Of a stretch of 64,000 nt of DNA, positions 1 through 64,000 are shown in pieces. The notes beneath the pieces are model-generated. The model was given only the letters and a program-made list of their open reading frames with translations. It searched no databases and was not told the origin of the DNA. Both the position numbers and the translations under genes were made by a program. Each line of letters opens with the position of its first letter. The first letter of the stretch is position 1. The stretch is taken from the IMG/VR virus record IMGVR_UViG_3300032323_002909, positions 62,001 through 126,000 of that record, one strand, 5' to 3'. Source of the DNA: a virus.

Positions 1-469
1 TACGTTCGTTATAATATGGGCAACGATTAACCGCCCAACATTCATCACGCTGTCTTGGACTATGTATACAAGGCGCGACATCAACAGATAATGTATCGTC
101 GATACCACATTGATAATTACTTTTACCTTTCAACAAACCACTATCATCGAATGTGTTGTGATATTGGTCTTGAAGTGATTTCGTAATCGTAAGTGCGTAG
201 CATCCAAACGATTTAAAATTTGACATCAATTGCTCGCCATTTTCTCCAAATATTGTGTATCTGTTCACATAAGATGCAAAATCTTCAGGAATTTCTCTAG
301 ATGCATTGCCTAGAGTTTTGGCGATATGTGTTTTCCCTGCGCCTGTGTCCGCATGGACAATTACAAATTTTTTACCATTATTGAATGCCTTTTCAATTTC
401 ATTCAATGCATGTGATTGTTTATCTCTTGGTTGGTATCCCTCTGGAAATTTAAATATTAAATTGTTCAT
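1..469 (-). CDS. XPD/DinG-like superfamily 2 DNA helicase, N-terminal part (runs off the window)
   Basis: This gene is cut by the left edge of the window; 156 residues are visible. It starts at the only in-frame ATG after a TGA stop. A Walker A loop DTGAGKTH lies at residues 41-48, after a short motif rich in Gln, Arg and His (YQPRDKQSHAL). Four cysteines at about 121, 134, 144 and 150 follow LKGKSNYQC, the spacing expected of the iron-sulfur cluster of XPD/Rad3/DinG helicases. Such enzymes unwind DNA 5' to 3' in repair or replication. The ATPase motifs II-VI lie outside the window. A promoter with TTGACA and TATGCT lies about 40 bases upstream, so this gene has its own early transcript. The family call is firm; the cellular role is inferred. 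Confidence 0.8.
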   Translation of the reverse strand, partial: MNNLIFKFPEGYQPRDKQSHALNEIEKAFNNGKKFVIVHADTGAGKTHIAKTLGNASREIPEDFASYVNRYTIFGENGEQLMSNFKSFGCYALTITKSLQDQYHNTFDDSGLLKGKSNYQCGIDDTLSVDVAPCIHSPRQRDECWAVNRCPYYNER

Positions 470-507
470 AGTTTCTGCATCGCGGCAATACTTTGCTGCT
501 GAACAGA

Positions 508-535
508 AGCATATAACAATATTTCAAGATGTCAA
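508..535 (-). promoter_or_regulatory. Early sigma-70-type promoter for the XPD-like helicase
   Basis: On the minus strand TTGACA (535-530) and TATGCT (513-508) are separated by exactly 16 nt. Unlike most promoters in this window it leaves a leader of roughly 35 nt before the ATG at 469. Confidence 0.55.
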
Positions 536-853
536 CACAAATAAATAATTGTTGAAAAATTTTGAAGAGTCGTTTTTTTTCATAGTCATCATTTTCCAGT
601 AAGATTCTTCAGTTCTAGGGCAAAACGCGCTCAATGAATAATCAAAAATATAACCATCATTTGTACTTTTCACATTGTATGGATAAGAAATTTCCCATTC
701 TTTAACTTCATCATCCATTTCTATTTTAAATTTGATGAAATTTTGTTTTACGTTAAACATATGTATTTTACCATGTTTTATCGTTTTGTCGTTTAGAACA
801 AAAGATATTTCACGGAAAATCATATTTTTTAAATATTTTTCTATCCTATCCAT
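524..853 (-). CDS. Conserved T4-like phage protein of unknown function
   Basis: This is a 109-residue protein of unknown function. It has no signal peptide, membrane segment or cysteine motif. The N-terminus alternates basic and hydrophobic residues (IEKYLKNMIFREISF) and the middle is a likely beta-rich stretch. From memory it resembles a small protein common in T4-like marine phages; that is not a database result. The start overlaps the end of the upstream gene by 13 bases, so the two are probably translationally coupled. There is no Shine-Dalgarno sequence. Confidence 0.6.
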   Translation of the reverse strand: MDRIEKYLKNMIFREISFVLNDKTIKHGKIHMFNVKQNFIKFKIEMDDEVKEWEISYPYNVKSTNDGYIFDYSLSAFCPRTEESYWKMMTMKKNDSSKFFNNYLFVLTS

Positions 854-1257
854 GTGTCAATTACGTTATCTAAATCCATATACCTCATTTTTTCTTGTGG
901 GCTAAGCGTCATTATAGATTCGTTGAAATATTCCCAGAACCTATCATCAGCAGGTATTTTTTGCATCAAATAGCATTCATCCATATTCACGTTACGATAA
1001 TCTTGCATCATGATGTCCCAAGTAACTAATAAATTATGTTTTCGATCATCAATTTTCTTAGGTACAAAAGAACCACGGTAATTTAATACTCTCAAACCGT
1101 TTTCAGACCTGAGAATCTCCGTACTATTAGTACAGAGCATCTGCCGTAATAGTGGTCTATTAGGGGCTCGTTCTGGTCGTCTACGAACTATCAATATATC
1201 ACATACGTTTCTATTGAGCATCCGTAGGAGACCCAATCTAGTTATCTTTTGAAGCAT
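841..1257 (-). CDS. Conserved T4-like phage protein, basic N-terminus, unknown function
   Basis: This is a 138-residue protein. The N-terminus is strongly basic (RRRPERAPNRPLLRQ at about residues 26-40), which could bind nucleic acid. The C-terminal half has the phrases VTWDIMMQDYRNVNMDE and IPADDRFWEYFNE. The set of motifs looks like a conserved hypothetical of T4-like marine phages, from memory. The long start at 1257 overlaps the upstream co-chaperonin gene by 20 bases. A second ATG at 1221 is possible, but the first residues (ITRLGLLRMLNRNV) look like real protein, so the longer form is kept. Confidence 0.6.
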   Translation of the reverse strand: MLQKITRLGLLRMLNRNVCDILIVRRRPERAPNRPLLRQMLCTNSTEILRSENGLRVLNYRGSFVPKKIDDRKHNLLVTWDIMMQDYRNVNMDECYLMQKIPADDRFWEYFNESIMTLSPQEKMRYMDLDNVIDTWIG

Positions 1258-1657
1258 TTACTTCACAAACGCCAAACATGCGCTGCTCGTTCAAGAACAA
1301 ACCGTTCTTAATTTTACCGTGTCCCTTTACATGTAAGTTAGTAATAGGGATACCCATGTTATTCGGAAATACTACGATGTCGCCGATTTCTGTATACCGA
1401 ACACTTGGTCCTTTTAGAATGACTTTACCCTTACGCCATGCATTATGAATTTGAGATACAGGCACTGCAATTCCACCTCTTAAAATATAATCACCGCCTT
1501 CGCCGCCAGTATGCAGGTCGCAATATTCGACCAATACTGCATCGTCATACAACTTGGACAATACATAATCATCTAAGCCGAAGTCACTTGGAAGTGAACT
1601 GTCGCTAAGATCAATATGCGATTTTTGAGGAGCTAATACATCAATAGATATAGACAT
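1238..1657 (-). CDS. Probable GroES-like co-chaperonin (gp31-type)
   Basis: This is a 139-residue protein. A Gly-rich possible mobile loop (LHTGGEGGDYILRGGIAVP, about residues 48-66) is followed by GKVILKGP and GDIVVFPNNMGI. The latter corresponds to the GroES roof and barrel signature in which a beta-barrel strand reads GD.V.F. The protein ends in a strand FGVCEV, as co-chaperonins do. In T4, gp31 replaces host GroES so that the major capsid protein can be folded. GroES is near 97 residues and gp31 111, so this one is longer, with about 25 extra N-terminal residues. The promoter just upstream combines an early TTGACA with a late-like TAAATA box, fitting a product needed throughout infection. 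It could also be another small beta-barrel protein. Confidence 0.5.
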   Translation of the reverse strand: MSISIDVLAPQKSHIDLSDSSLPSDFGLDDYVLSKLYDDAVLVEYCDLHTGGEGGDYILRGGIAVPVSQIHNAWRKGKVILKGPSVRYTEIGDIVVFPNNMGIPITNLHVKGHGKIKNGLFLNEQRMFGVCEVNASKDN

Positions 1658-1662
1658 GTTAA

Positions 1663-1689
1663 TATTTATTGATATAATCTATATGTCAA
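1663..1689 (-). promoter_or_regulatory. Hybrid early/late promoter for the co-chaperonin gene
   Basis: TTGACA (1689-1684) is followed after 15 nt by TAAATA (1668-1663), then 5 nt to the ATG at 1657. The -10 box reads both as a weak sigma-70 box and as the phage late box. Confidence 0.6.
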
Positions 1690-1692
1690 TAG

Positions 1693-1950
1693 TTATTTTT
1701 TCTTTTTAGAAATATATTTGATGTTTTTCTTTTTTAATTTGGGTATTATATTCCTATAAAATAAAAATTTATCATCATCATTATCAAATATTTGAGTATA
1801 CTTATTCAAAGTATTATTAGCATAATGCAATAGCTCGGGACTATAAAAACTCAAATAACGAGTTGTCATATAAGGTGAAAATTCATCCAATAATTCACTG
1901 GTGATTTCTTTTTTGTCTTCGTATAATAAATTGTTGATGGTATCAAACAT
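1693..1950 (-). CDS. 62: Probable clamp-loader small subunit, gp62-like
   Basis: This is an 85-residue protein with a very basic end (KKKNIKYISKKKK). The core (YMTTRYLSFYSPELLHYAN, about residues 27-45) followed by FLFYRNIIPKLKKK resembles the core of T4-family gp62: Y-x-x-x-R-x-LS, L-x-YAN-x-x-N, then a terminal basic helix. gp62 with gp44 forms the ATP-driven loader that places the gp45 clamp on DNA. T4 gp62 is 187 residues; shorter versions occur in marine relatives. gp45 is encoded at 43096-43803, but no gp44-like AAA+ gene was found here. The gene overlaps the downstream GT11 start region by 8 bases. The call rests on remembered family patterns. Confidence 0.5.
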   Translation of the reverse strand: MFDTINNLLYEDKKEITSELLDEFSPYMTTRYLSFYSPELLHYANNTLNKYTQIFDNDDDKFLFYRNIIPKLKKKNIKYISKKKK

Positions 1951-2716
1951 AAAAAATATTCATGTCATTACGATATATATCTTGATAATACCGCAATGGT
2001 AGATCAGCAAACCACACAGATGGGAAATAACATTCTTTTTTACCTATCAAAGATGCCCACCATGAAAATGTGGAGTTGCTGCCTATGATAATATCACACA
2101 TGCTCATGCGTGTCAACTCTTCAATATCAGTGTTTAGAGAAATTATTTCGAAATTGTATTCTGGGAATTCTTCTCTGACTGCTTGTTTACTATCAGTAAA
2201 CACTTTAATATCACAATCTTTATATTTTTCAAAAAAATATCTAAAATATTCGGTATTACAGACATGTAATCTCTCAGGATATTTCATATAATCGCCTCGT
2301 CTAATGTGTATACCAACTTCAACTTTGCTAAAATTTTTATTATTTAATGTGATATTTGGTAGACATAGTTGTTCTATAAAGTCATCTTTATATTCTTCAA
2401 AATACTTCATTGTTTGGAAGTATCCATTTAAATTAATATTACCTTTAAATTCTGGAATTTCATCATATCCAAATCTTTTTTCAAGATAAATTGGCGTATC
2501 ATAAGATGCTAGACCATATTTAAAATTTTTAAATATCCCATCCATATATGTCAATGGGTGGTTTCCTTGTTCTGCTTTCCATCTAGAAACATTTAAAACT
2601 AAATCTTTATTATATTTTTTGGAATATGCGTATCCAACAGCAGATTGAAAGATTTGATTAGCAACACCGCCCATCAAATCAATATAACATTTTTCATTTT
2701 TAATCGTATTCATCAT
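1943..2716 (-). CDS. GT11 family fucosyltransferase-like glycosyltransferase (1)
   Basis: This is a 257-residue GT-B enzyme. Motifs seen are GGVANQIFQ (16-24), HIRRGDY (137-143) and SNSTFSWWASLIG (213-225). These are the three hallmarks of alpha-1,2-fucosyltransferases of GT11, where HIRRGDY contacts the GDP-fucose diphosphate. The length matches short bacterial members. It would move fucose from GDP-fucose onto a terminal galactose of a glycan in the cytoplasm. It is the last gene of a run of sugar genes, and its start abuts the stop of the sister gene upstream. The two GT11 genes are clearly related but diverged, so they probably have different acceptors. The acceptor is unknown. Confidence 0.85.
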   Translation of the reverse strand: MMNTIKNEKCYIDLMGGVANQIFQSAVGYAYSKKYNKDLVLNVSRWKAEQGNHPLTYMDGIFKNFKYGLASYDTPIYLEKRFGYDEIPEFKGNINLNGYFQTMKYFEEYKDDFIEQLCLPNITLNNKNFSKVEVGIHIRRGDYMKYPERLHVCNTEYFRYFFEKYKDCDIKVFTDSKQAVREEFPEYNFEIISLNTDIEELTRMSMCDIIIGSNSTFSWWASLIGKKECYFPSVWFADLPLRYYQDIYRNDMNIFYV

Positions 2717-3456
2717 TATAATGTTGATATAATTGTCATGTCGGGTCTATATATATCCGAACAATCACGTCCAATTAACCACACGTCAGGGACGATAATT
2801 TCTTTCTTTTTCGGACCAAGTAAACTTGCCCACCATGAAAATGACGAATTACTACAAATAATTTTATCGTATTGTGATATCAGAGCAAGATCTTCCAATT
2901 CTGTATTACCAGTTACAATGTTTAACTCGCGATGCTCAAATTCATTTCGAACATAATCGGGCGAATCTGTAAACACGTCAACATATTTTGATTTAAAACA
3001 CTTAAATTGTTTTTCGAAATATGCTGTATTACAAACATAATGTATATGGTCATTAATCAAATAATCACCTCTTCTAATATGGAAAGCAACTTTATCCATA
3101 ACTGGTGTTATTTTCGGAAGTTCTAATAAATTTATGAATTCTTCCTTACAATCTTCAAAATATTTTAATGATTGAAAATAACCAACCAACACGACATCGC
3201 CATCCACATATGGCAATTCGTCGTAATCATCTCGTTTTTCATGAATAATAGTCGGAGTCGATTCAATTTCGCCAAATTCAAAATTTTTAAAAATCGTGCA
3301 TTTATATGTCGAAGGGTGATTTCCCTGCGCAGCACCCCAATTCGAATCGTTAATAATCAATTTTTTTCCATGCCGTTTAGCATATGCATATCCAGCAGCA
3401 ATCATAAAAATTTGATTACCTAAACCACCTGCAACGTTTACATAACAATTATTCAT
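2716..3456 (-). CDS. GT11 family fucosyltransferase-like glycosyltransferase (2)
   Basis: This is a 246-residue paralogue of the neighbour at 1943-2716. Motifs are GGLGNQIF (10-17), HIRRGDY (126-132) and SNSSFSWWASLLG (202-213). Both keep the same order, including an N-terminal GNHP(L/S)TY element, which points to a tandem duplication followed by divergence. The expected reaction is GDP-fucose-dependent alpha-1,2 fucosyl transfer. GDP-fucose could come from the GDP-fucose synthase gene at 9039-9941, provided the host makes GDP-4-keto-6-deoxymannose. The start overlaps the stop of the SDR gene by 4 bases. There is no Shine-Dalgarno sequence. Confidence 0.85.
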   Translation of the reverse strand: MNNCYVNVAGGLGNQIFMIAAGYAYAKRHGKKLIINDSNWGAAQGNHPSTYKCTIFKNFEFGEIESTPTIIHEKRDDYDELPYVDGDVVLVGYFQSLKYFEDCKEEFINLLELPKITPVMDKVAFHIRRGDYLINDHIHYVCNTAYFEKQFKCFKSKYVDVFTDSPDYVRNEFEHRELNIVTGNTELEDLALISQYDKIICSNSSFSWWASLLGPKKKEIIVPDVWLIGRDCSDIYRPDMTIISTL

Positions 3457-4268
3457 AATAATTTATCTACAATATCAGTCATATTATTTTTTATTTTAAA
3501 TCCCATATTTTTTATTTTAGATGTATCCAAATACATAGATTCCACTTGAACTATTTTATGGAAATCTGTAGGCTCCATATTTCCAATCTCACTGGAAGAA
3601 TTAAGTGCTTTATATGCGTAATCTATAATATCTCTGAATAAAATTGGTTTGCCCCCTGACAAATTATAGATTTCACCATTCTCTCCTTTATCCATCAAAA
3701 AATCGATACCTGATACTACATCATCTATATGAATGTAATCCCTATAAAAATTGCCGTTGTTGTAGAGATTAATCGGACGATTTTCTTTCATTTCATTTAT
3801 TAAATATTGTAGAGCATTTTTCTTCTTTGAAATTTTAGAATCAGAGTTTCCAACAACATTACCTAATCTAATTATCTTATAATTGATTCCAAAAGTTTTA
3901 CAATAAGAATGGATCAATAATTCTGCTGCATATTTTGTTATCGAATAGAATCCTCTTGGATTGCAAATCGAATCTTCTTTAGCTGGTAAAGTTGTATCAC
4001 CATACACAAACCAAGAACTTATGAAGGTAAATTCGATGTTTTTTATCTTTTTACATTCATCTAACACATTCATCAAATGGATAAGATTAGTGTTTATATC
4101 TATTTTCGAATCTGTTAATACGTTATAATTATCAACAGTGCTTATCAGATATAGAACTTTTTCACTGAGAGGGGTAAAAGAATTTCTATCTATAATTATG
4201 ACATCGGACTCTTTTTTATTACAAAAAGCCTGACCCACAAAACCTCTACCCCCAAATACTGATATCAT
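3453..4268 (-). CDS. NAD(P)-dependent sugar epimerase/reductase (extended SDR)
   Basis: This is a 271-residue extended SDR. The Rossmann loop is GGRGFVG (6-12), the catalytic tyrosine and lysine are in YSITK (118-122), and the serine lies near FISSWFVYGD. This fold makes or interconverts nucleotide sugars. The gene starts within 4 bases of the end of an RfbH-like 3-dehydratase, the same pairing as RfbH with abequose or paratose synthase in Salmonella O-antigen loci. A 4-keto reductase or epimerase acting on a 3-deoxy sugar is therefore a reasonable guess. At 271 residues it is a little short for the family (about 300). Substrate and nucleotide carrier are not shown by the sequence. Confidence 0.75.
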   Translation of the reverse strand: MISVFGGRGFVGQAFCNKKESDVIIIDRNSFTPLSEKVLYLISTVDNYNVLTDSKIDINTNLIHLMNVLDECKKIKNIEFTFISSWFVYGDTTLPAKEDSICNPRGFYSITKYAAELLIHSYCKTFGINYKIIRLGNVVGNSDSKISKKKNALQYLINEMKENRPINLYNNGNFYRDYIHIDDVVSGIDFLMDKGENGEIYNLSGGKPILFRDIIDYAYKALNSSSEIGNMEPTDFHKIVQVESMYLDTSKIKNMGFKIKNNMTDIVDKLL

Positions 4269-5551
4269 TGGAATTTTGAAATTACGTTTTCGATATAATC
4301 AAACACTGGCTGTGTGTAATGCGGTGCAGCCCCGACAAAAAATACAGAATTCAACACTTTGTTAGCTTCGGGATATTTTTTATAATCATCTAAGTGTTTA
4401 TATCCAGGATGTAATAGAATATTTCCAGCAAAATAATTTCTTGTTTGAATTTTGTTATCTTCCAAATATTTCACAAGTCTATGCTTAACCCCAATATCTT
4501 CACAGATAAAAGGTGTGCCAAACCAACAAGGATCTGCTTTTTCTAAAACTTTCGGACTTCTAATATTAGCAATATGTTTGTTGAAAATTTCGGATATTTT
4601 ATTATTCGAGTTTCTCCTATTAGATTCGATTCCATCTAATTTTTCAAGCTGAATCAATCCAATAGCACCTTGCAAATCCAAGGGTTTTAAATTATACCCC
4701 ATCTCAGAGAAAACATATTTATGGTCTATAACACCGTCAAAATTCTCTAGCCAATTATCAAATCTATTACCACATGTTCCACAGGGGAGTAAATTTGCAG
4801 AGCCAACGCAATAACAATCTCTACCCCACCAACTCAAACTAACAAACAATTTTTTAAGTTCGATATCATTCGAACAAACCATACCACCTTCTCCTGTTGA
4901 GATGTGGTGAGCAGGATAAAAAGAATTAGAATACGCTACATAATATTCATTGAGGTATTTACCATCCCACTTACTTCCTAAACTATCACAATTATCTCCC
5001 ACCAAAAGAATACCATATTTTTCACTAATTGCTGTCAACTTATCCATGTCTGGTGGATTTCCCAAAACAGGGGAAACAAAAATAGCTTTCGTTTTATTTG
5101 TTATTTTTGATTCAATTTGATCAATATCAAAGTTTAATGTATCCCATTCGATATCAACAAATACAGGAGTTAATTTATTTTGATAAATAACAGAAACAGT
5201 AGTGGCAAACCCAACAGGCGACACAATTATCTCATCACCATCTTGCCAATCGAATCGTCGTTTCAATGCTGCTATCAAAATGAGATTCGCTGAACTTCCA
5301 GAATTTACCATGTGTCCATATTTGGTATTGAATCTTTTAGAAAATTGACTTTCGAATTTATGAACCTTTTCTCCAGCAGTGATCCATTTACCATTTAAAA
5401 ATGAATCTAATGCTGCTTCAGTTTCTCTATTATCCCAGTATGGTCCAGAATAATATATTGGCGTTTTACCAGCTTTAAATTCATTTGCATTGTAGATATA
5501 CGGCGAAACATGATTACCCACTAATGTTTTAATATCTTCTTTTAAAATCAT
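4265..5551 (-). CDS. rfbH: RfbH/E1-like PLP- and [2Fe-2S]-dependent sugar 3-dehydratase
   Basis: This is a 428-residue DegT/DnrJ/EryC1 fold protein, close to the 437 of RfbH (CDP-6-deoxy-glucoseen reductase partner, E1). PLP is held by GDNCDS (185-190), but the usual lysine is replaced by histidine: YPAHHISTGEGG has His at 215-216. That swap defines the 3-dehydratases RfbH/E1 and ColD. Four cysteines (246, 248, 257, 260) in DCYC and PCGTC match the iron-sulfur ligands of RfbH, which ColD lacks. The enzyme removes the C3 hydroxyl from a 4-keto-6-deoxy sugar to give 3,6-dideoxyhexoses. The reductase partner RfbI and the upstream RfbF/RfbG are not in the window. An early promoter lies 7 nt upstream of the ATG. 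Confidence 0.85.
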   Translation of the reverse strand: MILKEDIKTLVGNHVSPYIYNANEFKAGKTPIYYSGPYWDNRETEAALDSFLNGKWITAGEKVHKFESQFSKRFNTKYGHMVNSGSSANLILIAALKRRFDWQDGDEIIVSPVGFATTVSVIYQNKLTPVFVDIEWDTLNFDIDQIESKITNKTKAIFVSPVLGNPPDMDKLTAISEKYGILLVGDNCDSLGSKWDGKYLNEYYVAYSNSFYPAHHISTGEGGMVCSNDIELKKLFVSLSWWGRDCYCVGSANLLPCGTCGNRFDNWLENFDGVIDHKYVFSEMGYNLKPLDLQGAIGLIQLEKLDGIESNRRNSNNKISEIFNKHIANIRSPKVLEKADPCWFGTPFICEDIGVKHRLVKYLEDNKIQTRNYFAGNILLHPGYKHLDDYKKYPEANKVLNSVFFVGAAPHYTQPVFDYIENVISKFQ

Positions 5552-5558
5552 ACTATAT

Positions 5559-5586
5559 AATTTAACATATTTTTCTAATATGTCAA
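5559..5586 (-). promoter_or_regulatory. Early promoter for the rfbH-SDR-GT11 operon
   Basis: TTGACA (5586-5581), 16 nt, TAAATT (5564-5559), then 7 nt to the ATG at 5551. It would start an operon of at least rfbH, SDR and the two GT11 genes, with transcription beginning at or beside the start codon. Confidence 0.65.
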
Positions 5587-5590
5587 TTTA

Positions 5591-6268
5591 TTAAACGGTT
5601 AAATATTTGGGATTAAAAATGTAACATTCCAATCTTTCAATAATCCATGGTGTAACTTCTTCTACTAATAAGAATTCTACAATTTTTTTATAAAATTCTT
5701 TACTTCTAATTTTAACATGCTCTTTTGTTATTCCAAAATGTCCACCAGGAATAAATTCGTAACGATCTGGAGGGGTTGATTTGAAGAATAAATTCCAATA
5801 TTTATCAATATCAATTAATGGATTGGTGTCTTGCGGCATACCATCACTATTACAATATAATATATTACCATCATCTCCATGATGAGTGGATGGATACAAT
5901 TTCCACATAATACCACCATTTGAAGAGTGTGTTTGGATAGTATTCCAATGATACCCATAATAACCTCCTATTTTCAATTGTTCATGTTGTGGAGTGGGAA
6001 CATCATTTATGATTTCGATTATATTTTCCCAATGATCAAAAGGATAATCTTGCGCAAAATATGTTATATCAGAAAGGTTATCGTAATTTTGAAAAATATG
6101 ATTAAAGAATGTATGGACGCATCTTCCTTTATTGTTTTCTATATAGATTTCATTTACATCATCACTTTTGTTTCCTTTTCGATATATAGTTTTTTTCACA
6201 TTAGAATTTAATTTATTCAACCAATTCAAATTTTTATCATAAGCAGCTATTACTATTTCTTTTTTCAT
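5591..6268 (-). CDS. DUF3431 family protein, probable glycosyltransferase
   Basis: This is a 225-residue protein that matches the DUF3431 layout. An N-terminal strand IVIAAYDKNLNWL is followed by YRKGN, a conserved ENNKGR element, FFNHIFQNYDNLSDITYFAQ and a C-terminal FIPGGHFGITKEHV. DUF3431 proteins are found near bacterial and fungal glycan genes and are thought to be glycosyltransferases; no reaction is established. It sits between the rfbH promoter and a GT17 gene, in an island of sugar genes. A late-like TAAATA box lies 20 bases before the ATG. Family identity is fairly sure; function is inferred from context. Confidence 0.7.
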   Translation of the reverse strand: MKKEIVIAAYDKNLNWLNKLNSNVKKTIYRKGNKSDDVNEIYIENNKGRCVHTFFNHIFQNYDNLSDITYFAQDYPFDHWENIIEIINDVPTPQHEQLKIGGYYGYHWNTIQTHSSNGGIMWKLYPSTHHGDDGNILYCNSDGMPQDTNPLIDIDKYWNLFFKSTPPDRYEFIPGGHFGITKEHVKIRSKEFYKKIVEFLLVEEVTPWIIERLECYIFNPKYLTV

Positions 6269-6288
6269 TTAAAAATATGTATGTTTTT

Positions 6289-6294
6289 TATTTA
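6289..6294 (-). promoter_or_regulatory. Possible late promoter for the DUF3431 gene
   Basis: TAAATA on the minus strand (6294-6289) lies in the short gap before the gene, 20 nt from its ATG. This spacing is looser than the usual 5 nt of this genome, so the call is weak. Confidence 0.3.
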
Positions 6295-6306
6295 AAACTA
6301 ATAAGA

Positions 6307-7092
6307 TTAATTGGCAAAATATTTTTCTAGGTTTTTTTTATTTTTAATAATGTATTCAGGCAATCCTGTTTCATCTATTCTATAACCATTTTTTCTCATC
6401 TCCATATAATTCTCGTGATAAACGGGGTGTGAAAAATCTGCTATTTTTTTATCTACTCCCCCCAGTGCATTGAAATGCCATCCCCCATTTTCAATAAAAA
6501 TATATTTATGATCCATAAATCTACGAGTTCTTAAATGATTCAAACATTCATTTTTGATATTTTTATACTTGGTTACGATTGGTCCTGTAAAATAAGTCCA
6601 ATTTTCATTTGTTCTCACATTTAAATATTCGATATAACAATTATTGATCATGGGCTTATATACACCATCTTGAATATCGATATTTAAATCATAATTCCAT
6701 ATTTCATCGACATCACAAACATAACAAATATCATTATCATTCAAATCAACTAATGCTTTTTTAATACATTCTTTTTGATAAAATTCTATCAACCAACAAT
6801 AATGTTCTCTTGTAACATTAGGACTGTTCAATGCCATGTCAAAATATTCTTTGTCGCATCCATTGCTATCTTCAAATGTTTTTGGTGATTTATCTATTTT
6901 ATAATGAATAATTTTATCATGAAATTTTTCAAATTGTTTTTTATTTTCTTCGTAATAAAAAGGTTTATCCACGCCACTAAATGTTGTATTCGCTTCCACT
7001 AACACAAATTTATCAACATGTGGATCGAGAATATTCAATCTCAGTTCCAGCATGTCGAGTTCGTTATTAAAGCTAAAAATATCGTAAATCAT
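6307..7092 (-). CDS. GT17 family N-acetylglucosaminyltransferase-like protein
   Basis: This is a 261-residue protein with the GT17 pattern: MIYDIFSFNNELDMLELRL at the start, then DKFVLVEANTTFSG, and YVCDVDEIW as the acidic donor-metal site at about residue 125. GT17 includes the eukaryotic bisecting GlcNAc transferase MGAT3 and many bacterial and viral homologues of unknown acceptor. Cytoplasmic transfer of a sugar to a glycan is expected. The start overlaps the upstream GT2 gene's end by 4 bases, showing one operon. The C-terminal residues (SHPVYHENYMEMRKNGYRI) are typical of the bacterial form. Family is sure; donor and acceptor are unknown. Confidence 0.85.
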   Translation of the reverse strand: MIYDIFSFNNELDMLELRLNILDPHVDKFVLVEANTTFSGVDKPFYYEENKKQFEKFHDKIIHYKIDKSPKTFEDSNGCDKEYFDMALNSPNVTREHYCWLIEFYQKECIKKALVDLNDNDICYVCDVDEIWNYDLNIDIQDGVYKPMINNCYIEYLNVRTNENWTYFTGPIVTKYKNIKNECLNHLRTRRFMDHKYIFIENGGWHFNALGGVDKKIADFSHPVYHENYMEMRKNGYRIDETGLPEYIIKNKKNLEKYFAN

Positions 7093-7826
7093 TTTGCGTA
7101 GTTAATATTTCTTCCCCACGTCGATGCGAAGTCTTGATTCAATGTTTCTAGATATGTGTTTAACTTTTCGTAATCTTTTTCTATTTCTTCAGCCCATCCT
7201 TCCTTGGATGCGCCTACTCCTGACCTACCTTCAGTATAGGTAGTATCATGATTATTCCCTGTTAAATCGTGTCTATCATGTTGTATACTAATCTCTCCAA
7301 CATTATGCAATAATCCCAATCTCTTACTCAAGATGTCAATCCATGAATCGGCTGCTTGAACATATGACAATCTACCTGTCAGATCGAACCATTTACGTGG
7401 TATTATAGGAAACAATACCCCCTGCGTGTTCCAGTAACGTTCCATATTACTAACTTTAGGACTTATTACACAAAATTTTTCATGTTCCTTGATTATAATA
7501 TCATCCCACCTACTACTCTCCATGATAGCATCATCATTCCACAAAAATAAAGAATTTCCAATCGATTTTTCCGACAGATCGTTATAATAATTGTTAAGAT
7601 TTAAATAATGATGTCTTTCACATACAAATAACCGTATATTATTTTTAGATTTGATATATTCTTCCGTATCACGAACGGTTTCTATATCATCATTATCCAT
7701 TGCAAGTAATATCTCAAAATTATTTACATCATTAGAAGTATCTAATAGTGATTGCACGGATTTTTTAAATGCCGCAAATCTACCCCTTGTTGGTAACAAC
7801 ACACTGATTTTAATTCCGTTATTCAT
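7089..7826 (-). CDS. GT2-like glycosyltransferase (GT-A fold)
   Basis: This is a 245-residue protein. The N-terminus ISVLLPTRGRFAAFKKSVQ is the nucleotide-binding start of a GT-A fold, and FEILLAMDNDD at about residue 38 adds an acidic site. A second acidic motif, LWNDDA, lies near residue 94. The C-terminal part is less typical and ends in a helix with NQDFASTWGRN. It overlaps the GT17 gene by 4 bases and sits 1 base from the methyltransferase gene. A role in extending a phage-modified polysaccharide is likely. Donor sugar and acceptor are not predictable. Confidence 0.75.
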   Translation of the reverse strand: MNNGIKISVLLPTRGRFAAFKKSVQSLLDTSNDVNNFEILLAMDNDDIETVRDTEEYIKSKNNIRLFVCERHHYLNLNNYYNDLSEKSIGNSLFLWNDDAIMESSRWDDIIIKEHEKFCVISPKVSNMERYWNTQGVLFPIIPRKWFDLTGRLSYVQAADSWIDILSKRLGLLHNVGEISIQHDRHDLTGNNHDTTYTEGRSGVGASKEGWAEEIEKDYEKLNTYLETLNQDFASTWGRNINYAK

Positions 7827-7827
7827 T

Positions 7828-9042
7828 TTAAATTATTTCAAATTTGGGACACGGCACAATAAATTTGCCACCTTTATTAACAAATTCTTTTTCCCTTTCG
7901 ACAAATTCGTTTATAAAATGCCAAGGTAATACTAATAAGAAATCTGGATTCGCTTTTCTCATTTCGTCTTCGGAATATATGGGAATGTTTGTTCCTACGG
8001 TATATAATCCCCACTTATCACGATTTCTTTCAGCAATTCCATCGATCATTGTATAGTCAAGTCCGAAATATTGTAATAAGGTATTACCTTTAGTGGACGC
8101 ACCATATCCCCATATAGTCTTACCCTTGGCTTTCTGTTCCGTAATAAATGAAACAGTTTTCATTTTTAATTCATTTATACGTTTGAAAAAATTAATCCAG
8201 ATGTCAACTTTATCCAACTCTAAAGATTTTTCATAAGCTAATATAGAATTCACCCTATATTTGGCAACATCTCTATACGGTTGAGTGCCAAAGGCTCTCA
8301 AGTCGGCATCATCTTTCATCGCATAAATTCTGAAAGATCCTCCATTGACATCGTTTAATTGACAATCAACTACTTGAAATCCATTTTTCTCTAAAATATT
8401 CTTGATATTGAACAGTGAGTAGTAATGCATATGTTCGTGACATATATTATCAAAAGCTAATTGTTCAATCATTAATGGGGTGTAACTCATCTGTAACACC
8501 CACAGACCGTTATCTTCTATTATATCATAAACATCTTTGATGAAAGGTGTTGGATTTTCCAAATCGTAAAACATTGCGATAGTGGTCACAACTTTAGCCT
8601 TCAAATGTCCAAATTTACTTTTCTTGAGTAATGATGCGTTGAAGTAATCTTGTATAATCAAATCTGCATGTTTTTCAGATTCTTGTTTATACGAATCATC
8701 TACTGGATCAATACCAATCCTAATTAAATTTTTAGGTAGATAACTGAGCAATGTTCCATCATTACATGCAATATCAACCCACATATCATTTTCTTTAAGT
8801 TTTATGACATCATGTATAGAGTTCACAATTCCCTCCAACTCTTTTTTCATCGTATGATTTATACCCGAACGATACCAATACTTGCCAAACATATCGCCTA
8901 ATGGCGTTTGTTTCTGTAATCTAACCGCGCCAGTCTCTTCATCTAGCATCATTTTTAATTCTACCTTTCCACCTCTAGATTCCTCTCCCTTGATTAAAAA
9001 ATCTGAAACGTATAGTTCACCTAATGTAAATAATTCTTTCAT
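7828..9042 (-). CDS. Sugar C-methyltransferase-like SAM enzyme
   Basis: This is a 404-residue member of the TylCIII/NovU type of sugar C-methyltransferase. The SAM-binding motif is VDIACNDGTLL (89-99). The central HEHMHYYS and the C-terminal WGYGASTKGNTLLQ are typical of the family. These enzymes add a methyl branch to a 4-keto deoxy sugar, fitting an RfbH-like enzyme nearby. The N-terminal zinc-binding cysteines of the full family are absent; the protein begins with LFTLGELYVSDF, so the zinc domain is degenerate or shortened. It overlaps the GDP-fucose synthase stop by 4 bases. Confidence 0.8.
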   Translation of the reverse strand: MKELFTLGELYVSDFLIKGEESRGGKVELKMMLDEETGAVRLQKQTPLGDMFGKYWYRSGINHTMKKELEGIVNSIHDVIKLKENDMWVDIACNDGTLLSYLPKNLIRIGIDPVDDSYKQESEKHADLIIQDYFNASLLKKSKFGHLKAKVVTTIAMFYDLENPTPFIKDVYDIIEDNGLWVLQMSYTPLMIEQLAFDNICHEHMHYYSLFNIKNILEKNGFQVVDCQLNDVNGGSFRIYAMKDDADLRAFGTQPYRDVAKYRVNSILAYEKSLELDKVDIWINFFKRINELKMKTVSFITEQKAKGKTIWGYGASTKGNTLLQYFGLDYTMIDGIAERNRDKWGLYTVGTNIPIYSEDEMRKANPDFLLVLPWHFINEFVEREKEFVNKGGKFIVPCPKFEII

Positions 9043-9941
9043 AATCTAATTGTATCGTAATTTTTAATAAAATGCTTTATGGTTTCTTCCAAACCAACTC
9101 GTAATGTCGTGAATTCGTAATCTCCTATTATAGATTTTAAATATGAATTGTCAGATGGTTTCCTGAATTGCCCATCGGGTTTAGATGTGTCGAATATTAC
9201 GTCATTTTTGAAATCCATAATATCGCATATCATATCCACAACCTCTCTGATAGAAACTTCATTGGAAGTTGATAATATAATTGGAGATGTTCCGTCATAT
9301 TTATCCATCAATAATTTTATTATATTTGCAACGTCTTTTGCATAAATAAATTCTCTTAAAGCATTACCACTTCCCCAAACATGTAAATTGGTATTATTTA
9401 GTTTAGCCAAATAAACCTTATGTATTAAAGCAGGTATGACATGAGTATTTTCTAAATTATAATTATCATTAAGCCCATACATATTACATGGTATAACGGC
9501 AAAATATTTCGTGCCATATTGTTGATTATATGCTCGAAGTTGCACATCTACCATTCTCTTAGAGTAACCATATCCATAATTAGTTTCATGCGGTGGACCT
9601 AGATGGATCTTATCTTCTGTTAATGGATATTCAACGTCTGCGGGGAACACGCATGTAGAGAGAAACACTACCAGTTTTTCGACATTATTTATTCTACAAG
9701 ACTCAATAATGTTAGTATTGATCATCAAATTATCGTAGAAATATTCTCCCATAGCTGACATATTCCCACCTATACCGCCAACTTTAGCAGCACAATGTAT
9801 AACATGTGTTGGCTTATAAGTTTCAATCAACCTATTCGATTCTACAGGTATTCTTAAATCAAATTCTCTACCAACTTTAACATCGGCTTCTATCACAGAC
9901 CCTACTAATCCATGTCCTCCAGTAACTAATACTTTATCCAT
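9039..9941 (-). CDS. fcl: GDP-L-fucose synthase (GDP-4-keto-6-deoxy-D-mannose epimerase/reductase)
   Basis: This is a 300-residue extended SDR. The start at 9941 gives MDKVLVTGGHGLVGS, where GGHGLVG binds NADP. It shares the eight bases ATGGATAA with the stop of the upstream gene, so coupling is likely; an upstream in-frame start would add 23 residues that do not fit the family. Fcl signatures are CAAKVGGIGGN, LSTCVFP, and YGYSKRM with the catalytic Tyr and Lys. The enzyme converts GDP-4-keto-6-deoxymannose to GDP-fucose. GMD, which makes its substrate, is not in the window and may come from the host. Three GT11 genes nearby could use the product. Confidence 0.88.
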   Translation of the reverse strand: MDKVLVTGGHGLVGSVIEADVKVGREFDLRIPVESNRLIETYKPTHVIHCAAKVGGIGGNMSAMGEYFYDNLMINTNIIESCRINNVEKLVVFLSTCVFPADVEYPLTEDKIHLGPPHETNYGYGYSKRMVDVQLRAYNQQYGTKYFAVIPCNMYGLNDNYNLENTHVIPALIHKVYLAKLNNTNLHVWGSGNALREFIYAKDVANIIKLLMDKYDGTSPIILSTSNEVSIREVVDMICDIMDFKNDVIFDTSKPDGQFRKPSDNSYLKSIIGDYEFTTLRVGLEETIKHFIKNYDTIRL

Positions 9942-10824
9942 AAATCCCTGTTCTTTTTTTGTATTCATCGTGTTCGGCGACACACTCTTCCCATGAGAAT
10001 AAGTTACCATCTCGATCTAAATAATTGTGATTTCTGAAAATATTATACCCGCATGACCAATAACCATTAGATATATTGTAACGACCCCAATATTTAGGGG
10101 CTAAAATATACTTCACGGTATCACTTAGTAAAGTGGCGAAATACGGGAAACTAGAATTTGATAAAATCAAATAATGGGCATTTTTAATAATGGTAAAATC
10201 AGTTGCAATGTCGAAATGTTTCACTTCGAAATCGGGAAATTGTCTACTTGCTCTTTCTACATCATCAGTAATAACTACAAATTTAAAATCTGGATTAATT
10301 TTTCGCATTCTAGTAATCGCGTCATCCCAATACTTCCCATTTAAATGAAAATGTATAACACCTGCATATTCACCACCGCGATAATTGATAATACAAATAT
10401 TCGGATCGGAATAATCGTAGCAATCTTTTTCTGGTTTAATTTTTAACCATTGTCTAATTTCATCTTTACGATGAATAATTCGATCTTCTGATTGAAATAA
10501 TCCGTCAAGTTTGGTATTATCTTGAATCAATTCTAAATTTGGATCATCAATTGTTACATTTGAACCATTAGGAAGATACCACCACTTTTCTTTAAAATAA
10601 TTTTCAATTCCATTGGGAAGCGTGTGTGGCGGACCACCTTCTGGACCAGAACCCCCTTCGACAGGTAATCCAAAATCTAAATCCATAAAATCTAAGCATT
10701 TGAATTTATGAGGATTCATAATCCCAAAATCAAATCCTTTATCCTTAGCAACTACTCTCGTTGTCACATAACAAGCTAATTGATTGCCTAATCCCTGTCC
10801 ATTGTAAATTTCAGTTATTATCAT
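9934..10824 (-). CDS. GT11-like glycosyltransferase (3), divergent
   Basis: This is a 296-residue protein. It keeps the GT11 frame: GQGLGNQLA at about residues 9-17, NYRGGEYAG in the place of HIRRGDY, and SNSSFPYFATLL near residue 228. The diphosphate-binding HIRRGD is altered to NYRGGE, so donor specificity may differ from the other two GT11 genes. An internal Gly-Pro-rich segment (GGSGPEGGPPHT) is unusual for the family. It precedes and overlaps GDP-fucose synthase by 8 bases. Fucosyl transfer is the best guess, with less certainty than for the other two. Confidence 0.7.
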   Translation of the reverse strand: MIITEIYNGQGLGNQLACYVTTRVVAKDKGFDFGIMNPHKFKCLDFMDLDFGLPVEGGSGPEGGPPHTLPNGIENYFKEKWWYLPNGSNVTIDDPNLELIQDNTKLDGLFQSEDRIIHRKDEIRQWLKIKPEKDCYDYSDPNICIINYRGGEYAGVIHFHLNGKYWDDAITRMRKINPDFKFVVITDDVERASRQFPDFEVKHFDIATDFTIIKNAHYLILSNSSFPYFATLLSDTVKYILAPKYWGRYNISNGYWSCGYNIFRNHNYLDRDGNLFSWEECVAEHDEYKKRTGIYG

Positions 10825-10842
10825 ATTTTTCTTTGTGAATTT

Positions 10843-10848
10843 TATTTA
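10843..10848 (-). promoter_or_regulatory. Possible late promoter for the GT11-like/fcl operon
   Basis: GATAAATA on the minus strand (TAAATA at 10848-10843) sits 18 nt upstream of the ATG at 10824. It lies in the only gap of about 50 bases in this part of the island. The spacing is longer than typical. Confidence 0.35.
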
Positions 10849-10874
10849 TCAATCCAATATTTTTTTTCAAATTT

Positions 10875-11582
10875 TTATAATGATTTATTATATTTTGATT
10901 TGATGTAAAGATGTTCGTTGTCAATCATACTACTGGTGGTTGCTTGAGTTGTTTGACCATCCCAAGTTCTTACCACACCCAAAGGATTATCACATGCTAG
11001 GATAGTCGGTTGCCCATATTTTTCGACCATTCTATGATAGAATTCCGTATCCATCATGTATGAAAGTTTCTCATCGAAAAAATTATCATCATTAATAAAA
11101 TATATAACACTTGGTGGTCCTAAAGAGTTAATTCCATCAATAAAATTATTATTACTATATGGAGTTCTTTGGTTATAGTATGTATTTGAATCACCATTTA
11201 AATGCGTATATTCGTAAGCATACCAAGGATCAACTAAATTATTTAAAATATGTTTCAATGATTTTGAATAATAAAAAAGATCATCTTGAAACAACGGTTT
11301 GATATATTTCCCAGAACTATGTTTAATACAGTTATTTAAATTTGCAGACATTGATCCACGCCCATATGAATTTTTCAAAAATTTAATATTAAGATCTTTA
11401 AAATTATTACAACATTTTTCAATTTCATCATCAAAAGAATGGTCCGACACTATAATTTCAACATTGGATAAATCACATTCCTGTGATCTTATAATCGATA
11501 ATGATTCGCTTAAATATTTCGCTCCGATTCCGCTCATTTCATAGCAAGGAACACATAATGATATTTCTGGTTTAGTCGTCAT
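10875..11582 (-). CDS. GT2 family glycosyltransferase
   Basis: This is a 235-residue GT-A fold protein. ISLCVPCYEMSG opens the fold, VEIIVSDHSFDD (about residues 41-52) is the first acidic site, and FQDDLFYY at about residue 98 is the metal-binding pair of aspartates. The region LGPPSVIYF, then a late acidic MMDTEFYHRMV, completes the usual GT2 order. It is at the small end of the family and cytoplasmic, with no membrane segments. It lies between a GT25 gene and the GT11/fcl pair, reading in the same direction. The sugar cannot be predicted. Confidence 0.8.
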   Translation of the reverse strand: MTTKPEISLCVPCYEMSGIGAKYLSESLSIIRSQECDLSNVEIIVSDHSFDDEIEKCCNNFKDLNIKFLKNSYGRGSMSANLNNCIKHSSGKYIKPLFQDDLFYYSKSLKHILNNLVDPWYAYEYTHLNGDSNTYYNQRTPYSNNNFIDGINSLGPPSVIYFINDDNFFDEKLSYMMDTEFYHRMVEKYGQPTILACDNPLGVVRTWDGQTTQATTSSMIDNEHLYIKSKYNKSL

Positions 11583-11598
11583 ATTTTTTTGTTTTATG

Positions 11599-12216
11599 TT
11601 ACTTTAACCAAGTATAGTCACATTCAGATTCGTCAATATCACTGTAATCTTCTTTTTGCCAAGTGATAGATTTATCACCATTTTTCATCACATAAGATGG
11701 AAAAAGCCTATGCAAATGTGCATAATATATATCAATGGGGGATTTGGGATCTTTGATAAATTCTAATATTGTGGGTATAATTTCTGCTTTTAACCCATAA
11801 GCGTGGGTAGCCAAAGAACTTATCATTCGATAAATGTTATTGTTAATTTTTGATAAACCATTAAGATGATTACCACCCAGATACAAAAATTTCCAATCAT
11901 TTGGAACATCGTCAATGTTATTAGCAAAAAACTTATTCAATCCATTTTCAAAAACTACATCATCTTCAAGAATCAAAATTTTTTCGTATTTATTATTGAT
12001 AGCATCGGTCATCACAGCACGATGGCTTGACATGCAAGCTAGTTGACCGCTGGTAATCGCGCCATTGTCACCGATATCATTTTTATCAATAGCAGCAAAT
12101 CGTTGCACGTCTAATCCTTCTCTAGCAAACAGATTAGCACAATGCTTCCATCTATCAGGTCGTCGATCCAAATTTATACAATAAATTTTATCAAAATATT
12201 CATTCAATTTCCCCAT
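11599..12216 (-). CDS. GT25 family (LPS-type) glycosyltransferase
   Basis: This is a 205-residue protein with clear GT25 signatures: FDKIYCINLDRRPDRWK at the start, GQLACMSSHRAVM near residue 58, and KILILEDDVVF near residue 81 with the catalytic or metal-binding acidic triad. GT25 contains galactosyl- and glucosyltransferases of lipooligosaccharide such as LgtB and LpsA. This fits an island that builds or edits a bacterial-surface-type glycan. Its start overlaps the end of the upstream gene by 13 bases. Family is firm, substrate unknown. Confidence 0.85.
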   Translation of the reverse strand: MGKLNEYFDKIYCINLDRRPDRWKHCANLFAREGLDVQRFAAIDKNDIGDNGAITSGQLACMSSHRAVMTDAINNKYEKILILEDDVVFENGLNKFFANNIDDVPNDWKFLYLGGNHLNGLSKINNNIYRMISSLATHAYGLKAEIIPTILEFIKDPKSPIDIYYAHLHRLFPSYVMKNGDKSITWQKEDYSDIDESECDYTWLK

Positions 12217-12929
12217 AAATCAGTAGTATCCCTATCGTATTGTTCTTTTATTTGTAACCCATATTTATATAATGCATGATTGTTATGTGTCCCTCCAACA
12301 TCAATATTGGTATCGACATCATTTGGATTATACTTCTGCACTCTCCATGACATACCTTCGTAATGTTTGAAATATTTATTTTCCGCATTGAAATTTGCAA
12401 CCAACAAATTTGCATTTAAAACGTCCTCGAACATTGTAGAACCGACATCATAAACTCTACTAGTATTTCGACTATTTACGGTTCTCTCCTCATCAAAGAA
12501 TTTTATATCATTGCCCATAAGGTGTCGCCTATTAATAAAGCAAAACCAAGGATCAACTCTCGGATGCAACGCTTTACCACCTCGATCACCACTCACATTT
12601 CCCAGTAAAGTGAAATTACCTTCTTTAAATTTTTGATATATGGGCGCAATATCTTTATAAAAAATTACGTCAGAATCGATTAACAAGATATGATCGTTTT
12701 CAATCAAATTCAATGCGTGATTGACGGCTTTACCATGTGAATAATTTGGAAGATCTTCTATGATCACACCATCTGGTAAATGATGCCATAGTTGACCACT
12801 CTTGGGTGACGTGTCCATCACGTAATAATAATCAATAAGTAAAGACGAACTTCTATTTAAAGATCTCAACATGTTTGTCGTAATCACGGGAGTATCGTAA
12901 TTACAGGTCAATATTGACAATCCACTCAT
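12204..12929 (-). CDS. GT2-like glycosyltransferase
   Basis: This is a 241-residue protein of GT-A type. The start GLSILTCNYDTPVITTNML is a nucleotide-binding strand and loop. The acidic site is LLIDSDVIFY near residue 81 (a D-x-D-like motif). A later tail, DVGSTMFEDVL, could be the acceptor side. It overlaps the upstream GT2 gene by 4 bases and the GT25 gene by 13, giving a tight three-gene operon. Nothing indicates membrane anchoring. Donor and acceptor are unknown. Confidence 0.7.
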   Translation of the reverse strand: MSGLSILTCNYDTPVITTNMLRSLNRSSSLLIDYYYVMDTSPKSGQLWHHLPDGVIIEDLPNYSHGKAVNHALNLIENDHILLIDSDVIFYKDIAPIYQKFKEGNFTLLGNVSGDRGGKALHPRVDPWFCFINRRHLMGNDIKFFDEERTVNSRNTSRVYDVGSTMFEDVLNANLLVANFNAENKYFKHYEGMSWRVQKYNPNDVDTNIDVGGTHNNHALYKYGLQIKEQYDRDTTDLWGN

Positions 12930-13723
12930 ACCACTTCGACGTTGGATTTCAATCTCTTCAGGGATTGTATCACAGTATTATAATCTGATTGCGGTATTTG
13001 TAGTGGTAACATACCGTGCTTCACAATAAATACAGTGTCTGCTCTATTAACAATTTCACTATGTTTCGGTGATGATGAAATAGTGGATTGGCTTATACTC
13101 CAATCTTCATCGCCTAAATATTCCCAAGAATTCGCAATATCTGCAAAATTCCAAAAAGGTGGGTGCATATCGGACTTGATTATACGATACGTATGTTCAA
13201 CATGTTCACATGCATTGTAGAAATCTTCATCCAAAAGACCAACAGTTTCTAAACATTTTTTAGAATAATATGAAAAAGCACCTACGCAATGTTGATATAA
13301 ACTAATTCCAACATCGTCATATTGAATGGTTATTTTTGGATTAGCTTCTCTAGTATGGTAATTTTTATTCATTATACCATGTTGAGAATAGTTGAAGTGT
13401 TGAATACCACTCTTTTTCGATGCCTTGATATAAGCATTAAAAACATTTTTATCTTTAATGAAGATATCATCTTCGATCAAAAAAATATGCTCACAACCTG
13501 AATCTAAAAGATGTTTCAAAGCGATATTTTTCGAAACACCTACACCAACATTACGTTCATTTTTAATAACATATGTGTTCCACCCGTCTACATCGACTTC
13601 ATCACCATCATTAACAACGATTAATTTAGACCAATCACAATCACCAACGCTGTCTAACAATTTTTTTAGTTGCTTTGGTCTATTATAGGTAACAATACCT
13701 ATTCCAATTTTACCCTCTTTCAT
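12926..13723 (-). CDS. GT2 family glycosyltransferase
   Basis: This is a 265-residue protein. IGIVTYNRPKQLKKLL (about residues 8-23) starts a standard GT2 domain. NERNVGVGVSKN is the family's asparagine-rich loop, and IFLIEDDIF near residue 85 is the metal-binding DxD equivalent. A third conserved part, YNACEHVEHTYRI, matches the catalytic-base region of polysaccharide GT2 enzymes. It is the first sugar gene after the P-loop NTPase and lies 2 bases downstream of it, so the operon may start there. Confidence 0.82.
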   Translation of the reverse strand: MKEGKIGIGIVTYNRPKQLKKLLDSVGDCDWSKLIVVNDGDEVDVDGWNTYVIKNERNVGVGVSKNIALKHLLDSGCEHIFLIEDDIFIKDKNVFNAYIKASKKSGIQHFNYSQHGIMNKNYHTREANPKITIQYDDVGISLYQHCVGAFSYYSKKCLETVGLLDEDFYNACEHVEHTYRIIKSDMHPPFWNFADIANSWEYLGDEDWSISQSTISSSPKHSEIVNRADTVFIVKHGMLPLQIPQSDYNTVIQSLKRLKSNVEVV

Positions 13724-13725
13724 TT

Positions 13726-14463
13726 TCAGTATTTTAAATTTTTAATATCGTTAGTAATTTTTTTAAATTCATTGTCTTTCTCGCTCCATTGTCCTTGTTC
13801 TTTAAGCATTTGCTCCATAAGTTCCAAGTTTTTGGGATCTAGAACACTACTCTCAGTTTCAATTAAATTACCATTTCGGTCAATAAATTCTCCAATCCAA
13901 GCAATTCTATCATCAATAGATGGGATATTTTCAATTGGAACAATCGCAGGACAATTATCAGGAATAAAAAATGGTGTATTTTCCAAATGATTGGAGTATT
14001 GATCATATAATCCAGCAAAAATATCATCAATTTCTCGAATATAATTTAAATTAGCATCACGCAACCCATCATCTACAATTTTAATTGATGGATCATATTT
14101 GATCCAGAATATAATATCCAAATTTTTTAAAGAACGACGAACAACATCCACGGTAACACCCAAAACATCTTCACTAATCAAATCTTTTTCGGCGGCATGT
14201 AATGTATATGCCATATTATCCAATGGACAACGATCATAGATAACATATTTTTCATCTTTATTGGTTTCCATTACTTGGGTCATCCAATCCAAGATTGTAA
14301 GTTGCGTTTCAGCATTTGTTTTGGATGAATGTTGTAGTCCCTTTTCCTTGAGAATATCACGATAAGTGATCTGAGGTGTTTTATACATCGACCACTTACG
14401 CAAAAAAGATTTCAACAATGTTGATTTTCCAGTACAACTCGCCCCACTAAAACTTATTTTCAT
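13726..14463 (-). CDS. P-loop NTPase / kinase-like protein (AAA_28 type)
   Basis: This is a 245-residue protein. The Walker A loop GASCTGKST is at residues 6-14, and IYDRCPLDNMAYTLH near residue 74 is a lid or substrate segment seen in NadR-like and AAA_28 nucleoside or nucleotide kinases. The C-terminal third is charged and probably helical. Such proteins phosphorylate small molecules, but the substrate here is not shown. Placed upstream of a glycosyltransferase operon, it may act on a sugar or nucleoside, or be unrelated. It overlaps the tail of the endonuclease remnant by 4 bases. Confidence 0.65.
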   Translation of the reverse strand: MKISFSGASCTGKSTLLKSFLRKWSMYKTPQITYRDILKEKGLQHSSKTNAETQLTILDWMTQVMETNKDEKYVIYDRCPLDNMAYTLHAAEKDLISEDVLGVTVDVVRRSLKNLDIIFWIKYDPSIKIVDDGLRDANLNYIREIDDIFAGLYDQYSNHLENTPFFIPDNCPAIVPIENIPSIDDRIAWIGEFIDRNGNLIETESSVLDPKNLELMEQMLKEQGQWSEKDNEFKKITNDIKNLKY

Positions 14464-15324
14464 ATTAATATTAACTTACCATCTTTTATCAAATTGTCAA
14501 TATCATCTTGATTTAATTTATCATAATCATATTCTGAAAATACTTTAAACTGATATCCTCTTTTATTACACCAAATTTTAGCAGATTCCCATTTAGCGAT
14601 ATTTTGCAGATTCGAGTGTAGAGATTTTGGTTTAATTTCAAAAAAAAATATTATCGGATACGAAATCGCAGAAATAATTTCTCTGCCTACCTTCATACAT
14701 ATAAGGTATCGCATATTTTCTAATCTCGCCATTTTCAAATTTTATATTATTGGGTTCAAGATATTTTATGATAAATGATACCTCCATCAAGGATCTGAAA
14801 AAAATACCATTATAATAACCTTTGGTTCCTTTACCTGATAATTTGTGCGCTGGTTTACCCCATTGGGGGTTGTCATTTCCGAATTTAGGTTTGAAATGAC
14901 ACTTGTTTCTATGATTTTCACGCATTTTATCAGCTTTTTCTTTTCCGTATCTCTCATCCCATTTTAAATTAATTCGTTCTTGTAATCTTTCATGTGATTT
15001 ATTTTTAATAGCATTTTCTCTGTGTTTATTTTTGATAATGTTAGCTTTTTCTCCACCATACTTTTCATCGAGAGACATCCCTTTACTTTTCTTATTTCTT
15101 GTTGACATTATGTAAGAGCTGGCACATTTATGACATAGGTAATTTGGATGTGGTGATTTAAGCCTGTTTGTTACATGACCGCTATAGTTGGTTTCTTTTA
15201 TATTTTCACATTCAGAACATTTTACTAAAATATTTTGTTTTTGTTTAATTTTACCCTTTCCTTTATATTTTGAATTAACCAACAATTTCGATATTATTTC
15301 TGATCCATTATAGTCATATGCCAT
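14460..15324 (-). pseudogene. Frameshifted homing endonuclease with NUMOD3-like and PD-(D/E)XK-like parts
   Basis: Two reading frames form one protein of about 285 residues. The first 228 residues (15324 to 14638) contain a Cys-rich finger (CSECENI, then CHKCASS) and repeated basic segments of the form Y-G-x-E-K-A. They also contain the NUMOD3-like GNDNPQWGKPAHKLS, then RSLMEVSFIIKYL and YFCDFVSDNIFF, where the frame stops. The other frame resumes with FFEIKPKSLHSN to the end at 14460. The break is in a run of nine A on the plus strand (14640-14648); eight would restore a single frame. It falls just before the likely catalytic E-x-K, so the first frame alone lacks that part of the site. Sequencing error, programmed slippage or decay are all possible. 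It sits alone between phoH and the NTPase and has its own late-like promoter, as freestanding homing genes often do. Confidence 0.75.
14640..14648. repeat. Nine-A homopolymer at the frameshift
   Basis: This is a run of nine A on the plus strand, read as nine T in the gene. It is exactly where the endonuclease frame breaks; one base fewer rejoins the two frames. Confidence 0.9.
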
Positions 15325-15329
15325 GTAAT

Positions 15330-15335
15330 TATTTA
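15330..15335 (-). promoter_or_regulatory. Late-type promoter for the endonuclease
   Basis: TTAAATA (TAAATA at 15335-15330) sits 5 nt before the ATG at 15324. This is the common geometry of late promoters in this genome. Confidence 0.5.
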
Positions 15336-15370
15336 ATTAAGCGGAACTTTATATACAGTATTAAAAATAA

Positions 15371-15406
15371 AAACCCACTTGATTTTTTAAAAAATCAAGT
15401 GGGTTT
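15371..15406. terminator. Bidirectional intrinsic terminator, perfect 36-base palindrome
   Basis: Bases 15371-15388 are exactly complementary in reverse to 15389-15406. The stem is 18 bp, with a GC-containing outer part (CCCACTTG) and A/T runs at the centre. Each direction ends in T-rich sequence. It separates phoH from the endonuclease cassette, so it should stop phoH transcription and insulate the endonuclease. Confidence 0.85.
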
Positions 15407-15428
15407 GTTGTTAAAAATCAAGTAATAA

Positions 15429-16175
15429 TTATTGTAAGTTCTTAAATTTCTTAACAATAAATTTCAAAATTTCAGATCTGACAATATCGCTTTCATCAAA
15501 TTCAAACGTTACTATACCATTATCGATAGATTCTTGATCATTGAAGATATTGTAAACTCCTTCAAATCCACTGAATTTAATATCTGGTTGCATACGGTCT
15601 CCAGCAAGTATCAATTTGCTATTTTCGCCGATTCGACTCATTACCGTCAAAATTTCTTTAGTTTCCATTTGTTGCGTTTCATCAACTAATACAAACATGT
15701 TGTCCCACGTGTGTCCACGTGCGTGGTTGACAGGCATAGTATCGACAATTCCAGCTTTTTTAATTTTTGGTAGGTCAGACTCCTCAACTATTTTATTGAT
15801 CAATTCGTAAGCTACAGCATTAAAAGGTTGACTCTTTTCAGCCTCAGAACCTGGTAAATAACCCATTGATCTAGAAGCACTTTCAACCATTGCTCTAACG
15901 TAGAGTAATTTATCATACAGTTTATCTTTAATCATGCTCAACCCGCAATATACAGATGTCCATGATTTACCAGTTCCTGCTGGTCCTTGTATGATGATTA
16001 CTTTAACATTTGGGTCTTTTATAATAGAGACCAACTTTTGTTGTTTATCGGTTAACTTGAAACCTCTTTTTTTGAATTTAAAATCTAGCTTATTATAATT
16101 ATTGATTATAGCTTCTTCGATTTCAGGGATTCTGGCTTCCTTACGCTTTTCTTTCGAAATTTTTCTAATCGCCAT
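15429..16175 (-). CDS. phoH: PhoH-like ATPase
   Basis: This is a 248-residue protein. LTDKQQKLVSIIKD precedes the Walker A loop GPAGTGKS (64-71), and FVLVDETQQM is the Walker B with following Glu-Thr. The later GENSKLILAGD is the PhoH sensor region. PhoH proteins are helicase-like ATPases induced under phosphate starvation in bacteria and common in marine phages; their role in infection is not settled. The ATG at 16175 is chosen over an earlier one at 16211. The earlier one lies inside the -35 box of the early promoter upstream and adds 12 residues unlike the family. The gene is followed by a strong terminator. Confidence 0.9.
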   Translation of the reverse strand: MAIRKISKEKRKEARIPEIEEAIINNYNKLDFKFKKRGFKLTDKQQKLVSIIKDPNVKVIIIQGPAGTGKSWTSVYCGLSMIKDKLYDKLLYVRAMVESASRSMGYLPGSEAEKSQPFNAVAYELINKIVEESDLPKIKKAGIVDTMPVNHARGHTWDNMFVLVDETQQMETKEILTVMSRIGENSKLILAGDRMQPDIKFSGFEGVYNIFNDQESIDNGIVTFEFDESDIVRSEILKFIVKKFKNLQ

Positions 16176-16183
16176 GTTAATAT

Positions 16184-16211
16184 TACTTAGTCGAAAATTA
16201 ACATTTTGCAA
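16184..16211 (-). promoter_or_regulatory. Early promoter for phoH
   Basis: TTGCAA (16211-16206), 16 nt, TAAGTA (16189-16184), then 8 nt to the ATG at 16175. Same layout and same -10 as the promoter at 45005-45032. Confidence 0.55.
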
Positions 16212-16244
16212 TCGTATTCTTAATAATTAAGCGTTCTATGGTGT

Positions 16245-16415
16245 TCAATCAAACCATGGATGACTTTTAAAATTTTCTAAAATTGGTTCGTATTTATCGA
16301 CAACAATTTCTTCGGGAGGTGCAATTAATGCTACGGTTTCACCAATTGATTCTTGGTCTTCGTCTGTAACAAATTTAAAAAATTCGTCTTCTCTTACTAA
16401 AATTTCAATTTCCAT
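16245..16415 (-). CDS. Small acidic protein of unknown function
   Basis: This is a 56-residue acidic protein, starting MEIEILVREDEFFKF and ending NFKSHPWFD. A TTG 33 bases further upstream is in frame but forms the start of the -35 box of an early promoter, so the ATG at 16415 is preferred. It lies between the histone-like internal protein gene and phoH, and its own promoter overlaps the upstream gene's stop codon. Small acidic early proteins in phages often bind host factors, but nothing here shows the target. Confidence 0.65.
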   Translation of the reverse strand: MEIEILVREDEFFKFVTDEDQESIGETVALIAPPEEIVVDKYEPILENFKSHPWFD

Positions 16416-16420
16416 ATCTC

Positions 16421-16448
16421 GATTTAATAATAAGTTGTTTAATGTCAA
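16421..16448 (-). promoter_or_regulatory. Early promoter for the small acidic gene
   Basis: TTGACA (16448-16443), 16 nt, TAAATC (16426-16421), then 5 nt to the ATG at 16415. The -35 begins directly after the TGA stop of the upstream gene. Confidence 0.65.
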
Positions 16449-17036
16449 TCATGGAGTTCGTCTAGCAGTTTTTTTAGCAGTTTTTCTAGCAGTTTTTCTA
16501 GCAGTTTTTTTGGCAGTTTTACTTGCGGCAGGTGTTGCGGTAGTAGCTGATCCATCAGCTGGTAGATAAATACCGCTATCATCATCAACATCATACATTC
16601 TTCTTCTATCTGGTCTTAAAACAAATTTAATTTGTTTTTCCACATCATCATATTGCACAATTGCTCTTGGCTCATTGAATCTTCTAATAATTATAGGTTC
16701 ACCATCATCATTAACCCCTTTTACACCAACATCTAACGCCCAGTGTGTTTTACCGCCGCCGAAATTTCTAATTTTTTTAGGTTTAGAGTTTTTGGTTGGA
16801 ATAAAACCCATTTCATCGATCCAATCAAGAATAATTTCTTCCGTTGTCTTACCCGCTTGTTTTATTGCACCGCTGGCAAGTTTAATATTTTTTCTAATAT
16901 TACTAACGTTTTGGTAGGTTTGAGGTAAAGCTACTTTGGTCAATTCTACAGCACCTTGTAATGCTTGTTTCCCAGTCTTCTTAAATGAATCCCAAAATCC
17001 TTCATCAAGTAATTCTTTTTGTGTGTGTTTATGCAT
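16449..17036 (-). CDS. Putative internal head protein with histone-H1-like basic tail
   Basis: This is a 195-residue protein. The first 12 residues (MHKHTQKELLDE) end in L-D-E before Gly, matching the T4-type prohead-protease cleavage rule. A central part follows with GGGKTHWALDVGVKGVNDDGEP and VRPD-like strands. The last 30 residues are almost only Lys, Arg, Thr and Ala, in repeats of (K/R)KTA after AAS, like the tail of bacterial histone-H1-like proteins. It should bind DNA and could help condense the packaged genome or coat it after entry. It is the last gene of a late operon with a DTG protease; the two reading frames overlap by 8 bases. Repeat-encoding DNA makes this tail prone to length change. 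Confidence 0.7.
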   Translation of the reverse strand: MHKHTQKELLDEGFWDSFKKTGKQALQGAVELTKVALPQTYQNVSNIRKNIKLASGAIKQAGKTTEEIILDWIDEMGFIPTKNSKPKKIRNFGGGKTHWALDVGVKGVNDDGEPIIIRRFNEPRAIVQYDDVEKQIKFVLRPDRRRMYDVDDDSGIYLPADGSATTATPAASKTAKKTARKTARKTAKKTARRTP

Positions 17037-17487
17037 TGGCTTGTAAATTTTGGTCTGCTACATTATTCAATGCTACATCGATAAGAGCATTGAGTTCATC
17101 TTTGATGAAACTTTTTCCTATTAAAACCTTATGATCGTTGGTGGCACGATTCCCAATTGAAAACGGAACACTGTTAAATTTTTTACCGCCGATCATACAA
17201 TCAAAAAGACACACAGGTCTTTCTACAGTATTACCTTCGCCGATATTTATGGTAATGGTATCTTCAACATCTTTTTCTAAACGAATAGAATTCACTGTTG
17301 TGAATCTTACTATTTTTTGGTGTGTGTTTTTATCTTCGCCCATTTCTAAATCTTCTCCATGTAAAACGTTATGCGCTCCATTACCTGTATCTAATTTAGC
17401 TGGAATATTACCGACACCATCGATGTTAATATCCTCGACTAATCCTAGAATATTTTTTTCAACGAAAAATTGTTTGAAACTTATCAT
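17029..17487 (-). CDS. Retropepsin-like aspartyl protease with putative capsid-targeting N-terminus
   Basis: This is a 152-residue protein. After a short leader, MISFKQFFVE (ending F-V-E, a variant of the prohead-protease rule), comes a domain that fits the small aspartyl proteases of the RimB/ATP-dependent zinc protease type (PF05618). GLVEDINIDGVGNIPAKLDTG carries the catalytic DTG (33-35), then RPVCLF, FSIGNR and VLIGKSF in the expected order. These proteins are retropepsin folds acting as dimers; one member processes poly-glutamate tails on ribosomal protein S6. As the product is likely packaged, it may act on a host or capsid protein. It overlaps the downstream gene by 8 bases and follows the acidic gene by 3. 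Confidence 0.7.
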   Translation of the reverse strand: MISFKQFFVEKNILGLVEDINIDGVGNIPAKLDTGNGAHNVLHGEDLEMGEDKNTHQKIVRFTTVNSIRLEKDVEDTITINIGEGNTVERPVCLFDCMIGGKKFNSVPFSIGNRATNDHKVLIGKSFIKDELNALIDVALNNVADQNLQANA

Positions 17488-17490
17488 CCA

Positions 17491-17946
17491 TTAACTAAGA
17501 GGGTTAAAATCGTCCGATTGTTCAAATCCAGTATTGGCAAAATCTGCTTTAGCATCTAAACGATGCCAAACATCCGACATGTATGTAGATGCTACTGTAA
17601 TTGCTGAGACCATCCAATCATCAAATTCGGTGTTGGAACATATGTCATAAAGTCTGTTAGAATATTCTGCTAACTTTTTCAATTCAGATACAAGAACTTC
17701 ATTAACTTCAAAATTATCCACTGACCCCATTGGCTCAACTTCCATTACAATATTTTGCATGGATTTAGATTCTGGTTCTAAATCATCATCGTATTCGGAT
17801 TCAAAATCATCATCGTCTTCAAAATCACCGCCAAGATCATCCATATCATCGTCTTCCAACATGTCATCGAGTCTTTCGTTCAAGACTTTTTTATTGCCAC
17901 GAAATGATTCCCAAATTAATGTGTTTTCTTCTCCTTTGAATTTCAT
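17491..17946 (-). CDS. Acidic internal or prohead-core protein candidate
   Basis: This is a 151-residue protein. The leader MKFKGEENTLIWE ends in I-W-E before Ser. Residues 25-62 are a run of Asp and Glu (DDMLEDDDMDDLGGDFEDDDD). The C-terminal half is helical, with a sequence like LKKLAEYSNRLYDICS. T4 prohead core proteins such as gp67 are similarly acidic and are cut to fragments, so a scaffold or core role is plausible. The late promoter just upstream lies in the stop region of the previous gene. Function is inferred from composition and context only. Confidence 0.65.
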   Translation of the reverse strand: MKFKGEENTLIWESFRGNKKVLNERLDDMLEDDDMDDLGGDFEDDDDFESEYDDDLEPESKSMQNIVMEVEPMGSVDNFEVNEVLVSELKKLAEYSNRLYDICSNTEFDDWMVSAITVASTYMSDVWHRLDAKADFANTGFEQSDDFNPLS

Positions 17947-17951
17947 ATTAT

Positions 17952-17957
17952 TATTTA
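17952..17957 (-). promoter_or_regulatory. Late promoter for the acidic/protease/histone-like genes
   Basis: TAAATA (17957-17952), then 5 nt to the ATG at 17946. The TAA of the box is the stop codon of the upstream gene. Confidence 0.7.
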
Positions 17958-18365
17958 GCTCATTTGATCAGAAATATCTCTAACTTCTTGTCCTTGTTGT
18001 TCGCGACGAATAATTGGAAGAATTTTATTTTGATATAAATCTTTAGCCGTTTCACCAGAACCTTGAATTCTATCAATAGCATCAGGCTTTTTAAGCAGGT
18101 CTAAAAGGTTTTCCAAAGCAATCCTATCATTACCCGTAGGTCTTGGTTCCATCAATGCGGCGAGAACCACGTCCTCGATATACCGAATTTCGCCCTGAGA
18201 ACTTAAGGGAATAGTATCTTGTTCTGGTTCTGGTGCATCTGCCGCCATGTCAGCTTCGGGATTGGCTTGCGAAGGATCATCTTGCTCAGGTGGCAACATA
18301 TCTTGCTCATCTTGTTCTACCAATCTCTGGTAATGATTCAATAATTGTAAAGTTTTAAATTTCAT
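17955..18365 (-). CDS. Putative internal head protein, Pro/Gln/Asp-rich middle
   Basis: This is a 136-residue protein. The leader MKFKTLQLLNHYQRLVE ends in L-V-E. Residues 20-56 are rich in Asp, Glu, Pro and Gln (QDMLPPEQDDPSQANPEAD), likely disordered. The rest is helical, with IEDVVLAALMEPRPTGND and ILPIIRREQQG. It lies in a late operon with three other proteins of the same leader type. There is no known domain. The start follows the upstream stop by 4 bases. It is probably a core or internal protein cut by the prohead protease. Confidence 0.6.
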   Translation of the reverse strand: MKFKTLQLLNHYQRLVEQDEQDMLPPEQDDPSQANPEADMAADAPEPEQDTIPLSSQGEIRYIEDVVLAALMEPRPTGNDRIALENLLDLLKKPDAIDRIQGSGETAKDLYQNKILPIIRREQQGQEVRDISDQMS

Positions 18366-18369
18366 ATGA

Positions 18370-18783
18370 TTATCGGGAAATCGTAGCTTTCAAATTTTGG
18401 CTTGCTTGGTCAATAGCTTTCGCCGCTTCGACGTTACGTTTTTTCATATATTCAGTGAGTTTAGGTACTATTTTCCTATCACCTTCCTCTTTAGCTTTTT
18501 TAAGAGCTCCTTTAGGTCTATTAGTTTTAGTCAGTTTAGCAATTGGTGACAATTGGTCATAACCATCAATAGTCTCACCCGCCAATTGATCAGGATTTAA
18601 TTTGTAAGGTTTGACTGCTTCTAAAGCAATTGCAGTATCATCGATATTCAATATGATTTTCTTACCATCGCTAGTGAATGGTATTTTTTTCTCATTCAGA
18701 AAAATTTTTACTTTCAACAAAGCATCAATTTTATCTATATTTGCAGGGTCATATTCTTCGAGGACATCTAAAAACTTACTCAT
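18370..18783 (-). CDS. Putative internal head protein, first of a late operon
   Basis: This is a 137-residue protein beginning MSKFLDVLEEYDPANIDKI; L-E-E before Tyr loosely fits the prohead-protease rule. A basic C-terminal part (NRPKGALKKAKEEGDRKIVPK) follows a beta segment. The ATG at 18783 is used because it lies 5 nt from the late TAAATA box; an ATG 15 bases further upstream would sit inside the box. It starts a run of five leftward genes (to 16449) that look like virion-internal proteins. Confidence 0.6.
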   Translation of the reverse strand: MSKFLDVLEEYDPANIDKIDALLKVKIFLNEKKIPFTSDGKKIILNIDDTAIALEAVKPYKLNPDQLAGETIDGYDQLSPIAKLTKTNRPKGALKKAKEEGDRKIVPKLTEYMKKRNVEAAKAIDQASQNLKATISR

Positions 18784-18788
18784 ATGAT

Positions 18789-18794
18789 TATTTA
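18789..18794 (-). promoter_or_regulatory. Late promoter of the internal-protein operon
   Basis: GATAAATA (TAAATA at 18794-18789), 5 nt before the ATG at 18783. Confidence 0.65.
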
Positions 18795-18797
18795 TCA

Positions 18798-19292
18798 TTA
18801 ATGATTGAAAATTACCATTTTGTTGGTGATGTTTTGAAAATACGATTCATTCAAAAAGGTTAATCCCTCTTTCTCCAAATACTTAGATATTTTCTTAAAG
18901 GATGGTGTTTTATTGGATTGGGATATGAGCTCCAATCCTGATAATATTTTAGCATCCTTGGTGTTTATTCTCTTACAAAACTCAGCGTAATCGTAATTTT
19001 CTGTCCATACATTAACTTTAAAAATACGTTTTACTTTGGATAAAAGTTGATTTCTGAACTTATCCTTCGTTAGATTATTTGAAAAAAATACAATGTTCAA
19101 ATGATTTCTCGATTTCAAGAACTCGCAAAATGTCTTGATAAATTCATGAGTGTAGAGCTTTTTGTTGTTTTTGTTAGAAAAATTAAAATCCACCAATAGC
19201 CCCATTTGTTCTAACAATAATGCAAAATTTCGATTAGTTTCCATAAAAACTGTATCGATATCGATCACTAAATCATCACATTGCTCAATCAT
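18798..19292 (-). CDS. Possible HAD-like protein, unknown function
   Basis: This is a 164-residue protein starting MIEQCDDLVIDIDTVFMET. The D-I-D after a hydrophobic strand resembles motif I of the haloacid dehalogenase fold (D-x-D). IVFFSNNLTKD could be motif II (S/T after a strand). Motifs III and IV are not convincing. If real, it would be a phosphatase such as a 5' nucleotidase. The start chosen lies downstream of the promoter; the ATG at 19313 overlaps the -10 box. It is early and monocistronic. The assignment is weak and could be another Rossmann-like fold. Confidence 0.45.
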   Translation of the reverse strand: MIEQCDDLVIDIDTVFMETNRNFALLLEQMGLLVDFNFSNKNNKKLYTHEFIKTFCEFLKSRNHLNIVFFSNNLTKDKFRNQLLSKVKRIFKVNVWTENYDYAEFCKRINTKDAKILSGLELISQSNKTPSFKKISKYLEKEGLTFLNESYFQNITNKMVIFNH

Positions 19293-19312
19293 TGTTTGTT
19301 TTGTCTGAACCA

Positions 19313-19340
19313 TTGATACCACACGGAACAAATTTGTCAA
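19313..19340 (-). promoter_or_regulatory. Early promoter for the HAD-like gene
   Basis: TTGACA (19340-19335), 16 nt, TATCAA (19318-19313). Its ATG at 19292 is about 20 nt downstream. Confidence 0.5.
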
Positions 19341-19341
19341 C

Positions 19342-19785
19342 TCACATTGAATACTTTGAACTCAAATCAACATTCTTCGGTGGGTTATTCAAGCGAACAT
19401 TGATGATCTCGTTGTAGTAGTCATCCCGAAAAATGACATTCTCTTTCATTTGGTAGTAAAGCTCAGCATAAGCAACTTCCCACTTACTGCCACAGATTGC
19501 CAGTATTTGCCTCGTAAAGCTCTGTTTGCCGTATTTCTCGATATCCTCCTTGAGTTTGTTGGAAGAGCCGTAGTAGGTCTCGTAATCGCTCTTAACGTGG
19601 TCGATACGGTTCCGTTTCTTACCCTTGAGCGGTTTACGTTTGATTCTAGACCAGAACTGCTTCTTGCCGATATACTTCTTCCCTGTAGCGGTGTTGGTTA
19701 TCAGGTAGACGAAAGCGTAATGGCTCTCCTTGTCAAGATTCTCTGGAAGATTTTGCCACGGTGGATCGATACTGGTGTCACTCAT
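19342..19785 (-). CDS. GIY-YIG domain endonuclease, GC-richer than its surroundings
   Basis: This is a 147-residue protein. FVYLITNTATGKKYIGKKQFW carries the two halves of the GIY-YIG motif. The later YYGSSNKLKEDIEKYG and the Glu of VAYAELYYQ complete the nuclease pattern. Related proteins occur in T4-like marine phages, as free-standing or homing-type nucleases. The base composition stands out: codons here often end in C or G, in an otherwise about one-third-GC genome, which suggests recent arrival from another genome. It is next to a long AT-rich non-coding stretch. The nuclease family is firm; the target is unknown. Confidence 0.8.
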   Translation of the reverse strand: MSDTSIDPPWQNLPENLDKESHYAFVYLITNTATGKKYIGKKQFWSRIKRKPLKGKKRNRIDHVKSDYETYYGSSNKLKEDIEKYGKQSFTRQILAICGSKWEVAYAELYYQMKENVIFRDDYYNEIINVRLNNPPKNVDLSSKYSM

Positions 19786-20063
19786 TTGCGGTTACTTAGC
19801 TGGTGGATGCTAGAAAATCCATTTTTTTGCGATTTTTGCTTGCTTTTTCAATTTTTGCATTTATATTTAATTATAATTAACTACAACATAATCTATAAAC
19901 TATAACTTATATCATATAATATTAATAAAATAATAATATAATATTAATGAAAAATGCATTGTTTTTATATATTTGTTCTGTTGTTATATTTTATTATGTT
20001 AACAACTATTAATTATAACAATATCTAATTTATATAAAATAATAAGAAAATTAATTATTGCTA

Positions 20064-20091
20064 TTGACAAATCGAAAATCTATGTTAAATT
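20064..20091 (+). promoter_or_regulatory. Early promoter, rightward, in the strand-switch region
   Basis: TTGACA (20064-20069), 16 nt, TAAATT (20086-20091). It would transcribe through the G-run and antisense to the small late gene 20157-20405 before reaching uvsY. Confidence 0.6.
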
Positions 20092-20093
20092 AT

Positions 20094-20107
20094 GGGTGGG
20101 GGGTGGG
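20094..20107 (+). other. Isolated G-run, possible G-quadruplex
   Basis: Fourteen bases made only of G and T, with G tracts of 3, 6 and 3, inside otherwise AT-rich DNA. As RNA or single strand it could form a quadruplex near the expected transcription start of the promoter at 20064. Confidence 0.55.
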
Positions 20108-20156
20108 AATAGATTATTAATATATAGTTAAATTTAAACGCGAAAAAATGAAAAAG

Positions 20157-20405
20157 TCAACCAATCGATCCGTCCCAAGTAGACAATTTTCTCCTTTTAC
20201 CAGATTTCTTACCAGTCTTTTTACCAGTTTTCAACCCACCTTTTCGAGTCGTGATACCAAGACCATATGGATTTTGCATATTTCCAGTTGCATATGAATC
20301 TTTATTTTCGATTCCTACTGCCGTGGGGATATCACCGTATACGCCACCCGCAGTCATCTCCTCATAAATTTTCACAATTTCAATTTCGTCACTTGACTTT
20401 CTCAT
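20157..20405 (-). CDS. Putative small internal head protein, basic C-terminus
   Basis: This is an 82-residue protein: MRKSSDEIEIVKIYEE at the N-terminus (a variant of the leader type, with I-Y-E), then a Gly-rich middle. The tail KTGKKTGKKSGKRRK would bind DNA. The start at 20405 is chosen because it is 5 nt from the late box. A second ATG at 20420 lies inside the promoter. It is a lone late gene whose promoter is antiparallel to that of uvsY. It is probably an internal DNA-associated protein; no known family. Confidence 0.6.
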   Translation of the reverse strand: MRKSSDEIEIVKIYEEMTAGGVYGDIPTAVGIENKDSYATGNMQNPYGLGITTRKGGLKTGKKTGKKSGKRRKLSTWDGSIG

Positions 20406-20420
20406 AATAGTATTTATCAT
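20393..20420 (+). promoter_or_regulatory. Early promoter of the uvsY-uvsW-55 operon
   Basis: TTGACT (20393-20398), 16 nt, TATCAT (20415-20420), then 11 nt to the ATG at 20432. It overlaps the oppositely directed late box of the small internal-protein gene. Confidence 0.55.
20411..20416 (-). promoter_or_regulatory. Late promoter of the small basic internal protein
   Basis: GATAAATA (TAAATA at 20416-20411), 5 nt before the ATG at 20405. It overlaps the uvsY early promoter on the other strand. Confidence 0.65.
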
Positions 20421-20431
20421 AATAAGACAGT

Positions 20432-20827
20432 ATGGAACAGCTTAAAAAGTATCAACAACAGTATCAAGAGTTTTGCAACATTGATGATTTTAATCTCGAA
20501 GATAGAGCCAAGCGTGTTCCAGCTGAAAAACATTTTTGGGTGTGTCGATTGATTGATGCTAAAATTGAGATGGATAATCTTCACAAAATGAAAGCATCAC
20601 ATCGAACAACTCTTAAACAAAAAATCCTTACTGAATCGCCTATAGTATTGAACGAGCAAGTTCTGAATACACAGGTGGATAAATCACCTTCGATGGACAA
20701 TATCAATCAAAAAATTAAAGAACATGCGTTCATGATTGAGTATTTGGAGAAATTGGTAAATCAAATCACCTTTATCGGCAATGATATCAAAAACATAATA
20801 AGCGTCAAAGCTCTACAAGAACAATGA
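20432..20827 (+). CDS. uvsY: UvsY-like recombination mediator
   Basis: This is a 131-residue helical protein, close to the 137 of T4 UvsY. It has the family layout: a coiled basic middle (KHFWVCRLIDAKIEMDNLHK, then TTLKQKI) and a C-terminal helix with FIGNDIKNIISVKALQ. UvsY loads the UvsX recombinase onto gp32-coated single strands. Its stop overlaps the uvsW start in ATGA, the same uvsY-uvsW order as in T4. uvsX is at 32673 and gp32 at 41726. Sequence similarity is low, so gene order carries much of the call. Confidence 0.65.
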   Translation: MEQLKKYQQQYQEFCNIDDFNLEDRAKRVPAEKHFWVCRLIDAKIEMDNLHKMKASHRTTLKQKILTESPIVLNEQVLNTQVDKSPSMDNINQKIKEHAFMIEYLEKLVNQITFIGNDIKNIISVKALQEQ

Positions 20828-22233
20828 TAACATTGGATTACAAAACTTCTCGACGTATGGGTCAAGTTATTGCTGATAGTGATACTCTTGGTCTGATACG
20901 TAATCATTTTTCGGTTAAAAATGAAGGTGCAGTATTTGCCAAACGTAAGGGTCAGAGATTTGTAAAAGACAGGAAGTATGTAATAACACCAACTGGACTT
21001 TTTGATTTTGGTTTTTATGGTGAAATTATGAAATACCTTAGAGACCATCAGATAAGTGACATTCAAATGACAGATGACTTTAAAAAAAGATTAATCTGTG
21101 GAAAGAAAGTCCAATTTTGGGATGAACTTAAATACAATGCTCGATACTATCAAAAAGATTCTATTTTAGATGGTCTGAAAAGAGGGTATGGTATTTTTTT
21201 ACTCGCTACAGGTGCTGGAAAATCGTTAGCACAAGCACTCTTAATTGAAAATTACTTAAGAAATTTTGATCGTCCCAACTTTAAATGTTTGGTAATTGTG
21301 CCAGGTTTATCATTGGTGGAACAATTGCAAAAAGACTTTAAAGAATATGGTGTAACATTTACGTATTCTGGATGGACAGGCGACAACCCTTTGCAAGATA
21401 CACAAGTTGTTATTTGCAATACACAGAATTTAAATAGTAAATTTTTGGAAAATGATTGGTTGATCAATGTTGATCTTTTACTTACGGATGAAGCACACGG
21501 TGTTAATAGTGATTCCAATCTTTCTAAAATTATTAACAAAATTCATACCCCAAACAAATTTGGATTTACGGGTACTTTATCCGATAAACTGATAGATAAA
21601 TGGAAAACTATAGGTATATTTGGACCTGTTATTTATGAAAAATCCTCCAAGGAGTTAAGAGATGAGAAATTTTTATCAAATGTTGAGGTTAATGTTATTA
21701 AATTGATACACCAAACATCTTATAAATTTAAATATAAGCAAGAATTAGAATATTTGTATGAAAGCGAAAAACGTAATAACCTTATTGCCAAACTGGTTGA
21801 TAAACTGGATAATAACATCCTTATCATGGTTAATCATCTCGACCATGGTGATAACATACTATCTGTTCTATCTGATAGATTTTGTGGACGTGTATTTTTT
21901 GTCAAAGGTGAAATGGCGGTCGAAGAAAGACTAAAAATCATACAGATGATGGAAGATAGAAATGATATAATTTGTATCGCAATGTCTTCTATATTTTCTA
22001 CGGGTATCAACATTAAAAATCTCCCCAATATTTTATTTGTGGGACTTGGCAAAAGTTATATCAGAGTAGTGCAATCAATAGGTAGAGGTCTTCGATTGCA
22101 TGAAAATAAACATAAACTTAGAATTTTTGATGTTTGTGACAATACCAAATACTCAACATCTCATGCTGAATATCGTCAAAATATTTACAATGATGAAGAA
22201 ATCCAATGGAAAGAAAAGACAATTAATTTATGA
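20824..22233 (+). CDS. uvsW: UvsW-like DNA/RNA helicase
   Basis: This is a 469-residue SF2 helicase (T4 UvsW 502). The N-terminal domain is followed by the Walker A loop ATGAGKS near residue 136, LLTDEAHG for motif II, GFTGTL for motif III and the motif VI-like QSIGRGLRLHENK. UvsW unwinds R-loops and branched DNA. In T4 it shuts off origin-dependent replication and shifts it to recombination-dependent replication. It starts inside the uvsY stop and runs into gene 55 by ATGA overlap. It is early-transcribed with uvsY here. The family is secure. Confidence 0.88.
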   Translation: MITLDYKTSRRMGQVIADSDTLGLIRNHFSVKNEGAVFAKRKGQRFVKDRKYVITPTGLFDFGFYGEIMKYLRDHQISDIQMTDDFKKRLICGKKVQFWDELKYNARYYQKDSILDGLKRGYGIFLLATGAGKSLAQALLIENYLRNFDRPNFKCLVIVPGLSLVEQLQKDFKEYGVTFTYSGWTGDNPLQDTQVVICNTQNLNSKFLENDWLINVDLLLTDEAHGVNSDSNLSKIINKIHTPNKFGFTGTLSDKLIDKWKTIGIFGPVIYEKSSKELRDEKFLSNVEVNVIKLIHQTSYKFKYKQELEYLYESEKRNNLIAKLVDKLDNNILIMVNHLDHGDNILSVLSDRFCGRVFFVKGEMAVEERLKIIQMMEDRNDIICIAMSSIFSTGINIKNLPNILFVGLGKSYIRVVQSIGRGLRLHENKHKLRIFDVCDNTKYSTSHAEYRQNIYNDEEIQWKEKTINL

Positions 22234-22676
22234 ATAAAGAATTGAAAGAGCGTTATTATGTGAACTCCAAAGAGTTTCGAAGACTATTAACTGAGTATTA
22301 CGGTAATAATAAAATGACAAACGAATTAGCGATGAATATCGTCAAAATCGCTGAAGGTTTATCGTATAATCATCGTTTTATTAGATATTCTAAAAGTTGG
22401 AAAGAAGAAATGGTTGGTGATGCAATAGTTAAAATGTATCATGCTTTAGAGAAAAAGTTATATAATATCGAATCCGATTTCAACCCATTCTCATATTTTA
22501 ATAGAATAGCATGGAACGCATTCACTAATAGAATCAACAAAGAGAAAGGTCAGCATGAAGGTTTGAATGAATATAGGGACATAGTTTACATGGAAAACAT
22601 GTCTGGTCCCGATTCTATGGGTCATGTTTATGTCAAACCAGTAGTGGAGGGTGATGAATATGACGATGAATTTTGA
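22230..22676 (+). CDS. 55: Late sigma factor gp55
   Basis: This is a 148-residue protein. ERYYVNSKEFRRLLTEYY at the start and MVGDAIVKMYHALEKKLYN, then NPFSYFNRIAWNAFTNRI match the small T4 sigma factor gp55 (185 residues). gp55 directs host RNA polymerase to TATAAATA late promoters with gp33 and the gp45 clamp. The TAAATA boxes seen in this window are its expected targets. The gene's 3' end overlaps a small membrane-protein gene. No gp33 was clearly identified. Confidence 0.85.
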   Translation: MNKELKERYYVNSKEFRRLLTEYYGNNKMTNELAMNIVKIAEGLSYNHRFIRYSKSWKEEMVGDAIVKMYHALEKKLYNIESDFNPFSYFNRIAWNAFTNRINKEKGQHEGLNEYRDIVYMENMSGPDSMGHVYVKPVVEGDEYDDEF

Positions 22677-22821
22677 GCATATAGTAATTTCTATAGCAGC
22701 GGTATTGTATTTTACAGTTGGTGTGGTATACTGCCTCAAACAACAATGGGCATGGGGACTCACATGGTTCTGTTATGCGTTCGCCAATGTTGGTTTAATC
22801 TTAGCATCTAAGCACATTTAA
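22660..22821 (+). CDS. Small two-helix membrane protein
   Basis: This is a 53-residue protein that shares its first 17 bases with the end of gene 55. Two hydrophobic helices are visible: residues 8-24 (IVISIAAVLYFTVGVVY) and about 33-50 (a stretch with LTWFCYAFANVGLILA). A clear Shine-Dalgarno sequence (GGAGG at 22646-22650) precedes it, rare in this genome. A small membrane protein with the same WGLTW(F/L)CYA phrase is remembered in other T4-like phages. Its role is unknown; superinfection exclusion or lysis control are guesses. Confidence 0.7.
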   Translation: MTMNFEHIVISIAAVLYFTVGVVYCLKQQWAWGLTWFCYAFANVGLILASKHI

Positions 22822-22832
22822 TTGAATGTGCT
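22811..22832 (+). terminator. Hairpin after the membrane protein gene
   Basis: AGCACATT and AATGTGCT form an 8-bp stem with a 6-base loop that includes the gene's stop codon. There is no U-run, so it may be a weak terminator or an mRNA end structure. Confidence 0.45.
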
Positions 22833-22864
22833 AAAACAATAAAATGTAAATCTTCGCATAACAC

Positions 22865-23884
22865 ATGATAAAAAAAACAAATATTGCAATATTCTCAGAC
22901 CTTCATCTAGGACTGTATGGTAACTCCTCTGATTGGCACACGGTTGCACTTGATTGGGCAGACTGGATTGTATCCGATTTGAAAAAAAGAAAAATACAAG
23001 ATATATTTTTTCTTGGTGACTTTTTCCACAATCGAAGCGAAATCTCGGTTCAAACTATTCATGTTGCATCCGAATTAATTTTGAAATTTAAAGATTTCAA
23101 TATGTTTATGATTGTGGGCAATCACGATGCATATTACAAAAATCGTTCTGATGTGCATAGTTTAGGTTTTCTAAAAGGACATGACAACATCACAATCGTT
23201 GATCAAAATCTGACAGTCGATGCATTTGGTAAAAAATTATTGTTTGTTCCTTGGAATCACGAATTACCAGATGGTAAATTTGATTATATTTTTGGGCATT
23301 TTGAAATTCAAACATTTAAAATGAATAATTTCAAAGTATGTGATCACGGTTTGCAAGTTATAGATTTATTAGGTGCTAGAACCAATACTGTATTTTCGGG
23401 ACACTTTCATCTTAAAAGCACTAAGAAATATAATGAGGGTTGTATTCATTATGTAGGTAATACATTTCATCATGATTTCAATGATTCTGGTGATGCCAAA
23501 GGGTATCATGTTTTAAACTTAGAGTCTGGTGATTTAGAATTTGTCGAGAACACTATATCCCCACGGTTTGTCAAAATCTTATTATCTAAAATTAAAAATT
23601 GCAAAGCCGAAGATGTCAAAGGCAACATTGTCAAACTAATCATTGACAAAGATGTTGATGATGATAAAGTAAACAAATTCAAAATTTATCTAAGCAATTT
23701 TGCACCGTTTCGCCTAACTGTCGAATACAACGTGACGACGAAAACAATTGGTGATGTTGAACATATTGATTCTATCGATATTATTGGAATGTTTGATGAA
23801 TTTTACGAACAGCTATCACTCGATGCTGATAAATTAGAGAGAGTTAAAAAAATAAACGACGAACTATACGAAAAGTGTAAATGA
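22865..23884 (+). CDS. 47: Recombination nuclease subunit gp47 (Mre11/SbcD-like)
   Basis: This is a 339-residue protein, the same length as T4 gp47. The metallophosphoesterase motifs are in order: FSDLHLG (10-16), LGDFFHN, VGNHDAYY and GHFHL. With gp46 it forms the complex that resects DNA ends for recombination and host DNA breakdown. Its stop overlaps the gp46 start by 4 bases. A possible promoter (TTGAAT, 17 nt, TGTAAA) sits upstream of its ATG. The identity is secure. Confidence 0.92.
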   Translation: MIKKTNIAIFSDLHLGLYGNSSDWHTVALDWADWIVSDLKKRKIQDIFFLGDFFHNRSEISVQTIHVASELILKFKDFNMFMIVGNHDAYYKNRSDVHSLGFLKGHDNITIVDQNLTVDAFGKKLLFVPWNHELPDGKFDYIFGHFEIQTFKMNNFKVCDHGLQVIDLLGARTNTVFSGHFHLKSTKKYNEGCIHYVGNTFHHDFNDSGDAKGYHVLNLESGDLEFVENTISPRFVKILLSKIKNCKAEDVKGNIVKLIIDKDVDDDKVNKFKIYLSNFAPFRLTVEYNVTTKTIGDVEHIDSIDIIGMFDEFYEQLSLDADKLERVKKINDELYEKCK

Positions 23885-25668
23885 AAAGTATTAATTTTAA
23901 AACATTAAAAGGTCAGAATTTCCTCAGTATCGGTAACGATCAAATTAATATTGATTTCCAATCAGGATTTAATCTGATTACTGGTAAAAATATCGATAAT
24001 CCTGATAGAGTTAACGGTATTGGAAAATCTAGTATAGCTGAATTGTTTTACTATGCTCTGTTTGGCAAAACAATCCGTGAATTAAAAAAAGAATTTATTA
24101 TTAATAATGTCACTAAAGGTAAAGGTGCTATAGAACTCACGTTTGATGTAAAAACTGAAAACGATGTTCAATCATATACTATAAAACGTCAGGTAAAACC
24201 TAGTTCAGTGACCTTGCTACAAGGTGACGTAGACATTACAAAAGATTCTATCACCAACACTGATAAGTTCATATGTGATTTAATAGACTCTAATGCTATC
24301 ATTTCCCGTAGTTGCGATATATTATCACTATCCGATAACATTCCTTTCATGGCTAAAAAACCAGAGGAGAAGAGAAAATTTATCAATGATATTTTCTCTC
24401 TGGAAATCTTTGGTAAAATGAGTAATGAACTTAAAAATCTTATACGAGACAATAAGAATGATACCAATGTTTCTAGTGCCAAATTGGAGGAAATCAACAA
24501 TACATTGGATACTCTAAATGATCAACAAGCAGATTATGAGAAAAAATTAGCTGAAAGAGAACAACTTCTTGAACAAAAAAGAAATGATATTACTGATAAA
24601 ATTAAAGATATCACGAAATCTATTTCTGCTATAGAAATTTTAGATGTTTCTGAGATATCAATCGAACAAGACAAATATCACGAAGCATGGGTAAAATTAG
24701 ATGGTAAAATTGGACAAGTTAATCACGAGTTATCCACTAAAGAGACGTTACGCCGTTTAAAAATCAATCAAATAAATTCTGTATCATCTGTCGATACTAC
24801 TGTTCAATGTGACAAGTGTTTACAGGATGTGCCTCATACACATATTGATCATTTGGAAAAACTTAAAGCTCAATATATCGAAGAACGAGATGCTATAGAT
24901 AAAGAAATTGAACGGTTGAATAATGAGAAGCAACAATATCATGATAAAAAGAGACGTATTCAAAATAAAGTCGCCGAATTGCAAGAACAAATCAATACTT
25001 CTAAGTTGAATCGTCAAAAATTGGAAGCTTTTCAAAGACAAATAGAACAATATCAAGAGTCATTGGATAATTTAAAATTGGAAGAATTACCTAAGCCAAA
25101 TTTTGAAGAAAGTATTAATAATACTGAAAAACGTAAACTGGTAGAGAGTGAAAATCTTAAATTATTGAAGCAAAAAGCTCAGGATTATGATGTTTGTAAA
25201 TTTGTTCTTAGTGAAGAAGGTGTGAGAAGTTTTGTCGTTAAGCGTTTATTATCGATGATGAACGCTAGTATTCAACAATATATAAATGATTTGGGTATGA
25301 GCATTCGTTGTAAATTCAATGAATACTTCGATGAACAATTGTCAAACGATAAAGGAATCGAGATATCATATTGGAATCTAAGTGGTGGTGAAAGACGAAC
25401 TGTCGATCTGGCATGTGCTTGGGCATTCAAAGATTTGAAGCGTAAAATTTCTGGTGTAACATCAAATGTTGAATTTTTTGATGAATATCTCGACTCAACA
25501 CTCGATTCTACTGGTATAGATAAATTAATCGAGCAAATTAAGTGTCGAATCGACAAATATAACTTGTCAGTATATGTCATATCACACCGTGTGGAGACTA
25601 ACAAACACGTCACAGGAGAAGTGGTCGAATTAATTAAAGAAAATGGTATAACCAAACGAGTATCTTGA
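23881..25668 (+). CDS. 46: Recombination nuclease subunit gp46 (Rad50/SbcC-like)
   Basis: This is a 595-residue ABC/SMC ATPase. The N-terminal Walker A loop NGIGKSSIAELF lies near residue 45. A long coiled coil surrounds a CDKC zinc-hook motif. The C-terminal LSGGERRTVDLACAWAF signature, with FFDEYLDSTLD as Walker B, completes the ABC domain. It pairs with gp47 for end resection. The end carries no further domain and stops 12 bases before an independent glycosyltransferase transcript. Length and motif order match T4 gp46 (560 residues). Confidence 0.92.
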   Translation: MKSINFKTLKGQNFLSIGNDQINIDFQSGFNLITGKNIDNPDRVNGIGKSSIAELFYYALFGKTIRELKKEFIINNVTKGKGAIELTFDVKTENDVQSYTIKRQVKPSSVTLLQGDVDITKDSITNTDKFICDLIDSNAIISRSCDILSLSDNIPFMAKKPEEKRKFINDIFSLEIFGKMSNELKNLIRDNKNDTNVSSAKLEEINNTLDTLNDQQADYEKKLAEREQLLEQKRNDITDKIKDITKSISAIEILDVSEISIEQDKYHEAWVKLDGKIGQVNHELSTKETLRRLKINQINSVSSVDTTVQCDKCLQDVPHTHIDHLEKLKAQYIEERDAIDKEIERLNNEKQQYHDKKRRIQNKVAELQEQINTSKLNRQKLEAFQRQIEQYQESLDNLKLEELPKPNFEESINNTEKRKLVESENLKLLKQKAQDYDVCKFVLSEEGVRSFVVKRLLSMMNASIQQYINDLGMSIRCKFNEYFDEQLSNDKGIEISYWNLSGGERRTVDLACAWAFKDLKRKISGVTSNVEFFDEYLDSTLDSTGIDKLIEQIKCRIDKYNLSVYVISHRVETNKHVTGEVVELIKENGITKRVS

Positions 25669-25692
25669 CAAAATAGATTGTGGAAATAGATA
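25665..25692 (+). promoter_or_regulatory. Early promoter for the inserted glycosyltransferase
   Basis: TTGACA (25665-25670), overlapping the gp46 stop, 16 nt, TAGATA (25687-25692), then 5 nt to the ATG at 25698. Start of transcription would be at the start codon. Confidence 0.65.
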
Positions 25693-25697
25693 ATATC

Positions 25698-26903
25698 ATG
25701 TTTCCACAATCTCCCTTTGCTGCATCTCCGTTTGTATCGCCCTTTCCTCAAAATATAATGATAGGTAAACCACCTGTTGAAAAAATTGAGAAACGCCATT
25801 CTTATTTAAATTTTTTAGCTGATCGACAAGGATGTGGACAATGGCGAATTGGGTGGGCAGAGAACCATATTAATATGTCAAATATGGGTGAATCAACATC
25901 CGTGACGAAAATGATTTTTGATAAAGGTTGGTATCGTGACATCACAACCGTTAAATTACAACGTCAAGCATCGACAATGCAAAAAGAATTTTTTCAATTT
26001 CTTAAAAGCATCCAAGAAGAAATGGGTTTCAAAATAATCTACGAAGTTGACGATGTTGTTTTTTATGAAGAAATTCCCGATTATAATATCTTCAAAGAAT
26101 CATTTGCTAATGACGAGATAAGACAAAATTGCGTGGATATGGTTAGAATGGCTGATGAGGTCACTGTTACATGCAAATATATGCGAGACCTGTTTATCGA
26201 GAAAACAGGACAGTTTAACATTTCAGCGGTTCCGAATTTCCCACCTGAGTGGTGGATAGGTCATCAATATGATTATAATCAGATTATTCATAATCATACT
26301 AAGCATAAAAATCGTCCAAGAATTTTGTATTCTGGTTCAGGTGCTCATTTTGATGTTAAAAATAATACAAATCAACAAGATGATTTTTCCCATGTGTTGA
26401 AATTTATAATAGATAATCGATACAAATATCAATTTATTTTCATTGGTTCTTACCCACCACCATTACATAAATATATTGAAAATAAAGAAATTGAATTTTA
26501 TCAGTGGCAAACTTTAATGAATTACCCTAAATTTATTTCATCTTTGAATGTTCAAATGTTATTAGCACCTTTAATGGATATACCATTCAACAGATCAAAA
26601 TCTGATATCAAATATATTGAAGGAGCATGTCTCGGTATTCCTTGTATGTGTCAAGACATGGTAACATATCAAGATACTCCAGATTTCCTTAAATTTAAGG
26701 ATTTTGAAGACTTGGCAATAAAGACTGAATATCTTTTAAATTGGAAGAATGATAAAAAATATTATCAACTTGTGAAACAATTAAGAAAATTAGGAGAAAC
26801 TAGATTTTTAGAAAGACCTGAAAATATAGGAGCTTTTATTGAAGCAATGAATACACCATTTGGCGACCCTAGTAGAAAATATTTGAGACCTTGGAATGAT
26901 TAA
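25698..26903 (+). CDS. GT4-like glycosyltransferase (GT-B), free-standing in the replication region
   Basis: This is a 401-residue GT-B protein. Signatures are YEVDDVVFYEEIPDY (a motif of sugar transferases that use Asp-Asp), VTCKYMRDLF, a Rossmann strand RPRILYSGSGAHF, and the donor-site DIKYIEGACLGIPCM, where E-x-x-x-x-G-x-P is the usual GT4 site. It is far from the main sugar island, between gp46 and unrelated late genes, with its own early promoter. The product is probably a stand-alone early modifier of a glycan or of DNA. The start at 25698 is chosen over the GTG at 25680, which lies inside the promoter. Confidence 0.75.
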   Translation: MFPQSPFAASPFVSPFPQNIMIGKPPVEKIEKRHSYLNFLADRQGCGQWRIGWAENHINMSNMGESTSVTKMIFDKGWYRDITTVKLQRQASTMQKEFFQFLKSIQEEMGFKIIYEVDDVVFYEEIPDYNIFKESFANDEIRQNCVDMVRMADEVTVTCKYMRDLFIEKTGQFNISAVPNFPPEWWIGHQYDYNQIIHNHTKHKNRPRILYSGSGAHFDVKNNTNQQDDFSHVLKFIIDNRYKYQFIFIGSYPPPLHKYIENKEIEFYQWQTLMNYPKFISSLNVQMLLAPLMDIPFNRSKSDIKYIEGACLGIPCMCQDMVTYQDTPDFLKFKDFEDLAIKTEYLLNWKNDKKYYQLVKQLRKLGETRFLERPENIGAFIEAMNTPFGDPSRKYLRPWND

Positions 26904-27190
26904 TCTTTAGTATCTCTAGTGAACTCGGAATATTGAGCTAGAGTTGGTCGAAGGCGTTCAAACATAGCTTTTAAATTGTCATACGGTGTCTTATTCGAAG
27001 GATTATTGAAAAATCTCTCTCTGTTGTTTTGATAATAAGCTATTGTCCCTTTTAAATATGTTTCAATAGCTGCTGAAATTTTATGCATTTCAGCTATCAT
27101 CCCTTCGGTCAAAGCGTCATAATTATCATATGATGATTGAAAATCTAAACTTTCATAAATCTTGCTCAAGTCTTCAAAATACTTATCCAT
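26900..27190 (-). CDS. Putative internal head protein, small, lone late gene
   Basis: This is a 96-residue protein: MDKYFEDLSKIYESLDF, with I-Y-E before Ser fitting the leader rule. The rest is helical (AEMHKISAAIETYLKGTIAYY) and ends RDTKD. It is transcribed leftward against its neighbours; the end overlaps the glycosyltransferase end by 4 bases. The late box 5 nt from the ATG, and a mirror late promoter serving the next gene rightward, make a divergent pair. Function unknown; grouped with the packaged proteins by leader and promoter. Confidence 0.6.
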   Translation of the reverse strand: MDKYFEDLSKIYESLDFQSSYDNYDALTEGMIAEMHKISAAIETYLKGTIAYYQNNRERFFNNPSNKTPYDNLKAMFERLRPTLAQYSEFTRDTKD

Positions 27191-27195
27191 GATAT

Positions 27196-27201
27196 TATTT
27201 A
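27196..27201 (-). promoter_or_regulatory. Late promoter, leftward half of a divergent pair
   Basis: GATAAATA (TAAATA at 27201-27196), 5 nt before the ATG at 27190. Confidence 0.7.
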
Positions 27202-27245
27202 TCTTACATGATGACTTTTAAATAAAAATGATTTCTATTAAATAC

Positions 27246-27251
27246 TAAATA
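27246..27251 (+). promoter_or_regulatory. Late promoter, rightward half of a divergent pair
   Basis: CTAAATA (TAAATA at 27246-27251), 7 nt before the ATG at 27259. Confidence 0.65.
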
Positions 27252-27258
27252 TATATAA

Positions 27259-27903
27259 ATGAGAAGTAGCGATTATTTTTTAGAAATTTCAAATATTTAT
27301 TCGAGGATCATAAATGAATCCCCTGATAATATTACAATTATTGACGATAATGGTGATCATAAAAATATATCGTATTATAACACACCAGATGCCTACACTG
27401 GTCTTATCGGTAGTGATGGTGAATATGTCTTGTCGAAAGATATTATAGGTCATAGTAATTTAATCGATCATATTTTACATCATGGAGAAGATATTATTCA
27501 AAAGTTAATAACCAATCTTGATGATATATATGATTTGCAAAGATTGGTTAGAGAAAGAATAAAAATAAGAATTTGGAAAAATCAAAAAGTTTTTAGTATG
27601 TGGGATTATTACAAGCCTTCATACGAAACTGCCATCAAAAATTCCTTAAAAGCTATAGGTCAAAATTATAAACAATATAGATATGATAATGAATACAAAG
27701 ATTATAATGACATGCCTTTATACGATACTTTTTTCGTAAATAGTTTAACGGATGAACAAAAAGAAGAGAACACGATGGCAGCAATGAAAAAAATTGAAGC
27801 AGAAAGAGCTTTAATGGATAAAATAGCTGGCGCTAGACAAAGACCATCGAATGGTGAAACGCCTTACAGAAAACCTTCTTGGATGAATAGAGAAGGGGAT
27901 TAA
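27259..27903 (+). CDS. Putative internal head protein of unknown function
   Basis: This is a 214-residue protein. The leader MRSSDYFLEISNIYSRIINE ends in I-N-E before Ser, the clearest fit to the protease rule. The remainder has a beta-like start (ITIIDDNGDHKNISYYN) and helical middle (DIIQKLITNLDDIYDLQRLV). It ends in a charged segment with YRKPSWMNREGD. No family was recognised. It is a monocistronic late gene inserted among replication genes, as the other leader proteins are. Confidence 0.6.
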   Translation: MRSSDYFLEISNIYSRIINESPDNITIIDDNGDHKNISYYNTPDAYTGLIGSDGEYVLSKDIIGHSNLIDHILHHGEDIIQKLITNLDDIYDLQRLVRERIKIRIWKNQKVFSMWDYYKPSYETAIKNSLKAIGQNYKQYRYDNEYKDYNDMPLYDTFFVNSLTDEQKEENTMAAMKKIEAERALMDKIAGARQRPSNGETPYRKPSWMNREGD

Positions 27904-27950
27904 TATTAGCAATCTTTGTGTTTATAGCTTGCTATTTGAAATAAGGGTGA

Positions 27951-27956
27951 TAAATA
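27951..27956 (+). promoter_or_regulatory. Late promoter of the 93-residue gene
   Basis: GATAAATA (TAAATA at 27951-27956), 6 nt before the ATG at 27963. Confidence 0.65.
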
Positions 27957-27962
27957 AACAAC

Positions 27963-28244
27963 ATGTCTAATAATATCCAAAACAACGATAAGCACATCCA
28001 CGGTGATGTGCAAGCCACTAATGTAACAGAAGCGACTACGCCGTTGGATGATGCGTCTTGTTGTGCTTCGGATTTTCAAGCTAGAAAGGATGCTGTATGC
28101 CGAGAATTGGTCGAACATCTAAGAAACATTCCGAGACAACAACCAGTAGGTGAAGAAATCCAAACCGTCTGGACACCATTTGTGGAGAAATTCAAAGAAA
28201 TAGGGAAACGATTCGATGAATCATTCAGAGGAATCTCCCAATGA
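27963..28244 (+). CDS. Hypothetical protein with a duplicated N-terminal coding segment
   Basis: This is a 93-residue protein. The N-terminal part NNDKHIHGDVQATNVTEAT is encoded by an 82-base segment that recurs 459 bases downstream. The C-terminal part is helical and charged (RKDAVCRELVEHLRN). It has no leader of the packaged type. Its end overlaps by 24 bases the end of a small leftward gene. The role is not clear; a beta-like or disordered N-terminus and a helical tail are all that can be said. Confidence 0.6.
   Translation: MSNNIQNNDKHIHGDVQATNVTEATTPLDDASCCASDFQARKDAVCRELVEHLRNIPRQQPVGEEIQTVWTPFVEKFKEIGKRFDESFRGISQ
27982..28063 (+). repeat. 82-base direct repeat, copy 1 (inside the 93-residue gene)
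   Basis: Bases 27982-28063 match 28441-28522 with about six differences by direct comparison, both 82 bases long. In this copy the frame reads NDKHIHGDVQATNVTEAT and continues as protein. Confidence 0.9.
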
Positions 28245-28376
28245 CATCGACAATTCCAATATAATTTCTTCAATTTTTTGTTTGATCTTCTCCTTAATAT
28301 GATCAGGAACTTCCGCACTATTCAACTTTTCGGTTAAAGTATCGATTTGTTTGATTGTTCTTTCGTAATTTGCCAT
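28221..28376 (-). CDS. Small helical protein, leftward, lone gene
   Basis: A 51-residue frame, MANYERTIKQIDTLTEKL and onward, with the charge pattern of an amphipathic helix ending LSMSLGDSSE. It lies between two rightward genes and overlaps the first by 24 bases at the ends. A CAAATAA-like box precedes the ATG by about 7 bases, weaker than other late boxes. It could be chance, but the residue composition looks like protein. Confidence 0.45.
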   Translation of the reverse strand: MANYERTIKQIDTLTEKLNSAEVPDHIKEKIKQKIEEIILELSMSLGDSSE

Positions 28377-28440
28377 ACGCTTGTTATTTGCGCTCGCGAT
28401 GATAAATCATAACGGAGGAGTGTCTAGGGGATTATTTGGC

Positions 28441-28522
28441 ACAACGATAAGCACATCCACGGTGATGTGCAAGACCCAAATGTGACAGAAGCGACTACAC
28501 CGTTGGATGATGCGGCTTGTTG
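28441..28522 (+). repeat. 82-base direct repeat, copy 2 (before the polymerase gene)
   Basis: Its last three bases supply the TTG of the TTGACA -35 box of the polymerase promoter. In the original copy the following bases read TGC instead of ACA. Confidence 0.9.
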
Positions 28523-28547
28523 ACATTCATGATGTTTGTGTTATACT
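28520..28547 (+). promoter_or_regulatory. Early promoter of the DNA polymerase gene
   Basis: TTGACA (28520-28525), 16 nt, TATACT (28542-28547), then 6 nt to the ATG at 28554. It is the best match to sigma-70 in the window. Confidence 0.75.
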
Positions 28548-28553
28548 CGATCC

Positions 28554-31082
28554 ATGTCTTATAGAAATTGTGTGTATAACAACCGTGAACAAAAGATTTT
28601 TTTATGGACTTGGAATGATAATGGTGAGAGGGTTAAAGAGGAATGGGATTTCAAGCCATACATTCTACTAGAAGATAAAAATGGTGATGAAAAATCTATT
28701 TACGGCACCAAATTAAAGAAAAAAGAATTCAATAGTGGGTATGATCGTAATCAATTTATAAAAGATAGTAATATCAAAAGAATTTACGAGAACCTACCAC
28801 CTTACCAACAATTCTTAATTGACAATTATTGGTTTGTGTGCGAAAACGACGAATTTTCACAACATCCATTAAAAGTTGCTTATTTAGACTTGGAAAACCC
28901 GAAGGCAGATGGGTTCCCTGATCCTGTATTGGCAGATTCGGTTATCAACTTGATAACTTGCTACGATTCCTTCAGCAAAATATATCATGTATTCGGTTTG
29001 AAAAATTTCCATACGACGAGAGATGATGTGAAATATTATTGGTGTAAATCCGAACACGATTTGTTGAAATCTTTTATTAAATTCTTTAGAAAAGAAGAGT
29101 TTGATGTCATCACATCATGGAACGGTGCAGCATACGATATACCCACGTTAGTGAATCGTGTTACGTTTGAATTGGGTAAAGAATGGGCTGATAAATTATC
29201 CCCAATTGGAAGGATTTATGAGAAGACTAATCCCACTGGTAAATTTGGTATGCCCACCAAAGAATATGTCATCGAGGGTATTTCATCATTGGACTACTAT
29301 GTGATATATCAAAAATTTAATTTGGAAAAACAAGAGTCATATAAACTCGATCATATCGGAGAGGTAGAACTCGGCATTAACAAAATCCAACACGAAGGTA
29401 ATTTGTGGGAACTTTCCAAAAACGATTGGTATACTTACACCAACTACAACATACGAGATGTTGAAATTTTGGTAAAACTAGAAGAGAAAAAGGGTTATAT
29501 TTCACTATTGCGTTTCCTCGCATACACAGGATTGTGTGATTTGGAAAATGCTATCAAGACTGTCCCTCCTATGAATGGAGCTATCGCCATACGTGCGCGT
29601 ATGCGTGGAGAGTATATTCCCACTTTCATACGTCCAGTCACTGACTACAAAGCACCAGGTGGATACGTAGCAGATCCACGTATTGGATTTGCTGAAGATA
29701 TTGTATCATTCGATGCCAATTCGCTATACCCATCTGTAATGATATCTTTGAATTTATCACCAGAGACTAAAATAGGTAGGGTTGAAAAAATTAATGATAT
29801 CATCAAAATCCATCATGTATCGGGTCGAATTTTTGAGATGTCTTCGGATAATTTTAAGAAATATATCACCGAAGAAAAAGCATCATTGACAAAAGCTGGT
29901 TTCTTATTCTCGCAGAAAAAAGTTGGATTGGTTCCCGAATTCTTGGACAACCTTTACACCAAACGTAAAGAAATGAAGGGTAAAATGTTGGATTGTAGAA
30001 AAAAAGGCGATAAAGAGGGCGAACAAAAATTCGATACTATCCAGTATGCCTATAAAATTCACCTTAATTCTTTATATGGTTACATGTTAAACAAATATGC
30101 CCCCATGGGTGATGAAGACATAGGAACATCTGTTACTCTAACTGGTCAAGCTGTAATCAAAAAGAGTAATGAATTATTTTTGGATTACATGACACAGAGA
30201 CTCAACACTACTGTCGATATTGAAAAATCATTGATATACAACGATACTGACGCATTATATGTCTCGTTGAGCATGTTGAAAGCTAAAGGTTTGGTGTTGA
30301 AAGATGGTGATAAGGTATCGACAGAATTTTACAAAGAGTGTCAGGATATTGAAAATCACATCAATAGCGGTATTAACAAATGGGCTATCAAGAGTTTGAG
30401 AAGTAATGACCCTAGATTTGTATTCAAACGTGAATCCATTTGTGACCGTGGTATCTTCATTGGTAAGAAATATTATGTCCTACACACTCTCGACGAAGAA
30501 GGTGTCGTTACTGATAAATTCAAATATAAAGGCGTTGATGTTGTTAAAACTACTATGCCTAAAAAGGTCAAACCATATGTCAAGAAAGTCATTGAGCATA
30601 TGATCCTATCAAAATCGTTGAAAGAAACCAACGATATTTTCAATGAAGCATACGAAGCATTTAAAAATTTATCAATTGAGGAAATATCCAAAATATCTGG
30701 CATGAATAATTATGCAGAATATTCTGCAAGATGTAATGGTATGACAACCTGTAAAGGTATGCCATCTCATTTAAAAGCCGCATATTATCATGATTTAATT
30801 TTAGACCAAGTTGGATTGGTATCGAAATATGATAAATTTAAAACTGGTGATAAGGTTCGAATCGTATACGTGAAAAAACCCAATCGTTATGATATTGATA
30901 TGATAGGATTCAAAGACCGATGGATACCAGAATATGATAATATTTTCAAGGTGGATTATGAAAAAATGTTTGGTAAAATATTCTATGCTGCCATCGAAAG
31001 ATTTTATAATGCCGTAAGGTGGACATTACGAAAACCAACTGAAAACTTAGTCGTTGAAATTGAGGATATTTTTGGAGAATAA
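28554..31082 (+). CDS. 43: Family B DNA polymerase (gp43)
   Basis: This is an 842-residue family B polymerase (T4 gp43 is 898). Exonuclease motifs are YLDLENPK (Exo I), SWNGAAYDIP (Exo II) and a later Exo III region. Polymerase motifs are DANSLYPSVM (A), HLNSLYGYM (B) and YNDTDALYV (C). It replicates the phage genome with gp45, gp32, gp41 and gp61, all encoded nearby. The start at 28554 is preferred to an earlier ATG at 28536, which lies inside the spacer of the promoter. It has one uninterrupted frame, with no intein or intron seen. Confidence 0.95.
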   Translation: MSYRNCVYNNREQKIFLWTWNDNGERVKEEWDFKPYILLEDKNGDEKSIYGTKLKKKEFNSGYDRNQFIKDSNIKRIYENLPPYQQFLIDNYWFVCENDEFSQHPLKVAYLDLENPKADGFPDPVLADSVINLITCYDSFSKIYHVFGLKNFHTTRDDVKYYWCKSEHDLLKSFIKFFRKEEFDVITSWNGAAYDIPTLVNRVTFELGKEWADKLSPIGRIYEKTNPTGKFGMPTKEYVIEGISSLDYYVIYQKFNLEKQESYKLDHIGEVELGINKIQHEGNLWELSKNDWYTYTNYNIRDVEILVKLEEKKGYISLLRFLAYTGLCDLENAIKTVPPMNGAIAIRARMRGEYIPTFIRPVTDYKAPGGYVADPRIGFAEDIVSFDANSLYPSVMISLNLSPETKIGRVEKINDIIKIHHVSGRIFEMSSDNFKKYITEEKASLTKAGFLFSQKKVGLVPEFLDNLYTKRKEMKGKMLDCRKKGDKEGEQKFDTIQYAYKIHLNSLYGYMLNKYAPMGDEDIGTSVTLTGQAVIKKSNELFLDYMTQRLNTTVDIEKSLIYNDTDALYVSLSMLKAKGLVLKDGDKVSTEFYKECQDIENHINSGINKWAIKSLRSNDPRFVFKRESICDRGIFIGKKYYVLHTLDEEGVVTDKFKYKGVDVVKTTMPKKVKPYVKKVIEHMILSKSLKETNDIFNEAYEAFKNLSIEEISKISGMNNYAEYSARCNGMTTCKGMPSHLKAAYYHDLILDQVGLVSKYDKFKTGDKVRIVYVKKPNRYDIDMIGFKDRWIPEYDNIFKVDYEKMFGKIFYAAIERFYNAVRWTLRKPTENLVVEIEDIFGE

Positions 31083-31093
31083 TAAAACTGTGA

Positions 31094-31099
31094 TAAATA
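31094..31099 (+). promoter_or_regulatory. Late promoter of the 121-residue gene
   Basis: GATAAATA (TAAATA at 31094-31099), 5 nt before the ATG at 31105. Confidence 0.7.
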
Positions 31100-31104
31100 G
31101 TTGT

Positions 31105-31470
31105 ATGGAATTTACAAATTTATTTGAAAAACTTATGACAAAACTTACGGATACTATGTTCCCTACTTTTGTCAAAAAAAGAGCAGAGGGTGCTAAAAAA
31201 ATAGAAGATACCGCTAGAAGTAAAGGGATGTATGCTATCCTCACAGCATATCATTTTGCAGGTAAAGTCAAACCTTATGCCGATGCTTTGAAGAAAGCTG
31301 CTAATGAAGATAAAGAATCTCACTTTAAAGAAAAGTATAAGGAAGCTTATGACAAACTTAAAGATTTAGATTCTCTTTCGCAAAAAGATTTTCAAATGAT
31401 TACAGGAACTTTGGAAGCATATGGTGAAGTCTACATTCAAGTAAAGAAACCGAAAGATTATTCAAAATAA
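31105..31470 (+). CDS. Putative internal head protein, basic and helical
   Basis: This is a 121-residue protein starting MEFTNLFEKLMTKLTD, where L-F-E before Lys is a loose match to the leader rule. It is rich in Lys and Ala (GAKKIEDTARSKG, KKAANEDKESHFKEKYKEA), suggesting helical bundles. The start is fixed by the late box 5 nt upstream; a longer frame exists upstream but would start inside the polymerase gene. It sits just after gp43 as a single late gene. Function not recognised. Confidence 0.55.
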   Translation: MEFTNLFEKLMTKLTDTMFPTFVKKRAEGAKKIEDTARSKGMYAILTAYHFAGKVKPYADALKKAANEDKESHFKEKYKEAYDKLKDLDSLSQKDFQMITGTLEAYGEVYIQVKKPKDYSK

Positions 31471-31495
31471 TTCTTGCTTTGTATTTGAAACATGA

Positions 31496-31501
31496 TAAAT
31501 A
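31496..31501 (+). promoter_or_regulatory. Late promoter with a structured leader
   Basis: GATAAATA (TAAATA at 31496-31501) is followed not by an ATG but by a hairpin and then the gene start 39 nt later. It is the exception among late promoters here. Confidence 0.55.
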
Positions 31502-31505
31502 CTCT

Positions 31506-31527
31506 TGTCAGGCACAACACCCTGACA
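31506..31527 (+). promoter_or_regulatory. Leader hairpin of the 78-residue gene
   Basis: TGTCAGG and CCTGACA form a perfect 7-bp stem with an 8-base loop in the leader. It could be a translational operator or processing site. Confidence 0.5.
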
Positions 31528-31540
31528 TTACACAAACACA

Positions 31541-31777
31541 ATGAACAACAAAAATGCATACGAGATAAGGCTCGATATATTGAGCATAGCACATGGTGAT
31601 CTAATGACAGTTTTTCAAGAAAAGCTGCATAACGCCAAAAAGAGAATGGTCGGTGATCAAGACGATTGTTGGGTAGAGGATAAAATTGATGACAAGGTTA
31701 TCGGTGATTTGCTTCCAACTTCAGCAGAAATTATTAAACGCGCTAAAGAATTATACGCATTTGTGGAAAATGCATAA
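31541..31777 (+). CDS. Small hypothetical protein
   Basis: This is a 78-residue protein. It looks helical (YEIRLDILSIAHGDLMTVFQEKL) and acidic in the middle (DQDDCWVEDKIDD). It opens a run of small genes up to uvsX, with gaps of only a few bases. The upstream region has a late box and a hairpin leader. From memory, proteins starting NAYEIRLDIL occur in other T4-like phages. Function unknown. Confidence 0.6.
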   Translation: MNNKNAYEIRLDILSIAHGDLMTVFQEKLHNAKKRMVGDQDDCWVEDKIDDKVIGDLLPTSAEIIKRAKELYAFVENA

Positions 31778-31779
31778 AG

Positions 31780-31866
31780 ATGGCTGATAGGTCGCTCCTA
31801 TCTGATCTGGAATACGCAGGAGGAAGTCCAGTGAGAATGTATATAAACCCTGCACAATTTTTATGA
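31780..31866 (+). CDS. 28-residue small protein filling the gap between two genes
   Basis: This frame starts 2 bases after the upstream stop and ends in ATGA overlap with the next gene. It reads MADRSLLSDLEYAGGSPVR and onward to INPAQFL. The tight fit suggests real translation and coupling. The same DNA contains two small hairpins (GATAGG/CCTATC and GCAGG/CCTGC), so an RNA role is also possible. Confidence 0.55.
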   Translation: MADRSLLSDLEYAGGSPVRMYINPAQFL

Positions 31867-32078
31867 TTTTGCAACTAAATCCCGCCATACCTATGGATAC
31901 CCCCAAAGGTAAAGGATATGCTCATTTTCTTATAGATTATTCACAAGAACATGATTTATTTTGGGTTGTTTTCATAAATGACACAAAAGAATGCTGGACT
32001 TTTAAAAATTCTGTGATAAAAATAGAGAACAACGCGACATTGACAAATAATTATGACAATACAAGAGGCATACAATAA
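31863..32078 (+). CDS. Conserved small T4-like phage protein
   Basis: This is a 71-residue protein. The pattern LNPAIPMDTPKGKGYAHFLI followed by LFWVVFINDTKECWTF is one I recall in many T4-like marine phages, where the function is unknown. The likely fold is a small beta-barrel. Its start shares ATGA with the end of the upstream micro-gene, and its end overlaps the next gene by 26 bases. It lies in the cluster leading to uvsX. Confidence 0.65.
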   Translation: MILQLNPAIPMDTPKGKGYAHFLIDYSQEHDLFWVVFINDTKECWTFKNSVIKIENNATLTNNYDNTRGIQ

Positions 32079-32304
32079 AGGTTTGAACGATGCGGAAAAT
32101 AATGTTATTAATAACTTTATCAATATTTTAAATGATAAAGAATTTGATATTGCTTTTCCTAATCCTAAATTGGAAATCGTTCGAAAAGTAATTAAGGAGA
32201 GATCCGATTATTACTTTAAGATGGCTGAAGGATCTCATGGCATAGCCAGAGGTTTTCAGAAAAAAATAGAAACCCACAAATTAGAGCTTGAAAAAGCCAA
32301 ATAA
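32053..32304 (+). CDS. Small helical hypothetical protein
   Basis: This is an 83-residue protein. It is helical and charged (MTIQEAYNKGLNDAENNVI at the start) with a basic end (KKIETHKLELEKAK). Its start lies inside the previous gene by 26 bases. There are no domain matches. It is probably part of the early operon toward uvsX. Confidence 0.6.
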   Translation: MTIQEAYNKGLNDAENNVINNFINILNDKEFDIAFPNPKLEIVRKVIKERSDYYFKMAEGSHGIARGFQKKIETHKLELEKAK

Positions 32305-32329
32305 TATACTAAATTGAGATATAACAAAT

Positions 32330-32671
32330 ATGAAAAGTACATACGTAGCATTAATTGATCAGGTTGGACGGAATATCATCGGCACACTTGTTTCGCAAAC
32401 GGAAACAAGTATCACCCTATATAATCCAGTAATTCTTTACACCCAACCGACACAGAACAAACAACTTCAAGTTCAGAGTTTTCCAGTATTCTTTTTTGAA
32501 TTCATTTCGAAAGAGCATCGCGATCAAAACAATTGGACTTATCCTAAATCCTCTGTGGTGATTAGTGATGTGGTACTGGATGATAACATTATCAAACAAT
32601 ACCTCACTATTAACACCCCATCAATGCCTGAGCCTGAAAAAGGTAAAATCGTGAGTATCGAAGATCTATAA
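32330..32671 (+). CDS. Conserved beta-rich protein, possibly Sm-like
   Basis: This is a 113-residue protein. YVALIDQVGRNIIGTLVSQ followed by TSITLYNPVILYTQPT has the strand spacing of an Sm/LSm-like fold (a G-x-L strand then a hydrophobic strand). The end is acidic (PEPEKGKIVSIEDL). I recall similar proteins near uvsX in marine T4-like phages. An RNA-binding or protein-assembly role is only a guess. It ends one base before uvsX starts. Confidence 0.55.
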   Translation: MKSTYVALIDQVGRNIIGTLVSQTETSITLYNPVILYTQPTQNKQLQVQSFPVFFFEFISKEHRDQNNWTYPKSSVVISDVVLDDNIIKQYLTINTPSMPEPEKGKIVSIEDL

Positions 32672-32672
32672 T

Positions 32673-33779
32673 ATGGATAAAGAAATTGCATCAATTTTGG
32701 ACAGCTTAAATGATGTTGTCCCATATTCAGCCTACCTTTCAGAATCAACCCTTTCATCTGTAGATGATTGGATTGATACTGGAAGCATGGTTTTGAATGC
32801 GCTTATTTCTGGTTCATTGTATGGTGGCGTTCCAAAAGGTCGCATCACCCAATTTGCAGGTCCTTCTCAGAGTTTTAAATCTGGTATTGTCCTTAACATC
32901 TTGGCAAATGCTCAGAAAAAAGGCATGATTCCAGTGATTTTTGATACCGAAGGCGCAATTGACCCTGAATCAGCTGCAAAATTCGGTTTAGATATTGCTA
33001 AAGTAAAATATGTAGGTTGTGAATCGGTTGAACAAACTCGAAACGCCATCTACAAATTTCTTAAAAATGTTCGAGATAAGAAACAATTTGGTAAGTTTAT
33101 TATCGCAATTGATTCCTTGGCGAATTTGAATTCTGAAATGGAATTAACACGCATGGACAAAGATTCTATGTCTGCTGATATGGGAACATTTGCCAAGTCT
33201 GTAAAGAGTCTTTTGAAGACATGCACAAACATGTCTACTTTGACTAAAACTCCTATCATTATTACAAATCATGTTTATGATGATCCTAGTGCAATGTATC
33301 CATCTTTAGAGAAGAATATGCCAGGCGGTAAAGCGGCGGTTTATCTTCCTTCTGTGACAGTTCAACTGGCTCGTAAACTTGTTAAAGATGGTGAATTGAA
33401 ACAGGTTAATGATAAGCTTTCGGCATCACAAAAGAATTATTCTGGTGTTGTCATTAGAATGCTTACTGTTAAAAATAGATTCGTTAAACAATACCTTGAA
33501 GGTGAAATGTATTTATCTTTCAGTAAAGGTTTGAATAAATATTATGGATTGGTTGACATTATGAAAGGTATGGGAGTTATTACCAACTCTGGTTCAGCTT
33601 ATTCTGATTGGGAGGGTAATAAACTTGGATATCTTAAGGTTTGGTCGAAAGACATTGACTTATGGGAAAACAAATTGCTCCCAGAACTCGAAAAACGTGT
33701 TAAAATTCACTGGGCATATGGTTCATCTCCCGATGAAGACGATTTGACTTCTCTGGAAGATGATGATGGTGAAGAATAA
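32673..33779 (+). CDS. uvsX: RecA-like recombinase UvsX
   Basis: This is a 368-residue protein (T4 UvsX 391). The Walker A loop is GPSQSFKS (63-70), followed by PVIFDTEGAI for the catalytic Glu and IIAIDSLANL for Walker B. The C-terminal acidic tail (SSPDEDDLTSLEDDDGEE) is typical of the family. It catalyses strand exchange and works with UvsY and gp32. Its stop abuts the methyltransferase start. The identity is sure. Confidence 0.92.
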   Translation: MDKEIASILDSLNDVVPYSAYLSESTLSSVDDWIDTGSMVLNALISGSLYGGVPKGRITQFAGPSQSFKSGIVLNILANAQKKGMIPVIFDTEGAIDPESAAKFGLDIAKVKYVGCESVEQTRNAIYKFLKNVRDKKQFGKFIIAIDSLANLNSEMELTRMDKDSMSADMGTFAKSVKSLLKTCTNMSTLTKTPIIITNHVYDDPSAMYPSLEKNMPGGKAAVYLPSVTVQLARKLVKDGELKQVNDKLSASQKNYSGVVIRMLTVKNRFVKQYLEGEMYLSFSKGLNKYYGLVDIMKGMGVITNSGSAYSDWEGNKLGYLKVWSKDIDLWENKLLPELEKRVKIHWAYGSSPDEDDLTSLEDDDGEE

Positions 33780-34562
33780 ATGAAAGTCCGCGAAGGAATA
33801 CATTTGTTTAATGGTGATTGCTTGGAAGTTCTAAAAAAGCTTCCAAGCGATTCTATTGATTTGATTTTGGCAGATCCCCCATATGAACAAAATATTCGTC
33901 TTAAATGGGATAAAATGATCGACTTTGAAACTCTTTGGGTCGAGCTTGGTAGAATAGCTAAAGACAAAAGCCCAATAGTTTTAATGGGTAATCAACCATT
34001 CACCACCGATCTTATAAATTCAAAAAGAGATTGGTTTAGATACGAATGGGTATGGGATAAACACATACCTCGTGGTATGCATCAAGCCAAGTCTCAACCA
34101 ATGCGAAAACACGAAAACATTATAGTGTTTTCTAAAAATTATCCTACCAATTATTATCCAATAATGGAGGAGCGTGATAAACCCATCAGAAGAAAAAATT
34201 ATAATAAAAATTCTAAAGGTATCGATGGGCATTACAAAGAAGATCAGACCGATAAATGGTTTGAATATACTCACAAGAACCCGAATACTATCATATCAGG
34301 TTGTTGGGAAAAAAATAAAGGTAAAGTTCATCCTACACAAAAACCCGTGTCATTGATGGAATATCTAATCAAAACTTATACAAAAGAAAATGATTTGGTA
34401 TTAGATTTTTGTTTTGGGTCTAACTCATGTGGGGTAGCTGCTTTGAATACCAATAGAAAATATATTGGTATCGAAAGAGACAAAGATTATTTTGAGCAGG
34501 GTAAAACCCGAATGATCAATCATTTATCATCAACCAATGATGATAATTTTTCGGTTTCTTAA
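33780..34562 (+). CDS. DNA N6-adenine/N4-cytosine methyltransferase (beta class)
   Basis: This is a 260-residue enzyme. LILADPPYEQNI has the catalytic DPPY (32-35) near the N-terminus, and the SAM-binding LDFCFGSNSCG lies near residue 205. That order is the beta class. The usual F-x-G-x-G is changed to FCFGSNSCG but keeps the aromatic and glycines. HPTQKPVSLMEYLI precedes it, as in many site-specific methylases. It may protect phage DNA from host restriction. There is no restriction partner, and the recognition site is unknown. Its end overlaps by 47 bases the end of the large leftward gene. Confidence 0.85.
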   Translation: MKVREGIHLFNGDCLEVLKKLPSDSIDLILADPPYEQNIRLKWDKMIDFETLWVELGRIAKDKSPIVLMGNQPFTTDLINSKRDWFRYEWVWDKHIPRGMHQAKSQPMRKHENIIVFSKNYPTNYYPIMEERDKPIRRKNYNKNSKGIDGHYKEDQTDKWFEYTHKNPNTIISGCWEKNKGKVHPTQKPVSLMEYLIKTYTKENDLVLDFCFGSNSCGVAALNTNRKYIGIERDKDYFEQGKTRMINHLSSTNDDNFSVS

Positions 34563-36534
34563 ATCCACGCTCTTTGAATTCTCCGACAGTGTTGGTGAAT
34601 CTATCTTTTTTGACTTGTTCAGTGAAATAATCCATCACTGAACTCTCGTTCAAACCTTTTTGTTTGAGAGCAGAAATTCTTTCGCTGAGTCTGTCCATTT
34701 CATCCAAATCTGGATCATCTGACATCATTATTTCCGATAATCTATCTTCTAATTCGGAAATAGACTCGGATGGTTCATCTTCGTCAGCGATGTCTTCTTC
34801 CGTGTCTACCGCATCATCTTCGACATCTGCAATATCATCTTCAATATCCATTGTGTCATCTTCGACATCTACAATATCATCTTCGGTATCGAAGTCATCA
34901 TCTTCTGTTGGTTCTTCGGCAACTGAAGATGCTTCTTTTTTGAGGTCTTTTATTTCTTTTTCGATTCTTTCTATTTCATCGAAATCTGTATCATCATCCA
35001 ATAACAAATCTTGTAGACGAGATTCTAGCTCATCAATTTTTGCTTGGGTTTCTGCGCTAATACCAGCTTTTGCTACAGGTTTGGTAGTTTTTCGAGTGGA
35101 TGGATCTGACTTATTAGCTTCTTTTGATTTTCTCATTTGTTCTCTAATAGTCTTTTCTTTTTTCCATATTTTATACCAATTATCAAAAGTTTTTATTTTT
35201 TCTGGTGTATCTAATACTTTTTTCACAGTAGCCGTGTCAAATTCTTCATATTCATCAAAATCAGAATCTGCTACGGTGTCGAATTCAGGTTGTTTGGCTA
35301 ATTTCAACATATATTTACCAAGCATTTCTATTTCATTGGAATCATAAGAACTCAACATTTCCATGAAATCTTTTTTAGTAATCGAATCGTCTTCGATAAA
35401 ATTGGAAAAATCGCCCAATAGTTTATCCGAAATCATTTTATGGGTTGCGATTGCCTTATCTGTATCATTATTTGCCTTGCCACTTCTTCTGATTTTTAAA
35501 AAATAATCCACAACATTTCTCAATCCTTCAAGCGGAAAATTATCGGTTGAAGTTGTCGTTTCAGTTGTTTTATTTTTAATATTATCTTTTTGTATTTGTT
35601 TTATTTTACGGATTAATGGTGACGCTGCCGCATAAATTCGATCTTTATCAAATCTGTTTATACCAAAAATTTCTTGAACACGTTTATCAGCAGCTACTGC
35701 AAAAGCAGATGTTTTAGGAACTCTTCTACCATAACTCATTGTTGGGGATTCCGTTTCCGCTTTGTCGTCATTTGCGATATCTTTGTTCACTCGAACACGC
35801 GCTCTCAAATCATTTATATCCAAATAATCTATACCATCCTCACTCAAAAAGCCTCTTGGATTATCTTTAATATATTTCTCATCTTCAGGTGATAGACTTG
35901 TTCTGTTTTTCAAGAACAGTTGTGTGCGTTTCTTAGCCAATTCTCTATCATTTAAATTTTCTTGTTTCTTAGATTTGTCGAGCATGTATTCGATGTCATC
36001 TGGAGAATCGACATCATCTGGTATTGAGTCTAAAATAGTATTACCAGTTTTACGTTTTTTTGCTGCCGATGGAGCATCCAAATATTCAATAATATTGTTG
36101 ACATTAAGTAATTGTTTTTTAATATCTTGTGATAATATTTTTTTGATATTATCTTTAACTACGGTAAAAAGACCATATTCTGCTTGTTTTTGAGAAGATG
36201 GGGAATTAGATCCTGTGCTCGTTAACCAATTTAAAAATTCGTCGGTATAAATTCTAGTTCCAGCCACTTTTTTTACAACAGTGGGTATATAATCCCAAAT
36301 ATATTTCTGATCATAATCTAGTATGTCTAATAAAGTGGTTAGTAGATAATCAATCGTCTTTGCTCGCAAATGTCCTGCTGAAGTGACCTTACCTTCAGTT
36401 TTGATTATTTCTTTTACAGGATTGTAAATTTCATCATTGAAATTTTGTAATTTTAATTTACTCCAGACATTCGCCCTATCTTCATTGATAAGTTGAACTC
36501 TCTCGGTTAAATAATCCAGATCATAAATTCTCAT
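34516..36534 (-). CDS. Large putative internal head protein with acidic repeats
   Basis: This is a 672-residue protein. The leader MRIYDLDYLTERVQLINE ends in I-N-E before Asp. The middle is mostly basic and helical. A region near the C-terminus alternates coiled helices (ELESRLQDLLLDDDTDFDEI, then a similar SELEDRLSEIMMSDDPDLDEM) around an Asp/Glu-rich stretch with repeated (D/E)DD(I/T)(V/M)D. The C-terminus has KPKNYHHWLMIND. It is a single late gene reading against its neighbours. Acidic repeats are known in T4 core proteins, so a scaffold or injected role is possible. The two matching coiled segments suggest internal duplication. Confidence 0.65.
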   Translation of the reverse strand: MRIYDLDYLTERVQLINEDRANVWSKLKLQNFNDEIYNPVKEIIKTEGKVTSAGHLRAKTIDYLLTTLLDILDYDQKYIWDYIPTVVKKVAGTRIYTDEFLNWLTSTGSNSPSSQKQAEYGLFTVVKDNIKKILSQDIKKQLLNVNNIIEYLDAPSAAKKRKTGNTILDSIPDDVDSPDDIEYMLDKSKKQENLNDRELAKKRTQLFLKNRTSLSPEDEKYIKDNPRGFLSEDGIDYLDINDLRARVRVNKDIANDDKAETESPTMSYGRRVPKTSAFAVAADKRVQEIFGINRFDKDRIYAAASPLIRKIKQIQKDNIKNKTTETTTSTDNFPLEGLRNVVDYFLKIRRSGKANNDTDKAIATHKMISDKLLGDFSNFIEDDSITKKDFMEMLSSYDSNEIEMLGKYMLKLAKQPEFDTVADSDFDEYEEFDTATVKKVLDTPEKIKTFDNWYKIWKKEKTIREQMRKSKEANKSDPSTRKTTKPVAKAGISAETQAKIDELESRLQDLLLDDDTDFDEIERIEKEIKDLKKEASSVAEEPTEDDDFDTEDDIVDVEDDTMDIEDDIADVEDDAVDTEEDIADEDEPSESISELEDRLSEIMMSDDPDLDEMDRLSERISALKQKGLNESSVMDYFTEQVKKDRFTNTVGEFKERGFKKPKNYHHWLMIND

Positions 36535-36539
36535 ATTCT

Positions 36540-36545
36540 TATTTA
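36540..36545 (-). promoter_or_regulatory. Late promoter of the large acidic protein
   Basis: GTTAAATA (TAAATA at 36545-36540), 5 nt before the ATG at 36534. Back to back with the late promoter of the kinase-like gene. Confidence 0.7.
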
Positions 36546-36567
36546 ACGCATTTATAATATTTTCAGT

Positions 36568-36573
36568 TAAATA
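36568..36573 (+). promoter_or_regulatory. Late promoter of the kinase-like gene
   Basis: GTTAAATA (TAAATA at 36568-36573), 7 nt before the ATG at 36581. Confidence 0.6.
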
Positions 36574-36580
36574 AATTAGT

Positions 36581-37300
36581 ATGATTTCGTTCGCAAAACA
36601 CTATTTGATCAAAGAAGCTTTTGATACTGTGACAGAATTTTTATTGAATCCTGAACACTCGGATAAAGAGTATGATGAACTAGTCGCGGAGTTTGAAGCT
36701 TCTGGTGGTGAAGTTTTGGGTTCTGGATCATTTGGTATTGTATATTCACACCCAAGTTGGCCCTATGTGCTCAAAGTGTTTAGTTGGGATGACCCATATC
36801 TAAAATTTGCAAGATACGCATACGACAACCCACATCCATCTTTTCCAAAATTTTATGGTAAACCACAACGTGTTGTCCCTAATTATACGAGATATAAAGA
36901 TGAAGCAAAGCAATATCTGGCAAGGATTGAACGTTTGGAACCAACTTCAGAAAATGTTTTGAATAAAATAAATGTGGAACTTATGTTATACTTTCATCTA
37001 AGGGACAATCCAGAATTGATAAAAAATCGAGTAGATTTTATGAAATTGTCTAGCAGAGTCAAAGCATTACCCAAAGAAATTTATAATCTATTAGATGGAT
37101 TATATTTGATACGTAGAGATCTCCCCACATTGAACCCTGATTTACATGAAGATAATGTTATGATGCGAGATGATGGTCAATATGTGTGGATCGATCCTGT
37201 TTGGACTGGCGATGAAGCTAGTGAAAACCCACTGACCGCTGCTATGACATCTAAGGACTACGCTCCCGAAAACATGTTACGTGGTGGAAGAACATCTTGA
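36581..37300 (+). CDS. Protein-kinase-fold protein with putative capsid-targeting leader
   Basis: This is a 239-residue protein. The leader MISFAKHYLIKE has I-K-E before Ala. Then come kinase features. A glycine loop LGSGSFGIVYS (46-56) is followed by VLKVF with the Lys at 65. NPDLHEDN (175-182) matches the catalytic loop, with Asp177 and Asn182. IDP (194-196) stands where DFG would be, with Asp195 kept. All key residues of a kinase are present, so it may be active on a protein or small molecule. It is smaller than eukaryotic kinases, like phage or KdoK-type ones. It is a single late gene and, with the leader, is likely packaged and injected. Confidence 0.75.
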   Translation: MISFAKHYLIKEAFDTVTEFLLNPEHSDKEYDELVAEFEASGGEVLGSGSFGIVYSHPSWPYVLKVFSWDDPYLKFARYAYDNPHPSFPKFYGKPQRVVPNYTRYKDEAKQYLARIERLEPTSENVLNKINVELMLYFHLRDNPELIKNRVDFMKLSSRVKALPKEIYNLLDGLYLIRRDLPTLNPDLHEDNVMMRDDGQYVWIDPVWTGDEASENPLTAAMTSKDYAPENMLRGGRTS

Positions 37301-37324
37301 CAAATCAATACAGTGTGTTAAATT
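37297..37324 (+). promoter_or_regulatory. Early promoter of the glycosyltransferase/gp41 pair
   Basis: TTGACA (37297-37302) overlaps the kinase stop, 16 nt, TAAATT (37319-37324), then 6 nt to the ATG at 37331. Confidence 0.7.
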
Positions 37325-37330
37325 TAGCAC

Positions 37331-37990
37331 ATGGATGATTCGGATAATATAGCTATTTATACAGCTACCAAAGAAAATAATTTAAGTTTTCCACTTGCTA
37401 ATAGTTTAAAAAGATTGAATTTGCAAAAATTTTTACGTGCGAAATTTGCTAATACGCAGTCTTTAGCTAAGGTTTATAACGAATTTTTAGATGATGCTAT
37501 AAAAAAAGACCTTGATTATATCATTTTTACCCATGATGACGTATGGATCGAGCATGATTTTAGGTTAAATTTACAAGAATCTTTCAATTCATTTGATGTT
37601 GTGGGTGTAGCGGGTTGTTCCAAGGCTGAAATAACGTCTCCAGCGTTATGGCATTTGATGGGTAGAGGACACTTACACGGTGCAGTGGCACACAAATACG
37701 GTAATAGTAAAGCTATGACTAGTTTTGGTATCTACCCTCATAGAGTCGTCATAATTGATGGAGTATTTATAGCTTTAAATAAGAAAGCCATCAAATCAGC
37801 AAGGTTCGATGAACAATGCCCATCAAAATGGCACTTCTATGATCTTTGTTTTAGTGCAAGATGTCTACAAAATAACTTGAAAATAGGCGTGAGTGATATT
37901 ATCATTACACACGAGTCCCATGGTTTACGCGAATTTACAGATGAGTGGAAGATGGGTGAACAATATTACATGGAAACATATAATTCTTAA
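37331..37990 (+). CDS. GT2-type glycosyltransferase (Glyco_tranf_2_5-like)
   Basis: This is a 219-residue protein. The start IAIYTATKENNLSF is followed by YIIFTHDDVWIEHDF (acidic site), VVGVAGCS, IDGVFIALNKKAI and WHFYDLCFSARCL. This order fits the Glyco_tranf_2_5 group of GT-A enzymes. It is far from the sugar island and shares a stop-start junction with gp41, but its promoter is its own. A role in modifying a surface glycan or phage DNA is possible; the acceptor is unknown. Confidence 0.72.
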   Translation: MDDSDNIAIYTATKENNLSFPLANSLKRLNLQKFLRAKFANTQSLAKVYNEFLDDAIKKDLDYIIFTHDDVWIEHDFRLNLQESFNSFDVVGVAGCSKAEITSPALWHLMGRGHLHGAVAHKYGNSKAMTSFGIYPHRVVIIDGVFIALNKKAIKSARFDEQCPSKWHFYDLCFSARCLQNNLKIGVSDIIITHESHGLREFTDEWKMGEQYYMETYNS

Positions 37991-39306
37991 TGAGTGAAAT
38001 AGACTTAGATTATTTTGAAAAGATTTTGGTGAAAAATGCCATGACTAATGGTAGTTATTTGGCATCTATTGCTGATCATGTTCAACCAAAATACTTCAAT
38101 GATAAGTTTATCGCCAAATATTTCGAAATAGTATCGGATTTTTATGATAAACGGCAAGCATTGCCAACTTTTACAGAGATAAAGACCTATTTGATCTCTG
38201 ATGAATTGAAAAATGGGTTCAAAAAGCTCATAGAATCGTTCAAAGAGCTAGATTCTGCTCAAAATAACGATGAATTGTATACAAATACTGAAAAATTCCT
38301 CAAAGAAAGAGGAATGTATCACTCGATATTGGAATCTGCTGAGAAAATATCAGAGGGTAACGTTGATACATCTGAAATTGTCGAGAAGTTTGAGAAAATT
38401 GCTGGTATAAACCTGAATGTAGACAAGGGTATTGAGATCTATGGTGATGTTGAGAGGGTTATTGACGACATTTTGAATGATGAGACCATGATATCATCCA
38501 AATGGTCTTGGTTAGACGATGCACTTGGAGGTGGTTTTGCTGAAGTAGGCAAAGCATTATACGTATTTGCAGGTCAATCCAATATCGGTAAGAGTATTTT
38601 TCTAGGTAATGTGGCTGCTAACATGGCATCACAGAACAAAAACATACTAGTAATAACATTAGAGATGTCTGAAACACTCTATGCGAAGAGAATAGCATCA
38701 AATATTACCAAAATACCGATGAAAGACTTTAGACATAACGTTCCGACACTGCGTCATGCTCTGGAAGAAGAGCATGACAAAACAGGTGGTAGAATTTACA
38801 TTAAAGAATTCCCTCCATCAACCATCACTCCTAAGCAATTAGGGGCATTCATCAAAAAAATGATTGATTCTGGTATTAAAATCGATGGTGTCGTGGTCGA
38901 TTACCTAACATTGTTGACCGCTGCTGGTTCTAATTCATATGAGAAGGGTAAAAATATCTGTGAACAGATCAGAGCATTGTCATATGTGTTTAAATGTCCC
39001 TTTGTATCTGCTTGTCAGTTGAATCGTAGTTCCATTAATGAAAATAACCCTGATATGTCAGGTATTGCAGAGAGTCTTTCTATTGCGATGACCGCCGATG
39101 TTATTGTATCCATCTTTCAAAATGAAGAAGACCAAGAATTAGGGGTGATTCGTCTTGGTATGATGAAAAATCGATTCGGTCCGAGGGGTATGGTTCAAAC
39201 TATGAGAATTGATTACCCAACACTTACTGTTCATCAATCGGATGAAGATGATGAAGAAATCATGTCTGATGATGAGTTAAGTCTACTAGAAAAATTTAGC
39301 GGTTAA
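37990..39306 (+). CDS. 41: Replicative DNA helicase gp41 (DnaB-like)
   Basis: This is a 438-residue hexameric helicase (T4 gp41 475). The helical N-terminal domain is followed by the RecA-like domain with Walker A AGQSNIGKSIF (194-204), LVITLEMSETLYAKR as the DnaB-family motif, and GVVVDYLTLL for Walker B. It unwinds DNA 5' to 3' at the fork and couples to the gp61 primase. It begins at the last base of the upstream glycosyltransferase gene. The identity is sure. Confidence 0.93.
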   Translation: MSEIDLDYFEKILVKNAMTNGSYLASIADHVQPKYFNDKFIAKYFEIVSDFYDKRQALPTFTEIKTYLISDELKNGFKKLIESFKELDSAQNNDELYTNTEKFLKERGMYHSILESAEKISEGNVDTSEIVEKFEKIAGINLNVDKGIEIYGDVERVIDDILNDETMISSKWSWLDDALGGGFAEVGKALYVFAGQSNIGKSIFLGNVAANMASQNKNILVITLEMSETLYAKRIASNITKIPMKDFRHNVPTLRHALEEEHDKTGGRIYIKEFPPSTITPKQLGAFIKKMIDSGIKIDGVVVDYLTLLTAAGSNSYEKGKNICEQIRALSYVFKCPFVSACQLNRSSINENNPDMSGIAESLSIAMTADVIVSIFQNEEDQELGVIRLGMMKNRFGPRGMVQTMRIDYPTLTVHQSDEDDEEIMSDDELSLLEKFSG

Positions 39307-39307
39307 T

Positions 39308-39313
39308 TAAATA
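39308..39313 (+). promoter_or_regulatory. Late promoter of the 168-residue internal protein
   Basis: ATTAAATA (TAAATA at 39308-39313), 5 nt before the ATG at 39319. Confidence 0.7.
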
Positions 39314-39318
39314 TTAAT

Positions 39319-39825
39319 ATGAATAAAAAAGATCAGGATAACATTGGGCTGATATATGAAAACATTTTATTAGAAGCTAGTTTATCCAATAAAAATCTTT
39401 TTTATGGCTTAAAAAGCATGTTGGATGATGGCGAAGATTTCACAATGTTGACGGATAGAAACATGGAAAAAGATGATCAACAAACTATGTCCTGTCAGTT
39501 TATATATAAAGGAACTAGACATATTAGAGTTTTCACGAGCGCGTTTTTTTCGACTAAAAACTATGATAATCCTTCTCATCTCACAGTTTCTATATTTGAG
39601 GTGACACCAGAAGGTAAAACCATATCTAAGTTGGATACTAATGCTTTCTATAACAAAGGGGCATATTTCGACATCTCACACGATCCGATAATATCTTCTG
39701 TCGAGAATTTTGTCAAATATGTCAAGTCGGTGTTGGACAGGTCTGATAGAGATCGTGGAAACGATGATGAAACGAAGCTTCCTAAATCACCAACCCCAAC
39801 GAGTAAAAAATTAATATCGATTTGA
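39319..39825 (+). CDS. Putative internal head protein of unknown function
   Basis: This is a 168-residue protein. The leader MNKKDQDNIGLIYENILLEA has L-L-E before Ala, a textbook match. The remaining domain looks alpha/beta, with SCQFIYKGTRHIRVFTS and LTVSIFEVTPEGKTI, and a disordered tail (LPKSPTPTSKK). No family was found. It is a single late gene between gp41 and DHH. An AT-rich hairpin follows at the stop. Confidence 0.65.
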   Translation: MNKKDQDNIGLIYENILLEASLSNKNLFYGLKSMLDDGEDFTMLTDRNMEKDDQQTMSCQFIYKGTRHIRVFTSAFFSTKNYDNPSHLTVSIFEVTPEGKTISKLDTNAFYNKGAYFDISHDPIISSVENFVKYVKSVLDRSDRDRGNDDETKLPKSPTPTSKKLISI

Positions 39826-39840
39826 TACGGTATTAATTTT
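39807..39840 (+). terminator. Hairpin at the end of the 168-residue gene
   Basis: A 10-bp A/T stem (AAAATTAATA with TATTAATTTT) spans the stop codon. It ends in T-rich sequence. It may be a weak terminator that isolates the late gene. Confidence 0.5.
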
Positions 39841-39877
39841 GTTTACTATATAAAAAACTGATGGGATCTTTAAATAC

Positions 39878-39905
39878 TTGACAACTGATCGATATATGCT
39901 ACGAT
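39878..39905 (+). promoter_or_regulatory. Early promoter of the DHH-gp32 region
   Basis: TTGACA (39878-39883), 16 nt, TACGAT (39900-39905), then 6 nt to the ATG at 39912. Confidence 0.7.
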
Positions 39906-39911
39906 TCCCGC

Positions 39912-40811
39912 ATGGAATCGCCTATTGACAAACTCATAAAAATTAATAATTATGATATGTCTAAAATTTTTGCGTGGGTAAATTCTGATTTGGATGGTAT
40001 AGGTTCTACCATCTTATTGGGTAATCTATTTAAAAATTTTGAATATCGTCACTGTTTCTTTGGTAATTTCGAGGAGCAATATCTGCTATGGGCTAAGGAT
40101 AATGCGGTAGATTACGATAAAATTTTCATCGTCGGTATGGTTTTAGATCAAAATCTTATCAAAAAAATAGATGACCAGCGAGTAGTGTTCGTGTCCGACC
40201 GAAATGAACAATTCAAAACATGGGATTCTACCATTATTCATGATGAATGCTCCTCTTGCACGAAATTATTGTATAAAAAATTTAAAGAAAAAATTGAATT
40301 CACTAAAAATCTGAAAAAATTCTTTCTGTATGTTGATGATTACAATTCTTACGATCTAAAACACGAAGAAACCAAATATATAAACGCATTTTATAGAAAA
40401 TCTGGAGCTAATCGTTTTATTAATTTTGTAAATCGTTTTTGGAACGGTTTTGATGGGTTTAAAGAATCGGAAGTCAAACTTGCCGATGGATTCTTCAAAG
40501 AATTAGAAAAAGAATTATCCGAGATCACCCTTTACAAGGGAGAATGGAGTGGTTACAATATTATCTCCACTATATCAAAATTTTCGGTTAATGAATTAGC
40601 ACACTCTATCATGAGTAATTATGAGGGGGATGCAGTAATCATCATGAATCCAGATACACAGTTTGTTTCGTTTAGAAAATATAAAGGTTCTGACATCGAT
40701 ATTGCTAAAATCGCGAATATGTTATGCGATGGTGGCGGTGGCGAATGGGCAGCAGGTGGTAAAATCACCAAAGAATTTTTAAAATTTAGCGAAACTTTAA
40801 AAGAAATTTAA
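39912..40811 (+). CDS. DHH/RecJ-like phosphoesterase, degenerate
   Basis: This is a 299-residue protein. FAWVNSDLDGIGSTILLG has the DxD-G of motif I, and CDGGGGEWAAGG near the C-terminus has the GGG of the DHHA1 domain. The DHH motif itself is not normal: the expected strand reads VVFVSDRNEQF. In active enzymes motif III is DHH, so metal binding may be altered. Family members degrade short nucleotides or single strands. Nothing confirms activity. It is first in an early unit leading to gp32. Confidence 0.65.
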   Translation: MESPIDKLIKINNYDMSKIFAWVNSDLDGIGSTILLGNLFKNFEYRHCFFGNFEEQYLLWAKDNAVDYDKIFIVGMVLDQNLIKKIDDQRVVFVSDRNEQFKTWDSTIIHDECSSCTKLLYKKFKEKIEFTKNLKKFFLYVDDYNSYDLKHEETKYINAFYRKSGANRFINFVNRFWNGFDGFKESEVKLADGFFKELEKELSEITLYKGEWSGYNIISTISKFSVNELAHSIMSNYEGDAVIIMNPDTQFVSFRKYKGSDIDIAKIANMLCDGGGGEWAAGGKITKEFLKFSETLKEI

Positions 40812-40813
40812 TT

Positions 40814-41125
40814 ATGATCAACCCATCAGATTCTATAGTCGAAGAAGAAACAAATCATCTTTTTCTTTGTTTTTGCACCTTTGTTAACAATTTGAAGGGT
40901 AAGAAATTATCAATTCAAAATGTATTTGTGACTACTTTACAGGAGGAAAAATTGAAAACAATACTAAAAACAATTTTATCTCTTGACTCTGATCAAGAAC
41001 TTGTTAAAGTGTTCTTGGAATATGATCCAACTATTGCAAAATCAAAGTATGTAACCAAATTTATCAATAATATTTGTAAGACAAATAAGAGCAGAAATGA
41101 CAAAACTACAACAAAAAATATATAA
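40814..41125 (+). CDS. Small protein of unknown function before the gp59-position gene
   Basis: This is a 103-residue protein: helical, Cys- and Phe-rich at the start (HLFLCFCTFVNNL), then KTILKTILSLDSDQELVKVF and a basic end. In T4 gene 33 sits just before 59 and 32, so by position it could be a gp33 analogue. The sequence does not resemble gp33 by eye. Its end overlaps the next gene by 29 bases. It is transcribed with the DHH and gp32 genes. Confidence 0.5.
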   Translation: MINPSDSIVEEETNHLFLCFCTFVNNLKGKKLSIQNVFVTTLQEEKLKTILKTILSLDSDQELVKVFLEYDPTIAKSKYVTKFINNICKTNKSRNDKTTTKNI

Positions 41126-41726
41126 TTCACATCTGGCTATTTCTCGTAAACAGAGAAATAAACCATTCAGAATTAGAAAAGATTTTTCGTCATTAGAGTC
41201 TCATATTATTGATAAATTAGCATCATTAGAAAGATTTTTTCTAGCACATCCATCGGTAAACATTGATGAATATTTTACATCACCTTATGAAATCTTTGAA
41301 GATGATGAATATTTTGATTTAGATTTTTACCTTACATCCAAAGCTAAAAAAGCTTACTCACAATACATGAAAAAATTAGAGATTAGCGACCCTGATACGG
41401 AAGCTAGTTTGAAACGTCTTATCGATGGTTTAAAATTCATCAAAACATTTTGCCAAGAAAAAAACTTGACTTTAGAAAAATACCATGTATATATAGAGAA
41501 TAATCTGCCTTGCATTATTGAGCATCTAAAGAATCACGATATTAATATGTATTGTTTACACGCTTTAGGTATTACTAAGATCGATGTGGAGAACAGAGTT
41601 TTAGATTTTATTTTTTCTGATTTCTGGACAACTTTTCAGAAGACAAAAAATAAATTCTTCCTAAGTGGGAAGATGAAAAAACTCGCAAAACAAGCAATAA
41701 CAAAAATACAACAACAACTAAAATAA
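41097..41726 (+). CDS. Possible helicase loader, gp59-like by position
   Basis: This is a 209-residue helical basic protein. FRIRKDFSSLESHIIDKLA and then KFIKTFCQEKNLTLEKYHVY are unusual. The length matches T4 gp59 (217), which loads gp41 onto gp32-coated DNA, and it abuts gp32 (ATG after TAA, with one base shared). The sequence itself is not clearly gp59. It is best called a possible functional analogue. An alternative is an unrelated phage protein. Confidence 0.4.
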   Translation: MTKLQQKIYNSHLAISRKQRNKPFRIRKDFSSLESHIIDKLASLERFFLAHPSVNIDEYFTSPYEIFEDDEYFDLDFYLTSKAKKAYSQYMKKLEISDPDTEASLKRLIDGLKFIKTFCQEKNLTLEKYHVYIENNLPCIIEHLKNHDINMYCLHALGITKIDVENRVLDFIFSDFWTTFQKTKNKFFLSGKMKKLAKQAITKIQQQLK

Positions 41727-42658
41727 TGACAACAAAAACAAAAGCAAAATTCGGCGGTGCAGCAATGTTCGAATCGATCAAAGCAGCATTGAATAAATCA
41801 AAGGATGGCGCTGGCGCACAATTCGGCAATATTCTGAAATGCCCAGATGGTCATACTTATACATTAAGACTTGTTCCTAATGTGGAAAATCCTGAAAAGA
41901 CATTTTTCCATCACTGGGTGCATGGTTGGAATAGTAAATCATCTGGCTCTTATATGAGTCACATTGGTCTTCAAACCTTCGATGAAAGAGATCCTATCTC
42001 TGAACTTCGTTGGAAACTCTGGAAATCTTGGAGAGAAGCCAATCCCAAAGCTGATTCCAAAGACTACGTTGCTGATATTTCCCAGAAAGAAAACTGGTTC
42101 GTGAATGTTTACGTTATCGATGATCCATCGAACCCGAACAACAACGGAACTGTGAAAATTCTTCGTATGGGTCCGCAGCTTAAGAAAATTGTCGATGAGG
42201 CTACGGAAGGTGATAGATCTGATGAACTTGGGTGGGACATTTTCGATCTTTCTAAAGGTCACGATTTGAAAATCAAGGCTGAGAAGAAAGGTGTTTATAC
42301 CACATTTGAATCGTCATTCTTCACTACGAAATCCAAAACTGTATTGGATGAAGAAGAGATTGATAAGATCCATTCCAATATCAATGATTTGGAATCGGTT
42401 TATCCTGTGAAAACTTATGATGAACTCCAAGAGATTCTGAATGAGCATTTCTTCATCGGTGCTGAGAAGGAAACTCCGAAACCTCTTTCTAAAATCACAT
42501 CGAAAACACCTGTTGTCGATGATGAGGACGAGGATGATGATATCCCTATGGTTCACGAAACAAAGAAAACCAAAACTCAATCTGCAACTAAAGTCCAAAA
42601 AGTTCAGGACGATGACGATGTTGACATCGACGAGCTCCTTGAAGGATTGGACGATTAA
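41726..42658 (+). CDS. 32: Single-stranded DNA-binding protein gp32
   Basis: This is a 310-residue protein (T4 gp32 301). The N-terminal basic segment and FGNILKCPDGHTYTLRLVP start an OB-fold, then DPISELRWKLWKSW. The acidic C-terminal tail ends VDIDELLEGLDD, as needed for partner contact. Only one cysteine is visible, so the zinc finger of T4 gp32 (three Cys and a His) is missing. It coats single strands in replication and recombination. It is followed by a GC-rich terminator. Confidence 0.88.
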   Translation: MTTKTKAKFGGAAMFESIKAALNKSKDGAGAQFGNILKCPDGHTYTLRLVPNVENPEKTFFHHWVHGWNSKSSGSYMSHIGLQTFDERDPISELRWKLWKSWREANPKADSKDYVADISQKENWFVNVYVIDDPSNPNNNGTVKILRMGPQLKKIVDEATEGDRSDELGWDIFDLSKGHDLKIKAEKKGVYTTFESSFFTTKSKTVLDEEEIDKIHSNINDLESVYPVKTYDELQEILNEHFFIGAEKETPKPLSKITSKTPVVDDEDEDDDIPMVHETKKTKTQSATKVQKVQDDDDVDIDELLEGLDD

Positions 42659-42670
42659 TAAATAAACAAG

Positions 42671-42692
42671 CCCCCCTCTGAAAGGAGGGGGG
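42671..42692 (+). terminator. GC-rich terminator after gp32
   Basis: CCCCCCTC pairs with GAGGGGGG around TGAAAG, an 8-bp stem with a GNRA-type loop. It is the strongest GC hairpin in the window. It lacks a U-run but is followed directly by a TATAAT box for the next gene. Confidence 0.75.
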
Positions 42693-42698
42693 TATAAT
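42693..42698 (+). promoter_or_regulatory. Minus-10 box without a -35, following the terminator
   Basis: Exact TATAAT, 6 nt before the ATG at 42705. The -35 region is the terminator stem and has no TTGACA. It could need an activator (a middle promoter) or be a processing site. Confidence 0.5.
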
Positions 42699-42704
42699 AT
42701 ACTT

Positions 42705-43163
42705 ATGAGCAATATTCCAGAAGAAATAGAAGCAATGGCTTTTTTTATCGGTCAATCCAATCAGATTGACAATATGATGGTAGAAAAACCATCAACCTTG
42801 ATAACATCTGCCGATACCCTTAAACAGGGTATGCACGAATATTTATTACAGCAGCGCAGATTGCAGTCGCCTCCTCCACCACCACCATCTCCTTATGCAC
42901 ATGCCCCTTCGAATTTGTATGCCCCTATGAATCATCCTGTGCATACTACAACATCTGCTCCTTTACCTACTCAACCATCTAATGATGATCAATTAGAATT
43001 TAATTTTGATCCAAAGCTAGGACAACAGATGATCGACTTATTGAAAGAAATATCACTAAAACTTACAAAGCAACTAAACATTTTAGAAAAGAAATATGAA
43101 AATAAATCTTCAAAAGACACCGCTACAGATCTTTCTGTCGAGTTTGTCGATGATTCAAGATAA
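42705..43163 (+). CDS. Proline-rich hypothetical protein before the clamp gene
   Basis: This is a 152-residue protein: a short helical start (IPEEIEAMAFFIGQS), a region with six prolines in a row and Ser/His/Pro (PPPPPPSPYAHAPSNLYAP), then a helical tail with LLKEISLKLTKQLN. It may be a linker or adaptor that binds a partner through its polyproline. Its end overlaps the clamp start by 68 bases. No family was found. A link to late transcription with gp45 is only a guess. Confidence 0.55.
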   Translation: MSNIPEEIEAMAFFIGQSNQIDNMMVEKPSTLITSADTLKQGMHEYLLQQRRLQSPPPPPPSPYAHAPSNLYAPMNHPVHTTTSAPLPTQPSNDDQLEFNFDPKLGQQMIDLLKEISLKLTKQLNILEKKYENKSSKDTATDLSVEFVDDSR

Positions 43164-43803
43164 ATGTGTCTTGACGTTGAAAGATGACGGTATACATGGT
43201 ATTACATCTAGTAAAGATAATACCATGTATGCGTATGCTAGCCTTGAAGGTGAGTATGAAGAAGGTCGATTGAATTTACCATCACTTGAAAAGTTATCCA
43301 AAGCTTTGTCGATGGTGAAAGAGGAAGACATCACACTTGTGATAAAGGGAAATCATTTGGAATATAAAAATGATGAACTTAAGTTTAAATATCACCTACA
43401 TGAGGACGGTGTTATATCAGTGCCTAATTTGACTTTGAATAAAATTCAAAGTTTCCACTTTAACATTGAATTTAAATTAGACATGGATTTCATGGCTAGT
43501 CTTTTACAGAAATCTTCTATCACGAATACTAAAAAATTGTATATCTACACAGAAGATAATAGCTTGGTGTGGAAGCTAGGCGATGATACAGCACCTAACA
43601 GCGATTCTATTTGTATCATTGGCGAGGAAGTCGATTTCGATCTTAAACCTTTCATTATGAAAGTGGACGATTTGAAATTAATAACCAAAGTATCAAAGTA
43701 TAATAATATTTTTAAAATTAATTCCAAGATGGGTATCGGTGCTATCATCAGCAAAAATGATTATTTTGGAATTCAATACATTTTTTCATCTATTAGAAAT
43801 TAA
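43096..43803 (+). CDS. 45: Sliding clamp gp45
   Basis: This is a 235-residue protein, near the 228 of T4 gp45. The pattern of two-domain clamps is seen: LTLKDDGIHGITSSKDNTMY, then FNIEFKLDMDFMASLLQ, and IYTEDNSLVWKLGDDT in the second domain. It forms a ring that tethers gp43 and also activates late transcription with gp55. The start overlaps the proline-rich gene by 68 bases, which is long. A later ATG at 43153 would drop the first 19 residues, which look like the normal first strand, so the long form is kept. Confidence 0.82.
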   Translation: MKINLQKTPLQIFLSSLSMIQDKCVLTLKDDGIHGITSSKDNTMYAYASLEGEYEEGRLNLPSLEKLSKALSMVKEEDITLVIKGNHLEYKNDELKFKYHLHEDGVISVPNLTLNKIQSFHFNIEFKLDMDFMASLLQKSSITNTKKLYIYTEDNSLVWKLGDDTAPNSDSICIIGEEVDFDLKPFIMKVDDLKLITKVSKYNNIFKINSKMGIGAIISKNDYFGIQYIFSSIRN

Positions 43804-43805
43804 TC

Positions 43806-44060
43806 ATGGCTGCTATAAACGAAATTACAGGAAAAGTTATCAGAACCAATCCCCAAAACTCCAAATATGCCGAAAATTGGGATAAAATTTTTACTAAAAA
43901 ATCTTCCAATGAATGGCTAAAAGAATGTGCAGATGTTGTATTATTAGATCCTGATGGGTGGCGACAGAATGATGGTGTTGATATGGATACTCCCATCAAA
44001 TGGGCAGATTTTCAATATAGGTTATCTTTATCGACTATAATGTGTAAAAATATTAAATAA
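43806..44060 (+). CDS. Conserved small phage protein
   Basis: This is an 84-residue protein. The C-terminal phrase ADVVLLDPDGWRQNDGVDMD, then TPIKWADFQYRL is highly patterned and I recall it from many phages, but no function is known. It begins 2 bases after gp45. A late box for the next gene overlaps its end. Confidence 0.65.
   Translation: MAAINEITGKVIRTNPQNSKYAENWDKIFTKKSSNEWLKECADVVLLDPDGWRQNDGVDMDTPIKWADFQYRLSLSTIMCKNIK
44054..44059 (+). promoter_or_regulatory. Late promoter of the GNAT-like gene
   Basis: ATTAAATA (TAAATA at 44054-44059) includes the end of the upstream gene and lies 8 nt before the ATG at 44068. Confidence 0.6.
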
Positions 44061-44067
44061 TATTATC

Positions 44068-44712
44068 ATGAAATTAACACAAAAAGATCAGTCCGAGATA
44101 GCAAATTTATATTCCGAAATTTTAGTAGAAGCATTTTCAGATCTTGGGAAATTATCACCTGAGCAATTACGTAAAGGTTATCGTTTAAACCCGAATGATT
44201 CGGATAACTTTAAAGAAGTCAGTGGGCGAGTGTTTCATAACGCTTTGGAAGTTATCAAAAATAACGACGATATGCGCAAAGTTACAAATCCCGACTACTA
44301 TAAAGCTATCAGACAAAATCTTTCAACATATCCCATCGCTGAATATAATTCGATGAGATGTTTTCTAGGTAAGAATAATTCCAGTGGTTTCTGCATCAAA
44401 GACGACGATGAATTGGTTTCTTTGTTTTCTTCTTTAGAATCTTCTGGTAAAGCAGCTGCCCTAGCAGCTATTGAAAATGGTGCAAAACGACTTGATTGTT
44501 TCGCAACTCAAGATCAAAACGGTAACATTAAAAACGAAGGTTTATATAAACTTTACTCGTCTGTCGGGTTTGTTATTGACGAATCGTTGACTACTGGCGA
44601 ACTAGGTGAGCCGTATGCAATACAAAATGGTATATCATATTTTGTCGGTCCAGATGAAGTAGTAGACCCAACCCACCCAACAGTGGTGATTTTCATGAAA
44701 TTATCAAGATGA
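44068..44712 (+). CDS. GNAT-like acyltransferase with putative capsid-targeting leader
   Basis: This is a 214-residue protein. The leader MKLTQKDQSEIANLYSEILV continues to L-V-E before Ala. The later SGFCIKDDDELVSLFSS, then AAIENGAKRLDCFATQD and GLYKLYSSVGFVID (158-171) follow the order of GNAT acyltransferases: a beta strand, a binding loop, then the Y-x-x-x-G-F motif. The acetyl-CoA loop is weak, so the fold is more certain than activity. It has its own late promoter. If packaged, it may modify host targets right after entry. It overlaps the next gene by 4 bases. Confidence 0.65.
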   Translation: MKLTQKDQSEIANLYSEILVEAFSDLGKLSPEQLRKGYRLNPNDSDNFKEVSGRVFHNALEVIKNNDDMRKVTNPDYYKAIRQNLSTYPIAEYNSMRCFLGKNNSSGFCIKDDDELVSLFSSLESSGKAAALAAIENGAKRLDCFATQDQNGNIKNEGLYKLYSSVGFVIDESLTTGELGEPYAIQNGISYFVGPDEVVDPTHPTVVIFMKLSR

Positions 44713-44996
44713 CATTAATATATCCAAAAGAACATATAGAAAACGCTCCAATCGAGCAAGATGTAGATATCATAACTGATTATGATGAATTAAACGCGAA
44801 AATTTCGGGGTTATACGATACCTTCACGGTAATTGTATCTCACAACGAGTCTGCGAGTGAGTTGAATTATGTGATAAATTTTGATAGAATCAAAAATTTA
44901 CATATTTTAACCACATTCATCGATTGTAGATATAAATCAGACAATCTTAAACTATTAATTGATAAATTTAAAGCATTTGAAAATGCTTGGATGTAA
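44709..44996 (+). CDS. Hypothetical protein
   Basis: This is a 95-residue protein, alpha/beta, with YDTFTVIVSHNESASELNYV in the middle. Its start shares ATGA with the GNAT-like stop, so it may be its partner. No domain was recognised. It ends 44 bases before a fresh early promoter's gene. Confidence 0.55.
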   Translation: MTLIYPKEHIENAPIEQDVDIITDYDELNAKISGLYDTFTVIVSHNESASELNYVINFDRIKNLHILTTFIDCRYKSDNLKLLIDKFKAFENAWM

Positions 44997-45004
44997 AATA
45001 GTAG

Positions 45005-45032
45005 TTGAATATTGTCAATACCGTAATAAGTA
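45005..45032 (+). promoter_or_regulatory. Early promoter before the primase cluster
   Basis: TTGAAT (45005-45010), 16 nt, TAAGTA (45027-45032), then 8 nt to the ATG at 45041. Same -10 as phoH. Confidence 0.5.
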
Positions 45033-45040
45033 TATCATAT

Positions 45041-45370
45041 ATGAAAAATAATATCGCCACGCAAGGTTATTTTGTTAAAAGATTAAGAGATTCTGGGTTT
45101 GTAGTTGTTAAATTATTTGATAAATACGCTCAACATGATCCTAGAAAATGGACGATTATGGTCGATCCCAGCAATACATCTGTTCTCATAACATGTTATC
45201 AAAATAAAGAATTTAAAGGTGATGTTTTATTTGAGATCAATGATGGTGGTAATAGATTTTTCAAAAACTACAACCTCAAAACACAAAGTATGGAAATTGT
45301 TATTATTACTTTACTTGAAAAAGGTATTTGTCAGATCAAACAAGATTCTGAATATATAAAAGATAAGTAA
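45041..45370 (+). CDS. Hypothetical protein
   Basis: This is a 109-residue protein: NIATQGYFVKRLRDSGFVVV at the start and a beta-rich domain (WTIMVDPSNTSVLITC). The ATG at 45041 is used since it follows the -10 box by 8 nt; an upstream frame would start inside the promoter. It is first in a run of small genes before primase. Function unknown. Confidence 0.55.
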   Translation: MKNNIATQGYFVKRLRDSGFVVVKLFDKYAQHDPRKWTIMVDPSNTSVLITCYQNKEFKGDVLFEINDGGNRFFKNYNLKTQSMEIVIITLLEKGICQIKQDSEYIKDK

Positions 45371-45374
45371 TAAT

Positions 45375-45686
45375 ATGGAGAAACACGAGGATGACAATGA
45401 TGGTATTTTTGTGGATGATAAAGTTATAGAAATTCTTAGAGAATCTCTAAAACATAAATTAAAAAAAGAAAGAAAATACAACAAAAAAAGTTTTAACGGT
45501 GTTTTAAAATCAACATTGCAAGAATTTTTAACTTGTGCTAAAGTATTAGGATATGATTTAGATGGGAATGTGGTAGAAATTACATTTTTTGGAAATAAAA
45601 TGGAAGACGCTGCATTACAAAATCTTTTTATTCAAAAATTTGGCGAATACTTGCAATCAAAAGCAAATATTATAGATGATTTTTAA
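45375..45686 (+). CDS. Hypothetical protein
   Basis: This is a 103-residue protein. It has a charged start (EKHEDDNDG), a basic helix (LKHKLKKERKYNKKSFN), then a helical end. It may bind nucleic acid. It shares 11 bases with the next gene. No family was found. Confidence 0.55.
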   Translation: MEKHEDDNDGIFVDDKVIEILRESLKHKLKKERKYNKKSFNGVLKSTLQEFLTCAKVLGYDLDGNVVEITFFGNKMEDAALQNLFIQKFGEYLQSKANIIDDF

Positions 45687-45960
45687 TTTTTTAGATAAAA
45701 TGAAAAAAGGCAGCGTTTATGCTGTCCAAGTTGGTGATTATGTGGGGCAGTTCTTCAATTATATTAAGAAGGACAGTAATAATTATTTTTTCTTATCTAC
45801 TCCAAATGTGGAGATAATAAAAGTTCCAAAAGAAAAATTTGACTTCGCATTGAATAATGGTATTATCGAATACGTTGAAACTCTCCCAAGAAATATCTTC
45901 AAAGTTATCAAAGCACAGTACCAACAATTATCAGAAAAAAATGGTAAAAATACCTTCTGA
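45676..45960 (+). CDS. Hypothetical protein, alternative start possible
   Basis: This is a 94-residue protein, with a possible second start at 45700 (MKKGSVYAVQVGDYVGQFF) that gives 86 residues. The longer frame begins inside the upstream gene. The segment KKGSVYAVQVGDYVGQFF is beta-rich, like a small barrel. Its end overlaps primase by 20 bases. Function unknown. Confidence 0.5.
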   Translation: MIFNFLDKMKKGSVYAVQVGDYVGQFFNYIKKDSNNYFFLSTPNVEIIKVPKEKFDFALNNGIIEYVETLPRNIFKVIKAQYQQLSEKNGKNTF

Positions 45961-46969
45961 TTATGTGGTATCTAAGTTTTATGAGTATGGTTATAAAGTA
46001 ACTCATAACACCTACAGCGGAACTTACCAATGTTGTTGCCCCATTTGCAAAGAGGGTAAAAGTTGGGGATTCAAGAAAAGATGTTTCTACATACCCGAAA
46101 ATGAATTGATTTACTGCCATAATTGTGGTTGGTCATCCAAACCATATAAATGGATAAAGGAAGTTTCTGGATTATCATACGATGATATCGTGTCAGAAAT
46201 AAATAATGGCGACTTTGGCGTTATTGATGTTTTAGAATTACCTGAAACCAACAACATTACACCATCTAGAGTATTACCAACCTTACCCACTGATAGCATC
46301 AATCTTTTTGATAAAGCGCAAACTGATTATTATAAAAATAATAAAATTGTGCAGGATGCTTTAAATTATATCAAGGCTAGACGACTGAATAATGCTGTTA
46401 ATAAACCAGATGCCTTTTATTTATCATTAAAAGATGACGTTCATCGTAAGCGACTCATCATACCTTTTAAAAACACTGATGGTAAGATTATTTTTTACCA
46501 GTCTAGAAAACTAATAGATGATGAGTCGCCGACATACTTATCAAAAGACGGTGGTGACAAGTCATTATTCGGTATCGAGAGGATAAACCCTGATTTAGAT
46601 ACAATATTCATTACTGAAGGACCATTAGATGCGTGTTTTGTCAAAAACGGCATAGGATTGGGTGGTATTAGTAAGAAAAATCATTTATTTACACATGATC
46701 AACAATCTCAAATGGATGGTTTGAAATTCTTCAATCATATTTGGGTATTAGATAGCCAATGGGTGGATGAAACCGCTAGAGAGAAGACACTACAATTGAT
46801 ACAAATGGGTGAAACTGTCTTTATATGGCCCGAATATGATGGTCGTAAATTTAAAGATTTGAATGAGATGTGTGTCGCTTACGATACAGACGAATACCCG
46901 ACAGATCTTATAATAAAAAATAGCCACAAGGGACTTGCGGCTATTGTGAAAATGAAGTTGATTAAATAA
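45941..46969 (+). CDS. 61: DNA primase gp61
   Basis: This is a 342-residue primase, the same length as T4 gp61. A zinc finger CCCPIC with a later CHNCGW lies at residues 25-65, and the TOPRIM strand is FITEGPLDACFVKN. It primes lagging-strand synthesis with gp41. The ATG at 45941 begins MVKIPSDYVVSKFYE. The ATG 84 bases upstream is inside the previous gene and adds residues unlike the family. A hairpin is embedded near its end. Confidence 0.88.
   Translation: MVKIPSDYVVSKFYEYGYKVTHNTYSGTYQCCCPICKEGKSWGFKKRCFYIPENELIYCHNCGWSSKPYKWIKEVSGLSYDDIVSEINNGDFGVIDVLELPETNNITPSRVLPTLPTDSINLFDKAQTDYYKNNKIVQDALNYIKARRLNNAVNKPDAFYLSLKDDVHRKRLIIPFKNTDGKIIFYQSRKLIDDESPTYLSKDGGDKSLFGIERINPDLDTIFITEGPLDACFVKNGIGLGGISKKNHLFTHDQQSQMDGLKFFNHIWVLDSQWVDETAREKTLQLIQMGETVFIWPEYDGRKFKDLNEMCVAYDTDEYPTDLIIKNSHKGLAAIVKMKLIK
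46919..46945 (+). terminator. Hairpin within the end of the primase gene
   Basis: AATAGCC/GGCTATT enclose CAAG/CTTG with one mismatch and a 3-base loop. It is 25 bases before the stop, with no U-run. It may slow or end transcription where two gene runs converge. Confidence 0.4.
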
Positions 46970-46975
46970 TCAAAT

Positions 46976-47398
46976 TTATTTGGTGTTTTTGCTAGGACTG
47001 AATAACTCGGCTAATCCTGCCAAATCAGCCGCAATCTTTGCGATTTTGTCTTGATGTTTTTTAAGATTTGCAAGATTCGAGTTGGGATTAGCATTTTGTA
47101 GAGTTTTTTGAATACTCGTAGATTGCTCACCATTAATATATTTGGTGAATTTATTGATGTTGGTAATCCACTTGTCTAAAAGATTACTCATTTGTTCATT
47201 CTGACGAGCCATTGGATCATCTGTATTATTAATAGCATTTGGATCGGGTTCCATATCGACATCATAATCATCGATCCCCACATCATCGATACCATCCATA
47301 GAAGATTCGGCAGCATCTCTCTCCATAGTAGGATCGAAATCTAATTCAGGTGCTTCTTTGAGTAATTTAAGAAATTTTGATTTGAATTTGTTCGTCAT
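46976..47398 (-). CDS. Putative internal head protein, acidic N-terminal half
   Basis: This is a 140-residue protein. The leader MTNKFKSKFLKLLKE has L-K-E before Ala. Then comes an acidic stretch (MDGIDDVGIDDYDVDMEPDP) and helices (SNLLDKWITNINKFTKYING). This resembles T4 internal core proteins. The ATG at 47398 is 5 nt from the late box; an earlier ATG at 47413 lies inside the box. It is a lone gene, divergent from the next late gene. Confidence 0.62.
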   Translation of the reverse strand: MTNKFKSKFLKLLKEAPELDFDPTMERDAAESSMDGIDDVGIDDYDVDMEPDPNAINNTDDPMARQNEQMSNLLDKWITNINKFTKYINGEQSTSIQKTLQNANPNSNLANLKKHQDKIAKIAADLAGLAELFSPSKNTK

Positions 47399-47403
47399 GT
47401 TAT

Positions 47404-47409
47404 TATTTA
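47404..47409 (-). promoter_or_regulatory. Late promoter, leftward of a divergent pair
   Basis: CTAAATA (TAAATA at 47409-47404), 5 nt before the ATG at 47398. It is 12 bases from the opposing box at 47422-47427. Confidence 0.72.
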
Positions 47410-47421
47410 GCAAAAAATTAT

Positions 47422-47427
47422 TAAATA
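47422..47427 (+). promoter_or_regulatory. Late promoter, rightward of a divergent pair
   Basis: TTAAATA (TAAATA at 47422-47427), 5 nt before the ATG at 47433. Confidence 0.7.
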
Positions 47428-47432
47428 TCTAT

Positions 47433-47798
47433 ATGGCAGCTTCAAATTCCCCTTATTCCACCGCTATAGCATCAGGTGCTATTGATTTCGATTTCGAAAG
47501 TAGCCTGAGTCCCTCACAGCAAATGCAAAAATACAAAACTGAGGAATTGGACGCAATTGCTCCAAATATTCTACCTTTCGAATTCAGAGAAATTCCTCAA
47601 AATTTAGCAGCAATTATCGATAATGCTTTTCAGGCATCTTCAACATTGGAAAATGTTTTAAAAATTAAAAAATACGAGAAAAGTAGTGAGTTATTGAAGC
47701 TTAAAGGGAATCTCGAACAAGTTGTAATGTACTTTTCGAAAAAAAGTGATAATATTTTGTCGAAATACACTCTTGGCTTGCAAGACGATAAAAACTAG
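47433..47798 (+). CDS. Putative late structural or internal protein
   Basis: This is a 121-residue protein. It starts MAASNSPYSTAIASGAIDFD and lacks the leader seen in other packaged proteins. The rest is helical (LAAIIDNAFQASSTLENVL, then VVMYFSKKSDNILSKY). It carries a late promoter shared back to back with a likely internal protein. It is probably structural. No family was found. Confidence 0.55.
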   Translation: MAASNSPYSTAIASGAIDFDFESSLSPSQQMQKYKTEELDAIAPNILPFEFREIPQNLAAIIDNAFQASSTLENVLKIKKYEKSSELLKLKGNLEQVVMYFSKKSDNILSKYTLGLQDDKN

Positions 47799-47806
47799 TG
47801 TATCAT
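47778..47806 (+). promoter_or_regulatory. Early-type promoter of the membrane/zinc-ribbon gene
   Basis: TTGCAA (47778-47783), 17 nt, TATCAT (47801-47806), then 7 nt to the ATG at 47814. The spacing is one longer than the norm. Confidence 0.45.
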
Positions 47807-47813
47807 GTTCAAC

Positions 47814-48332
47814 ATGATGAGTAAAACACACATAAAACATATAATACTGGGATTGACAGTATCGATAGGAATAGGATACAGTATATCGTCAAGCGACGAA
47901 GATTTTGTTAAAAAATCTATTATATCTGCAATAGGTTATTTCTTTGGATATCGTTATTTTATAAATAAAAAGAACATAGATGCCGAAGTTGAATCTCTGA
48001 AAGAACTCTTAGAAGAAAAAAAGGTTGACCAAAGAGTTGAAATTTTGGAAAACATGCTAGGAGAATCCGATAATATCATATCCAATCAAGAAGAAGTTAT
48101 CAAATACTATGAAGATTTATTAGATGATGCTACAGTGAGATTCCCTTGCAATTGTGGTGTGAACACATTCGAGGGTATATTCAAGCCAACTGGATCATAT
48201 ATTGTAGAATGTGAATTTTGTAAGAACAAATACAATATTGATTTGAAATTAGAAACTGCCCTGATCACCGAACCAATCGAAGATCTTAACATCGATAAAC
48301 TTATTAGAGAAAATACAAATGATAACAATTAA
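47814..48332 (+). CDS. Membrane protein with coiled coil and C-terminal zinc ribbon
   Basis: This is a 172-residue protein (ATG 9 bases earlier possible). HIILGLTVSIGIGYSI is a membrane helix near the N-terminus, and a second hydrophobic stretch has AIGYFFGYRYF. A coiled coil (ESLKELLEEKKVDQRVEILE) follows, then a four-Cys ribbon: CNCG, with CEFC later. The design resembles a membrane-tethered sensor or adaptor. It has its own early-type promoter. Its function in infection is unknown. Confidence 0.6.
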   Translation: MMSKTHIKHIILGLTVSIGIGYSISSSDEDFVKKSIISAIGYFFGYRYFINKKNIDAEVESLKELLEEKKVDQRVEILENMLGESDNIISNQEEVIKYYEDLLDDATVRFPCNCGVNTFEGIFKPTGSYIVECEFCKNKYNIDLKLETALITEPIEDLNIDKLIRENTNDNN

Positions 48333-48549
48333 TACAAAAAAAGGTGCAGTGGAAATGTCTTTAAGTGAATTTGCAAGATGGGCATGTTTGGTAGAGGCTT
48401 TGATGTTTATCAGTGATAAAGCCAAAGAACTCAATATATCACCAAAACATCTTGTGAAACCTAATGCATTGGATCAATACATAACCGAGAGATACCATTC
48501 AGTCTTTGCTGATGTCAAATATGAATATAATGCTGGCATGTTGAAATAA
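48319..48549 (+). CDS. Small hypothetical protein at the end of the rightward block
   Basis: This is a 76-residue protein. Helical, with MSLSEFARWACLVEALMFIS and a Lys-rich end. It overlaps the zinc-ribbon gene by 14 bases. It is the last rightward gene; the tail cluster begins on the other strand 1 base later. No family was found. Confidence 0.5.
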   Translation: MITINTKKGAVEMSLSEFARWACLVEALMFISDKAKELNISPKHLVKPNALDQYITERYHSVFADVKYEYNAGMLK

Positions 48550-49179
48550 TTAAAATCCTAGAGTATTACAATCTTCAACAGGACAACCTTCGAAGATTGG
48601 TATCGCCACATTGATAATAGGTGGCGGGGTAACAGCCGATGGCGATGGTGTGGCGATAGTTGTAGGTGCTGAAGCCAATCTGAATTCAAAATTGAACGGT
48701 GACACTCGTGGTGGTCTTGAAAAATTCACCACGAGTGGTTTTATAGGGGTTACTGTTTGATTTATTATGGGTTCACTCCCAAAAGGCGTTATAATGTTGG
48801 ATGAACTAACCGATATAAATAAATTGATAGTAAAACAATCAGATACACCATTACATAACACCACTGTTCCATTATTAAATGAATTCACTGTTAGTAAATC
48901 ACTAACATATAGATTGTTGTCTTCTTCACTGTTAAATTGAATACTTACTTGATAAGATTCATTATTATAATCTTGAATAGAAAAAATTTGTGTTATCGAT
49001 CCTAAATTATCGTAGATATAAGAATCATATTCATCATATAGCAATTCTTGATCACTTTCCACACTGCCGACTAGCATCAAAGGAGGAAAATTATTCACCA
49101 ATGTAGTAACATTTTCGTTGCTACCAGTGTAACTCGTCAATGATAAAGTGACGGGATTATTGGTGAAATACGCAGCCAT
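48550..49179 (-). CDS. Probable virion or tail-fibre accessory protein
   Basis: This is a 209-residue protein: beta-rich (VTLSLTSYTGSNENVTTLV), with a late Pro/Thr-rich linker (APTTIATPSPSAVTPPPI) and a Cys-containing end (FEGCPVEDCNTLGF). This composition is common in fibre or decoration proteins. It is last in the leftward structural cluster. It has no clear promoter of its own. Function inferred from location and composition. Confidence 0.5.
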   Translation of the reverse strand: MAAYFTNNPVTLSLTSYTGSNENVTTLVNNFPPLMLVGSVESDQELLYDEYDSYIYDNLGSITQIFSIQDYNNESYQVSIQFNSEEDNNLYVSDLLTVNSFNNGTVVLCNGVSDCFTINLFISVSSSNIITPFGSEPIINQTVTPIKPLVVNFSRPPRVSPFNFEFRLASAPTTIATPSPSAVTPPPIINVAIPIFEGCPVEDCNTLGF

Positions 49180-49188
49180 ATAAAAATA

Positions 49189-49602
49189 TTATAATAATAT
49201 GGAAGGAATGGTAGATTTAATACCTTTCAAGTTATTTGGTAAAGGAGTCGAAGTGACATCCCTTAAAGCATTTTTTTGTGCTATCACATCCGACTGCAAT
49301 GCTGTATCACCAGATTCAAGAGCTTTCATATAAGACAAATCTAATGCATCTAGTTTGGATTTTCTTAATTTTCTCCAATAATCACGTTGGATATCTTTAG
49401 CTTTTTTAATATCGATGTTTATGGTATCATTTTTTAATACCCATGCTTTTCTGAAATAATTTTCGCTAGGTAAATCGTTTTTGTTTAAAATAACGTATTT
49501 ACTATCGTTTGGAACCATTGATATTAATGCTTCAATAGTCATTTCTACACATGGGTGAATGATGGCTACTCCGTCTTCTTTTTGATATGCAATAATATTC
49601 AT
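49189..49602 (-). CDS. Tail-fibre assembly chaperone-like protein
   Basis: This is a 137-residue protein. The C-terminal phrase RDYWRKLRKSKLDALDLSYMK, then ALESGDTALQSDVIAQKNAL and RDVTSTPLP matches the pattern of phage tail assembly proteins with conserved D-x-x-x-x-x-A-x-E-x-G-D. It probably helps fold or join the adjacent fibre proteins. It is one of the better-patterned small proteins of the cluster. The exact family name is from memory. Confidence 0.65.
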   Translation of the reverse strand: MNIIAYQKEDGVAIIHPCVEMTIEALISMVPNDSKYVILNKNDLPSENYFRKAWVLKNDTINIDIKKAKDIQRDYWRKLRKSKLDALDLSYMKALESGDTALQSDVIAQKNALRDVTSTPLPNNLKGIKSTIPSILL

Positions 49603-49606
49603 GTTT

Positions 49607-50872
49607 TTATATAAAAATAGCTACGCAAATTTCGGTAGAATCATAGGGATCATCGCTTTCTCTGTTCCATATCTCTAATGCACTCGCTGTCTTTGTCCCA
49701 TCTAATGGTGGGGACATAACACTCCCCCAACCAACGTTGTTGATTTGCCTCGATGCCGCCACATAACAATAATTCGCTGATGGTAAAGGTGTGGTAAAAT
49801 TTATAATATACTTTCCTGTGTCTACACTAGTGATAGCAGATACATTGTAACTATTTATAATTGAAAGATTCGTACCGTTAAATACAACCCATGCTTTACT
49901 AGAACCATTTGCAGATGTGTTGATGGTTAATGTTGAATTGTTATTGAAATTAGCCGATCCTGATACATCACCTGTTAAACTAATGGTCTGACCACTTAAA
50001 TTTCCTTGAAGTGTAGTTCCTCTGATTGTTCCATTAACTTGTAATTTTGCAACTGGATCAGTTACTCCGATACCAACATTACCTGTTTCATCGATGCGCA
50101 ATCTTTCAGTTCGTCTATCGGTTCTGGTTCCCGCTCCTTGTGTTTGAAACACCATTTCAGATGCGCCATCTGTTCTTACGATAGTTTGTATATTTGATAC
50201 AGCGTTACCTGATTCATTATTAACGGTAAAGAATACTGAAGCTTCGGCAGTAAGTGCTGCGAAATTGTTTTGAACTGAAATGCCTCTAGCTTGGTCGCCA
50301 CCACCTACAAAACGTGCTAAATTACTACTCAATGCTACAACATCCAATGCCGCAGAAAGGGTGGTTGTTCCTATTCCCACAAGTCCTTGATTGGTTATAA
50401 CAAAACGGGTAGTGGTGCTAAGAGGATCTTCAACCTCTAATGCGTTACCAGCACCTGCTTGTTTTATCAATAGTCCAGCACGTGATGCGTTCAATGTGAT
50501 AGTATCGCCACTTTTGGATACATATTCTCCACTCACGTTACTAACTGTCGTGGAATTGTTGGCGATTTCTTCCCAATCGCTAATTCTGGAACCATCGTTT
50601 TCTTTAAGACGATATAAAAGTTTGTCGCTTGTACTATATGCTAAATCACCCACTTCTGCTGGTGCGAATAGAGTAACACTCGCACCACTACCTTTGAATA
50701 TATTTCCCGCTACTACACCGCCTCTAGTAGCGCCATCACCTACAAACAAACGTCTTGTGTCGGTGGTATATCCTGGCTCACCTGGATTTAAAATCACGTT
50801 TTTTCTTTCATTATCAGTCCCTTGGCGAACTAATAATTTTATCAAACTGTTATCAAATATTTCTATGCTCAT
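49607..50872 (-). CDS. Tail fibre protein
   Basis: This is a 421-residue protein. The N-terminus has the attachment domain common to phage fibres: RQGTDNERKNVILNPGEPGY, then TDTRRLFVGDG. The middle is a beta-rich trimeric stalk with LRIDETGNVGIGVTDPVAKL, a hallmark of fibre shafts. The C-terminus (VAIFI) may be receptor-binding. The start at 50872 is 1 base past the upstream stop; a further ATG upstream adds residues inside that gene. It shares a paralogous N-terminus with the next gene. Confidence 0.78.
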   Translation of the reverse strand: MSIEIFDNSLIKLLVRQGTDNERKNVILNPGEPGYTTDTRRLFVGDGATRGGVVAGNIFKGSGASVTLFAPAEVGDLAYSTSDKLLYRLKENDGSRISDWEEIANNSTTVSNVSGEYVSKSGDTITLNASRAGLLIKQAGAGNALEVEDPLSTTTRFVITNQGLVGIGTTTLSAALDVVALSSNLARFVGGGDQARGISVQNNFAALTAEASVFFTVNNESGNAVSNIQTIVRTDGASEMVFQTQGAGTRTDRRTERLRIDETGNVGIGVTDPVAKLQVNGTIRGTTLQGNLSGQTISLTGDVSGSANFNNNSTLTINTSANGSSKAWVVFNGTNLSIINSYNVSAITSVDTGKYIINFTTPLPSANYCYVAASRQINNVGWGSVMSPPLDGTKTASALEIWNRESDDPYDSTEICVAIFI

Positions 50873-50873
50873 A

Positions 50874-51965
50874 TTAATATGCAAAAATTGGTATTGCAAA
50901 CCTCCCCACTAATTGATTGTCCCTACTAACATTATTACCTTCAAATGTTAAGAATCCTGCCGATGTTAATATTACAGTCATTGTGCTACCATCGTTTAAA
51001 ATATTATTTAATGCTGTTGCACTAAGTCTTGTGACAGTTAAATTCGGAATCGCCCCTGTAATTGTATGTGCGGGTGTACCATTGAACAAACTACTCAATC
51101 CAACGCCTAAGCTTGATGCGCCTATTCCAGTCAATGTGCTGAAAATAGATTTTTCTACTGAGTTTCTATCGATAATAGGTTTCCAATTGTTGAGATTTGT
51201 CGATGGATTAGCACTCAACTGATAAAATACTCCATCAACGCTAGCCATATCGCCTATTCTTGGATTATTATTGGAACCACCACTTAAAAGAGTTAAATCA
51301 GTCGTGGTAGATTGTGGTAAATAAATTTTGGTAATACCATCATAATTGATATTTAATTCTCTATCAACATAACGAAACTGACTAGGATTAGCTATAATTT
51401 GAATAGGTGCGTTATTTCCACCACTTATACCATTTCCAAAAGATGTGGATTTGATTTCTTTTTGCGTTATAGCATTTGCACTCAATGTTAAAACATTGTT
51501 GGGTACATCGAAAAAATTCGTATCGTAATTGATTCGTAGTAAATTGTTTCGAATAACCAACCCATCAGTTATTGTATTTGGGTTGATTTTAGAAGCTGAT
51601 AAACCACTAAGTTTAACATTTAAAGTAGATGCATCATCATATTCCAATTCATTTGAAATTTTCGTAGCCAACCTACCCCAATTTGCAATGTTTGTATGGG
51701 GGGTTGCTGTTAATTGATACCACACGTTATTGATCGGTACAATATCACCAACTTCTGCATATAAAGATGATAAATTATTGACGATGTTAACTGGTGTGTT
51801 TACTTTACTAACTACCGACACTCCTCCCAGAGTCACACCATTTCCAATATATAAACGATTGGTATCAATAGTGTAAGATAATTCACCTTGATCCAACCGA
51901 GTTAAAATTCTTTGAGCATTAGTACCTCTGCGAATTTTTATTTTAGATATAAAAAATTGTGACAT
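50874..51965 (-). CDS. Tail fibre protein
   Basis: This is a 363-residue protein. The N-terminus IRRGTNAQRILTRLDQGELS, then TIDTNRLYIGNG matches its neighbour's N-terminal domain (RQGT, then GEPGYTTDTRRLFVGDG). The rest is fibrous, with WYQLTATPHTNIANWGRLA repeated later as FYQLSANPSTNLNNWKPII, an internal duplication. It is likely a second fibre or a stalk partner. Its late box overlaps the stop of the collar gene. Confidence 0.75.
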   Translation of the reverse strand: MSQFFISKIKIRRGTNAQRILTRLDQGELSYTIDTNRLYIGNGVTLGGVSVVSKVNTPVNIVNNLSSLYAEVGDIVPINNVWYQLTATPHTNIANWGRLATKISNELEYDDASTLNVKLSGLSASKINPNTITDGLVIRNNLLRINYDTNFFDVPNNVLTLSANAITQKEIKSTSFGNGISGGNNAPIQIIANPSQFRYVDRELNINYDGITKIYLPQSTTTDLTLLSGGSNNNPRIGDMASVDGVFYQLSANPSTNLNNWKPIIDRNSVEKSIFSTLTGIGASSLGVGLSSLFNGTPAHTITGAIPNLTVTRLSATALNNILNDGSTMTVILTSAGFLTFEGNNVSRDNQLVGRFAIPIFAY

Positions 51966-51971
51966 ATTGAT

Positions 51972-51977
51972 TATTTA
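51972..51977 (-). promoter_or_regulatory. Late promoter of the fibre gene
   Basis: TTAAATA (TAAATA at 51977-51972), 6 nt before the ATG at 51965. The TAA is the stop of the upstream collar gene. Confidence 0.7.
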
Positions 51978-52667
51978 AGAAAGTCTTCTCCAAACGTATA
52001 CACCAAAACTTGGTGGAGTATTATTGTGCGCATTGCCACCACCAGTTCTTGAAGTAAATCCTTGGCGATTGGTTGAACTGAAGCTTCCAACAGCATCTGC
52101 TGAAAAATAAGATGCATCAGGATTAGATGATGTTCTATTTTCATCCATATCTTGCCTACTAGCACCATATATATGTGGATGTTGGGTGCTATTGGTAAGT
52201 GCTTCGGTTCGAACACCATTCAAATGATTATGTTCTGGTATCTGACCAACTGTCAATGCTACAGTGTACTCGCCACTGTTATTACCTTCTGTAAAGGATC
52301 TACTACTTGTGTTATCATCAGTGCCATTGCCAACACCCACCAAAAATCTTCCTTGTGATACTAGAGTCCAAGTAGTTCCACTAAATCTGGTTTGTGGGTT
52401 TACAGAGGTCGCGGTTAGATATAATGAATCGACAGGATATAAAAAATCTATAATATTATTAAAACCTACCACCGATATTGTATCTGCTTCTAATTTTCCG
52501 CTGATTTTGATACCTTTAGTCTCCGCACCAATACTCAATGCGGTTTTATTACCCAATCCATCATACATAACCACGGGATCATTTCCCACAATTGGTGTGT
52601 TTGAGGTGTGGAGAAATCCTGTATAGGCATCTGCAATAAATTCATCCGTAAGATTTGGTAAAGGCAT
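51975..52667 (-). CDS. Tail collar domain protein (gp12-like short fibre type)
   Basis: This is a 230-residue protein. RFLVGVGNGTDDN followed by a Gly-rich loop and QIPEHNHLNG are the signature of phage tail collar domains; the His-x-His binds metal in gp12. The end has GGGNAHNNTPPSFGVYVWRR. It probably tips the tail and binds the host. It is placed with the fibre genes. The family is secure; the receptor is unknown. Confidence 0.82.
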   Translation of the reverse strand: MPLPNLTDEFIADAYTGFLHTSNTPIVGNDPVVMYDGLGNKTALSIGAETKGIKISGKLEADTISVVGFNNIIDFLYPVDSLYLTATSVNPQTRFSGTTWTLVSQGRFLVGVGNGTDDNTSSRSFTEGNNSGEYTVALTVGQIPEHNHLNGVRTEALTNSTQHPHIYGASRQDMDENRTSSNPDASYFSADAVGSFSSTNRQGFTSRTGGGNAHNNTPPSFGVYVWRRLS

Positions 52668-52672
52668 ATTAT

Positions 52673-52678
52673 TATTTA
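52673..52678 (-). promoter_or_regulatory. Late promoter of the collar gene
   Basis: CTAAATA (TAAATA at 52678-52673), 5 nt before the ATG at 52667. The TAA is the stop of the 597-residue gene. Confidence 0.72.
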
Positions 52679-54469
52679 GTTATCGGCGATTAAATTAGCA
52701 ATTAATTTTTGTTGAATTTCTACAATTAACGTGAAAATCCTTTGTAGTGTAATAGTATTGACACTTTCATTACCATTCATTTTCAGATTATTTAAATCAT
52801 ATTCAATTTGTTTTATATTGCCCAATAAAACATCATCATTTCTTATAATATATGAATTGATTGCTTTGGTATGTAGCGTTAAAATGTCAGCTGTTATATT
52901 GAATAACTGCCTATTTAGAAATATACCGAAAGAATCACTGACACAATCAATATCGATGAAGTATTTTTTTAAACTTCTATTGATAGCCGACTGATAGGTA
53001 TCAATTATGGGTTGTTTCAACGTATATAACCTACGAGAATTGTGTAAAAGATGATAATTGGTATCACCTTTACTCAATTCTTTGAAATTTATATTCACTA
53101 TATTAGTGTTTTCTCCCGAATTCAATGTTATTAGTTTATTGTCGAATACATAATAAGCATCTTTAAAGGTTAATCTTGGTAGATATTTTAAATTATAATC
53201 TCTAAATGTCGCTGATGCGTATGATGGATTTGAAATATACCTACACTCTATTCTATTTTTCGTATTGATGAAAAATATATTAGAATCGAATGAAGAAAAT
53301 TTTAAAACATATTTACTAGAAATTGGGAAACTTGATAAAATGTTATCAGTAAAACTGTTTTCAAAATCAAATGGATCGAAGAAACATATTCTATACTCAT
53401 TAACATTTCTATACAATATAGATACCAGATCATCAACACTTCGAATGTCAATTGCTAATGCTGTGGTTATACCCAGATCATTCAATGGTATAGTTGCTAA
53501 TACTTGAGATCCTTTTTTATTATAAATGTATAAAACTTGGTCATCATCAATAAAAGTCCTCATCTTGCTGCCAAATTTCACACTATCAACATTGTTCTCG
53601 TTTAATATGAAATTCTTTTTCTCGAAAAATTGTTTTACTTTAATGAATTTAATTTTGTCTGTAAATTTTAATTCAAAATGTTGCACAGGTTTTAATTGTA
53701 ACTTATCCACCAATATCAAATGATCAAAAATATTTTCACCCTCACCTCCACATGATATAAAATTTAAACCTTCATAAACACAAACTTCATCATTTATCAT
53801 GATATTGATTTTATTATCAACTTCATCATAATAAATACCATAAATTTCTTGTTTTTCTTCTAACTGTAATGATTTATAAGTTAATTCTTTTCTGTCTGTG
53901 AATGAACCTATGATCAAAATTAAATCTTTTCCAGTAGAACATAAATATTTAAAATTCTGATTGGACTGCACGATAAAATCACCATATTTTATCTTTTCCA
54001 GAAAGCTCCATTCTACACTGTCATTAAGATTTGCCGCATATAGCGAATTAATCTTACCAGTCATGTCATCTGGATTATTTACATTAGTCGATGTTAACCC
54101 ATAAAAATGACAATTATTGTTATCGAAATCAACTATTTGAGGATTTTGAGTAAACAATGATTTAAAAACGATCAAATTGTTGGTATTGATAGCATCGAAT
54201 ATTTTATCTAATTCATTTTTATTTAAAATATCAAAAGAATTGCTAAAATATGGTTTAATACTCTCAATAGAATTATACTGGTTATCAAATTCTAATTTTT
54301 TTAGATAAAAATTTGACATGAAATTTTGTTTAGGGGTCAACAGTTCTGAATTACTGTCTTTCAATTTTCCAGTATATGCGTTATCATCTACTATTGTGAA
54401 AAAACCACTGTAATCAACGTTGTTTAACGTAAAAGCATCGCCATTTGTATATTTGAAGTATGAAATCAT
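52676..54469 (-). CDS. Large baseplate or tail-associated protein, unknown fold
   Basis: This is a 597-residue protein. Repeated short beta segments (e.g. VRSVDDLVSILYRNVNEYRI-like pieces) could form a beta-propeller. It ends in a helical stretch (IVEIQQKLIANLIADN). It overlaps the next upstream gene by 4 bases. There is no enzymatic motif. By place it belongs to the tail tip or fibre network. Confidence 0.6.
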   Translation of the reverse strand: MISYFKYTNGDAFTLNNVDYSGFFTIVDDNAYTGKLKDSNSELLTPKQNFMSNFYLKKLEFDNQYNSIESIKPYFSNSFDILNKNELDKIFDAINTNNLIVFKSLFTQNPQIVDFDNNNCHFYGLTSTNVNNPDDMTGKINSLYAANLNDSVEWSFLEKIKYGDFIVQSNQNFKYLCSTGKDLILIIGSFTDRKELTYKSLQLEEKQEIYGIYYDEVDNKINIMINDEVCVYEGLNFISCGGEGENIFDHLILVDKLQLKPVQHFELKFTDKIKFIKVKQFFEKKNFILNENNVDSVKFGSKMRTFIDDDQVLYIYNKKGSQVLATIPLNDLGITTALAIDIRSVDDLVSILYRNVNEYRICFFDPFDFENSFTDNILSSFPISSKYVLKFSSFDSNIFFINTKNRIECRYISNPSYASATFRDYNLKYLPRLTFKDAYYVFDNKLITLNSGENTNIVNINFKELSKGDTNYHLLHNSRRLYTLKQPIIDTYQSAINRSLKKYFIDIDCVSDSFGIFLNRQLFNITADILTLHTKAINSYIIRNDDVLLGNIKQIEYDLNNLKMNGNESVNTITLQRIFTLIVEIQQKLIANLIADN

Positions 54470-56661
54470 TTGAAGTATGTGATATTATTTATTTCTGTGG
54501 TGAGAGGAGTGTATCTGTTACACGTATCAGCAACTATTAAATTCAACTCGTTTTTTATATTTTCAGGTAAATCAACATTTCTAATCAAAACATTGATATA
54601 ATTAGATTTAAATGCTTGATTATTACATACGGTTTGGAATAAATCTATATCATCTTCGCTGTTTCTTTGATCACAAGGTAAAGTTACTTTAATATTGTCA
54701 ATAGCGATCAATTTGTTCGTAAATGGTAAAATTAAAGATTCATTGACTGTTAATGATCTAGTATATATGTCAAAAATTAAATCTTTTGCGGTAGTATTGA
54801 AATTCCCAAATAATAATTTTTTATCATAAAATTGAAATGGGTCGAAGGTTATATTCAAGACAATACCACCATTTAAGTTTACATACCCGATTCCTTTTTT
54901 AGAATTTAGAGAAAACACCAAAAAGTTTTTCTTTAATTTTTTTATAGCCTGTGATGTAGTATATTCGGTATATGTATTATCACTAGGATCGAATAATACA
55001 TACTCGAAATTAATAGTATCGTTTGTTTTCACTATAGACAACCCAGCATCTATATTATTTCTACTACTATTAAACACCCAATTGTTACCATCGCCTTCAA
55101 ATACCATAAATATGGTAAATTCGCCATCAGTATTTATATTTTCGAAATAATTAAAACTGTTTATGTCGCATTTATCCACTATATTACTAGATAACAAAGT
55201 ATTCGATAATGTTTCTAGATTACCAATTCTTTCATAAATGAATTCATCGTTTGCTTCTATGATAAAATCACTTTTTTTGTCAAAAATTTGAAAAGCGGAT
55301 AGAGAATTATTGGTTGCTGTATTAGCATTCACATATATTTCAATCAATTCTTGATATGTTGGATTGAAAGTTGATCTAAGTTTTAACGCTTCCTCTTTTT
55401 CGATCATGTCTGGATAGTAATATCTATCCACCCATATTTTATTATCACCTAGAGGAGAACCAGATAACCAAGTGCAGAGGTATACTTGCCCATCATCATA
55501 ACCATTATCATTATCCAGTCTATATACCCTATCTGCATAAATGGGGGTATCGAAAGAAAATGCACCACATTCTACAAATTTGCTATCATTAATGTTTAAT
55601 CTAATATAAGGAAATATACTACTAGGTGCCTTTATGTAATTTATACCTGATTTTATAGTGTATGATTTATTGTACAATACGTAATTCAATGCTAATGTTT
55701 CGTCTTTTTCTTTATCTATATCATTAAAAATTGAAGTATAATCTCTCATACCCTCCATGAAAAACAATGATGTGTTACTAGAAAGCAAATTATTACCCGA
55801 TGTGAATACGTCATCTTGAGTCAATTGATTTTTCAATGTAATGATTTCAGGATTATTATCCTTCACATGTATTAGATAATTATTTTTTAAATTTTTAGTT
55901 ATGAGATTGTTTGGTATATTATTGGCTAAATCGTAACCCACCAGACTAAAATTATCACTACTATTAATATTATTGTATAAAGGTCTATCTATCAATATGG
56001 CATTATTTATTGATAATGTTTTGTTATCTTCTTCAAATGTTTGAAGAGACAAACTATTGCCTAATTTTGTTAAAATTTTACAAATACCACCACTATTTTC
56101 AAATAAACACAGTGAATTGTTTGTTTTTGAGTAGATATAATTAAAAGTTATTGGCTCGATATTAGCACCTTTGGCATAAAAAGATAATATACCCAGATTA
56201 TCAATCCCTAAATAATATTTTTTATAATTGAGTGATGCATATACTCTGCATCTGTTCTCACTCATGAATTCTATAGTAAATTCTGACGATTGATTAGCAC
56301 TTGTTTCAAAATTGTAATCACCGTATTCTAAATATTCGTTGAATACTCCCAAAGTTGCCAATAATCTGCGGTCTTTTAAACTAAATTTTAAATAATTACT
56401 TCCAAAATTTAATTTTGTAAGCATTGCTTCTGATTTAATATCGTCTTTTGTGGATTCTTCGATATTATCTAGCAACATTTCATCGGTAAGATAAAAAGTG
56501 CTGTAATTTTTATGTTTAACGTCTCTAATTTTTGTAAAAGCATTATAAAAATTTAGTGACAATCCACCATCGTAATACCTTTTATATTTTTTTAAGATAT
56601 TGGTGTCACTTACAAATTCTCGGGGCTTGCACGATGATAATTTTTCTACAGATACATCCAC
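54466..56661 (-). CDS. Large tail protein with a possible laminin-G-like domain
   Basis: This is a 731-residue protein. The region DGEFTIFMVFEGDGNNWVF followed by FLVFSLNSKKGIGYVNLNGG looks like a LamG/concanavalin-like sugar-binding jelly roll near residues 500-600. The protein starts with GTG (GTG GAT GTA TCT), supported by a late box exactly 5 nt upstream. It probably binds surface sugar. The domain call is by pattern only. Confidence 0.55.
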   Translation of the reverse strand: MDVSVEKLSSCKPREFVSDTNILKKYKRYYDGGLSLNFYNAFTKIRDVKHKNYSTFYLTDEMLLDNIEESTKDDIKSEAMLTKLNFGSNYLKFSLKDRRLLATLGVFNEYLEYGDYNFETSANQSSEFTIEFMSENRCRVYASLNYKKYYLGIDNLGILSFYAKGANIEPITFNYIYSKTNNSLCLFENSGGICKILTKLGNSLSLQTFEEDNKTLSINNAILIDRPLYNNINSSDNFSLVGYDLANNIPNNLITKNLKNNYLIHVKDNNPEIITLKNQLTQDDVFTSGNNLLSSNTSLFFMEGMRDYTSIFNDIDKEKDETLALNYVLYNKSYTIKSGINYIKAPSSIFPYIRLNINDSKFVECGAFSFDTPIYADRVYRLDNDNGYDDGQVYLCTWLSGSPLGDNKIWVDRYYYPDMIEKEEALKLRSTFNPTYQELIEIYVNANTATNNSLSAFQIFDKKSDFIIEANDEFIYERIGNLETLSNTLLSSNIVDKCDINSFNYFENINTDGEFTIFMVFEGDGNNWVFNSSRNNIDAGLSIVKTNDTINFEYVLFDPSDNTYTEYTTSQAIKKLKKNFLVFSLNSKKGIGYVNLNGGIVLNITFDPFQFYDKKLLFGNFNTTAKDLIFDIYTRSLTVNESLILPFTNKLIAIDNIKVTLPCDQRNSEDDIDLFQTVCNNQAFKSNYINVLIRNVDLPENIKNELNLIVADTCNRYTPLTTEINNITYFK

Positions 56662-56666
56662 AATAT

Positions 56667-56672
56667 TATTTA
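56667..56672 (-). promoter_or_regulatory. Late promoter of the 731-residue gene
   Basis: TTAAATA (TAAATA at 56672-56667), 5 nt before the GTG at 56661. The TAA is the stop of the upstream gene. Confidence 0.72.
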
Positions 56673-57155
56673 ATTGAATGGTGTCTCGACCTCTACTAGT
56701 AATCCATCTTTTTTGGTTACAAATTGATGTATTTTTTTATCTGTTTTCAGCACAGTATTCAACAAATACATATCTTCGATACTTTCCTCATAATCATAAT
56801 TTGTGATTGTTATGGGTATGGTGAACGTAGAGACATCATTATTACAATATTTTAAAGTGCATACTGCCGTAAGTTGATGTGTTTTATTATCACCATTTGG
56901 ATAATAAATATTCTTAAAAGTTTGATAGAAAAATGATGAGAAAGCATTATTTATCAATAGTTTTGGAGTAAAAATATCATTTTCTATGAATATGGTGACA
57001 CCATTACCCCAATCTACGTGCAAATACAAAGGTAAAAATTTTTCAGATATGCCGAAAACATTTAATTCTAATTCGGTAATGTCAACTATAGACAGAGGGA
57101 CTGTCGTATTGAAATTTGTATTATTCGAGGATAATGAAAGGGTTGCAGTGTTCAT
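56670..57155 (-). CDS. Small beta-sandwich tail protein, PKD-like
   Basis: This is a 161-residue protein: a beta-sandwich with VDWGNGVTIFIENDIF and LTAVCTLKYCNNDVSTFTI, similar in spacing to PKD domains. It overlaps the upstream 849-residue gene by 4 bases. It may be a connector between baseplate and fibres. No enzymatic motif. Confidence 0.55.
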   Translation of the reverse strand: MNTATLSLSSNNTNFNTTVPLSIVDITELELNVFGISEKFLPLYLHVDWGNGVTIFIENDIFTPKLLINNAFSSFFYQTFKNIYYPNGDNKTHQLTAVCTLKYCNNDVSTFTIPITITNYDYEESIEDMYLLNTVLKTDKKIHQFVTKKDGLLVEVETPFN

Positions 57156-59701
57156 TTTTGATCGTATTGGTTCAATTTCAACATCTTGAAAGGATTTATT
57201 CTACACTCCATTTCAATTATACTGAAATACTTAGCATCATCTTTTAATAAGAATGAAATATTGAATATATTTTTCTTAGAATTGTAAGATATTTTTGGAG
57301 TATCCAAATACGTAAAACTAATATTACCAACAGTTATTTGTGGAATATCCAAATCTTTAAATATTTTTATTTTATGATCTATGGTATCATATTCATAAAT
57401 TGTCGGTATGATTTTGAAATTGCTTCCCCCTTCGATATTAACTCTATTTGAGATAACAAAATACACGAAATCATCTTTTTTGTAAGCATTGCTTATTTTA
57501 TTGAAATTGTCGTTATTGTGTGTGAATCGATAGGTTGATTCTGAAGGTGTCAAAAATTCCCCATTATCGTAATTTATTTTTGTTATGATATAGTTATTTG
57601 TTGTTTCTATGAACAACACATCAGATGTTATATCAAATGCCCTCACACCACTGACACACTCATTATAAGTTGATAGTGGTAAAACATCTGCCAAATACGA
57701 CAATTGAGTTTCTAGTTTTGAAATCGCCATATCATAAGCATTTCTAACATAAATACCACCTTTCAAGTTGTATCTTTCGTATAATGTTTTGTTTTCCCCT
57801 TCTGGTGTATCATCAATTAATGTCGGTAAGAATACCGTACTATCATAGACACTACCTACACTAAAATCTTCACCTTGAGAAGTATTAGAAAACGATCCAC
57901 CATCAATTAAGTATGCAGATAGGTTGTTTGGCACTACTTCCATAGTCATATTAGCAGTTAATGATGGAAACAATGGGTCTACTAATGCTCTCTGTAAAGG
58001 ATTTATACTATGTATACCACCTTCTACCAATATCGAATAATAATACGAACCGCTATTTTCATATGCACTTAAGTCGGACGCGATGGTATCGATATATGGA
58101 ACTTCACCATCGGTAAAAAATACACCATCGAAAGTATTTACGATTGGAAAATATTCAGGGCTATAATAAAAATAATCATTTGTGAATGTTCCAGCTATTA
58201 TCTGTGTAAAGTTACCACTGAGGACAAATCCATTTGTAAATGAGCTTAACCCTGATCTAGTAGTATCCGTAAAGGTAGTGTTGTCAACAACTGAATAATC
58301 AAAACTATACCCTTCACCATAAAGATAATCGAAAAATGTGTGACCATTCAGTATTTGATACGCTGAAAATTGATCATTATCTTTTAGGATGGATTTTTTA
58401 AAACTGCCATCATTTTTCATCAAACCAAATAGATTATTATAAATATCTTTTTTAGAATCTTGTATATATCCTTGTGTGAAAACATCATCAAGATATTTTT
58501 TAGAATTTGGTTCTATTTTTGATATGTATCCATAATATTTGCTATCATCTTTTTTACTAAATGGTTTATTAGTTGCTTTACCAGATGTAAAATTTCGTCT
58601 AACCGAGTCATCACTATTAATAAAGGTTAAAACATCACCATTAACTCCTCTTATGTTTGGATCAGGGAAATAATAAATTGTATTTGGTTCAAGTCTATCT
58701 AAATTATATGTATATCTCGTTGTATTGCCATCAATATTGATAATTGATGTTTTATGTGGTCTGAAAAAGCCAATAGTGTCTGGAGTGACTAATACTTTCT
58801 TGTCACTAGACGCTGTCGTTGGGTTATCGATATTGAAAAAATTTAAAGCTGGTCTATCTGCTTTGAACAATAAACCAGATACAAAATCAGTCACTGTGGA
58901 ACCAGTCGATAAATAGTAGAAATCGTTGCCAATGTATTTTTGGGTTAATTTTCTTTTATTATCTAATAAGTCATTTATTTCTTTTTGTTCCAGTTGTTTT
59001 TCGCTAAAATTTGAAAATACTTCTGTAATTAATTCGTTATTATCTTTTAAAAAAAGATTTAAATCGTAGTCTAAATCTTTATTGTCGTATATTTTATCAT
59101 TTGGTGTTTGATTAAAATATAATGGGTAGATATCATATAATTCTTCGATTTCTATGTTCAACTCTTCTTTTAAAATGTTGATATCGAATAAATATGCGCT
59201 ATCTTGTAGACCTTCCAAGTAACTAATTATATTATTTTTTAATTCTGTCTTTAAAAGATTGGATGTGCCAGTCATCTTTTTCTTGATGACTTGATATTTG
59301 AGTTCCTCTCTTTTTTTATTGTAGAAATTAGATATTTCTATTAATTTTTTACTATAAAAGGGTACCGCTAATTCTAAATCTAGAGGATCATCTAAATTTA
59401 TTTGTGATAGAAATTTTTTCTCATCTTCATTTGTATAATTGAGAGATATATCTTTGATGAAATCTCTATATTTTTTTACAATAGTAGTTTTGGAATCTTC
59501 TTCTTTTAAATTTTTTACACTGTGCCATTCTTTGATATAGCTTACGTAAACCGACTGCATTAACTGTGGTGATATTACACTGTCTATTATTTTTATAAAT
59601 TCCAAAAACGAGAACGGGTTTTCCAAATCTAAAGCATTAGTACTACTAACGTTAGGATTCGTTATCGATTTTGGAACAATATAATTTAATGTATCAGCCA
59701 T
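57152..59701 (-). CDS. Large baseplate protein, gp7-like by position
   Basis: This is an 849-residue protein. The N-terminal third is helical with a conserved pattern, KYRDFIKDISLNYTNEDEKK, then DPLDLELAVPFYSKKLIEI, remembered from T4-like marine phages as a baseplate wedge component. The rest is beta-rich. It lies two genes from gp6, where a gp7 analogue is expected. Similarity to T4 gp7 was not seen directly. Its late box is 6 nt upstream. Confidence 0.6.
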   Translation of the reverse strand: MADTLNYIVPKSITNPNVSSTNALDLENPFSFLEFIKIIDSVISPQLMQSVYVSYIKEWHSVKNLKEEDSKTTIVKKYRDFIKDISLNYTNEDEKKFLSQINLDDPLDLELAVPFYSKKLIEISNFYNKKREELKYQVIKKKMTGTSNLLKTELKNNIISYLEGLQDSAYLFDINILKEELNIEIEELYDIYPLYFNQTPNDKIYDNKDLDYDLNLFLKDNNELITEVFSNFSEKQLEQKEINDLLDNKRKLTQKYIGNDFYYLSTGSTVTDFVSGLLFKADRPALNFFNIDNPTTASSDKKVLVTPDTIGFFRPHKTSIINIDGNTTRYTYNLDRLEPNTIYYFPDPNIRGVNGDVLTFINSDDSVRRNFTSGKATNKPFSKKDDSKYYGYISKIEPNSKKYLDDVFTQGYIQDSKKDIYNNLFGLMKNDGSFKKSILKDNDQFSAYQILNGHTFFDYLYGEGYSFDYSVVDNTTFTDTTRSGLSSFTNGFVLSGNFTQIIAGTFTNDYFYYSPEYFPIVNTFDGVFFTDGEVPYIDTIASDLSAYENSGSYYYSILVEGGIHSINPLQRALVDPLFPSLTANMTMEVVPNNLSAYLIDGGSFSNTSQGEDFSVGSVYDSTVFLPTLIDDTPEGENKTLYERYNLKGGIYVRNAYDMAISKLETQLSYLADVLPLSTYNECVSGVRAFDITSDVLFIETTNNYIITKINYDNGEFLTPSESTYRFTHNNDNFNKISNAYKKDDFVYFVISNRVNIEGGSNFKIIPTIYEYDTIDHKIKIFKDLDIPQITVGNISFTYLDTPKISYNSKKNIFNISFLLKDDAKYFSIIEMECRINPFKMLKLNQYDQK

Positions 59702-59706
59702 TTTTA

Positions 59707-61794
59707 TTATTTAACCAGTCCGAGGGATTGATAAAGATTGTCTCTGAATAAAAAATTGATCAGAAATGACCTAAATTCAGGTAATTCGTGTTCCACGAGT
59801 ATAAATTCTCCGTTTTGTGTTAATAATGGTTGATTATCTTCACCTCTAATAACATATTCCGAAAACAACATATCGTAATATATACTACTATTGTCCAATA
59901 TGGTATTATCATATACAGTATTATCGTAGCCATCAACATACTCGAAAAATAAATAATATTTTTCCATGTCTTTATATTGAAATTCTGATGGTAAAACTAA
60001 TCCCCACCCCCAATTCGAATTATACCCCGATAATTTGTAAGAATTCGTCCCTGTTTCTTCAGTTGGTTGTCTAGTGTTTAACAACGTATATTCATTACTA
60101 AATTTTTCGAGTGCTACTATAGGTATACCTGCTGATATTGTGTATGTGTCAGTGTTAATACGATCACCTAAATTCGTTCCATATATTTCTTTTGTCGAGA
60201 ATCCTCTAATATCAAAGTTTTGATTGAATTTATTTTTAATACCCAACAACTTATTATCGGTCATCGAAGATAAATCCATTATTCTTTTAATTTTTTCAGG
60301 ATATGCTATTAACAGAGAGTCATAGATATTGTTGGGCGTTATCCCCATCATTTTCATCTGAGAAATCAATGCTGTAATTTCATTTCTATCAACATCTTGT
60401 GTATTACCTACAAAATTTGATATTTTTTCATATATTTTTTTACCCAAAGTATCATATGATGAGTCTATATTTCCAAATATTGAACCGATGAATTCATCAA
60501 ACAGAATATTTTTCTCTAATAAAATTTCTTGAAATCTCAATCCTTTGAACATCTCAGTAGCATCAAAGTCTTCATTTATTTTAGTCATCGAAATGAAATT
60601 TTGGGGATAAACATCAAATACATTAGATGCACCATTTAATGTGTAAACTGTTCCATTTATAGACGATATACTGCCACTTACTGTAATTTTAACATCGTTT
60701 AGTTTTTCATCGCTATCAAATATGATACTTTTCCGAACAGAACCATCGAAATTTTCAATATTTTTTAATGTATAATACGCACTATCGATCAAATCTTCAC
60801 CTGATAATACTTGAAATGTAAAGGTGGATGCTGATAATGGTTTAAGACTCTTAACAGTAAAATGATCTTCATCTTTTACTTTTATCACAAAAGACATTTC
60901 AACATTATGAAATTTTTCACTATCAATATCAAACACTGTTGATGGATAGAATTCACCATCCATACCATTGGTTGTTATACTAAACTTATTAATTGTATCA
61001 TTTTCAATAATCTTTGCGGATAATGTTATCGAGGAGTTGTTATTGTATATTTCATTAGTTCTTCTATCGAAGAAAAACTCGATATTAACATCATCTATTG
61101 TATCATTTTTAAAAAATACTGTATTCTTACCAGAAAGACCAACATAAAATGAACCGTCATCACTTTTATCAGCGAATACTAATGTATTGTTTGCAATTTT
61201 TGCATATACCTCTGATGTAGGTATGGCTATTTTATCAACTTCGATATATTCGAAAGACTTTTTTTGATAATTGTATTTTTTTTCAAACATTGAATAATTA
61301 TTTTTCAAATGTCTGAATTTATCTGCCGTATTTTGAAAGTAATAAATACTATCAGAATTATAAACTCTGTAATAAATATCACCTTGTTCAGTATTTAAAG
61401 GATAAAACGCTACAAGGTTGATAGGTCCTCCGATTTTACCTGTTTTCCATGTGATATCATTGTTGTATGTTGGATCGTCAAACGTTATATTAAAAGTATG
61501 TGGTAAAAAATCTTTAATTACTACTGGTTTAGAATTAACAGAAATGATGGCATTGGAAAAACAATCATAAATTGTTAAATTAGTCACATATTTTCCAGCT
61601 TTTTCGTAATATTTTGTAGCTGTTAGTGCTGAAGAATAAGTATTGTCTCCAAAATCCCATAATAATTTTATAAATGAAAAATTAGTTACATTTGGTATAA
61701 AAGTCAATGGGGTTTCCTTCAATGCGTAGGAACTCAAAGAATTTTGATTTTTGAAATCAATTATAGAATAATTAATGTTTTCTAAATTACTCAT
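59707..61794 (-). CDS. Baseplate protein with N-terminal PKD domain
   Basis: This is a 695-residue protein. The N-terminus has a PKD domain (KLLWDFGDNTYSSALTATKY, with YVTNLTIYDC). The middle is beta-rich, and the last quarter has a helical segment with TALISQMKMMGITPNN. It overlaps gp6 by 8 bases and so is coupled to it. PKD domains bind proteins or sugars in extracellular settings. The role is in the wedge or fibre attachment, by position. Confidence 0.65.
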   Translation of the reverse strand: MSNLENINYSIIDFKNQNSLSSYALKETPLTFIPNVTNFSFIKLLWDFGDNTYSSALTATKYYEKAGKYVTNLTIYDCFSNAIISVNSKPVVIKDFLPHTFNITFDDPTYNNDITWKTGKIGGPINLVAFYPLNTEQGDIYYRVYNSDSIYYFQNTADKFRHLKNNYSMFEKKYNYQKKSFEYIEVDKIAIPTSEVYAKIANNTLVFADKSDDGSFYVGLSGKNTVFFKNDTIDDVNIEFFFDRRTNEIYNNNSSITLSAKIIENDTINKFSITTNGMDGEFYPSTVFDIDSEKFHNVEMSFVIKVKDEDHFTVKSLKPLSASTFTFQVLSGEDLIDSAYYTLKNIENFDGSVRKSIIFDSDEKLNDVKITVSGSISSINGTVYTLNGASNVFDVYPQNFISMTKINEDFDATEMFKGLRFQEILLEKNILFDEFIGSIFGNIDSSYDTLGKKIYEKISNFVGNTQDVDRNEITALISQMKMMGITPNNIYDSLLIAYPEKIKRIMDLSSMTDNKLLGIKNKFNQNFDIRGFSTKEIYGTNLGDRINTDTYTISAGIPIVALEKFSNEYTLLNTRQPTEETGTNSYKLSGYNSNWGWGLVLPSEFQYKDMEKYYLFFEYVDGYDNTVYDNTILDNSSIYYDMLFSEYVIRGEDNQPLLTQNGEFILVEHELPEFRSFLINFLFRDNLYQSLGLVK
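59708..59713 (-). promoter_or_regulatory. Late promoter of the 849-residue gene
   Basis: TTAAATA (TAAATA at 59713-59708), 6 nt before the ATG at 59701. It lies across the end of the upstream gene, in another frame. Confidence 0.65.
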
Positions 61795-63595
61795 TTGTTA
61801 TTACTATTTTTTTGTATATTGATTGTGGATTGTAAAAGTATGGAAATTTGAAAAATTCCAAGGTTGTCGTTTGTGATACAATACTTTCATCAGAATTTTC
61901 ATATATCGGATTCCATGCAAAAAATGATATACCATTGAATACTTCATTGTTATTAACCGTTTTGAGTCCAGATACTCCTTCTAATTTTAAAATGTTGGAC
62001 GTTAATTGTGATAAATCCAATTTCTGACCCAATTTGTTATTAGAATTTTTGAAAAACTCCAATATAATATCTCCGATTTTTCGTTTTAATGTTTCGGGAT
62101 TTGTTCTAAAATTGTTTGTTCTGGATATTTCCAAATAACTACTGTTAATAACATCCAAAGTCGGTGTCGAGTTTGTATAACCAATATCAAATGCTACATA
62201 AACAGGATCTCTTGGTATGATCTCATGACTAATTATTTTTCTAGTCGAGGCTTTATCGATGATAAGATTTTTTAAACTATTTGAAAGAAAAGGTGGATAC
62301 GATCCATCCGTTGTTATTTCAAATTTAGGAACGCAAAATATGTTTACATTATTAAAATCACAAGAATCCGCAAAATTTACTTGATTTATAATTACCCTAT
62401 TCGATTTGTTAGGGTCTACGCAAATTTTGTAGAAGTAATCAATATATTCACTTATGAAAGTTTTATTACTAACTGTTTTAACAGATGCGATGATATTTGA
62501 CAGTTCTTTGCCTAAAAATGCATCATCATAATCTTGTTCTGTTACCAATTTTAGCTGAGAATTTAGATATTTTGGAACATTTTCTTTAATTTGTTCAACC
62601 GTTTCAGCATTTGAAACTGGTGTTGAATTTTCAGTATTGTTGAATGATAAAGTTCCAGTATTTGACAAGTTTATAACCTCATCAGTGCTAATAACCGTTG
62701 TGTCGGCATATATTTCATTAAAACGTGAAGTGTTATAGTTGAATAACTTATTACCATTGATAGCACCTTTGCTAATTATCCCTTTGGTATTATCACTTAA
62801 CAGGTAATATATTGCCACCTCGTCTTCATTTTTCAATTTTCTACCAAAAACATCATTTCCAAATTTTACTTCATATAACCCATTATCGTTTAGTCTTACA
62901 CTATAATATCGGTCGTTATTTCTGGCTAAGAAAATATTTTCAATCTGTTCATAACGATGCCACTTACCGTCAATTTTTTCTTTAACATAAACACTTATAG
63001 TACCATCTGCAATAAAACGTACATCATTTTTATCTACTCTATTCTCTACGACAATTGGTAAAGTTTCAAAATCTACTCCAATAGCGGTATATATTGGATA
63101 TTCATTGATATTACCTTGATATAAAATTAGATTATTTTTAATATTTTCAATGTTTTGCTCACCCGAAACAGTCTTTTCAAATGTGAAATCATCTAAAATA
63201 GTGTATGCGATCTTATCAACTAGAAAAAAACTATATTTTTTGAGTGTATAGCTACCTTCGGGGAGAGCAGAACTTGCAGTGCAATCGACAGGAACTAATG
63301 ATGTCTGTTTACCTGTTGGTTTATAACCTATTAAATTTACAATTTTATTTACATTTTCATACAATGTTGCTTGCGAAAACATACTTTCGGATGCGGTCTG
63401 ATTCAAATAAAACAGCAAAACATGGTAACTATATGCAATTATATCAATAAAAGCTGCTAAATTACTACCTTCATAATTTTGATCAGTAAAAGTAGCATTT
63501 TCATTCAATCTTTGGATGATAAAATCTTTCAGAGAAAGAGCATCGAAATTGATGTAAGCGTTTTGTGGTAAATTGTATTCCAGAGATTCTTTCAT
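61787..63595 (-). CDS. 6: Baseplate wedge protein gp6
   Basis: This is a 602-residue protein (T4 gp6 660). The N-terminal segment FTDQNYEGSNLAAFIDIIAY, then SYHVLLFYLNQTASESMFSQ, is the gp6/gpJ-like start that forms the wedge core. VNKIVNLIGYKPTGKQTSLV and TEQDYDDAFL are typical further on. gp6 dimers link neighbouring wedges in the baseplate ring. It lies next to gp25, as in T4-like phages. Identity is sure. Confidence 0.88.
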   Translation of the reverse strand: MKESLEYNLPQNAYINFDALSLKDFIIQRLNENATFTDQNYEGSNLAAFIDIIAYSYHVLLFYLNQTASESMFSQATLYENVNKIVNLIGYKPTGKQTSLVPVDCTASSALPEGSYTLKKYSFFLVDKIAYTILDDFTFEKTVSGEQNIENIKNNLILYQGNINEYPIYTAIGVDFETLPIVVENRVDKNDVRFIADGTISVYVKEKIDGKWHRYEQIENIFLARNNDRYYSVRLNDNGLYEVKFGNDVFGRKLKNEDEVAIYYLLSDNTKGIISKGAINGNKLFNYNTSRFNEIYADTTVISTDEVINLSNTGTLSFNNTENSTPVSNAETVEQIKENVPKYLNSQLKLVTEQDYDDAFLGKELSNIIASVKTVSNKTFISEYIDYFYKICVDPNKSNRVIINQVNFADSCDFNNVNIFCVPKFEITTDGSYPPFLSNSLKNLIIDKASTRKIISHEIIPRDPVYVAFDIGYTNSTPTLDVINSSYLEISRTNNFRTNPETLKRKIGDIILEFFKNSNNKLGQKLDLSQLTSNILKLEGVSGLKTVNNNEVFNGISFFAWNPIYENSDESIVSQTTTLEFFKFPYFYNPQSIYKKIVITNE

Positions 63596-63601
63596 TATAA
63601 T

Positions 63602-63607
63602 TATTTA
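63602..63607 (-). promoter_or_regulatory. Late promoter of gp6
   Basis: CTAAATA (TAAATA at 63607-63602), 6 nt before the ATG at 63595. The TAA is the gp25 stop codon. Confidence 0.72.
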
Positions 63608-63982
63608 GAGTGTTGTATAGCCTATCGTGTTTAATTTCGATTTAATCGATAATCCTTCTACGTTTAACGAAGGAACATTTATTTGTAAGTAAATTTCATA
63701 TTCATTATCATCTGGTTTAGGAACCACAAGAACTCCAGATACTTCGATTCTTGGTTCACTCAGCGACAATTTTCTAATAATATCATCCTGTATCACATCT
63801 GCGGTGTATTTATTAATAGGTTCGAATAAAAATCTACGTAAATCTACTCCAAAAGTAGGATTTAATATTTTTTGTCCAGGTGATGTTAGAAAACAATTCG
63901 CTACACTATTTTTAATTGCTTCGATATCAAAAATTGCTTGGACATCTTTCAAACTCTCTTTTTTATTGAGTTGACTATTCAC
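63605..63982 (-). CDS. 25: Baseplate wedge protein gp25
   Basis: This is a 125-residue protein if it starts at the GTG at 63982; T4 gp25 has 132. The frame stays open to the window edge, so the true start may lie outside. AIKNSVANCFLTSPGQKILN, then NPTFGVDLRRFLFEP is the clear gp25/lysozyme-like wedge signature. It joins gp6 and the sheath start in the baseplate. Next to gp6 in the T4-like order. Confidence 0.88.
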   Translation of the reverse strand: MNSQLNKKESLKDVQAIFDIEAIKNSVANCFLTSPGQKILNPTFGVDLRRFLFEPINKYTADVIQDDIIRKLSLSEPRIEVSGVLVVPKPDDNEYEIYLQINVPSLNVEGLSIKSKLNTIGYTTL

Positions 63983-64000
63983 ATAATATTGTGTATTAAG

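Follow-up and report, generated by a model that had tools for sequence, protein, structure and literature searches.

A predicted cuttable N-terminal tag of the capsid-targeting kind on otherwise unrelated proteins of an uncultivated T4-like virus

In T4, the internal proteins IPI, IPII and IPIII as well as Alt carry a capsid targeting sequence that is cut by gp21 (PMC9026906, PMC3012670), and the first 10 residues of IPIII are enough to package foreign proteins (PMC9026906). In the giant phages SPN3US and phiKZ, ejection proteins bear propeptides cut at A-x-E (PMC10052503), and head packaging with injection has been proposed for ART and Nudix enzymes among polyvalent effectors (PMC9503650). 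With the exception of T4 and some giant phages, little is known about which head-carried proteins are delivered at time zero.

Here we analysed a 64,000-nt window (positions 62,001-126,000 of IMG/VR record IMGVR_UViG_3300032323_002909; feature coordinates are window positions) from an uncultivated T4-like virus of bacteria. The phage collection gave no near DNA match, and capsid relatives in bacterial genome contigs, located in unrelated MAGs, were at most 48% identical. About two dozen otherwise unrelated proteins of this virus and its relatives share a short N-terminal tag predicted to be cuttable; their destination is very probably the virus head, and some probably reach the next bacterium together with the DNA. 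As with the T4 internal proteins, a short N-terminal leader ending in hydrophobic-x-E occurs together with an S77 protease, late promoters and diverse mature parts. T4, however, has a handful of leader genes against approximately 25 in the source record (half of them beyond the window), which adds a longer leader form, a predicted major capsid cut site at residue 57, and cargo comprising a gp0.7-like kinase, a CCA-adding-type nucleotidyltransferase and retropepsin-like and GNAT-like proteins. SPN3US and phiKZ are alike in having many head proteins with propeptides removed by a gp21-related prohead protease, a removal that is predicted here; their propeptides are mostly 111-254 residues long (two of 20-24) and are cut after A-x-E, whereas those described here span 9-22 residues and end in (I/L/F)-x-E. 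For the ARTs and Nudix enzymes of PMC9503650, head packaging was deduced from fusions to MuF or portal proteins and from the neighbouring genes, in contrast to the predicted cuttable leader on stand-alone genes used here.

The first-pass annotation had proposed a family of about a dozen, listing ten clear and four looser leaders. All 14 leaders and their start codons are present as described; the ten clear cases were borne out together with three of the looser ones (17487, 18783 and 20405), whereas the fourth, 31105..31470 (+ strand, LFE/K), was dropped, having neither a late box nor an orthologue bearing a leader. The family exists, but it has roughly double the proposed number of members and reaches beyond the window. 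A leader of 9-21 residues ending in (L/I)-x-E is found in 13 of the 14 listed proteins, with F or V replacing L/I in some. The members upheld are 17036, 17487, 17946, 18365, 18783, 20405, 27190, 27259, 36534, 36581, 39319, 44068 and 47398, the weakest being 27259, for which no orthologue was found among the relatives. At 18783 the cut is better placed at VLE9/E than at LEE10/Y. The features are as follows, with a slash at each predicted cut:

17001..17036, - strand: leader MHKHTQKELLDE/G of gene 16449-17036; E/G site kept in five relatives
Gene 16449-17036, - strand: basic mature protein (pI 10.0) with a Lys/Arg/Ala/Thr tail
17458..17487, - strand: T4-form leader MISFKQFFVE/K of the retropepsin-like (PF05618) gene 17029-17487
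17908..17946, - strand: leader MKFKGEENTLIWE/S of acidic protein 17491-17946 (pI 4.1); IWE or LWE in five relatives
17952..17957, - strand: TAAATA late promoter box, 11 nt upstream of the 17946 ATG
18315..18365, - strand: leader MKFKTLQLLNHYQRLVE/Q of acidic protein 17955-18365; relatives keep hydrophobic-x-E/Q
18757..18783, - strand: leader MSKFLDVLE/E of protein 18370-18783; late box at -11; five relatives with ILE or LIE at residue 9
20361..20405, - strand: leader MRKSSDEIEIVKIYE/E of 82-aa protein 20157-20405 with a Lys-rich tail; late box at -11
27152..27190, - strand: leader MDKYFEDLSKIYE/S of gene 26900-27190; late box at -11; MDNYFKDLSMIYE/N in a relative
27259..27318, + strand: leader MRSSDYFLEISNIYSRIINE/S of gene 27259-27903; late box at -13; fits the long pattern
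36481..36534, - strand: leader MRIYDLDYLTERVQLINE/D of 672-aa protein 34516-36534; late box at -11
36581..36616, + strand: leader MISFAKHYLIKE/A of the T7 gp0.7-like kinase gene; late box at -13
36617..37300, + strand: mature kinase-like cargo with GSGSFGIVY loop, LKVF Lys, NPDLHEDN and IDP
39319..39375, + strand: leader MNKKDQDNIGLIYENILLE/A of gene 39319-39825; late box at -11; MNNYFKELGLIYENILLE/A in a relative
44054..44059, + strand: TAAATA late promoter box, 14 nt upstream of the 44068 ATG
44068..44130, + strand: long-form leader MKLTQKDQSEIANLYSEILVE/A; four relatives have 10-residue T4-form leaders with the same joint
44131..44712, + strand: mature cargo, GNAT-like (weak), with PF12746 and phrog_2563 matches
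47354..47398, - strand: leader MTNKFKSKFLKLLKE/A of acidic protein 46976-47398; late box at -11; five relatives keep the site

The leaders, the protease gene, the late promoters and the exchange of leaders at the joint are all seen directly in the sequence. The leader had been described as a swappable tag, and orthologues do carry different leaders joined to the same cargo at the predicted cut, as in MKLTQKDQSEIANLYSEILVE/AFSDLGKLSP and MKTFYQFFWE/AFSDIGKLSP; one enzyme also bears variable leaders across loci. Throughout, the Glu and a hydrophobic P3 stay while the remaining leader residues change. Two forms of leader appear to be interchangeable, namely a short T4 form of 10-12 residues (M-x-x-F/Y-x-x-F/Y-hydrophobic-x-E) and a long form of 15-22 residues (..L/I-Y-x-x-hydrophobic-hydrophobic-x-E). 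The 17487 leader reads MRSFKQFFVE, MTNFKQFFVE or MRSYKEFFYE in relatives, counterparts of 20405 read ..LNE/DMTAGGVYGG, ..LVE/MDVAG and ..LME/MMTAGG (the sequence upstream of the 20405 gene being TAAATACTATT), and in relatives of 36534 ADIFTE/M and AELLTE/M occupy the same alignment column as the cut.

Absence of a gp21-type protease had been named as refuting the original proposal; the record encodes an S77 prohead protease of this type (E 3.5e-29), as do 12 of 12 relatives searched and the cultivated Alishewanella phage Slickus01. The N-terminus of the record's protease itself reads MLKLKLIAE/N, and the capsid protein has a similar (I/L/F)xE57/(A/S) site where gp23 should be cut.

Most leader genes had been credited with a late promoter, and in agreement with this TAAATA lies 11-14 nt before the ATG of 10 of the 14 listed genes, while 17036, 17487 and 18365 follow 18783 and 17946, both of which carry the box, in one run of genes. 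The working late box of the source virus is TAAATAAT at -11; the exact T4 sequence TATAAATA was rejected in this role. In the record, the late promoter precedes 10 of 11 strong-pattern leader genes vs. 36 of 146 others (P = 1.9e-5) and 0 of 10 replication genes. Among eight relatives, five showed no significant tie between strong-pattern genes and the late box. Judged by their promoter boxes, the leader genes of the source virus are predicted to be expressed late, and the late mRNAs are expected to be leaderless.

We consider it probable that the leaders represent capsid-targeting sequences of the T4 type, attached here to a larger set of cargo. The leader-bearing proteins would be made late, and the leader would bind the prohead scaffold core. 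The S77 (gp21-type) protease would then cut after the Glu of (I/L/F)-x-E and free the mature protein inside the head, and at the next infection many cargo proteins would be ejected along with the DNA, to act ahead of phage gene expression. Targeting, packaging, cleavage, ejection or injection and effector action are what we infer. A point against this reading is size: some cargo proteins have 672-735 aa, which is large for a protein that must pass the portal.

Hydrophobic-x-E is common near N-termini, and the matches could have been hand-picked by chance. The bare motif is little proof, because (L/I)xE at residues 8-23 occurs in 43 of 148 proteins, only modestly above the 12-20% (about 16%) of internal windows, and because the loose hydrophobic-x-E rule also matches ~46 of 205 T4 genes (22%), for which it was discarded as evidence; 31105 is one such chance case. 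By contrast, a 10-residue pattern derived from T4, which applied to T4 itself picks out ipII and ipIII, found 26 N-termini vs. 1.07 expected in nine related records. A held-out leader matrix with P1 fixed as Glu, whose training set consisted solely of non-homologous proteins from relatives, found 17 N-termini vs. 4.3 expected; it replaced a free EM matrix that had locked onto the start Met. A per-position conservation table of hand-picked leaders was set aside as circular at P1 and P3. The IPIII-type 10-mer (aromatic 4, hydrophobic 7 and 8, Glu 10) fits 17487 and the nucleotidyltransferase in the record, most other window leaders being longer; counts of the long pattern in the record are partly circular, since the pattern was written after its leaders were seen, and Slickus01 provides the fairer test. 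Together with the late-promoter link and leader exchange at the cut, the T4-derived counts refute chance for the set as a whole, a verdict not extended to individual members, 27259 above all. It is also very unlikely that the leaders are uncut N-terminal helices docking proteins to another phage or host partner: they are amphipathic and helical by eye, but the Glu and P3 persist as the rest varies, the joints of different leaders with the same cargo fall at the Glu, and the capsid protein shares the cut site.

A stronger competitor, though still an unlikely one, holds that the leaders are real and cut but that all the proteins are head-core or internal structural proteins (gp67/gp68/IPIII-like) with an assembly role and no effector delivery. 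Scaffold proteins too have hydrophobic-x-E sites near their N-termini, and counterparts in several relatives exist for eight members (17036, 17487, 17946, 18365, 18783, 20405, 36534 and 47398), several of them being highly acidic or highly basic, a property anticipated for proteins of the prohead core or the head interior. Approximately half of the window members are probably of this kind, and of the initial proposal of effectors behind a T4-type leader we retain the leader but not effector status for every member. Against a purely structural role, several members are patchy in distribution, and the kinase, nucleotidyltransferase and retropepsin-like cargo are enzymes without known assembly role. 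The patchily distributed 36581 kinase, 44068 GNAT-like protein, 27190, 27259 and 39319 fit effectors better, and the kinase, the GNAT-like protein and, beyond the window, a CCA-adding-type (tRNA-repair-type) nucleotidyltransferase and an ART-like protein of the leader set are probably effectors.

By sequence match (phrog_15752, E 5.2e-8, residues 30-82) and motifs, 36581 is a predicted T7 gp0.7-like protein kinase; the motifs are invariant in relatives except for HEDN/HGDN and IDP/VDP, and the leader is conserved at 13 loci with a late box at 13/13. Its structure prediction from six close sequences (pLDDT 41) was too poor for a fold search, and that of 44068 from a single sequence (pLDDT 36) was set aside. 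The mature part of 44068 matches PF12746 (E 1.8e-4, below the Pfam cut-off) and phrog_2563, a family of unknown function (E 6.6e-10); a viral contig scan returned nothing beyond an identical copy. The 17029-17487 product matches PF05618 (Pfam E 2.4e-6), with no protein match in the phage collection. Slickus01 carries a tandem array of nine genes that share a single leader type, MKIDxLYESLLEE, and in five of them the leader sits on an ADP-ribosyltransferase-like domain. For the ART-like protein of the record (record positions 21809-22960) and the Slickus01 array, H-x-T, S..R and E-x-E-(D/E)-R are invariant over 10 sequences, with no Pfam or PDB match; in a PDB profile search with the alignment, matches fell outside the domain only, and a viral contig scan with the protein gave no match.

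The nature of the cargo hints at two early roles, one on host signalling (kinase, ART-like) and one in tRNA repair to counter host defences. We regard it as an evenly balanced prospect that T4-like viruses of this clade and beyond use modular delivery much as a secretion signal works, in which an exchangeable, self-removing tag would load at least ~20 enzymes into the head, ready to act ahead of any phage gene expression, the tag alone predicting injected effectors across environmental phages. The cargo named in this reading includes the kinase, the CCA-adding-type nucleotidyltransferase (alone or with Nudix), ART-like arrays, the GNAT-like protein and peptidases. Most such candidate effectors are now annotated 'hypothetical protein', and a sequence-readable tag, backed by leader exchange, would allow them to be listed in uncultivated T4-like viruses.

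The most direct evidence that the leader acts as an address tag comes, as judged from sequence, from the exchange of leaders on a single cargo. In the weakly GNAT-like protein encoded from window position 44068 and its orthologues, clear homology begins at the predicted cut, and the long leader of one virus gives way to a T4-form leader in others.

44068 protein, leader/mature start: MKLTQKDQSEIANLYSEILVE/AFSDLGKLSPEQL
44068 orthologue: MKTFYQFFWE/AFSDIGKLSPEQL
44068 orthologue: MKTFYQFFWE/AFSDIGKISPEIL
44068 orthologue: MRPFYDFYLE/KFSDLGKLSPEQL
44068 orthologue: MQSFYKFFWE/AFSDIGKLSPEQL

The swapping of the long form for the T4-form, joined at the predicted cut, supports the proposal of the first-pass annotation that the leader behaves like a swappable address tag. 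An enzyme outside the window shows a related behaviour.

Record 25110-26624: tRNA nucleotidyltransferase (PolyA_pol E 5.7e-23; phrog_2244 E 6.6e-60)

In most of 20 viral loci this enzyme has a leader-like N-terminus, highly variable in sequence, while the enzyme itself is 61-93% identical; in a few of the 20 it is joined to an upstream reading frame. The leader of the kinase gene starting at 36581 is kept in 13 of 13 loci, with a late box (TAAATA upstream of ATG) at every one.

By itself, the bare leader motif is weak evidence: 43 of 148 proteins have (L/I)xE with its Glu between residues 8 and 23, compared with 12-20% of internal windows, and a loose version picks about 46 of 205 T4 genes. 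A profile search with the leader, proposed earlier as a check, gave a clearer excess, with a matrix trained solely on relatives' proteins without homologues in the record returning 17 N-termini at a score of ≥2 (4.3 expected). A T4-derived 10-residue pattern requires an aromatic residue at position 4, hydrophobic ones at 7 and 8 and Glu at 10, a choice based on T4 mutational work summarised in PMC9026906. It matched 26 N-termini across nine records, where internal windows predict 1.07; since some of the 26 are mutual orthologues and at least one, a clamp-loader-like N-terminus, is a false positive, the matches are less independent than the formal P of 5e-27 assumes. Run on T4, the pattern returned ipII, ipIII and one hypothetical gene.

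T4 gene 61.1, NC_000866 18966-19130: hypothetical, 54 aa, MKTFKEFIKE/DMVAGDSGG..KKKKEESKEKEE

With its T4-type targeting leader, the gene 61.1 product resembles the 82-aa protein at window 20157-20405 (IYE/EMTAGGVYG.., tail Lys-rich) and its relatives, and may be a T4 internal head protein that has so far gone unrecognised.

Late promoters, which played no part in leader selection, served as an independent test. TAAATA lies exactly 11 nt before ATG in 32 genes and 12 nt before it in 9 more, against a background further upstream of 0.3 per position; this placement covers the whole record and relatives G001-G005, G007 and G011.

Window 17952-17957: late box TAAATA
Window 47404-47409: late box TAAATA

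The box precedes 10 of 11 strong-pattern genes and 36 of 146 others (P = 1.9e-5), in line with the earlier statement that most leader genes have a late promoter. Together with the matrix and the T4-derived pattern, this link places the proposed family sharing a T4-type leader above chance. The association persists in the pooled relatives, but is weaker. Ten PHROGs-assigned genes, nearly all for replication or recombination, lack the box, and the leader genes therefore fall in the class that includes virion genes. If transcription starts are placed as in T4, late mRNAs would start at AUG and be leaderless; Shine-Dalgarno cores are near-absent (7% of genes, control 3.6%).

The record totals 150,461 bases, of which 62001-126000 make up the window, and its T4-like nature is indicated by a gp23 capsid protein match (E 1.4e-82) outside the window. 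Absence of a gp21-type protease gene had been named as grounds for rejecting the leader family; an S77 prohead protease (E 5.7e-28) is present, also outside the window. The nearest capsid relatives are uncultivated viral contigs, isolates having <60% capsid identity. Genes were called with a simple custom caller in eight relatives and in the parts of the record beyond the window, so start codons are somewhat error-prone. Across 77 capsid proteins, the region of the expected gp23 cut reads (I/L/F)-x-E57/(A/S), with I, L or F at residue 55 in 69 of them, E at residue 57 in 59 and A or S at residue 58 in 58. The record's protease itself begins MLKLKLIAE/N, resembling the LIE-9 site of T4 gp21 (PMC9026906). 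From the position of these capsid and protease sites, a common cut specificity would be expected at leaders and shell. In relative G006 (contig of L018), one 596-aa frame at 16423-18018 has two S77 matches (profile 19-93, then 15-197), which suggests a full copy preceded by a fused partial one.

A cultivated case is Alishewanella phage Slickus01, a myovirus of 141,644 bp (PMC10507051), in which nine consecutive genes start MKIDxLYESLLEE or near variants. Five of the nine encode an ART-like domain in which H-x-T, S..R and E-x-E-(D/E)-R are invariant, and another matches phrog_4301 and is kinase-like by eye. The long pattern finds 12 N-termini in this phage against 0.22 expected, including MKEDLKQLFESVVLNE, just downstream of the phage's S77 protease, at the scaffold-gene position. 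In a Rhizobium phage, the homologue of the ART-like protein lacks a leader of this type, and a search for S77 in that record gave no match, which makes it a single but fitting negative control.

The first-pass view of a packaged effector set holds in part. As a sole role it is opposed by the proteins starting at 17036, 17946, 18365 and 47398 (pI 10.0, 4.1, 4.1 and 4.3), which, being conserved across relatives and strongly charged, resemble proteins of the head core or interior. The kinase and the nucleotidyltransferase, with delivery predicted, fit effectors. The former is related, by family description, to T7 gp0.7, which targets the host early during T7 infection. For the latter, a candidate role in tRNA-end repair would fit, tRNA ends being a known point of conflict between phage and host (PMC9503650). 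The leader set thus probably comprises effectors and head proteins both. Relative G002 has a late gene (record 46369-49275) whose 968-aa product, with leader MRRFHGLYKKLMATLSE, combines a CCA-adding/PolyA_pol head with HD and NUDIX domains in one chain.

Further leader candidates lie outside the window, among them the following.

Record 21809: ART-like
Record 23020: leader candidate
Record 25110: nucleotidyltransferase
Record 26625: leader candidate
Record 27783: leader candidate
Record 32323: leader candidate
Record 143751: leader candidate
Record 144611: leader candidate
Record 145432: leader candidate

The record would hold about 25 candidates in total, individual members being uncertain. 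Two are large (23020-24621, 533 aa; 27783-29576, 597 aa), have no match in Pfam or PHROGs and are PcfJ-like by eye (EGGAMGHCGN..GDTVLSLR); Salicola phage SCTP-2 encodes a distant homologue of the 533-aa protein. Elsewhere, three adjacent small ORFs at record 4193-4840, outside the window, are built of DSV(W/E)xSV-like repeat units, and a run of glycosyltransferase- and sugar-modifying-like genes, recognised by eye at window 1943-14463 with GGLGNQIF and GGVANQIF motifs near 1943-3456, is a possible surface-glycan island.

In T-even phages, a conserved tag on diverse internal proteins is already established (PMC3012670), and packaging of ARTs and Nudix enzymes in the head has been widely proposed from gene context (PMC9503650). 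In the literature searched, capsid targeting and cyanophages are mentioned together only in one T4 review. The new elements are how large the cargo set is and what kinds of protein it holds, the longer interchangeable leader form, the exchange of leaders at the predicted cut and, within an uncultivated clade, the association with late promoters.
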